A DNA stretch of 27,732 nucleotides from a virus, in IMG/VR virus record IMGVR_UViG_3300025400_000066, positions 1 through 27,732 of that record; one strand, given 5' to 3'. This document shows positions 1 through 27,732 of the stretch, in pieces (position 1 is the stretch's first letter; each line of letters begins with the position of its first letter). The translations under genes and the position numbers were made by a program. A model generated the notes under the pieces. It saw only the letters and a program-made list of their open reading frames with translations, searched no databases and had not been told where the DNA came from.

Positions 1-81
1 ATGTTGGATCCGTTGCCACCACGCGACTATGATTATGCCGATGAGGTTGGAAGAAAAAGATATAACCCATACGCACAATAG
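1..81 (+). CDS. 3' end of an upstream gene (possibly terminase large subunit)
   Basis: Frame 1 is open from the first base and ends at TAG 79-81, giving 26 residues that end in KRYNPYAQ. The window happens to begin with ATG, but no ribosome binding site can be seen, so this is more likely the C-terminal tail of a longer gene than a complete 26-residue gene. Its place just before the portal module is where tailed phages usually carry terminase large subunit. That identity is inferred from position only, because no terminase motif is inside the window. Confidence 0.45.
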   Translation: MLDPLPPRDYDYADEVGRKRYNPYAQ

Positions 82-96
82 GGCACACAGGCTTGA

Positions 97-118
97 TTTT
101 GTGCATTAGTAGTTATAG
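97..118 (+). promoter_or_regulatory. Repeated promoter-like element, copy 1
   Basis: This copy carries the full core TGCATTAGTAGTTATAG preceded by TTTTG. It lies in the 42-bp gap between the upstream gene and the small gene at 124. A short inverted repeat, GCACA (83-87) with TGTGC (100-104), overlaps its left side. If G118 is +1, as in T7-type promoters, the leader to the ATG at 124 is only 6 nt. Four relatives occur at 3456, 7852, 16182 and 24341, all between genes. The promoter role is inferred. Confidence 0.6.
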
Positions 119-123
119 ATATT

Positions 124-372
124 ATGAATCCAATTAAAACGCCCCAAGAAATGATGTTCCAAGCCGCTGGCATTCCTGCCTTGGCTGGCGGCGGTTCGAC
201 TCAACAAAGCAAGTTGGATCGATTCATTGAATTTTTCAAACGGGAATATGGTCGGGATTTGGAGCCACATGAATTGGAACATGTGCGTATTCATTTTAAT
301 GAAAACAAAAATCCGGTAGCAATGGAGCATGAAATGATTGCTGCCGGTCATGTACCCCCAAGGTTTAAATAA
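124..372 (+). CDS. Small conserved-looking phage protein upstream of portal, function unknown
   Basis: This 82-residue soluble protein has a Gly/Ala-rich N-terminus (GIPALAGGGS) followed by a charged, probably helical region with FFKREYGRDLEPHELEH. I do not recognise a family. It lies between the putative terminase tail and the portal, 2 bp before the portal start, so it probably shares the portal's transcript. ATG 124 has no Shine-Dalgarno and sits 6 nt after the proposed +1 of the promoter-like element. It would therefore be leaderless or nearly so, unless ATG 151 or 154 is used instead. No membrane segment or signal peptide is visible. A small terminase-linked or head-completion role is possible from its place, but nothing in the sequence shows it. 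Confidence 0.7.
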   Translation: MNPIKTPQEMMFQAAGIPALAGGGSTQQSKLDRFIEFFKREYGRDLEPHELEHVRIHFNENKNPVAMEHEMIAAGHVPPRFK

Positions 373-374
373 AT

Positions 375-3218
375 ATGGCGCAACCAATTATTCCGCTTCA
401 ACAAGGTTTGAATCTTCCTGGCTTGGCAACCAACAACCATGTTGAGTTGGGCGAGGAACAAGAAGATTACGTTGAGGGTATCGAAAACGAATTGGGTTTA
501 GATTCCGATGACCAAGAAGACAGTTTAGACGAAGACGTTATTGAACTGGAAGATGGTTCAATTATTGTAAATTTTAAAAAGACGGATGGCCCATTAGAGA
601 AACCCGAGTTCTATGCCAACTTGGCAGAGACAATGGATGACGGGCTCCTTGCCTCGCTGGCCGACACTTATCTTGAATATATTGACATTGACCGAGAAGC
701 ACGTAAAGAGCGTGATAAACAGTACGAAGATGGACTGCGTCGTACAGGTCTTGGCAAAGACGCTCCTGGCGGTGCAACTTTTGATGGCGCTTCTAAGGTT
801 GTGCATCCTGTCATGGCAGAAGCTTGCGTGGACTTTGCTGCATCTAGCTCTAAAGAACTTCTTCCACCAGAAGGCATTGTTAAGTCGCAGATTAAAGGCA
901 TTGCGGATACTAACAGACAAGAAGTAGCTGAACATAAAGTCCAGTTTATGAACTGGCAACTCTCGGAGCAAATCCCTGAGTACCGCGATGAGATGGAACA
1001 ACTGCTGACCCAATTGCCATTGGGCGGTTCGCAATATTTGAAATGGCGTTTTGACGAAGAGCAAAAACGTCCGGTGTGTGAATGGATTCCGATTGACAAT
1101 GTTTTGCTGCCATATGCAGCAACAAATTTTTATACGGCCCAACGAGCAACTGAAGTCCAAGATATCACGGAAGACACTTATCTTCAACGGGTGGATCAAG
1201 GTATCTACCGTGATTTGGAGAATGCGAGTTTCTATGACAACATCAGCGTTGACGACCAAACACAGTCCCAAAAAGCAAACGACAAAATCGAAGGTCGTTC
1301 TATGCCGTCTGTTAACATCGATGGCATTCGACGAATCTTCGAAATTACATGCTACGAACGACTTGAAGACGACGAAGAAACAAAAGGTCGCCGCGCTCCT
1401 TACATCATTACGATTGACGAAGTAAGCAGCAAGATTCTGGCTATCCGCCGCAACTGGGCGTATGGTGATGAGAAGTTAACTAAACTGGATTGGTATGTCG
1501 AGTTTAAATTTATTCCTTGGCGCGGTGCGTATGCTATTGGGTTGCCTCACCTTATTGGTGGCCTTGCCGCCGCTCTTACTGGCGCTCTTCGGGCTTTGCT
1601 GGACGCTGCTCACATTAGCAATAGTCAGACTATGCTTAAGCTCAAGGGTGGACGCATTTCTGGACAAAGTGATCGAATTGAGCCTACCCAAGTTGTAGAA
1701 ATTGAAGGTTCACCTGGTGTTGACGACGTTCGTAAATTGGCGATGCCGTTGCCATTCAACCAACCGTCTAGCACTTTGTACAATTTACTTGGTTTCTTGA
1801 CAGATGCTGCCAAGGGAGTGGTCACCACAAGCGAAGAAAAAATCGGTGACATCAATGCAAACGCTCCGGTTGGCACGACTCAAGCTTTGATTGAGCAAGG
1901 AGCCAAGGTTTTTTCAAGCATTCACTCACGCTTGCACCGAGCACAGGCTAAATCGCTCAATATTCTTTCCCGTATCAATCACTGGTACTTGGAAGAAATG
2001 GACAATTTGTCCGGCACTGAGGTTGAAGTTCGCCATTTTGCTGACAACAACGATATTCGCCCTGTGTCGGACCCCAATATTTTCTCTGAAACTCAGAGAA
2101 TGGCCCAGACTCAAGCCATTTTGCAGATGGCAACCTCTGCGCCTCCAGGCATGTTTGACATTCGTGCTGTGTACAGCCGTATGTTAAACCAAATGAAAGT
2201 GCCAAACGTTGAGGAAATTTTGCCAAATCCTCAAGGTGTCAAGGAATCCAACCCAGCTTTGGAAAATGTGTCCATGACAATGGGCCGTCCAGCGGCTGCT
2301 TACCCAGATCAAGATCATTTGTCGCACATCAAAGTGCATATGGCCTACTACCAAGACCCAAATTACGGCAGCAGCCCCATGATTGGCCCAGTTTTTACGC
2401 CTTTGGCACTGGATCACATCAAGCAACATTTGACTTTGCACTATTTGCAATCGATGCGGGCCCAAATTGCCCAAGCAGCGGGCGGCAAAGACACCTTCAA
2501 ATTGCATGAAGAACGTGCTTTGGACATTGAAGCCCAACAAGCACTGGCCTTGGCAGCTCAATTGGTGTCGCAAGATTCGCAACAATTGTTCCAGCCCATC
2601 CAACCCGTGTTGCAAGACATGGTGCAGAAGGTCCAACAAATGCAGCAGTCGAAAGCACAACAAGCTGCGATGCAAGATCCGACAGCGCAAGCTTTGGTGC
2701 AGACCCAAACTGCTGAAACGCAACGTAAAGCACAAGAGTCACAAGCCAAACTGCAAGCCCAAATGCAACAAGACCAGCAAGAATACCAAATTCGGGTCGC
2801 TGAGTTGCAACAAAAGGTTGCTGACTTGCAAACCAAGTACCAAACACAGACAAGTATTGACAACCAACGTAATGCAACTGACATTGCGATGGCTAACATC
2901 AACAATTCTGCTCGGGAACGGATTGCAACCATCACAGCAGGCGCTCAAATGGACCAGCAACAGCTGCAATTGGAACACGAACAGGATATGTCGGCCACTC
3001 AGGCTATCGATGCGGCCAATGAGGACATTCGCCAGCATGGTTTAGCAATCCAGCAGCAAGCTTTCCAACAACAGGCCCAACAAGTTAACCAACAGGCCCA
3101 AGCACAACAGCAAGCTGCCCAACAACAGGCGCAACATCAAAACACAATGCAGCAACAGGCTGCTCAACAGGCCGCGCAACCGGCTCAACAACCCCAGCAA
3201 CCACCAGTAGGACAATAA
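375..3218 (+). CDS. Portal protein (P22-like head-to-tail connector)
   Basis: This 947-residue protein should form the dodecameric ring at one capsid vertex, through which DNA is packaged and ejected and to which the short tail attaches. An acidic N-terminus (about residues 25-65) leads into a core with the GGATFDGASKVVHPV region (about 132-146) and DFAASSSKELLPPEG, which I recognise from large podovirus portals. The last 250 or so residues are extremely Gln/Ala-rich and look coiled-coil, ending in a QQPQQPPVGQ tail. That is longer than P22 gp1 (725 residues) and may form an extended barrel reaching into the head. An AAGGT site (about 10 nt upstream) precedes ATG 375. The genes around it (scaffold, capsid, adaptors, nozzle) support the call. 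Confidence 0.9.
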   Translation: MAQPIIPLQQGLNLPGLATNNHVELGEEQEDYVEGIENELGLDSDDQEDSLDEDVIELEDGSIIVNFKKTDGPLEKPEFYANLAETMDDGLLASLADTYLEYIDIDREARKERDKQYEDGLRRTGLGKDAPGGATFDGASKVVHPVMAEACVDFAASSSKELLPPEGIVKSQIKGIADTNRQEVAEHKVQFMNWQLSEQIPEYRDEMEQLLTQLPLGGSQYLKWRFDEEQKRPVCEWIPIDNVLLPYAATNFYTAQRATEVQDITEDTYLQRVDQGIYRDLENASFYDNISVDDQTQSQKANDKIEGRSMPSVNIDGIRRIFEITCYERLEDDEETKGRRAPYIITIDEVSSKILAIRRNWAYGDEKLTKLDWYVEFKFIPWRGAYAIGLPHLIGGLAAALTGALRALLDAAHISNSQTMLKLKGGRISGQSDRIEPTQVVEIEGSPGVDDVRKLAMPLPFNQPSSTLYNLLGFLTDAAKGVVTTSEEKIGDINANAPVGTTQALIEQGAKVFSSIHSRLHRAQAKSLNILSRINHWYLEEMDNLSGTEVEVRHFADNNDIRPVSDPNIFSETQRMAQTQAILQMATSAPPGMFDIRAVYSRMLNQMKVPNVEEILPNPQGVKESNPALENVSMTMGRPAAAYPDQDHLSHIKVHMAYYQDPNYGSSPMIGPVFTPLALDHIKQHLTLHYLQSMRAQIAQAAGGKDTFKLHEERALDIEAQQALALAAQLVSQDSQQLFQPIQPVLQDMVQKVQQMQQSKAQQAAMQDPTAQALVQTQTAETQRKAQESQAKLQAQMQQDQQEYQIRVAELQQKVADLQTKYQTQTSIDNQRNATDIAMANINNSARERIATITAGAQMDQQQLQLEHEQDMSATQAIDAANEDIRQHGLAIQQQAFQQQAQQVNQQAQAQQQAAQQQAQHQNTMQQQAAQQAAQPAQQPQQPPVGQ

Positions 3219-3220
3219 AA

Positions 3221-3433
3221 ATGGACAAGAACCTCGGTTTTCGCAAATCGTATCAAATGACTGGCACCCCCGGCTATGCTGGCGGCCCCGATCAAAAGGT
3301 AGAACAAGGACCCAGCGGCTCACACCGCGATAATAACTGGAAAATTGGCGCAGCTCAAGCCAAATTGACCAAAAGCCAGAAAATTGGTCCTGATAAAAAC
3401 CTTAAAGAAGTTGGTCACGGCAACTTTTATTAA
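3221..3433 (+). CDS. Small basic Gly-rich protein, function unknown
   Basis: This 70-residue protein is rich in Gly, Lys and Asn (GTPGYAGGPDQK near the N-terminus, ending GHGNFY). It has no membrane segment and looks largely disordered. It starts 2 bp after the portal stop with AGGAC 7 nt upstream of ATG 3221, so translation is probably coupled to the portal. I do not recognise the family. Its place between portal and capsid genes suggests a minor virion or assembly factor, but that is inference from context. Confidence 0.7.
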   Translation: MDKNLGFRKSYQMTGTPGYAGGPDQKVEQGPSGSHRDNNWKIGAAQAKLTKSQKIGPDKNLKEVGHGNFY

Positions 3434-3438
3434 TATTT

Positions 3439-3453
3439 GGGGCATATTGCCCC
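3439..3453 (+). terminator. GC-rich hairpin without a T-run (weak terminator or processing site)
   Basis: A perfect 6-bp inverted repeat, GGGGCA and TGCCCC, with a TAT loop lies 5 bp after the preceding stop codon. It is followed by GATATTG rather than a run of T, so strong intrinsic termination is unlikely. It sits directly upstream of promoter-like copy 2 and resembles the hairpin at 8506, with the same TTGGGG...CCCCGAT outline. It could be an attenuator or an RNA-processing hairpin. Confidence 0.45.
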
Positions 3454-3455
3454 GA

Positions 3456-3477
3456 TATTGTGCATAAGTTGTAATAT
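3456..3477 (+). promoter_or_regulatory. Repeated promoter-like element, copy 2 (most divergent)
   Basis: This copy keeps TTGTGCAT exactly and matches copy 1 at 17 of 22 positions, counted by eye. It lies between the hairpin at 3439 and the gene at 3476. The aligned +1 position is T3477, inside the ATG of the next gene. So either that gene is leaderless, or its real start is elsewhere, or this copy is decayed. It heads the GroES/scaffold/capsid module. Confidence 0.45.
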
Positions 3478-3667
3478 GAAAGATTTAATTTCAGAATTAA
3501 TTCATCGACTTAAAAAAGTTGATAAAGAATTAGTCGAAGTTATTGCATCCGGTACTAATATCCATAGCTTTGATTCATACCAAAAGCTTGTAGGAAAAAG
3601 AGAGGGCGTATCCGAAGCCTTACTCCTCATTGATGAGTTACTTTCGGAGGATGACGAGGCTGAATAG
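3476..3667 (+). CDS. Small helical protein, function unknown
   Basis: From ATG 3476 this gene encodes 63 residues. The sequence is charged and looks alpha-helical throughout (KDLISELIHRLKKVDKELVE, then a C-terminal LLLIDELLSEDDEAE), with no membrane segment. An in-frame TTG at 3437 would lengthen it, but that reads through the GC-rich hairpin, so ATG 3476 is preferred. No Shine-Dalgarno precedes the ATG. It lies 18 bp upstream of the GroES-like gene. I do not recognise it. The size and charge pattern would fit a small assembly factor, but function is unknown. Confidence 0.65.
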   Translation: MKDLISELIHRLKKVDKELVEVIASGTNIHSFDSYQKLVGKREGVSEALLLIDELLSEDDEAE

Positions 3668-3685
3668 CCTAGAAAGGATTGCCGA

Positions 3686-4126
3686 ATGGCAATTGATTAT
3701 AACAAGAAGGATGATCCTGACACACGGTCTGAGTTGGAATGTTTTCCGATTGTAGATCCAGGTGTTGATATCCTTGGTGACCGAGTATTGGTGCAATTGC
3801 GCCGAGAAAAGACAGCCAGTAAGGGTGGAATTATCTTGGTTGATGAAACCAAGCAAACGTTGCGGTTTAACGAAACTGTAGCCAAAGTGATTGGGATTGG
3901 CCCGCTGGCCTATAAGAGCCCCGACACGCTGGAACCTTGGCCTGAAGGCCCTTGGTGTCAAGTTGGCGATCTGGTTCGTACCATTAAATATGGTGGTGAC
4001 CGTTTTGTTGTGAATCCTGATGATGGTGGCGCTCCTGTGGTGTTTATTACACTTCAAGCCCGCGAGATTATCTCCAAGATTCGCTCGTTTGATTTTGCCC
4101 AGCGCATGAAAGCGTTTGTTGATTAA
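3686..4126 (+). CDS. Phage GroES-like co-chaperonin
   Basis: This 146-residue protein has the GroES beta-barrel signature: GDRVLVQL (residues 31-38), a mobile-loop region with GGIIL (47-51), KVIGIGP, then a late CQVGDLVRTIKYGGDRF strand pair. In GroES the IVL tripeptide of the mobile loop contacts GroEL; here I49-I50-L51 take its place. Between KVIGIGP and CQVGDLV lies a Trp/Pro-rich stretch (EPWPEGPW) where cellular GroES has its roof hairpin, a likely phage adaptation. T4 gp31 and RB49 CocO are known phage GroES proteins that let host GroEL fold the capsid protein, and the position upstream of scaffold and capsid genes fits that role. AAAGGA precedes ATG 3686 by 7 nt. About 30 N-terminal residues are extra compared with GroES. 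Confidence 0.88.
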   Translation: MAIDYNKKDDPDTRSELECFPIVDPGVDILGDRVLVQLRREKTASKGGIILVDETKQTLRFNETVAKVIGIGPLAYKSPDTLEPWPEGPWCQVGDLVRTIKYGGDRFVVNPDDGGAPVVFITLQAREIISKIRSFDFAQRMKAFVD

Positions 4127-4143
4127 TTAACTTTGGAAAAAGT

Positions 4144-5115
4144 ATGTCAGAAAAAGATGAAAAGATCTTTCCTGTAAAGGAAAAAGAAGACGGTTCTGCT
4201 GTTGCTGCTATTGAGGCTGAAGAAGAGCTTGAATTAGAAGAAAAAGCCGAAGAAGATGCCGAGGAAGAAGAGCATCATGAAGAAGAGGCCCACGCAGACG
4301 AAGAATCGGATGACGATAGTGGTGATGAGCGTGACAAAATCCGCGAAGCCCGTCGTAAAGAACGAAATCTGAAAAAAGAGCTGGCCCGCCAGCGCGAAAT
4401 TTCAGCAAAGAATAAAATTGCGGCGCTAGAGCGACGTAATGAAGAGTTGGCTAGGCGAGTAGCAGCGGTGGAGAACACTGCAGCATCTTACCAGTTTGCT
4501 CAAGTGGATAAGGCGATTGAAGACGAGGCAACTCGTGTTGAATATGCCAAAATGAAACTGTTAGAGGCCTCGCAACAGAATAATGCAGCTGGCCAAGTTC
4601 AATACTTGGAACAATTGCAAGATGCGAAGACTCGTTTGAGCCAAGTCCAAGCGTTGAAAAAACAACAATTGGAAGAAGCTAAAAGGCCCAAACAAAATGT
4701 GCCTAACCCTGTGTCTGATGAGGTACAGCGTAACGCACAAACTTGGCTAAACAAAAATAAGTGGTATGACCCTGGTGCAAAGGATACTGATTCCAAGATC
4801 GCCAAGGTTATTGACCAAGAATTAGCAGCAGATGGATGGGATCCGTCTGACTCTGAGTATTGGGATGAGTTAGATAATCGTTTGAAGGCACGTTTGCCGC
4901 ATCGTTATGCAGGTAAAACGGGACAACAGCGTAATGCTGGCCCACAGGCTAATGGCAGAACTGCCAGCCCTAGTGTGAAGTCAGCAAACACCATCACGTT
5001 GAGTCGTGATCGTGTTCAGGCAATCAAAGATGCCGGTGCTTGGGATAATCCAGCAGCACGGGCTCGAATGATTAAAGCCTACGCCAAATTTGACCGTGAA
5101 AACCGTAACGCATAA
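4144..5115 (+). CDS. Capsid scaffolding protein
   Basis: This 323-residue protein is strongly acidic at the N-terminus (Glu/Asp/Ala-rich, about residues 20-65). A long charged coiled-coil segment follows (about 65-180, e.g. LKKELARQREISAKNKIAALERR), then a C-terminal folded part with TWLNKNKWYDPGAKDTDSK and a basic end. This composition and the position directly before the head genes are typical of internal scaffolds that assemble with capsid protein and leave before or during DNA packaging. No protease motif is seen. GGAAAAAGT precedes ATG 4144, 17 bp after the GroES stop. Confidence 0.85.
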   Translation: MSEKDEKIFPVKEKEDGSAVAAIEAEEELELEEKAEEDAEEEEHHEEEAHADEESDDDSGDERDKIREARRKERNLKKELARQREISAKNKIAALERRNEELARRVAAVENTAASYQFAQVDKAIEDEATRVEYAKMKLLEASQQNNAAGQVQYLEQLQDAKTRLSQVQALKKQQLEEAKRPKQNVPNPVSDEVQRNAQTWLNKNKWYDPGAKDTDSKIAKVIDQELAADGWDPSDSEYWDELDNRLKARLPHRYAGKTGQQRNAGPQANGRTASPSVKSANTITLSRDRVQAIKDAGAWDNPAARARMIKAYAKFDRENRNA

Positions 5116-5126
5116 GGAGAAATAAA

Positions 5127-5678
5127 ATGTCTAATTCAAGAATTACACGAGATGTGGATGATCGTTTGATTGCACGAGCGCATGAAGCCCGTGAACGTAC
5201 CGAAAATCCTGAAGAGTTATCTAAACGGGAACGCCTCGAAGCGTTCCGAGATAAATGGCAAAACTCTGCTTTGCCAGACATTCCAAAGGGATTAATCCCC
5301 GGAATGCACTTGTGCTGGTTGTCAACAACCAACACATATGACAGTATCGACAAACGCATGGCGTTGGGTTATGAACCAGTGAAAGCCGCAGAACTCGGAG
5401 TTGGCTTTGAATCGCTAGGTAAGATGAGCTCGGGCAAGTTTGAAGGCTGTGTTAGCTGTAACGAAATGGTTTTATTTAAATTACCAGAAGACATCTATCA
5501 AGAAGTGATGAAAATGTTCCACTTGGAAGATCCGCTTCAACACCAACGTAGCATTATGGACCAAGTCCGTGGCGCTGCAGAGGCTGGAAAAGGCGGGCGT
5601 TCAATTCTTGAAGGCGGTGTTCTGGAAATGGAAAAGGAAACCAAACGAGCGAACGGTATGAACGTTCGTTTCGATTAA
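5127..5678 (+). CDS. Conserved phage head-region protein, function unknown
   Basis: This 183-residue soluble protein has a charged helical N-terminus (RARERTENPEELSKRERLEA-like region) and then a compact middle with PGMHLCWLSTTNTYDSIDKR and LGYEPVKAAELG. I recall this middle motif from uncharacterised phage proteins encoded between scaffold and capsid genes. Two cysteines near residues 110-113 (CVSC) are noted, without a clear second metal-binding pair. It has an excellent ribosome binding site (AAGGAGA) and starts 11 bp after the scaffold stop. The conserved neighbourhood suggests a role in head assembly or a minor head protein, but the function is unknown. Confidence 0.8.
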   Translation: MSNSRITRDVDDRLIARAHEARERTENPEELSKRERLEAFRDKWQNSALPDIPKGLIPGMHLCWLSTTNTYDSIDKRMALGYEPVKAAELGVGFESLGKMSSGKFEGCVSCNEMVLFKLPEDIYQEVMKMFHLEDPLQHQRSIMDQVRGAAEAGKGGRSILEGGVLEMEKETKRANGMNVRFD

Positions 5679-5706
5679 CAAACTTCAAAAATAACAAAGG
5701 AAAAAT

Positions 5707-6378
5707 ATGTCTACAGTATTTCAACCCTTTGGTCTGAAGCCAGTGTACCATCCAAGTGGTTTGGATCGCGCTACCGCATTTGCAGGTACTAATACCTACA
5801 ATGCTGGCGTTACCTATACCGCCCCTTACTCGCTGTCTTCTGGCCAATCTTTCTTTCAATTCCAACCCGTGGCTATTACGACCACTGGTCAATTGACTAT
5901 CGCCGCACAAAACGCTTCGGGCTCTGGTTCCGGTAAAGTGTTTGGTGTGTTTGATGGCGTCGAGTACACCAACTCTGATGGCCGTCGTTCCGTGGCTAAG
6001 TATGCTTCCAAAACCACCTTGGACGCTTCTACCAACATCTTGTTCTGGATCTTCTCTGATCCCGCATTGGTGTATGAAGCTCAAGTTAACGGTTCTGCTA
6101 CTACTGCAGCTATTGGTACTGAGTACAACTTTGACACCACCACTGGTTCTACTGTGACCGATGGCTATTCCATCGGTAACGGCGGCGCTGGCTTCTCGAC
6201 CACTGCTTTGTTGGCTACCTCTGTCGGTACTGGCAATCAAGGTCAAGTTCGCGTGGTTGGCTTGGGTCGTGAAGTGGCTTATCCCGGCGGTTATAACAAC
6301 GCTTGGGGTGACGCTTACACTATCGTGCAAGTCCAAATCTGCAACAACCAATTCGCTGCCGCTTCGGTATCGGTTTAA
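5707..6378 (+). CDS. Probable head decoration or minor structural protein
   Basis: This 223-residue protein is rich in Gly, Thr, Ser and aromatic residues. It looks all-beta, with no charged coiled coil and no membrane segment. It opens with FQPFGLKPVYHPSGLDRA and carries GSGSGKVFGVFDGVEYT near residue 77. Its Cys- and Lys-poor composition and its place directly upstream of the major capsid gene fit a virion surface or decoration protein. AAAGGA lies just upstream of ATG 5707, and codon use matches the highly expressed capsid gene. A role as a head vertex or joining protein is also possible. The call rests on context and composition. Confidence 0.7.
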   Translation: MSTVFQPFGLKPVYHPSGLDRATAFAGTNTYNAGVTYTAPYSLSSGQSFFQFQPVAITTTGQLTIAAQNASGSGSGKVFGVFDGVEYTNSDGRRSVAKYASKTTLDASTNILFWIFSDPALVYEAQVNGSATTAAIGTEYNFDTTTGSTVTDGYSIGNGGAGFSTTALLATSVGTGNQGQVRVVGLGREVAYPGGYNNAWGDAYTIVQVQICNNQFAAASVSV

Positions 6379-6402
6379 TTAATTAACGAAAGGAGATAAG
6401 CT

Positions 6403-7320
6403 ATGGCAACCCCAATGCGTAGTACGGACTTTCGTGCGGTAGTCGAACCGATTATCAACGAAGTCTTTGACGGTGTTTACGAGCAACGTGACGATGAATG
6501 GAAAGGATTTGTTGAGCAAATCCAAGGTATTCCCCGTAACTATCACGAAGAAGTGATGTTGTACGGTATGAATGCAGCTCCCGCAATGCCCGACGGCACT
6601 CCAGTGTCGTACGATCAAGGCGGTACGCTGTATATCACCCGTTTCATCTACCAAATCTATGGCTTGGCATATGCCTTGACCAAAGTTTTGATGGAAGACG
6701 GCGACCATATCCGTATCGGTAGCACCTTCGCTAAACACTTGGCTCAATCCATGATTGAAACCAAGGAAACCTTGTGCGCCAACTTGTTGAACTTTGCGTT
6801 CACCAGCGGCTACATCGGCGGCGACGGCGTTACTTTGATCAATAGCGCTCACCCCATCGCTAACGGCGGTTCTTACTCGAACCAATTGTCTACTGCAGCT
6901 TCTTTGAGCCAAACTTCTGTTGAACAGTTGTTGATTCAAATCCGCAGCGCTGTTGACAATAACGGCAAGCGTATCCGTCTGAAAGCTGAACAACTCGTGG
7001 TTCCTCCCGCTTTGGAATTCCAATCGGAAGTTATCTTGAAGTCTGTTCTGCGTTCCGGCACTGCTGATAACGATCTGAACCCCATCAAGTCCACCGGCAT
7101 GTTGCCAAAGGGCGCTCATGTGGTTACTCGTTTGAGCTCTTCTAAAGCATGGTGGATCCAGACCGACGCTGAAAACGGCTTGATGCTCGTTATGCGCCGT
7201 CCTATGGAAAAATCGATGGAAGGCGATTTCGAAACTGATTCGATGCGCTATAAAGCCACCGAACGTTATGCGACGGGTTGGCACGATGCGAGAAATATTT
7301 ATGGCACTGCAGGTCTGTAA
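6403..7320 (+). CDS. Major capsid protein (HK97-fold type)
   Basis: This 305-residue protein would form the icosahedral shell. Features seen include an N-terminal helix region (RAVVEPIINEVFDGVYEQRDD), the aromatic strand GGTLYITRFIYQIYG, a central NSAHPIANGGSYSNQ motif (about residues 146-160), a LVVPPALEFQSEVILKSVLRSG segment typical of P-domain/spine regions, and a C-terminal MRYKATERYATGWHDARN. The HPxxNGGxxSN and LxVPP patterns resemble the Mu gpT-like and related HK97-fold heads. It has the strongest ribosome binding site of the region (AAAGGAGAT) and is followed by the strongest terminator, as expected for the most abundant virion protein. No N-terminal protease-cleaved delta domain is obvious, consistent with a separate scaffold. 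Confidence 0.9.
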   Translation: MATPMRSTDFRAVVEPIINEVFDGVYEQRDDEWKGFVEQIQGIPRNYHEEVMLYGMNAAPAMPDGTPVSYDQGGTLYITRFIYQIYGLAYALTKVLMEDGDHIRIGSTFAKHLAQSMIETKETLCANLLNFAFTSGYIGGDGVTLINSAHPIANGGSYSNQLSTAASLSQTSVEQLLIQIRSAVDNNGKRIRLKAEQLVVPPALEFQSEVILKSVLRSGTADNDLNPIKSTGMLPKGAHVVTRLSSSKAWWIQTDAENGLMLVMRRPMEKSMEGDFETDSMRYKATERYATGWHDARNIYGTAGL

Positions 7321-7344
7321 TCTAACCGATTAATCTGCTACAAT

Positions 7345-7377
7345 GGCTCCCAACTCAAAAGGTTGGGAGCCTTTTTT
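7345..7377 (+). terminator. Strong rho-independent terminator after the capsid gene
   Basis: A perfect 10-bp stem (GGCTCCCAAC at 7345-7354 with GTTGGGAGCC at 7362-7371), a 7-nt loop and six T residues make a textbook intrinsic terminator. It lies 24 bp after the capsid stop. The right arm holds GGGAG, 8 nt before the HNH endonuclease ATG at 7378, so the same stem could mask that gene's ribosome binding site. Confidence 0.95.
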
Positions 7378-7845
7378 ATGCCAAAAGACAAAGAAAACCA
7401 AAAACGCATAGCTCGTGAGTGGTACGAACGCAATAAAGAAATTACCAAGCAACGTGCCCGTGAATGGGAGTTAGCTAATCCGGAAGCCACAAAACGTAAA
7501 AAAACAAAATGGCGCGAAGAAAATCGAGAACAGCATAATGCTATAAACCGCAACTATTGGGCTAAAAACTTAGATAAAAAAGCTGCATTAGAAGCAAAAC
7601 GCCGCGCAGCCAAGCTGCAACGCACACCATGCTGGCTAACCAGCGAAGGGTTGTGGTTGATAGAAGAATACTATCATTTAGCGCAAAGACGCACTGAACT
7701 GCTTGGGTTTCCTTGGCACGTTGACCACATCATTCCGCTACAGGGTCGTAATGTATCTGGTTTGCATGTGCCGGAAAACTTGCAAGTGATACCAGGCGCA
7801 GAGAATATAAAGAAGTCAAACAAGTATGATATTTGGGGCATTTAA
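7378..7845 (+). CDS. Freestanding HNH homing endonuclease
   Basis: From ATG 7378 this gene encodes 155 residues. The N-terminal two thirds are a highly charged helical region (REWYERNKEITKQRAREW, KRKKTKWREENRE), probably for DNA binding. The C-terminal HNH domain has HVDHIIPL (His114-His117), GLHVPENLQVI (His130, Asn134) and ENIKKSNK (Asn143, Asn148), which fit a beta-beta-alpha-Me metal and catalytic site. Such genes copy themselves into related phages that lack them. It lies alone between the capsid terminator and promoter-like copy 3. An in-frame TTG at 7363 lies inside the terminator stem, so ATG 7378 is preferred. Translation may be restrained by the terminator hairpin. It looks more A-rich than the capsid gene, which suggests later arrival. 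Confidence 0.9.
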   Translation: MPKDKENQKRIAREWYERNKEITKQRAREWELANPEATKRKKTKWREENREQHNAINRNYWAKNLDKKAALEAKRRAAKLQRTPCWLTSEGLWLIEEYYHLAQRRTELLGFPWHVDHIIPLQGRNVSGLHVPENLQVIPGAENIKKSNKYDIWGI

Positions 7846-7851
7846 TGCGTA

Positions 7852-7873
7852 ATTTCTGCATTAGTAGTTATAG
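7852..7873 (+). promoter_or_regulatory. Repeated promoter-like element, copy 3
   Basis: The full core TGCATTAGTAGTTATAG is present, matching copy 1 at 20 of 22 positions, and is followed by GGAAG. It begins 7 bp after the HNH stop codon. A small dyad, AATGC (7844-7848) with GCATT (7858-7862), overlaps the HNH stop and the core. Proposed +1 is G7873, giving a 91-nt leader to the decoration-like gene at 7964. It heads the long fibre and lysis module, which the capsid terminator otherwise cuts off from upstream transcription. Confidence 0.65.
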
Positions 7874-7963
7874 GAAGATTTTGCCCCCAACAGACTACTG
7901 AACTTCCCAGTAGACGATCTAGCGACTGAGTGGGGCTATAAACTCTAGATAGGAATAAAACCC
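7873..7963 (+). promoter_or_regulatory. Structured 5' leader with possible pseudoknot
   Basis: This leader begins GGAAG (7873-7877), which can pair with CTTCC (7903-7907). A second hairpin, CTACTG (7895-7900) with CAGTAG (7908-7913), encloses that CTTCC in its 7-nt loop, so both pairings together would make a pseudoknot. Further on come AAACTCTAGA and a TAGGAAT ribosome binding site before ATG 7964. The leader after copy 4 has the same outline (5' hairpin, then ACTCTAGA, then the ribosome binding site). Structure is judged by eye only. Confidence 0.45.
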
Positions 7964-8494
7964 ATGTCAGTTACTTTCAATCAGCCGATTCGTGTCTACA
8001 AATATAACAACCCCACGAACAACGGCGTCATCGCTCCCGACAACACTGGCGTAGTGTCTGTCAGCCAACAAGTCACCTTCTCTGGTGTTAACGCAGCTGG
8101 TGCTATCACCACCTACGGCACTGGTAGCTCTTCTACCACCCAAGATCCCGTGTGGATCCCCGCTGGTGCTGCTATCACCAACGTGCGCTTGTTTGAAACC
8201 ACCGCTCCCTCGGCTTTTACTGGCATGGTTATTACTGTTGCTGTTAACGGCACTTCTGTTGGTACTATCACTCCCACCACCACTGGCGGCGTGATTTCTA
8301 TTGCTTTCACTGCTACTGCAGCTGTTGCAGCATTGTTGGCCAACGTGGGCACCAGCGACGTTCAAGTTACCTTCACTGTTGGCACTACTTCTGGCGTGAC
8401 CGGCACTTTGGCTGGCATGTTTGATGTTAGCTATTCTGCTCGTAACTTTGACGGTTCGGTCACTAACGTGGGCCAAGGTTACACCAACCAATAA
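7964..8494 (+). CDS. Thr/Val/Gly-rich virion protein, probable capsid decoration
   Basis: This 176-residue protein is rich in Thr, Val, Ala and Gly and nearly free of charged residues, and it looks all-beta (e.g. TGMVITVAVNGTSVGTITP). There is no signal peptide and no membrane helix. It is the first gene after promoter-like copy 3 and has its own structured leader, and its codon use resembles that of the capsid gene, so high expression is likely. Ig-like or jelly-roll decoration proteins have this composition. A role as a fibre base cannot be excluded, and I do not recognise a specific family. Confidence 0.65.
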   Translation: MSVTFNQPIRVYKYNNPTNNGVIAPDNTGVVSVSQQVTFSGVNAAGAITTYGTGSSSTTQDPVWIPAGAAITNVRLFETTAPSAFTGMVITVAVNGTSVGTITPTTTGGVISIAFTATAAVAALLANVGTSDVQVTFTVGTTSGVTGTLAGMFDVSYSARNFDGSVTNVGQGYTNQ

Positions 8495-8505
8495 TTAATT
8501 ACCTT

Positions 8506-8522
8506 GGGGGCCTAGTGCCCCC
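8506..8522 (+). terminator. GC-rich hairpin without a T-run
   Basis: A 6-bp perfect stem (GGGGGC, GCCCCC) with a CTAGT loop lies 11 bp after the decoration-like gene's stop and is followed by GATTTAACTT. The weak T content suggests partial termination, transcript end protection or processing, which would set the first gene's mRNA above that of the genes downstream. It resembles the hairpin at 3439. Confidence 0.5.
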
Positions 8523-8546
8523 GATTTAACTTATAAGGAATTAATT

Positions 8547-9344
8547 ATGGCATCGAATCTCGTCTCGAATCTCCAACAGCATCCTTCAATTATGCCCTCT
8601 GTTACCATGCAGGGTGCATATGAGCCGTTTGATTTACAAGTTGCTCGTAACCAAATTGCTGGTCATCAAACTGTTAGCATTTTTGGTTATCAAGCATCCG
8701 TTGGCACAACCCCAATTCCAATTTGGGAAAATGCTTCAACTTACACTTTTCCCACATCAGCATCTACCCTGACTCTAGTTAGTACTTCTACGTCGGATAA
8801 TACCAGCGCATCGGTCCTTATTAGTGGTTTGGATGCTAATTTTAACCCCATTTCAGAAACGTTGTTTTTGAATGGCACTACGGGTGTCACTACGGTTAAT
8901 AGTTATTTGCGTGTTAATAGTTTGGTTATGGTGTCTCCAGGCACTAGCCAAGTTACAAATGTTGGTACTATTACCATCAAGCAAAGCACTAATACTTTGG
9001 CTCAAATTAACGCTGGCGTTGGTAAATCACAAAGCACAGTTTTTACTGTGCCAAATGGTTATACTTTCTATTTAGATTTAGCAGAAGTCAATACTTCTAA
9101 TAGCTACACTGGCAGTGTGATTGTTACGTATCGTGTTCAAGCGTTAAACAACGTGACCGGTGTTCAATTGACTGTGTTGCAACAACCTTTTGTCTCCTTG
9201 TACTCAGCCAACCGCGCATCGGATCCTTTTGCGTATACGCAAAAAACCGATATTCAATGGCAACTTTCTGCAAGCACAGGCACTATTGCGGCTGGTGTTA
9301 TTGTAACTGGTAAGTTGATTAAGCTCGACGGTCAAACAGCGTAA
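8547..9344 (+). CDS. Conserved phage structural protein, function unknown
   Basis: This 265-residue beta-rich protein has an N-terminal YEPFDLQVARNQIAGHQTVS segment followed by FGYQASVGTTPIPIWENAS. Then comes SGLDANFNPISETLFLNGT and TTVNSYLRVNSLVM. I recall this order (xxVARxxIxGHxxxxxFGxNxxVxT..IW, then LDxxxNxISExxxLNGTTxVxTxxxYLR) from uncharacterised virion proteins of marine and freshwater phages. It lies between decoration-like and fibre genes, with AAGGAA upstream of ATG 8547. A head- or neck-attached fibre or decoration role is likely but unproven. Confidence 0.75.
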   Translation: MASNLVSNLQQHPSIMPSVTMQGAYEPFDLQVARNQIAGHQTVSIFGYQASVGTTPIPIWENASTYTFPTSASTLTLVSTSTSDNTSASVLISGLDANFNPISETLFLNGTTGVTTVNSYLRVNSLVMVSPGTSQVTNVGTITIKQSTNTLAQINAGVGKSQSTVFTVPNGYTFYLDLAEVNTSNSYTGSVIVTYRVQALNNVTGVQLTVLQQPFVSLYSANRASDPFAYTQKTDIQWQLSASTGTIAAGVIVTGKLIKLDGQTA

Positions 9345-9353
9345 GGCACTTAA

Positions 9354-9959
9354 ATGCCTGTCTACCTTGATACCCGCGCAAACTCGGTTTTATCTATTGC
9401 AATTTGTGATAGGTGTAACCGTAAGTTCGCCTATGTAGATTTAATGCCAGATCCCAACTTTCCTGGGATGCGGGTATGCAAGGATGATTTAGATAAGTTT
9501 GACCCTTGGCGCTTACCTGCTCGTCAAACTGAAAACATTGCGCTTCGGTTTCCTCGTCCTGATGTTAATATTGCGTTGACTGCCAACGAGATCTTAACTA
9601 CAGACGGGTATGGTAATAACGCAATCTTTATTGAAGGCGTTCCAAGTGGCAATACTCAGGGCGATTTGAACTACAACAGCACTGCAGTATCAAACAATTC
9701 TTTGGCTGCGATTATTTACTCTGTGACACCTAACAATGGCACAAAGTTGGGCGGTACAAACGTAACAATCCAAGGCAACAATTTTACCAATACTACGAAT
9801 GTGGCGTTTGGTGGAACACATGCCGCAAGTTTTAATATTTTGAATTCGACCACAATAACAGCCGTTACGCCAGCTTATGCTGTGACGGGTCCTGTTAACG
9901 TGACTGTGACAACCTCTTTTAATACTGCAACCTTCAACGGCGGGTTCACATATAATTAA
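9354..9959 (+). CDS. Zinc-finger-like plus IPT/TIG domain structural protein
   Basis: This 201-residue protein has two parts. Residues 15-55 hold CDRC (Cys18, Cys21) and VCKDD (Cys42 with Asp44/Asp45), a metal-site pattern seen in small phage proteins, here without a fourth Cys. Residues of about 117-201 match an IPT/TIG immunoglobulin-like domain: IYSVTPNNGTKLGGTNVTIQG, then NVAFGG, STTITAVTP and GPVNVTVTT. IPT/TIG domains are common as stalk modules in cell-surface and virion proteins and may bind carbohydrate. AAGGCA precedes ATG 9354, and the stop codon abuts the next gene's ATG, so the two are translationally coupled. The neighbouring fibre genes suggest a baseplate- or fibre-linked role. 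Confidence 0.75.
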   Translation: MPVYLDTRANSVLSIAICDRCNRKFAYVDLMPDPNFPGMRVCKDDLDKFDPWRLPARQTENIALRFPRPDVNIALTANEILTTDGYGNNAIFIEGVPSGNTQGDLNYNSTAVSNNSLAAIIYSVTPNNGTKLGGTNVTIQGNNFTNTTNVAFGGTHAASFNILNSTTITAVTPAYAVTGPVNVTVTTSFNTATFNGGFTYN

Positions 9960-10622
9960 ATGGCTGATCAGTCGATAACCCAACTTCCTGTTGCACAGAC
10001 CGTTACGGGCAATGAACAAACAGTCATTGTCCAAGGCGGCGTTACTAAGCAGGTCCAAATCAGCCAAATTGCCAACGCAATTTCGCCGGGAAAGTTGATC
10101 ACGAATGTTGCGTTTAATTCAAGTAATTACTTGGTGTTTTACTACAGCGATGGCACAACATCATCTGCTGGCCCAATTCCTGGCTATATTGCTGCAACTG
10201 TAAACGGTGCAGGCCACTTAATTCTAACCAATTCAACTGGCGCTATGACAGATGCCGGTTATGTGATTGGACCACAAGGGCCTAAAGGCGACACCGGCGC
10301 TACTGGTGCTGCAGCAACGCTAACAGCTGGAACAGCAACCACACTGCCTTACGGCGCAACACCCACCGTGACGAATGTGGGTACAACATCCAACGCAATT
10401 TTTAATTTTGGTATTCCACAAGGTGCGCCTGGTGGGGATGTGACGTTGCAAGATGATACAACCACAAACGCAACGCGGTATCCTGTGTTTGTAAGCGCTA
10501 CAAGCGGCAATGTGACAACCGAGTACACCTCGTCTACTAAATTGCAATATAACCCATCAACAGGCGGATTTTCTAGCCCAATTTTAACGGCTACTACCGG
10601 CATCGGTGGCGGAGCTTTTTAA
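9960..10622 (+). CDS. Collagen-like tail fibre protein
   Basis: This 220-residue protein opens with ITQLPVAQTVTGNEQTVIVQGGVTKQVQISQI, an N-terminal module common in phage fibres that probably attaches the fibre to the virion. The centre has a short collagen-like run (GPQGPKGDTGATGAA, about residues 104-118) and a later GIPQGAPGG, indicating a trimeric rod. The C-terminus is beta-rich and ends in GIGGGAF. That ending is echoed by the genes ending at 11987 (GGINGGTF) and 21952 (LITGGSF). ATG 9960 directly follows the preceding TAA. Confidence 0.8.
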   Translation: MADQSITQLPVAQTVTGNEQTVIVQGGVTKQVQISQIANAISPGKLITNVAFNSSNYLVFYYSDGTTSSAGPIPGYIAATVNGAGHLILTNSTGAMTDAGYVIGPQGPKGDTGATGAAATLTAGTATTLPYGATPTVTNVGTTSNAIFNFGIPQGAPGGDVTLQDDTTTNATRYPVFVSATSGNVTTEYTSSTKLQYNPSTGGFSSPILTATTGIGGGAF

Positions 10623-10631
10623 GGAATAAAA

Positions 10632-11987
10632 ATGGCACAATTTGGCTATACACCCATCCTGTTATACGCATCAAGTACTTCTGGAAATTCGCCAGTTGCT
10701 TCTAGTCTGACCAACAGCTCAAGCGGTTCTGAGTTGGCCATCAATATCACTGATGGTAAGCTTTTTTACAAAGACAATACAAACACCATTCAAGTGCTGG
10801 CCTCAAAGGGGGCTGCAGCAGGCACATTTAGTAACGTCACGATTACTGGTGGTTCAATCAACGGGACCACAATAGGGGCTTCAACGGCCTCTACGGGCGC
10901 TTTTACAACGCTGAGTACCACAGGCCTTGCCACACTGAATAGCTTGGCATTGGGCCTCACAGGCTATTTGTACGGTAATGGCGCGGGTGCAACCACAGCA
11001 AGCACCACAATCCCAACAACATCGCTATCTGGTACTATTACCAACGCTCAGTTGGCAAACAGTTCGGTGACGATTGGTTCAACAGCAATTTCGTTGGGTA
11101 CTACGGCTTCAACGCTTGCTGGATTGACCAGCGTGACGGTGACGCAAGACCCCGTATCGGCACTACAACTGGCCACTAAACAGTACGTTGATTCGGTGGC
11201 TCAAGGGTTGAATACCAAAGCGCCGGTATTGGTTGCTACGACAGCCAACATCACGCTGTCTGGTGAGCAGACAATTGACGGTATTACAACATCGTCCAGC
11301 CGTGTGCTGGTTAAAAATCAATCAACTGCAGCAAATAACGGTATTTATGTGTCTTCTTCGGGCGCATGGACCCGCTCTAGTGATGCCAACACATGGAACC
11401 AATTGGTTTCTGCTTATGTGTGGGTTGAAGAAGGTACTTTGCAGGGCGATACGGGTTGGGTTTGTACGGTTGACCCAGGCGGCACACTAGGTGTTACTGC
11501 GGTTACTTGGGTGCAGTTTGCTGGCGCTGGTTCGTATACTGCCGGTACTGGACTGACGCTCACTGGCACACAGTTTAGCATTACGAACACAGCTGTAACT
11601 GCGGGTTCTTACACGATTGGCAACTTCACGGTCAATGCTCAGGGGCAATTGACTGCAGCGTCCAGCTCATCAACCACGGGTTCTGGTAGTGTGGTGTTGG
11701 CCACATCGCCAACACTGGTAACGCCCAATTTGGGCACACCTAGCACGTTGGTTGGTACAAACATTACTGGCACGGCATCGGGCTTGAGTATTGGTGGTAA
11801 TGCTGCAACGGCTACCACAGCGACAAATGCCACCAATGTGGCGACCTCAACGGGTAGTGCGACAACCAACTATCTTGCCTTTGTGACGGCCACATCGGGC
11901 AACAATGGCATTACGGTCAACTCTGGATTGACTTATAACGGAACATCAAACGCGATTACCGGCGGCATCAACGGCGGAACTTTCTAA
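10632..11987 (+). CDS. Tail fibre protein, paralogue of the next gene at its N-terminus
   Basis: This 451-residue protein starts MAQFGYTPILLYASSTSG and has ELAINITDGKLFYKDN near residue 35. The next gene starts the same way (MAQTGYTPIILFKSGTA, ELAINYADGKLYYN). The middle carries LQLATKQYVDSVAQGLNTKAPV and a module with LVKNQSTAANNGIYVSSSGAWTRSSDA, both widespread in phage fibres. The rest is repetitive Thr/Gly/Ala-rich sequence (LVTPNLGTPSTLVGTNITGTA) typical of trimeric beta fibres. It ends in ITGGINGGTF. AAGGAA precedes ATG 10632. It probably contributes to host-surface contact, and the target is unknown. Confidence 0.85.
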   Translation: MAQFGYTPILLYASSTSGNSPVASSLTNSSSGSELAINITDGKLFYKDNTNTIQVLASKGAAAGTFSNVTITGGSINGTTIGASTASTGAFTTLSTTGLATLNSLALGLTGYLYGNGAGATTASTTIPTTSLSGTITNAQLANSSVTIGSTAISLGTTASTLAGLTSVTVTQDPVSALQLATKQYVDSVAQGLNTKAPVLVATTANITLSGEQTIDGITTSSSRVLVKNQSTAANNGIYVSSSGAWTRSSDANTWNQLVSAYVWVEEGTLQGDTGWVCTVDPGGTLGVTAVTWVQFAGAGSYTAGTGLTLTGTQFSITNTAVTAGSYTIGNFTVNAQGQLTAASSSSTTGSGSVVLATSPTLVTPNLGTPSTLVGTNITGTASGLSIGGNAATATTATNATNVATSTGSATTNYLAFVTATSGNNGITVNSGLTYNGTSNAITGGINGGTF

Positions 11988-11996
11988 GGAAGAAAC

Positions 11997-14036
11997 ATGG
12001 CACAAACTGGATACACGCCCATTATTTTGTTTAAGTCTGGCACGGCCAGCAACGTTCCTACTACTAGCAACTTGGCTGTGGGTGAGTTGGCTATAAATTA
12101 CGCCGATGGAAAACTTTACTACAACACCGGTTCAGCGATCAAGGTGTTGGCTGGGTCGGGTGGTGCTGGCGTTGTTGCAGGCTCGAACACACAAGTTCAG
12201 TACAACAACAGCGGTGCATTTGGTGCTTCTGCCAACCTGACTTATGACGGGACATCCTTTTCCGTTATTGGTCGTTTGTATAACGGCTCTGCTAGTACGT
12301 TTGGTTCAAGCACATGGGCGATGAGCCTTGGTAACGGAGGCGTTTCGGCAAACTATTTCAAAGCCGATTCTACTTATTGGCAAAATAGTTCTGGTACGCA
12401 AACAATGCAGTTGTCGGGTGGTACGTTGACCCTTGCCAATGACGCCTCTATTAACAGCTTGACGGTTGGTTTGGGTAATAGCGCCATTTCAAGCAATACG
12501 GCTTTTGGTAATTCGGCTTTATCGGCAAATACAACTGGCTCTGCAAGCGTAGCGGTTGGCTATCAATCACTAAAAGCGCAGACAAGTGGATATAACAACA
12601 ATGCGCTAGGTTTCCAAGCGTTGTTTAACAACACAACTGGCGCATCAAATAATGCTTTTGGTCAAGGTGCTTTAAAGGCAACAACTACTGGTTCTAACAA
12701 CTCAGCATTTGGTGATAGCGCACTTCAAGCCAATACCACAGCTAATAACAACACGGCTGTGGGCTATCAAGCCGCGTACAGCAACCAAACAGGTTCAGCC
12801 GTTGTAGCCATTGGTAATTCTGCTTCTTATAGCAACACAAGTGGCGGCACTACCGTAGCAGTCGGTAACAGCGCACTTTACACTAACTCCACTTCCACAA
12901 ATCTTGTTGGGGTTGGTTATCGCGCCTTATACAACATCACCACGGCTAATAGCGTTGCAATTGGCGCTAATGCGGGCTATGCAACCACTGGTGTGGGTGG
13001 TGGTATTTTGGCAATTGGTACTAATGCATTAACCGCAAACACAACCGGTAATAGTAATACTGCGGTTGGAACACAATACAACACTTCTGCGGCATTAGCG
13101 GCAAACACAACGGGCAGCTACAACATTGCTGTAGGTGAGGGGTCTTTATCATCCAACACCACAGCCTCACAAAATACCGCTGTAGGGTATCAGGCGGGAT
13201 ATAGCAACACCACAAATGGAAGTAATACGTTTTTTGGTTATCAAGCTGGGTTATTAAGTACGGGGTACAGAAATACTTTTATTGGCATGGGGAACCTTGG
13301 TGGCTCAGGTTCTGCTGTAACAAGTGGGTATAGCAATGTTATTTTAGGCGGTTACACCGGCAACCAAGGTGGCCTAGACATCCGCACAGCAAGCAACTAC
13401 ATTGTTCTGTCTGATGGGGATGGGAATCCACGTTTGCTTTGTGATGCAAGTGGGGACGTTATTATACCCGGCGGTGGAACAACAATCTCACAGGCTGGCA
13501 CTTTTACGATTTATGGAACAATCGCAAATCAAAATGTATTAAACGTAATATCCACAAATACAAGCGCTTCACAATACATTCTTAATTTGCAAAGCAATGC
13601 AACAATTGCAAACACGGCAGCTTTGATTCGAGGATATTCAAATACTTCTACAAACGTTTTCTTTGTTGCGGGCAATGGTAACGTCACTAACACCAATAAT
13701 AGCTATGGCGCTATTTCTGACGTCAAACTGAAAGAAAACATAGTTGACGCAACACCAAAATTGGCTGACTTGATGAAAGTACAAATTCGTCAATACAATT
13801 TAAAAGCTGAACAAACTCATAAACAAATTGGTGTTATTGCACAAGAAATTGAGCAAGTATTCCCTGCTATGGTGGAGGAAACTCCTGACCGTGATGAAAA
13901 AGGCAATGACCTTGGCACAACAACCAAGTCGGTGAAATACAGCGTATTTGTTCCTATGCTGGTCAAAGCAATGCAAGAGCAACAAGCCCTAATTGAATCG
14001 TTAACAACCCGCTTGGCAGCACTAGAAGCCAAATAA
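11997..14036 (+). CDS. Tail fibre/adhesin with S74 intramolecular chaperone
   Basis: This 679-residue protein has the N-terminal attachment module shared with the preceding gene. A long run (about residues 155-460) of degenerate repeats follows, of the form N-A-x-G-x-x-A-L-x-x-N-T-T-G, like the head repeats of trimeric YadA-type adhesins. The C-terminal domain (about residues 572-679) is the peptidase S74 chaperone of endosialidase-type spikes: AISDVKLKENI, IGVIAQEIEQVFP, VKYSVFVPMLVKAMQEQ and a final coiled coil. By analogy with endosialidase NF, Ser574 and Lys579 form the self-cleaving dyad, releasing the chaperone after the trimer folds. AAGGAAG precedes ATG 11997. This is the best candidate for a receptor-binding fibre here. 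Confidence 0.9.
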   Translation: MAQTGYTPIILFKSGTASNVPTTSNLAVGELAINYADGKLYYNTGSAIKVLAGSGGAGVVAGSNTQVQYNNSGAFGASANLTYDGTSFSVIGRLYNGSASTFGSSTWAMSLGNGGVSANYFKADSTYWQNSSGTQTMQLSGGTLTLANDASINSLTVGLGNSAISSNTAFGNSALSANTTGSASVAVGYQSLKAQTSGYNNNALGFQALFNNTTGASNNAFGQGALKATTTGSNNSAFGDSALQANTTANNNTAVGYQAAYSNQTGSAVVAIGNSASYSNTSGGTTVAVGNSALYTNSTSTNLVGVGYRALYNITTANSVAIGANAGYATTGVGGGILAIGTNALTANTTGNSNTAVGTQYNTSAALAANTTGSYNIAVGEGSLSSNTTASQNTAVGYQAGYSNTTNGSNTFFGYQAGLLSTGYRNTFIGMGNLGGSGSAVTSGYSNVILGGYTGNQGGLDIRTASNYIVLSDGDGNPRLLCDASGDVIIPGGGTTISQAGTFTIYGTIANQNVLNVISTNTSASQYILNLQSNATIANTAALIRGYSNTSTNVFFVAGNGNVTNTNNSYGAISDVKLKENIVDATPKLADLMKVQIRQYNLKAEQTHKQIGVIAQEIEQVFPAMVEETPDRDEKGNDLGTTTKSVKYSVFVPMLVKAMQEQQALIESLTTRLAALEAK

Positions 14037-14051
14037 CCTAAAGGAAATTTC

Positions 14052-14396
14052 ATGTCAACCTCATATACTTGGTCAATCACCTCCATGCAACAATGGCCTA
14101 GCGGCACAAACGCTGGCTACGTTGTGAACGTCAACTGGCTGCTTACTGGAACTGATGGCACTCACACTGCTGATATCGGTGACAACACCCAGTACCCCGT
14201 TACTGACGCACAAGCTGGTTTTACACCTTACGCACAATTGCAACCTCAACAAGTCATTGGCTGGGTGCAAGAGTCTCTGGGCGAACAAGGTATCGCCAAC
14301 TATGAGGCGAATGTGCAGGGTCAATTGAACAGCTTGGCTAACCCCCCTGTCAGCCCCGTGACTGAACCTTTACCCTGGGCCACTCCTGCTGCATAA
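14052..14396 (+). CDS. Small conserved tail-associated protein, function unknown
   Basis: This 114-residue protein begins SYTWSITSMQQWPSG, has VNVNWLLTGTDGTHTADIG and then FTPYAQLQPQQVIGWVQESLGEQGIANYEANVQ. The ending is proline-rich. I recall this pattern (YxWxIxxL..., FTPYxxLxxxxVIGWVxxxLG) from small uncharacterised phage proteins encoded beside tail fibres. It may be a fibre-assembly factor, but the role is unknown. AAAGGAAA precedes ATG 14052, 15 bp after the fibre stop. Confidence 0.75.
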   Translation: MSTSYTWSITSMQQWPSGTNAGYVVNVNWLLTGTDGTHTADIGDNTQYPVTDAQAGFTPYAQLQPQQVIGWVQESLGEQGIANYEANVQGQLNSLANPPVSPVTEPLPWATPAA

Positions 14397-14407
14397 TATA
14401 GTGGGAA

Positions 14408-14429
14408 GCCACCACCCCATTTTGGTGGC
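14408..14429 (+). terminator. Hairpin at the fibre/lysis boundary, no T-run
   Basis: A 7-bp stem, GCCACCA (14408-14414) with TGGTGGC (14423-14429), and an 8-nt loop lie 11 bp after the stop of the preceding gene. GCAATATAGG follows, so it lacks a T-run. It may attenuate or stabilise the fibre transcript rather than end it. No promoter-like element follows, so the lysis genes downstream need read-through. Confidence 0.5.
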
Positions 14430-14447
14430 GCAATATAGGATGAAACT

Positions 14448-14618
14448 ATGATTAGTTTAGAACATACCATTGAAGAAGTTAACTTGATTATTGCGGCTTT
14501 GCGCGAATTGCCACACAAGCTAGTTCACGAGCTTTTAGGCAAGATCGAAAAGCAAGCTGTTCCCCAAGTTCAAGCCGCCCAACAGGCCGCAGAACCTGCC
14601 CCACCTGCAGCGGAGTAA
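14448..14618 (+). CDS. Very small protein with Ala/Pro-rich tail, function unknown
   Basis: ATG 14448 with AGGATG just upstream opens a 56-residue frame ending at TAA 14616-14618. The first 37 residues look alpha-helical (SLEHTIEEVNLIIAALREL, then HKLVHELLGKIEKQ). The tail is Ala/Pro/Gln-rich (AAEPAPPAAE). It has the same build as the gene that follows 1 bp later, so the two may be partners. There is no membrane segment. It lies between the fibre and lysis genes and the function is unknown. Confidence 0.65.
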   Translation: MISLEHTIEEVNLIIAALRELPHKLVHELLGKIEKQAVPQVQAAQQAAEPAPPAAE

Positions 14619-14619
14619 T

Positions 14620-14805
14620 ATGGCTACCGCTCTTAAAGAAATTGAACAAAAAGTCGAAGAATTGCAAGCTGAAATTGCAGCTGAAGTGGCGTCGCAAGAA
14701 GTTGCTCCGGTTGTGGTGCAAGCTCCCAAAGGGACTATCAGCCCGATTGTTCAATTGGCCATTGACCAAGCTGCAGAACGTCTAAAACGCGAAACTGGAA
14801 AATAA
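14620..14805 (+). CDS. Small coiled-coil protein, function unknown
   Basis: This 61-residue protein has a coiled-coil N-terminal half (ALKEIEQKVEELQAEIAAEV) and a C-terminal helix (IVQLAIDQAAERLKRETGK) linked by a Val/Pro-rich segment. ATG 14620 lies 1 bp after the preceding stop, so translation is probably coupled. I do not recognise a family. It could be a minor virion or lysis-linked protein. Confidence 0.6.
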   Translation: MATALKEIEQKVEELQAEIAAEVASQEVAPVVVQAPKGTISPIVQLAIDQAAERLKRETGK

Positions 14806-14810
14806 GCAAA

Positions 14811-15047
14811 ATGGATATCCAATCCCTCATAAATACAATTATCCCCATTATTTGTGTGGGGTTGGGCTGGTTTTGCCAACAAATCTGGAACGAAGTGCAG
14901 GAAATTAAGAAGGAACATGGCCACTTCCGGGCTGATATTCCTTCTAAATACCTGCGCCGAGACGAGTTCTTTGATCGGTGGGATGAGATTATTACTCTTC
15001 TCCACCGCATCGAAGACAAGCTTGATAGCAAAGTAGATAAAAAATGA
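14811..15047 (+). CDS. One-TM membrane protein at the head of the lysis genes
   Basis: This 78-residue protein has one N-terminal hydrophobic segment (about residues 7-23, IINTIIPIICVGLGWFC-like), followed by a charged helical tail (IWNEVQEIKKEHGH, YLRRDEFFDRWDEI, LHRIEDKLDSKVDKK). I recall similar small proteins beside holins and endolysins in aquatic phages, but no function is established. Its stop overlaps the next gene's start (ATGA), so the two are coupled. Candidate roles are an antiholin or an auxiliary lysis protein, both inferred from position and topology. Confidence 0.65.
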   Translation: MDIQSLINTIIPIICVGLGWFCQQIWNEVQEIKKEHGHFRADIPSKYLRRDEFFDRWDEIITLLHRIEDKLDSKVDKK

Positions 15048-15295
15048 CTTGGAAATTTCTAAAAGATATTTTGACTGAAGACGACAACGAGACGTATTGT
15101 ATTGCTCGATTTGCCGTACTGGTGGGTATCTTTGGATACCTGGTAGTAAGTTTAATTCAGGTGGCCCATAATGGGGTAATTAACCTGTCTGATATGGGTA
15201 TTGGCCTTGGAACATTACTTGGCGGCGGTGGTGTGTTGGTTGGCGGAAAGGCGGCAACAGAACATGATGCTATTAAACCTACTCAACAGCCTTAA
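15044..15295 (+). CDS. Probable holin
   Basis: This 83-residue protein has two hydrophobic segments: ARFAVLVGIFGYLVVSLIQVA (about 21-41) and a glycine-rich second one, MGIGLGTLLGGGGVLVGGKAA (about 51-71). Polar ends flank them. Size, topology and position, directly before the spanin and endolysin genes, fit a two-TM holin that opens the inner membrane at the end of infection. It overlaps the previous gene by 4 bp (ATGA) and the Rz gene by 32 bp. The endolysin lacks a signal sequence, so a pore-forming holin is needed, which supports this call. Confidence 0.7.
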   Translation: MTWKFLKDILTEDDNETYCIARFAVLVGIFGYLVVSLIQVAHNGVINLSDMGIGLGTLLGGGGVLVGGKAATEHDAIKPTQQP

Positions 15296-15773
15296 AATTT
15301 ATATTGTCATTGCGCTAGTCAGTATTCTGATTGGCGCATATGGCGCTTACCGATTAACTTCTAACTATTATATATCAGAAATTCAGGGTGCTAGTTTAAA
15401 AGCGCAGAAGGAAAAAGATGATATTCAGCAACGTGGTGACCAAATGGTCACAACTTATGTCCAACAAATTGAGCAAATTTCGACTGAACGAAACCAACTG
15501 CAAAAGCAGGTTTCGGCTGCTGTGGGCGCTAATAATTGCCGTGTTACTAATGGCTTTGTGCGCTTGTACAACACCAGCGCCAGTGATGTGCCCCCAACCC
15601 CCAGCAGCATTGATGTTGCCTCCTCCGCCACTGACACCGTTACCAGCCAAGTAAGTGAGACGGACGTTTTGAGTATTGCCATTGAAAACAATCTCAAATA
15701 CGAACAAGTGTCTAAGCAACTCATTGACTTGCAAAACTTTCTAAGACAACGTGATTCAGCAATCAACCCTTGA
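15264..15773 (+). CDS. Rz: Rz-like inner-membrane spanin (i-spanin)
   Basis: From ATG 15264 (ATG 15267 is also possible) the frame encodes 169 residues. An N-terminal anchor (YIVIALVSILIGAYGAY, about residues 13-29) is followed by a periplasmic helical region with LKAQKEKDDIQQRGDQ and VQQIEQISTERNQLQKQVSA. This is the type II topology of Rz proteins, which join an outer-membrane lipoprotein partner to fuse the two membranes in the last step of lysis. Earlier in-frame starts (e.g. 15201) lie inside the holin gene and would put extra residues before the anchor. The Rz1-like frame is wholly embedded in this gene, and the endolysin overlaps its end by 23 bp. Confidence 0.8.
   Translation: MMLLNLLNSLKIYIVIALVSILIGAYGAYRLTSNYYISEIQGASLKAQKEKDDIQQRGDQMVTTYVQQIEQISTERNQLQKQVSAAVGANNCRVTNGFVRLYNTSASDVPPTPSSIDVASSATDTVTSQVSETDVLSIAIENNLKYEQVSKQLIDLQNFLRQRDSAINP
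15457..15654 (+). CDS. Rz1: Rz1-like outer-membrane spanin lipoprotein (o-spanin), embedded in Rz
   Basis: In the +1 frame relative to Rz, ATG 15457 opens 65 residues. A basic N-terminus and the hydrophobic stretch LLWALIIAVLLMAL lead to a lipobox-like LCAC with the lipidated Cys at residue 37. The predicted mature peptide is 29 residues with 11 prolines (CPQPP, LPPPPL), as in lambda Rz1. Full nesting in the +1 frame is the classic Rz/Rz1 layout. The -2 lipobox position is Cys, which is unusual. No clear Shine-Dalgarno is seen, so start choice is uncertain (an in-frame ATG 15418 and a TTG 15469 exist). Confidence 0.8.
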   Translation: MSNKLSKFRLNETNCKSRFRLLWALIIAVLLMALCACTTPAPVMCPQPPAALMLPPPPLTPLPAK

Positions 15774-16173
15774 TACGATTATTGGGTTCGAGGGGTTTAG
15801 GACCCGAGCCTATAAGGATACCAAGGGGCTTTGGACGATTGGTGTTGGGCATTTGATTAAACCCAATGAGCAGCATCTTATTACGACAGAGCTTACAAAG
15901 ATAGGTGTTGACAGTCTATTGCGCCAAGACTTGGCAGAATGCCAACGCTGCATCGATAAAATGGTCCGAGCGCCCATTAATCAAAACCAGTTTGATGCGC
16001 TGTGTAGTTTGTGTTTTAATATTGGCACAGAGCATTTTACAGAATCTTCGGTATTGCGGCATCTTAACCAGCTGAATTATGCCCAAGCTGCTAATGATTT
16101 CCTGCTTTGGAACAAACCACCAGAATTAATAGAGCGCAGAAAAAAGGAAAAAGCGCTGTTTGAAAGGGCCTGA
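15751..16173 (+). CDS. GH24 endolysin (T4/lambdoid-type lysozyme)
   Basis: This 140-residue muramidase cuts the glycan strands of peptidoglycan. The GH24 catalytic triad spacing E-x8-D-x5-T is present as Glu14, Asp23 and Thr29 within GFEGFRTRAYKDTKGLWTIG, followed by GVGH. Other family marks are FDALCSLCFNIG and FLLWNKP. There is no signal peptide or SAR helix, so release depends on a holin. The start is GTG 15751, overlapping the Rz end by 23 bp. The order holin, spanins, endolysin differs from lambda (holin, endolysin, spanins). The stop codon lies in the loop of the following terminator. Confidence 0.92.
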   Translation: MIQQSTLDTIIGFEGFRTRAYKDTKGLWTIGVGHLIKPNEQHLITTELTKIGVDSLLRQDLAECQRCIDKMVRAPINQNQFDALCSLCFNIGTEHFTESSVLRHLNQLNYAQAANDFLLWNKPPELIERRKKEKALFERA

Positions 16174-16187
16174 AAAGGTCCTTTTTT
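16163..16187 (+). terminator. Rho-independent terminator after the lysis genes
   Basis: AAAGGGCC (16163-16170) pairs with GGTCCTTT (16177-16184), one G-T wobble, around a TGAAAA loop that contains the endolysin stop codon. Six T residues (16182-16187) follow. These same T residues form the left end of promoter-like copy 4, so termination and re-initiation are packed into one module. Confidence 0.85.
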
Positions 16188-16203
16188 GCATTAGTAGTTA
16201 TAG
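16182..16203 (+). promoter_or_regulatory. Repeated promoter-like element, copy 4
   Basis: This copy matches copy 1 at 21 of 22 positions and continues TATAGGGAAT, the closest of the five to the T7-family TATAGGGA start. It directly follows a strong terminator and precedes the Lys-rich gene by about 50 nt. This context gives the best support for a promoter role, since downstream genes otherwise have no visible source of transcription. Confidence 0.7.
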
Positions 16204-16253
16204 GGAATCTGATCAGTTCCCCGTCAATAATAAACACTCTAGAGGACAAAAAC
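16203..16253 (+). promoter_or_regulatory. Structured 5' leader with initial hairpin
   Basis: From proposed +1 at G16203, GGGAAT (16203-16208) can pair with GTTCCC (16216-16221). Then comes an A-rich stretch, ACTCTAGA and an AGAGGA ribosome binding site before ATG 16254. The outline (a GGGA hairpin at +1, TCTAGA, A/T-rich spacer, ribosome binding site) is like the leader of T7 gene 10. The leader of copy 3 shares the CTCTAGA box. Confidence 0.5.
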
Positions 16254-18140
16254 ATGGACGGCTTCAAAACACTCCCCAAAATGAAATCCGGTGGCAGCAC
16301 CACTAAGGCGGCAGAAAAGTACTGCGGCGGTGGCATGACCAAGAAAAAAGCCGGTGGTGAAGTGGAGAAGAAAGACATGGCCCAAGACAAGGCCATGATC
16401 AAAAAAGCATTCAAACAGCACGACAAGGCTGAACACGACAAAGAAGATGCCAGCGAGATTAAGCTGCGTAAAGGTGGTCGTGCTAAGAAAGAAACCGGCA
16501 CTGTTAAAAAATTCAAAAAAGATGGCGGCGCTGTATATGGCGAAAAGAAAACCGCTGCTGATCTTAAAGACATTGAACAAGCCAAAAACTTCAAGCCCAA
16601 AAAGCTGAAAGAAGGCGGTTCAAGCGACGTTGTAAAAGAAAAGAAAAAGCCCTCTGGCGATGCAGTCGCTATGGTCAAGGTGAAACCCACCGGCAACAAA
16701 AAAGCCGAAGCCGAATCTAAAGGCACTAAGCGTCCTGCTCTGCGCGGTAGCGATGTGGAAAAAGAAAAAAGCAAGCCAGCTGGCGATAAAGTCGGTATGG
16801 CCAAAGTGAAACCCACTGGCGACAAAAAGGCTGCTGCTCCTTCTAAGGGTGAAAAGCGTCCTGCCATGAAGGGTAGCGATGTGAAGAAGTTTGCTGGCGG
16901 TGGTGATACCGGTACCGACCAAAATGTTGGCGGCGACGGTATTTTTTCTCACCCCGACTATTCGGAATTCACTCCTAAAGGTGAGGGTGTTGAAACCCAT
17001 CCCGTTTCTTCAAGCGACACTGACCTTACTGGCAGTCCTTTGTCTCGCCCCGCTGCAGCACCTTCGGCTGCTTCTAAAAAGGCTCCTATTGTCACTGCAA
17101 AACAATTGAAGGACTCTGGCTTTGACAACTTGCGTGATTATTTGAATGCCCAACGTGGTTTGACCCGCCGTGGTGGTCCTGCTGCTCCTATGGGCGCTGG
17201 TGCTGGTCGTGGTGGTCAAGGCGGCCCTTCTGCCGATGACATGGCTTCTATGCACCCTGCAGACATTGGTTTTTATCAAAATGATGCTTCTGACTATGGC
17301 GACAATGACCAGCATCCCAGCTTGGCCGCTGCTCAACACGCTCAAGCTGCTCGGGGCACTTTGGCTCCGTTCCAAGCAAGCGATGCAGATCCTTATATCC
17401 AAGGTGTGGGTGGCCCTGCTGGTGAATTTGGTTCCATCTTGAAGGGCTTGCATGGTTTGGCAGCTCGTTTGGCTGGCCGTGGTGGCGCCGCTTTGTCCGA
17501 GTATGCAATGCCTGCTTTGGAACGCAGTGGCGCTCCTCAATTGGCCAACAACGCTACTCGTATGTTGAATGGTCCTTCTAAAGCCGAATTGATGGCTGCT
17601 CAACGTGCTACTCGTTCTGCTGGCCGTAATGCCGATATGTTGAGTGAAAATGCTGCTCGTTCTGGCGTTACCCCTGGCACCCCCGCTGCCCAAGCTATGG
17701 CCGAACAAATGCGCCGTTTGCCTGCTCCTGACCGTTCTGCTGTGATGAACAAGAACGCTTGGGCTGCTGGTCCCGGTGCTGGCATGGGTCTGAAAAATGG
17801 CGGCGTGGCCCGCTTTGACATTGGCGGCTCTACTGGTCCTTTGGCAACTCCCCAAGCTGTGGGTGACCCAGCTGGTCAAGCTGGCAATCCGTTTGTTAAA
17901 AAACGCCCCATGATGCCACAACCCCAACCCCAAGCTGCCCCACAACCAGCTCCTCAGCCACAAGCTCAACCACAGCAAGCGCCCCAAATGCCCCAACAGC
18001 AAGCGCCCCAAATGCCCCAACAGCAACCTCAAATGGCGACTCCCCAAGCTGTGAATGATCCTACTGGCACTGGCGGTGCAAGCCAACAACAGTTGTTGAA
18101 CAATCTGTTGCGCCAACGTGCTATGCAACAAGGCCAATAA
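16254..18140 (+). CDS. Large Lys-rich repeat protein, function unknown
   Basis: This 628-residue protein has two contrasting halves. Residues 1-215 or so are very Lys/Gly-rich ([20 protein letters not shown]) and contain two tandem 42-residue units from residue 124, with a third start at residue 208. This half looks disordered and cationic, as in nucleic-acid-binding tails. The rest is Ala/Gly/Ser-rich with helical stretches, ending in a Pro/Gln-rich tail ([16 protein letters not shown]). The start [14 protein letters not shown] is one I recall from uncharacterised aquatic phage proteins. AGAGGA precedes ATG 16254, directly behind promoter-like copy 4. A packaged DNA-binding or ejected protein is a possible role (inference). 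Confidence 0.75.
16623..16874 (+). repeat. Tandem 126-bp (42-residue) coding repeat
   Basis: Units 16623-16748 and 16749-16874 each encode SDV, a KEK.KP.GD block, the [16 protein letters not shown] block, and a KRPA end. A third SDVKK begins at 16875 and then diverges. The units differ at many codons, so the duplication is not very recent. Confidence 0.85.
17973..18020 (+). repeat. Exact tandem 24-bp repeat in the Pro/Gln tail
   Basis: Two identical 24-bp units (17973-17996, 17997-18020) encode QQAPQMPQ twice in frame, followed by a partial third unit. Exact identity suggests recent slippage, so copy number may vary among relatives. Confidence 0.85.
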
Positions 18141-18141
18141 G

Positions 18142-18318
18142 ATGCCTTACGTTAGCAAAGCCCAACAAGGTGCTATGTATGCCGCTGCTGAAGGCAAAAG
18201 CAACATTGGCATTCCTAAAAAAGTAGGCAAGGAGTTTGTCAAGGCTGGTCCTAAAAAGGCCAACTTGCCAAGCCGAGTAACCAACAAGCCTACTCGAACA
18301 TCTGGTCGAGGACGGTAA
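18142..18318 (+). CDS. Small basic protein of a common phage type, function unknown
   Basis: ATG 18142 encodes 58 residues, [18 protein letters not shown], then Lys- and Arg-rich sequence ending TRTSGRGR. Short proteins that open with PxVSKAQxGxMxAA are common in phages, and I know no confirmed function. An AAGG site lies upstream inside the preceding gene's end. An in-frame ATG 18118 overlaps the previous gene and is less likely. The strong positive charge suggests nucleic acid or acidic-protein contact. Confidence 0.7.
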
Positions 18319-18321
18319 TTC

Positions 18322-19386
18322 GTGGCTTATTCCAACACTACAAACCAAACCAAAATCACGGTAGGGCAACTCATTGAGTATGCCTTCCGTGCTGCAGGTA
18401 AAACTGCGGAAGAACAAACACCTGAATATATCAACGCAGCCAAACAGGCTCTGTACTATATTCTGATGAATTTGTCCAACCGTGGTGTTAATCTTTGGAT
18501 GTTAAAGAACCAATTGATTGGTTTGATCCAAGACCAAAAGATTGTAGAGTTGGATGCCAGCACGATTGATGTTCGTGAGGCCAACTGGTCTTACAATATC
18601 TATCCTCAAATCAGTGAGGCATTGCCGGTTGACAATCCCAACTCACCGGCACTGTTTACTCAAAATTTGAATAACCATGCCACATCGACTGTTGGCGAAA
18701 ACTGGTTTGGCGCACAGTACCAAACTGCACAGAGCATTGTAAACGTTGGGTTCAATGCCTATGCACCAGGCGGCTCGGCCACTTACAACTTTGTGTTGGA
18801 AGCCAGCGCAGACGGTATTACATGGACCACGCTTGAAACTTTCCCCTCTACCACACTGGCAGACGGAACATGGGCCTATTACCCCATTAACACCACTCAG
18901 GCGCATTTAAATTACCGCTTGAGGGAGACAGTAGCCCCAACGTTTTCTTTGCGTCAAATCACGTTATCTTACGTTCAGCAAGTCATTCCCTTGGCACGAC
19001 TGAACCGTGACGATTACTGGAACTTGCCAAACAAAGATTTTCCCAGCGCTCGTTCGTTGCAGTACTGGTTTGATCGCCAGATTACACCTCAAATGTGGTT
19101 GTGGCCAATCCCCAATAACGACTTCCAAATGTTGCAGTTGGTGATTGAAAGCCAGATCATGGATGTGGGTTCGATGACCAACCAATTGGAACTTCCCAAT
19201 CGTTGGATCCCTGCTGTTCAAGCATGGTTGAGCCATGAAATGTCTTTGCAATTGCCCAATGTGGATCTGGCCCGAATCACATATTTGGAAGGCCAGTATA
19301 TGAAATGGTTGCAACAAGCTGAAGACGAAGAGCGCGATAAGAGCCCAATCTATTTCCAACCCGTGATAAAATATTATACATCCTGA
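18322..19386 (+). CDS. Tail adaptor (P22 gp4-like) with inserted sugar-binding-like domain
   Basis: This 354-residue protein starts at GTG 18322 with GAGGA 9 nt upstream. The N-terminus (QLIEYAFRAAGKTAEEQTPEYINAA) and C-terminus (YWFDRQITPQMWLWPIPNN, LPNRWIPAVQAWLSHEMSLQLP, WLQQAEDEERDKSP) resemble gp4-type tail accessory proteins that bind under the portal. Between them, about residues 105-215, lies a beta-rich segment with NFVLEASADGITWTTLETF and HLNYRLRETVAPTFSLRQITL, the layout of a discoidin (F5/8 type C)-like module that often binds carbohydrate. P22 gp4 itself is only 166 residues, so the insertion explains the extra length. It works with the second adaptor and the nozzle downstream. 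Confidence 0.75.
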   Translation: MAYSNTTNQTKITVGQLIEYAFRAAGKTAEEQTPEYINAAKQALYYILMNLSNRGVNLWMLKNQLIGLIQDQKIVELDASTIDVREANWSYNIYPQISEALPVDNPNSPALFTQNLNNHATSTVGENWFGAQYQTAQSIVNVGFNAYAPGGSATYNFVLEASADGITWTTLETFPSTTLADGTWAYYPINTTQAHLNYRLRETVAPTFSLRQITLSYVQQVIPLARLNRDDYWNLPNKDFPSARSLQYWFDRQITPQMWLWPIPNNDFQMLQLVIESQIMDVGSMTNQLELPNRWIPAVQAWLSHEMSLQLPNVDLARITYLEGQYMKWLQQAEDEERDKSPIYFQPVIKYYTS

Positions 19387-19393
19387 TAATATT
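19370..19393 (+). promoter_or_regulatory. A/T hairpin across the adaptor stop, before the GIY-YIG gene
   Basis: AATATTAT (19370-19377) and ATAATATT (19386-19393) form a perfect 8-bp inverted repeat around an 8-nt loop that holds most of the TGA stop codon. It lies 9 bp before the GIY-YIG ATG. It is weak because it is all A-T, but hairpins next to homing endonuclease starts control translation in T4 (known for I-TevI and related genes), so it may limit expression. Confidence 0.45.
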
Positions 19394-19402
19394 GTTAAAC
19401 AT

Positions 19403-20065
19403 ATGGATACCGCTTCTGTTTACTGGATACGCCATAAAGACCACACAGACATGTTTAGTGAGGGGTATATTGGGGTGTCTAGTAATACTGAAAACCGTTT
19501 TAAAAGACATAGTAAGTACTCAGACAATCCGCATCTAAAAGCAGCAATAGAAAAATACGGCTGGAAAAATTTAATAAAGCAAATTTTATTAATTAGTTAT
19601 TCGAATTATTGCTACGCTGTAGAAAATAAATTACGGCCTATAAGACAAATTGGTTGGAATATTGCAGAAGGGGGAGCAAAACCCCCGGTTACGCAACCTC
19701 GCGGAGATGACTATGTAAGTCCTCTAAAAGGCAAATCCAAGGATACTCCTTGGATGTTTGGCCGCAAACCTTGGAACGAGGGTAAAGTAGGATATTGGTC
19801 CGAAGAACAAAAAGCTAAATTTATTGCGGGAGTTTCTAAACCGCATACTGAAGAACACATTAAAAAACGGCAAATAACAAGAGAAGCCACTCGTATTGCA
19901 AAAAGGCAAATAAAAGCTGTCCAAGTAAACAATACAAAATATAAAAGCGCAAAAGAAGCTTCAATTATCTTAAATATTCCGGAAGCAACAATTAAATACT
20001 GGTGCTACGGCAAAGGGAAACCCGGAAAAAAATATGATTATATTACAGAATGTAGGTGGGCTTAA
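19403..20065 (+). CDS. GIY-YIG homing endonuclease with NUMOD domains
   Basis: This 220-residue enzyme has an N-terminal GIY-YIG nuclease: VYW (6-8), GYIG (21-24), Arg32 in the first helix and Glu74 in YAVENKLRP. These match the catalytic Arg27 and Glu75 of I-TevI. A NUMOD3-like part follows (FGRKPWNEGK). The C-terminal NUMOD1-like DNA-binding helix-turn-helix has QVNNTKYKSAKEASIILNIP, then KYWCYGKGKPGKKYDY. It looks more A/T-rich than its neighbours, has no visible Shine-Dalgarno and interrupts the otherwise typical pair of adaptor genes, all signs of a mobile insertion. Its stop abuts the next gene's ATG. It is not inside an intron as far as I can see. Confidence 0.92.
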   Translation: MDTASVYWIRHKDHTDMFSEGYIGVSSNTENRFKRHSKYSDNPHLKAAIEKYGWKNLIKQILLISYSNYCYAVENKLRPIRQIGWNIAEGGAKPPVTQPRGDDYVSPLKGKSKDTPWMFGRKPWNEGKVGYWSEEQKAKFIAGVSKPHTEEHIKKRQITREATRIAKRQIKAVQVNNTKYKSAKEASIILNIPEATIKYWCYGKGKPGKKYDYITECRWA

Positions 20066-20680
20066 ATGAGCGTTGTGATGACTTTTGATTCGCTTGTAGC
20101 AAACATTATCGATTACAGCGAACGGGACGATGCTGATTTTGTTGCAGCAATCCCTAACTTGATTGCGCTGGCAGAATCGTCGATTGCTGCCGAACTGAAG
20201 ACTTATCTGCAACTGACTGTTGTAGAAACCGCCCTCGCCACCAATCAAGCCATTCTCAATAAGCCAGCTCGGTGGCGTAAGACGGTCAGCATGAAGGTGA
20301 ATGGCGAGCCCATTACGCTGCGTAGCCAAGACTATGTGGCGATGTACCAAGCCGAATCTTCAAATGGTAAGCCCCAGTTCTATGCTGAGTATGATTACTC
20401 AAACTGGAACTTTGCCCCTATTCCGGACACTTCGTATCCTGTAGAAATTATTTACTACAGCGAGATACAACCCTTGGATTCGGAAAATCAACAAAACTTG
20501 TTTACTGCCGTAGCACCCCAAGCCATGTTATATGGCACATTATTGCAAGCTCAAGGCTTTTTGAAAGCACTGGATAAATTACCAGTGTGGAAACAGTATT
20601 ATACCGATGCACTTGCCGCACTGAAGAAAGAAGACAATACTCGTCGTGTGGACCGGAACACTTCTGTACAGGAACCCTAA
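20066..20680 (+). CDS. Second head-tail adaptor protein
   Basis: This 204-residue protein looks mostly helical at both ends with a beta region between: SLVANIIDYSERDDADFVAAIPNLIALAE, WRKTVSMKVNGEPITLRSQDYV, YPVEIIYYSEIQPLDSENQQN, then AMLYGTLLQAQGFLK. I recall this order from podovirus adaptor proteins (of SU10 or T7 gp11 type) that sit between portal and nozzle. ATG 20066 directly follows the GIY-YIG stop. The ribosome binding site GTAGGTGGG is inside the endonuclease gene's end, so the insertion appears to have kept or supplied a good translation start. The start codon context suggests high expression. Confidence 0.75.
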   Translation: MSVVMTFDSLVANIIDYSERDDADFVAAIPNLIALAESSIAAELKTYLQLTVVETALATNQAILNKPARWRKTVSMKVNGEPITLRSQDYVAMYQAESSNGKPQFYAEYDYSNWNFAPIPDTSYPVEIIYYSEIQPLDSENQQNLFTAVAPQAMLYGTLLQAQGFLKALDKLPVWKQYYTDALAALKKEDNTRRVDRNTSVQEP

Positions 20681-20683
20681 TCT

Positions 20684-21952
20684 ATGACAACCCCAACCTA
20701 TGTTTCCCCTTTTACTGGAACGGTTGTTACCCCGACAGACGTTTCCTTTTCTACACTATCATTTTCTGGCGATACCCAACTGTATTGGCCCGCTGTTGTT
20801 AATGCTGTAGAAGCACCAGCCAGCCGAATTATCAACGCAACTGCAACAGCAACCAACAAAACAATTTTGTTGCCTGATGCCACTCAAGGCACGTTGGGCG
20901 CAGACATTTTAATCTGCAACGTCGGTTCTTACGCTTTCTTTGTTACCAATGCAGCTTCGGGCCAATCGGTTTCTATTGCGCCTGGTATTAGCCTTTACTT
21001 CTACTTGACCAACAATTCTACGGTTGGTGGCATTTGGAATAACGTAACATTTGGTGCCGGTACATCATCGGCCAGCGCAGCGGCCTTGCAAGGTGCTGGT
21101 CTTACTACCTTGGCTGGCCAGCTTGCAACAACTCAAAACATTGTTGATGTTACTTCATCACCAACAATCAATGATGCCAGTCGTGCAGCAACTTTTGTGT
21201 GGGGCGGCGGTGCAGGCACATTTACCTTGCCTTTGCCAACCAGCATCACAACGGGCTGGTACATTGGTTTCCGTAATTCTGGAACCGGCGCTTTAAGTCT
21301 TACAGCTCAGTCACCCGCCACTATCAATGGTGTAAGTGCTGTGGTTGCCAACCCCGGCGATTCTGGTTTTATCTTTTATGATGTAAGTACACTGTCTTTT
21401 ATTACAGTGGGTTTAGCGTCTACCGCCAATGTAACTTTTACTTCAGGCACTTATGACGTTGACTCGATTTCGGGCAACTCTTTTAGTCTTCAAGCATCGG
21501 CTCCCATCATTCAAACGTATGTGGCTCAGTCTGGCACTCGGACAACAAGCCTGACTGTTACGTTGCCAGCTATTACTCAATTCTACATTCTGTCTAACAA
21601 CACAGGACAGTCTGGGTACAATATCATATTCCAATTAGCAGGAAGCAGTGGCGCAACCATTACGTTGACTACTGGCAGTATTGTGACCGTGTTGAGCAAT
21701 GGTACTAATTTGTACATTTTGAACGCCAGCAGTTCCAGTAACTACAGAGCTTCAAATGGTACTGCAGCGTTGCCTGCGTATTCTTTTAATGCGGACACAC
21801 ACTCTGGTATGTATTTGGACGGTACAAGTATTTTAGGCCTTTCTGCAAATTCAACTGAAATTATTCGTATAGATAATTCTAATACCGCACAACCTTTGGT
21901 TACGGTAGCGGCCCAGTTGAATGCTCAATTGATCACTGGCGGTTCATTCTAA
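20684..21952 (+). CDS. Fibre-like structural protein
   Basis: This 422-residue protein is Thr/Ser/Gly-rich and beta-rich throughout, with no membrane segment. Near the C-terminus it has LPAYSFNADTHSGMYLDGTSILGLSANSTE, the P-x-x-S-F-x-x-D-x-x-x-G-M-Y pattern common in phage fibres, and it ends LITGGSF like the fibres ending at 10622 and 11987. It lies between the second adaptor and the nozzle, so it may be a fibre or spike attached near the tail tip or at the adaptor ring. AGGAA precedes ATG 20684, and its stop overlaps the next start by 1 bp (TAATG). Confidence 0.75.
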   Translation: MTTPTYVSPFTGTVVTPTDVSFSTLSFSGDTQLYWPAVVNAVEAPASRIINATATATNKTILLPDATQGTLGADILICNVGSYAFFVTNAASGQSVSIAPGISLYFYLTNNSTVGGIWNNVTFGAGTSSASAAALQGAGLTTLAGQLATTQNIVDVTSSPTINDASRAATFVWGGGAGTFTLPLPTSITTGWYIGFRNSGTGALSLTAQSPATINGVSAVVANPGDSGFIFYDVSTLSFITVGLASTANVTFTSGTYDVDSISGNSFSLQASAPIIQTYVAQSGTRTTSLTVTLPAITQFYILSNNTGQSGYNIIFQLAGSSGATITLTTGSIVTVLSNGTNLYILNASSSSNYRASNGTAALPAYSFNADTHSGMYLDGTSILGLSANSTEIIRIDNSNTAQPLVTVAAQLNAQLITGGSF

Positions 21953-24075
21953 TGCCAGATTTAAATAACCAAGAACAATTTAATTCCGTTTATACTTTGG
22001 CTATTCAGCCAGGTATAAAGCGGGACGGCACTGTTTTTGAAACGGAAGAGTTCACTGACGGTGTTTGGTGCAGGTTCCAACGTGGCGTTGCCAAAAAAAT
22101 GGGCGGCTATCGGGAAACCTTTAGTAGTTTTACTGGCGTGTATCGTGGCATGTTTGCCCAGCCTTATAACGGCGTTAACTATGTTTTTGCTGGTAACGCA
22201 AATGGCTTAGATGTTTTTGGTACGGGCTCTTCTTATGGGTCCGGCGCTGGTCCTTTTACTGGCACAATGTTGAACGGCACAGTTTCGGCAACAATTACAA
22301 CTAATACTACCACAACGATTACTGTTACGGGCAATGCTGTAAGTGCGTTTCCAAACGGCACTCAAATTATTTTTAGTCAGTCTGGAACGCCCACAGTATA
22401 CACTGTTTCTGGAACCCCGACGTATACATCACCAAGCACCGTAATAACTTTTACGCCAGCTTTGGGTTCTGGTGTTACAGTAACAGAGGTATGGAAAAAA
22501 GGCACTGTATTTTCTTCTGATACCAGAAACGATTGGCAGTTTGATGCGATTTTTAGTCCGCTTGGCGGCAATCTTCAATTACTGGCCCACCCGGGGCTTA
22601 ACCTAAATAGCATTGACAATGCTGTAAAGTCCCAAGTTTTAGTGGGCAATGTTGTTCCCAGTGCGGGGGATAGTTGGTCTTTTAGCGGCTTATCTGATAG
22701 CGCTGGTCCCAACCCTACGTTCCAACCAATTTCGGTTGATGGTGGTGTTTGTGTTCTTTACCCTTTTATTTTTGTTTATGGGTCGAATGGTTTTATTGCT
22801 AATAATAATGTCAGTACTACTTACGACCTTCAGAACTTCTACGATTGGAACGGCCCCCTTGCCAACCAAACCAACGTTGCAAGCTCCAAAATAGTTAAAG
22901 GTATGCCCATGAGGGGCGGTACCAATTCGCCCTCTGGTTTGTTTTGGGCCACCGATAGTTTGATTCGTGTATCGTTCAATGCTGCAGCAGCACCCAACTA
23001 TTGGTCTTACGATATTATCAGTAGCCAAATTTCTATCATGTCGTCTAACGCCGTGGCTGAAATGGACGGTGTTTATTTCTGGATGGGCGTTGACCGATTT
23101 TACTTGTACAATGGTAATGTGCAAGTTTTACCAAACGATAAAAACGTCAACTATCTTTTTGACAATATCAACTATCAACAACGTCAAAAAGTTTGGGCTA
23201 CCAAAGTTCCTCGCTTCAATGAGATCTGGTTCTTTTACCCCCGTGGTAATGTAACAGAATGCAACGACGCAATTATTTATAATGTCAAAGATAAGTTATG
23301 GTACGACGCCGGTATGGCAGTTGGTTCACAACGCTCTTGTGGTTATACAACAGAAGTGTTTCCGACCCCAATTTGGGCGGATTGGAATTATGCTCCCGTA
23401 TTTAGTTCGCCTAAATACACGATTGCTACACCAACAGGGCAACCAGCTGCGGGAACAAATCAATTTTATGTTGCTGGTGACTTGACGCCTGAGTTTAGTC
23501 CTGGCAGCTACATTTCTTTGGGTAAAACAAACATTGACCCAACCTATTTGATTACTGCCAGTAAAAACGTATACAATACAACAATCGGCGCACCTGGCGT
23601 CACGTTGGTAACGGTGTCCCAAGATTTTCCAGTTACGGTTGCCACGGGTTCTCCTGTGTATTTGGCAACTGGTGGCTACCGTATTTGGCAACATGAGTTT
23701 GGTCAAAATGCCGTGTCGTTTACCGGTGAGCAGGCTGTATACTCCAGCATTACAACCAGCGACATTGGCTGGCTTACTGGAACACCAAGCGGTCAGGCTT
23801 TGCAAGGGGCCAATCGTCGTATGCACTTGCGTCGGTTTGAGCCAAACTTCTTGCAAACCGGCACTATGACAATGACCATTCTTGGCCGCAAGTTTGCCGG
23901 TGGTACTGACATGGAAGAATCTGGCCCATATTATTTTGATCAAAACACTGGTAAGATCGATCTTCGTGTAGAATATCGTTTGATTAGGTTAAAATTTGAA
24001 TCTAATGAACTTGATGGAAACTTTGAGATGGGTCGTAATATTATAACTTGTGAGTATGGCGATGAGCGCCCCTAA
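21952..24075 (+). CDS. Tail nozzle protein (P22 gp10 / T7 gp12-like)
   Basis: This 707-residue protein would form the hexameric nozzle closing the short tail. It starts with the IQPGIKRDGTVFETEEFTDGVWCRFQRG segment typical of gp10-like packaged-DNA stabilisation proteins. It continues as beta-propeller-like repeats (GGYRETFSSFTGVYRGMFAQ, YNGVNYVFAGNANGLDVF). The central part has DGVYFWMGVDRFYLYNGNVQVLPND and NEIWFFYPRGNVTECNDAIIYNVKDKLWYD, and the C-terminus has RVEYRLIRLKFESN. A Thr-rich insertion (about residues 100-180) may be an extra surface domain. The neighbours (two adaptors, then ejection-type genes) are as expected for a podovirus tail. Confidence 0.88.
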   Translation: MPDLNNQEQFNSVYTLAIQPGIKRDGTVFETEEFTDGVWCRFQRGVAKKMGGYRETFSSFTGVYRGMFAQPYNGVNYVFAGNANGLDVFGTGSSYGSGAGPFTGTMLNGTVSATITTNTTTTITVTGNAVSAFPNGTQIIFSQSGTPTVYTVSGTPTYTSPSTVITFTPALGSGVTVTEVWKKGTVFSSDTRNDWQFDAIFSPLGGNLQLLAHPGLNLNSIDNAVKSQVLVGNVVPSAGDSWSFSGLSDSAGPNPTFQPISVDGGVCVLYPFIFVYGSNGFIANNNVSTTYDLQNFYDWNGPLANQTNVASSKIVKGMPMRGGTNSPSGLFWATDSLIRVSFNAAAAPNYWSYDIISSQISIMSSNAVAEMDGVYFWMGVDRFYLYNGNVQVLPNDKNVNYLFDNINYQQRQKVWATKVPRFNEIWFFYPRGNVTECNDAIIYNVKDKLWYDAGMAVGSQRSCGYTTEVFPTPIWADWNYAPVFSSPKYTIATPTGQPAAGTNQFYVAGDLTPEFSPGSYISLGKTNIDPTYLITASKNVYNTTIGAPGVTLVTVSQDFPVTVATGSPVYLATGGYRIWQHEFGQNAVSFTGEQAVYSSITTSDIGWLTGTPSGQALQGANRRMHLRRFEPNFLQTGTMTMTILGRKFAGGTDMEESGPYYFDQNTGKIDLRVEYRLIRLKFESNELDGNFEMGRNIITCEYGDERP

Positions 24076-24322
24076 GACACAACCAGTTTTCCCCTTTCTT
24101 CCTGACTACATGAGTTGGGAAGATTGGAATGGCAACTTTGTCATTTACTATGGCCAAGAGACATTGCCTGTTGAGTCCGAAGAAAATTGGCAAAGTGCTG
24201 CTGCTCAAATTATGTCTTTGCAAACTTTTTCTGTCTACCCAGTTGCTGACCCGCAGACCTTTGACAACTGGCAAGACTGGGCTCGTGCCTTGACTTCTGC
24301 TATCAACGGTAAGAGCCATTAA
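24062..24322 (+). CDS. Small conserved protein after the nozzle, function unknown
   Basis: From ATG 24062 this gene encodes 86 residues, opening MSAPKTQPVFPFLPDYMSWEDWNGN. It is acidic and Trp-rich (WEDW, NWQSAA, DNWQDWARA). I recall the PVFPFxPDYMSWEDWNGN motif from aquatic phage genomes, always without known function. Starts at GTG 24050 and ATG 24056 are in frame and cannot be excluded. All three overlap the nozzle gene's end, so it is translationally coupled. A minor tail part or a nozzle plug is possible, but that is inference. Confidence 0.72.
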   Translation: MSAPKTQPVFPFLPDYMSWEDWNGNFVIYYGQETLPVESEENWQSAAAQIMSLQTFSVYPVADPQTFDNWQDWARALTSAINGKSH

Positions 24323-24331
24323 TAGGGCCAA

Positions 24332-24351
24332 AATGCACAATTTTGTGCATT
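24332..24351 (+). repeat. Perfect 9-bp dyad overlapping promoter-like copy 5
   Basis: AATGCACAA (24332-24340) and TTGTGCATT (24343-24351) are exact inverted repeats around TT. The right arm is the left part of promoter-like copy 5. It could be a DNA operator-like dyad or an RNA hairpin in read-through transcripts. Shorter versions overlap copies 1 and 3. Confidence 0.6.
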
Positions 24352-24362
24352 AGTAGATAAAG
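24341..24362 (+). promoter_or_regulatory. Repeated promoter-like element, copy 5
   Basis: TTTTGTGCATTAGTAG is kept exactly, and the end is ATAAAG rather than TTATAG (20 of 22 matches to copy 1). TAAAG at the start site is also seen in the T3 promoter. It lies in the 58-bp gap after the tail module. Proposed +1 is G24362, followed by AAAAGGT and a GTG start at 24381, a normal short leader. Confidence 0.6.
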
Positions 24363-24380
24363 AATATAAAAGGTAGCGCA

Positions 24381-24773
24381 GTGACACAATTAACTACACA
24401 AGCTATTGTTGAACAATATTGCAAATCCAAAAATTTGGATTGGAAAAAAGTGTACGCTGCGCTACAACAAGTTAGCGATCAAAATACGCACCGGATTATG
24501 AGAAGCGGAAATACTTTGTTTCTTATTGCGCTTGGTGCTCCTCATGAAGCGGAAGTTTTTGTACTTAACGCAGACCCATACAAAAAATTGCATAAAAACC
24601 TAGAAGAATTTTGCAGAGCAATGGAAAAATCTGGGTTTAAAAAAGTGTGGGCGGAAACAGAAGATACCAATTTATTGGAAGCCGTTAAACAACTTGGATA
24701 CCCAATGACTATTGAAAAAATTGGGGTCGGTGAAAACGGGCATTCTCTATATAAAGGCACTGTGAATGTCTAA
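24381..24773 (+). CDS. GNAT-like protein of the ejection module
   Basis: This 130-residue protein starts at GTG 24381 with AAAAGGT upstream. It has helix-strand alternation with HEAEVFVLNADPYKKLHKNLEEFCRAMEKSGFKKVWAETEDTNLLEAVKQLGYPM. The last part, an amide-like strand followed by LLEAVKQLGY, is a usual end of the acetyltransferase (GNAT) fold. The acetyl-CoA loop (Q/RxxGxG/A) is not clear, so it may be catalytically inactive. Podoviruses often carry such a gene just before the internal virion proteins. Its stop overlaps the giant gene's start (ATGTCTAA), so the two are coupled. Confidence 0.65.
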   Translation: MTQLTTQAIVEQYCKSKNLDWKKVYAALQQVSDQNTHRIMRSGNTLFLIALGAPHEAEVFVLNADPYKKLHKNLEEFCRAMEKSGFKKVWAETEDTNLLEAVKQLGYPMTIEKIGVGENGHSLYKGTVNV

Positions 24774-27732
24774 CGTTGTTAAAGGCATTGGAAATGTAAT
24801 TAACGGAATTGGCAACGCTGTAACCAGCGTTGTTAATGGCGTTGTTAATACAGTTGAAAATGTTATTAAGCACCCGCTACCAACGCTTGAAAACATAGCT
24901 TTAATAGAGCTGGGTGTTCCTCCAATTATTTCTAGTGCTGTTGTGTCTGCTGCAAATGGCGGCAGCATTCAACAAATTGCTATCAGTGCAGCCACAGCCT
25001 ATGCTGGTGGACAAATTGGACAAGCTGTAGGCAACCTAACTACAGATGCAAATTTTGTTGGCCCACCAACACCAGTTGATCAATTAGTCACTCAAGTTGT
25101 TACTAGCGCTTCTGGTTCTGCTGCGGTTGCAGCGTTGCAAGGCAAAAGCCTTTCTCAAGTTTTAAATGCCGCTGTAGCATCTTCGGCGGGAACTTTAGTT
25201 CAACAAGAACTGGTACAACAAGGCATCCCCCCAAAAAGCATTACATCTAGTGTTTTAACTTCGGCTACAAATGCGGCCACTAAAGCACTATTGAATGGTC
25301 AAGATGTTGGTACAGCCATTTCGCAATCTGCCACAATGGCAGCAATTTCTAGTAGTATTTCTGCTGGTGTAAATCAACTTAAAAGTAATAATGATACGCT
25401 AAATAGCTTGCAAACCCAAGCTGGTAACGTAATTTCTCAAGCAAAAGACTATTTTAACAATACATTAAATCCGTTGCAACAGCAAGCTGTACAACAGTTT
25501 TCTGATGCTCAAACAGCCAATGCTAATTTTCAAAATTTGTATGATCAATACAATAATGAGTATACACAATATCAATCTGCTGTAAACGGGTATAATAATT
25601 ATTCCCAGTATCTTACCGACTATACTAACCAAAATGGGTATACATCCAACCAGTATTATGACTCAGACGCCGGTAGAATGTGGACTGATTGGTATGATGC
25701 AAATGGCCAATATATCACAACCACAAGTGATTCAACGCCTCCGGGGGCACAGTCTCCTCAACAATTAGCAACTGTAGCTAATGCTTTAGCAGAGCAAATA
25801 AATAGTTCTGCGCCAGCGATGCAAGCTGCGGCAACAGCAGCACAAAATGCTGTTGATAAATATAACGCAACAAACTCACAAGTTAGTACAGCGCAAGGCA
25901 CATATAAAAGTTATACTGATGCAGCTAACAGTGTTAATGCTCAAATTACAGCATTGAACGCACAACAAACTCAATTAGCGCAAACTATCGGCACTCAAGT
26001 TGACCAATATAATCAAGGTGTTACTACTGCCGCCAATCAAGAAGTTGCAGCAATTGCTGCAAAAGCAGCTGATGATGCAAAACAAGCATTGCAGCAAACT
26101 GCAACTACCGCCGGTTACAATAACATCAATGACTATACTAAAGGCCAAGATGCTGGGTTCAGCAGCGGTCAGCAGTATTATAATGCAACACAAAACGGTT
26201 TTAGTAACGCAACAGATTATAATAATGCCCAATCCCTTGGCATCAATACCCAATCTGCGTATTCTAATCTACAAGCTTTTGCTTCAAGTGGTGGATTTTC
26301 TAGTTTATCACAAGCCCAGACAGCTCAGAGCCAAGGTTTTAATGATATAAATAGTTTTAACACGGCACAAAGCCAAGGTTTTAAAGACGCACAAACATTT
26401 AATGCTGCACAATCTGAAGGTTTTAAAGACGCTTCAACATATAACACTGCAACAAATGAAGGTTTTACAAGTGCGGCTCAGTACCTTGCTGCTTCCAATG
26501 CTGGTTTTACGGATGCACGAGACTATAATACTGCCGAATCTTTGGGTATAAATTCGTATAGTGGACTAAAAGATTTGCAGGCTTTGCAAGCCGCCGGTGG
26601 ATTTAACAGTTTGTCTGATGCCCAATCAGCACAAAAGTTGGGTTTAAAATCAGATCAACAGCTATCTGATTTTAATAGTTTGGTATCAAAAGGCGTAGAT
26701 CCAGCGGCTGCAAAAACTACAGTTCAGAATTCATTCTCAGAAAGTGGAACAAGCGGCAATACTATTGGTAACGGAACGGATAATAAAGGTTCTAATATAG
26801 ATAGTTGGGGTTATACTTACCAGCCAGGAACAAAATTTGCAAATGGTATGATATACCTCGGCAATGGGAATTGGCAGACTGCGGAAGGCTCTCAATACAA
26901 GATTGGCGCAGAGGCTTGGAATGATCCAAGCGTGCCTTCGTCTTGGCAAGCTTTGAATCCTTCAAATAGCACGGTTGTTGGGACTGGCATAACTTCAAGC
27001 TCTGGAATTGTTGGTATTAATTTTGCCACGCTTAATCCAACAGATCAACAAAGTATATCTAATGTTCTTGCTAATATGTCTGGAACATCTGGATCTGCTA
27101 GTACTGGCGGCGCAACCGATTTTGGCATTAGTTTAATTGGTACAACAGACGGTGGATCACCAATTTATAAAACAAATAGCGGTATGGCGTTTGTTTTAGC
27201 AACTGTTGATGGCCAAGTTCAACCGCAACAAATTGATTTGAATAAGGTGACTTGGGTTCAAAACCAACAACCGCAACCTATTTCTGTTCCGGCCCCCACA
27301 CCCGCGCCTACACCCGCGCCCACACCCGCGCCTACACCGGCCCCTACACCCGCGCCTACACCGGCCCCAACACCTGCACCGGCTCCATCACCCTCTGCAA
27401 ACAATATGGTCACTTCAACAGATTTATCGAATCTTTCGAAACAATTTACGGATCAGTTGTCGCAATCTGATGCAAATACTCAGGCAAAATTTGGCCAATT
27501 GTCTGCGGCACAACAGCAACAAGCACAGGACTTGGCGGCACAAGGTAAGTCTTTGTCTGATGCCGTTAACCAAGCAGCACAGCAGTCATCACAGCAATTG
27601 CAAAGTGGTTTAGCGAATCTTTCGAAACAATTTACGGATCAGTTGTCGCAATCTGATGCAAATACTCAGGCAAAATTTGGCCAATTGTCTGCGGCACAAC
27701 AGCAACAAGCACAGGACTTGGCGGCACAAGGT
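24766..27732 (+). CDS. Giant repeat-rich protein, probable ejection (internal virion) protein; 3' end outside window
   Basis: ATG 24766 opens a frame with no stop through the last base (989 codons read by eye). Regions in order: a Gly/Val-rich hydrophobic N-terminus ([20 protein letters not shown], then [16 protein letters not shown] and [12 protein letters not shown], about residues 4-105); Gln/Asn/Tyr-rich sequence; 14-residue helical-looking repeats (about 445-634); a globular-looking stretch with [23 protein letters not shown]; a PAPT linker (842-869); and a Gln/Ala-rich coiled coil with a 62-residue repeat. Position after the nozzle and GNAT-like genes, plus hydrophobic and coiled-coil segments, fit an ejection protein that enters the cell envelope with the DNA. 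A long fibre is the alternative. It overlaps the previous gene by 8 bp. Confidence 0.8.
26098..26667 (+). repeat. Two-level 14-residue coding repeats
   Basis: Eleven 42-bp units encode a motif of the form A-x-x-x-G-F-x-x-x-x-x-[YF]-N (e.g. [28 protein letters not shown]). After three ordinary units and one LGI unit ([14 protein letters not shown]) comes an 18-residue spacer, [18 protein letters not shown] (26266-26319). After five ordinary units and another LGI unit comes a matching spacer, [18 protein letters not shown] (26572-26625). An LGL unit closes the array. The DNA copies differ, so protein-level selection is likely. Confidence 0.85.
27289..27372 (+). repeat. Seven PAPT units (12-bp repeats), proline linker
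   Basis: Seven consecutive 12-bp units encode PAPT, followed by PAPAPSPS. Codons vary only at third positions (CCG/CCC, GCC/GCG, CCT/CCC/CCA). This is a rigid extended linker between the globular-looking part and the C-terminal coiled coil. Such runs change length easily by slippage. Confidence 0.9.
27428..27732 (+). repeat. 186-bp tandem repeat; 119 bp of the second copy present, exact, up to the window end
   Basis: Bases 27428-27546 and 27614-27732 are identical (119 bp, offset 186 bp = 62 residues), beginning CGAATCTTTCG and ending GGCACAAGGT. Each encodes [13 protein letters not shown] and [17 protein letters not shown]. The second copy is cut by the window edge, so the number of copies is unknown. 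Confidence 0.9.

Follow-up and report, generated by a model that had tools for sequence, protein, structure and literature searches.

The repeated intergenic elements of this freshwater phage are most likely promoters, judging from their sequence, and hundreds of related phages appear to carry slightly differing, matched versions of the promoter and of the sigma factor that would read it. We analyzed a stretch of 27,732 bases (the window), an incomplete virus record that forms part of a tailed phage genome. It encodes portal, GroES (Cpn10), capsid, fibre, lysis and tail genes, and its large last gene occupies a place corresponding to that of the ejection genes in relatives. The explanation that we favor, and consider probable, is that these promoters are read by the host multisubunit RNA polymerase together with a phage-encoded sigma factor in two pieces, the second being a protein here called R4, in a middle-to-late cascade. 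The sequence evidence comprises the two-part element, its placement, the occurrence of both genes in the same genomes, a single promoter letter per genome that tracks sigma residues and ATG codons at the predicted start.

The initial annotation of the window described a 22-bp element at positions 97, 3456, 7852, 16182 and 24341. These five copies are real, and all are on the coding strand at the heads of functional blocks with none on the minus strand. Their proposed position between genes holds for four copies, while copy 2 overlaps the ATG (3476) of a 63-codon gene. The core is exact at 102, 7857 and 16187, the copy at 24346 has two mismatches and the copy at 3461 diverges more (TGCATAAGTTGTAATAT). 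A scan of the window for the core with up to three mismatches returns four matches against 0.05 expected, and none on the minus strand. Each of the five copies also has GGGC exactly 17 bases 5′ of TGCAT, and the pattern GGGC-N17-TGCATWAGTWG finds exactly the five sites with no mismatches (0.02 expected; Table 1). The element is really about 43 bp long, its upstream GGGC half having been missed. A sigma-70 reading had been dismissed because TTATAG, taken as the −10, left a spacing of only 8 bp. The −10-like hexamer is instead CATTAG, at 17 bp from GGGCAC, and the objection falls because the GGGC half is now included. TATAG, formerly read as the end of a T7-type promoter, corresponds to the start-site region.

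Table 1. Predicted promoters in the window (positions count from its first base).
Promoter	Position	Strand	−35 half	Core or −10	Predicted start	Downstream genes	Homologous sites in relatives
1	81..118	+	GGGCAC 81-86	TG 102-103, −10 CATTAG 104-109	A117	ORF 124-372 and portal 375-3218	before portal/ORF182
2	3440..3478	+	GGGC 3440-3443	core from 3461	A3476	63-codon gene and GroES/capsid	17
3	7836..7873	+	GGGC 7836-7839	core 7857-7873	A7872	fibre genes from 7964	13
4	16166..16203	+	GGGC 16166-16169	core 16187-16203	A16202	tail block from 16254	11
5	24325..24362	+	GGGC 24325-24328	core 24346-24362	A24361	24381-24773 and large gene 24766-27732	before ejection-region genes

By portal sequence, the closest named phages are MW202545, Caulobacter phage RW and its kin, the roseophages CRP-901 and CRP-902 and the pelagiphages HTVC023P and HTVC027P. 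Hundreds of IMG/VR contigs are far closer to the window than these; one collection yielded 449 relatives by portal and about 260 by sigma. Four of the genomes (G001, G024, G026 and G027) have matching ends and are complete or near-complete. When the relatives were aligned, a further conserved block, (A/G)GGGC(G), emerged at a constant distance upstream of the core. A scan of related phages, as the initial annotation had suggested, was performed with a bipartite weight matrix trained on 34 contigs and gave 133 matches; reversed sequences, scanned as a control with an unchanged threshold, gave 2. Read over hundreds of contigs from related freshwater phages, the complete element is GGGCGG-N17-[C/T]ATTA[G/A/T] with TG directly before the −10. 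The position of GGGCGG 17 bp from the −10 indicates a bacterial −35/−10 layout and not a T7-type promoter. In its long form the consensus is tAGGGCGgAWW, about nine unconserved bases, TTTTT, TG[C/T]ATTA[R/T]TA, three to four loose bases and TA[G/T]G, and at least 120 stretches in the viral collection contain an exact 38-bp version.

Complete and near-complete genomes mostly have 6–11 sites each, nearly all intergenic. In the relatives the sites point in both directions, in the sense of the next gene, and precede equivalent genes across genomes: the terminase operon, portal, GroES/capsid, post-capsid fibre, tail, ejection and one replication-arm operon. The five sites of the window belong to five of these homologous groups. 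Neither −35-bearing sites nor genes for the phage sigma and R4 were found in MW202545, Caulobacter phage RW, CRP-901 and HTVC023P (the first 50 kb of the last two); HTVC023P has two weak core-like matches in that region.

The initial annotation predicted a single-subunit RNA polymerase or a dedicated sigma factor elsewhere in the genome, and it is the sigma factor that was found in relatives. They encode a protein of about 190 residues with sigma regions 1.2, 2 and 3, as identified by Pfam, PHROG, PDB and fold searches. Pfam matches (E up to 1) cover regions 2 and 3 in 14/14 members and region 1.2 in 13/14, the PDB search returns SigA/RpoD (E 3e-36), and the fold search returns sigmaS/SigA folds. 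The polypeptide stops just past region 3, where region 4 would come. Three weak Pfam region 4 matches among these proteins (E up to 1) probably fall on the region 3 helix-turn-helix, as a second PDB alignment suggests. Matches to the phage sigma include 13 Bacillus phage records at below 60% identity. One relative (G021), 99.0% identical to positions 1-6700 of the window, encodes the sigma factor about 8.4 kb to the left of the window start. In the genomes checked the sigma gene precedes the first sites on its own strand, with the exception of one odd site in G026, and therefore fits an early gene.

R4 is a separate protein of about 100 residues, known from related contigs, the replication arm of the window species being outside the sequence examined. 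It is present in 10/10 contigs longer than 55 kb, of which nine have the sigma gene and the tenth ends near its expected place. R4 weakly matches Sigma70_r4_2: Pfam region 4 matches were obtained for 8/12 members, the best (E 0.007) below the cut-off. Its predicted model has pLDDT mostly near 90 for residues 40-100, and the nearest folds are region 4 domains with weak E-values (0.2 and up). A search against PDB sequences returned nothing convincing, and tblastn at E up to 1 gave no match in 50,697 phage records.

Sites fall into two classes according to the −35. GGGC is present at 67/72 structural and packaging sites but at only 2/15 sites before R4, primase, SSB and the DUF2800 nuclease (Fisher 8e-10, a value that overstates the difference because homologous sites are not independent), and the two exceptions lie within terminator-like hairpins. 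The class devoid of a −35 has a better conserved TATA after the core. One replication-arm operon has a full −35, so the division does not simply set structural against replication genes. This distribution suggests that sigma alone would serve middle genes and sigma with R4 late genes, R4 itself being a middle gene. We infer binding between the two proteins, or between them and the polymerase, as well as which promoter half each would read and when. The phage would supply its own sigma to the host enzyme in two pieces. The first, comprising regions 1.2, 2 and 3 together with the beginning of the finger, would read TG-[C/T]ATTA[G/A/T] and open the DNA; R4 would read the −35 GGGCGG. Sigma would be produced early from a host-type promoter and act first at promoters mostly lacking a −35, driving R4, primase, SSB and nuclease genes. 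Fresh R4 would then enable the −35-bearing promoters of the terminase, portal, capsid, fibre, tail and ejection genes.

Alternatively, sigma alone reads the core, R4 is not a sigma piece and another activator or a host protein binds GGGCGG. The case from sequence for assigning R4 to region 4 is weak, and all genomes above 55 kb have R4, making a presence/absence comparison impossible. However, the folds nearest to R4 are region 4 domains, GGGCGG and the −10 are separated by the customary 17 bp, and in three genomes the R4 gene follows a promoter that lacks the −35, as would be expected of a late switch. We consider this alternative unlikely.

The end of the core points to a likely start of transcription. 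With the T of TGCATTA as core position 0, an ATG lies exactly at positions 15-17 in 35/110 sites, a count inflated by homologous copies, while any other offset accounts for at most 7. ORFs of at least 45 codons are opened by 32 of the 35 ATGs; they include the 63-codon gene before GroES (promoter 2, ATG 3476-3478), a terminase-operon gene, R4, a primase and others. Since the downstream genes differ, the coincidence is not one inherited case. No Shine-Dalgarno was seen before these ATGs in the copies inspected by eye. The simplest reading is that the transcript begins at the A of the ATG and is translated without a leader, implying leaderless mRNAs for several genes. The predicted start is accordingly placed at the A of TATAG/TATATG. 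Counted back from this A, TG is at −15/−14, the usual position in an extended −10, and the −10 hexamer is CATTAR or lies one base downstream, the register being uncertain by one base.

Position 7 of the core is G, A or T depending on the genome: 156 of 160 sites from 33 genomes match the majority letter of their own genome (at most 107 in shuffles), and the position is uniform in 29 genomes compared with 3 expected. This letter appears to track residues of the sigma factor that adjoin the −10 DNA, in region 2.3. Residue 96 of the phage sigma, which an alignment by eye places opposite E. coli T429, is T in 58/64 G-genomes (S in 6), S in 7/8 A-genomes and G or A in 12/12 T-genomes; S96 is shared by A-genomes and some G-genomes. 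Residue 90 also tracks the letter. In sigma-70, T429 is described as the fulcrum of the bend between the flipped −11A and −7T, and the −7 pocket is reported to be unable to accept a purine (PMC4496690). Only if position 7 corresponds to −7 would these phages use purines disallowed by that pocket. On a tree built without regions 2.3-2.4, the letter needs six changes, with one T lineage apart from the others. For a phylogenetic sign test, two independent pairs rest on firm branches; they mostly changed as expected and never the opposite way. With only two firm independent switches the test is supportive, not decisive. A fuller account, in which the −10 piece works solo at middle promoters, separately timed R4 converts the enzyme to its late form, starts are leaderless and the G/A/T shifts are linked to region 2.3, seems to us evenly poised between right and wrong.

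The initial annotation was right to see, at the heads of late blocks, a set of promoters specific to the phage; its T7-like identity did not survive. A T7-type promoter would call for a phage polymerase of the single-subunit type that has diverged beyond detection, and such an enzyme would also suit the 16 bp ahead of a start at G, the TATAG end and a single letter variant in each genome. But PF00940, which detects the T7 control at E 1e-109, matched in 0/10 relatives, the −35 half is conserved at fixed spacing instead of forming one contiguous element, and a sigma factor is present whose region 2.3 residues track the promoter letter. Nor did any polymerase family match the large ejection-type genes searched, and a virion-borne polymerase among them was rejected. 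We therefore regard a T7-type promoter as highly improbable. A sigma-54 promoter was also rejected: the GG and GC of sigma-54 promoters are about 11–12 bp apart, whereas here GGGC to TGC is about 20 bp. A terminator or RNA-processing signal between operons is, like a T7-type promoter, highly improbable. A GC hairpin lies directly upstream at 25/117 sites, often with a T run, and copy 4 resembles a genuine terminator; yet GGGC is kept at most sites though the hairpin is absent, the core downstream of the hairpin is conserved base by base, start ATGs overlap the core end and the genome-wide letter follows the sigma factor.

At some sites the −35 GGGC forms the 5′ arm of the hairpin, as in promoter 4, and terminator and promoter may therefore be fused. 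At 16163-16187 of the window, and at the sites before the DUF2800 gene in three relatives (G003, G013 and G026), a terminator-like hairpin and its T run reach right up to the promoter core.

There is precedent for sigma factors encoded by phages, for split sigmas and, in 7-11, for two classes of promoter served by a phage sigma. Late transcription in T4 uses gp55 and gp33 with the gp45 clamp, termed a split sigma, in which gp33 does not recognize DNA sequence (PMC2988020). The arrangement proposed here is similar in having a small phage sigma devoid of region 4, a separate partner of about 100 residues, the host core polymerase and late genes as targets. Unlike the −10-only late promoters of T4, those described here conserve a −35, and unlike gp55 the sigma factor also has regions 1.2 and 3. 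SPO1 gp34 and gp33 and their relatives act at late promoters of the form CGTTAGA-N17-19-GATATT (PMC3601020), with both −35 and −10 and two phage proteins, as we propose here. The promoter sequences differ, and the SPO1 group has a different host group, Firmicutes. Bacillus subtilis SigO-RsoA is a two-subunit sigma, sigma2-sigma3 plus sigma4 (PMC10141391). Its domains are divided over two polypeptides in the way proposed here, but it is a bacterial stress system and not a phage switch. We know of no separate timing of its two parts. The phiEco32 and 7-11 phage sigmas use short (middle) and long (late) motifs (PMC4331800), again two promoter classes by gene module for a phage-encoded sigma; those classes differ by TG and TATA around TGATGT, ours by the presence of a −35. 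In the open-licence literature searched we found no report of a split sigma in such phages, nor of the combination of a −35 apparently tied to a separate region-4-like protein, leaderless starts within the promoter and genome-specific −10 letters that follow sigma residues. The proposed system would account for late gene control in a large group of uncultured freshwater phages, provide a natural experiment in the joint change of sigma factors and promoters, and offer a testable case of region 4 as a separately timed subunit in a late switch.

Portal matches in GTDB genomes are confined to two contigs (L402 and L403) of one uncultured betaproteobacterial MAG at about 70% identity, a faint host hint that is insufficient to name the host; the host search with R4 in GTDB genomes returned no match. 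In the window, the GroES (Cpn10) co-chaperonin gene (3686-4126) adjoins the capsid genes and is kept in relatives. A homing-endonuclease-like gene (19403-20065; phrog_314, E 1.5e-16, with a weak GIY-YIG match) lies between two tail genes. Between a capsid gene and promoter 3, a 160-residue ORF (7363-7845) gave no Pfam match and looks HNH endonuclease-like by eye (WHVDHIIPLQG...N). Proline-rich 12-base repeats occupy 27289-27392. At the extreme end of the record (27423-27732), a 124-base stretch recurs 186 bases further at 99% identity, and the record may end in a repeat that the assembler was unable to cross.
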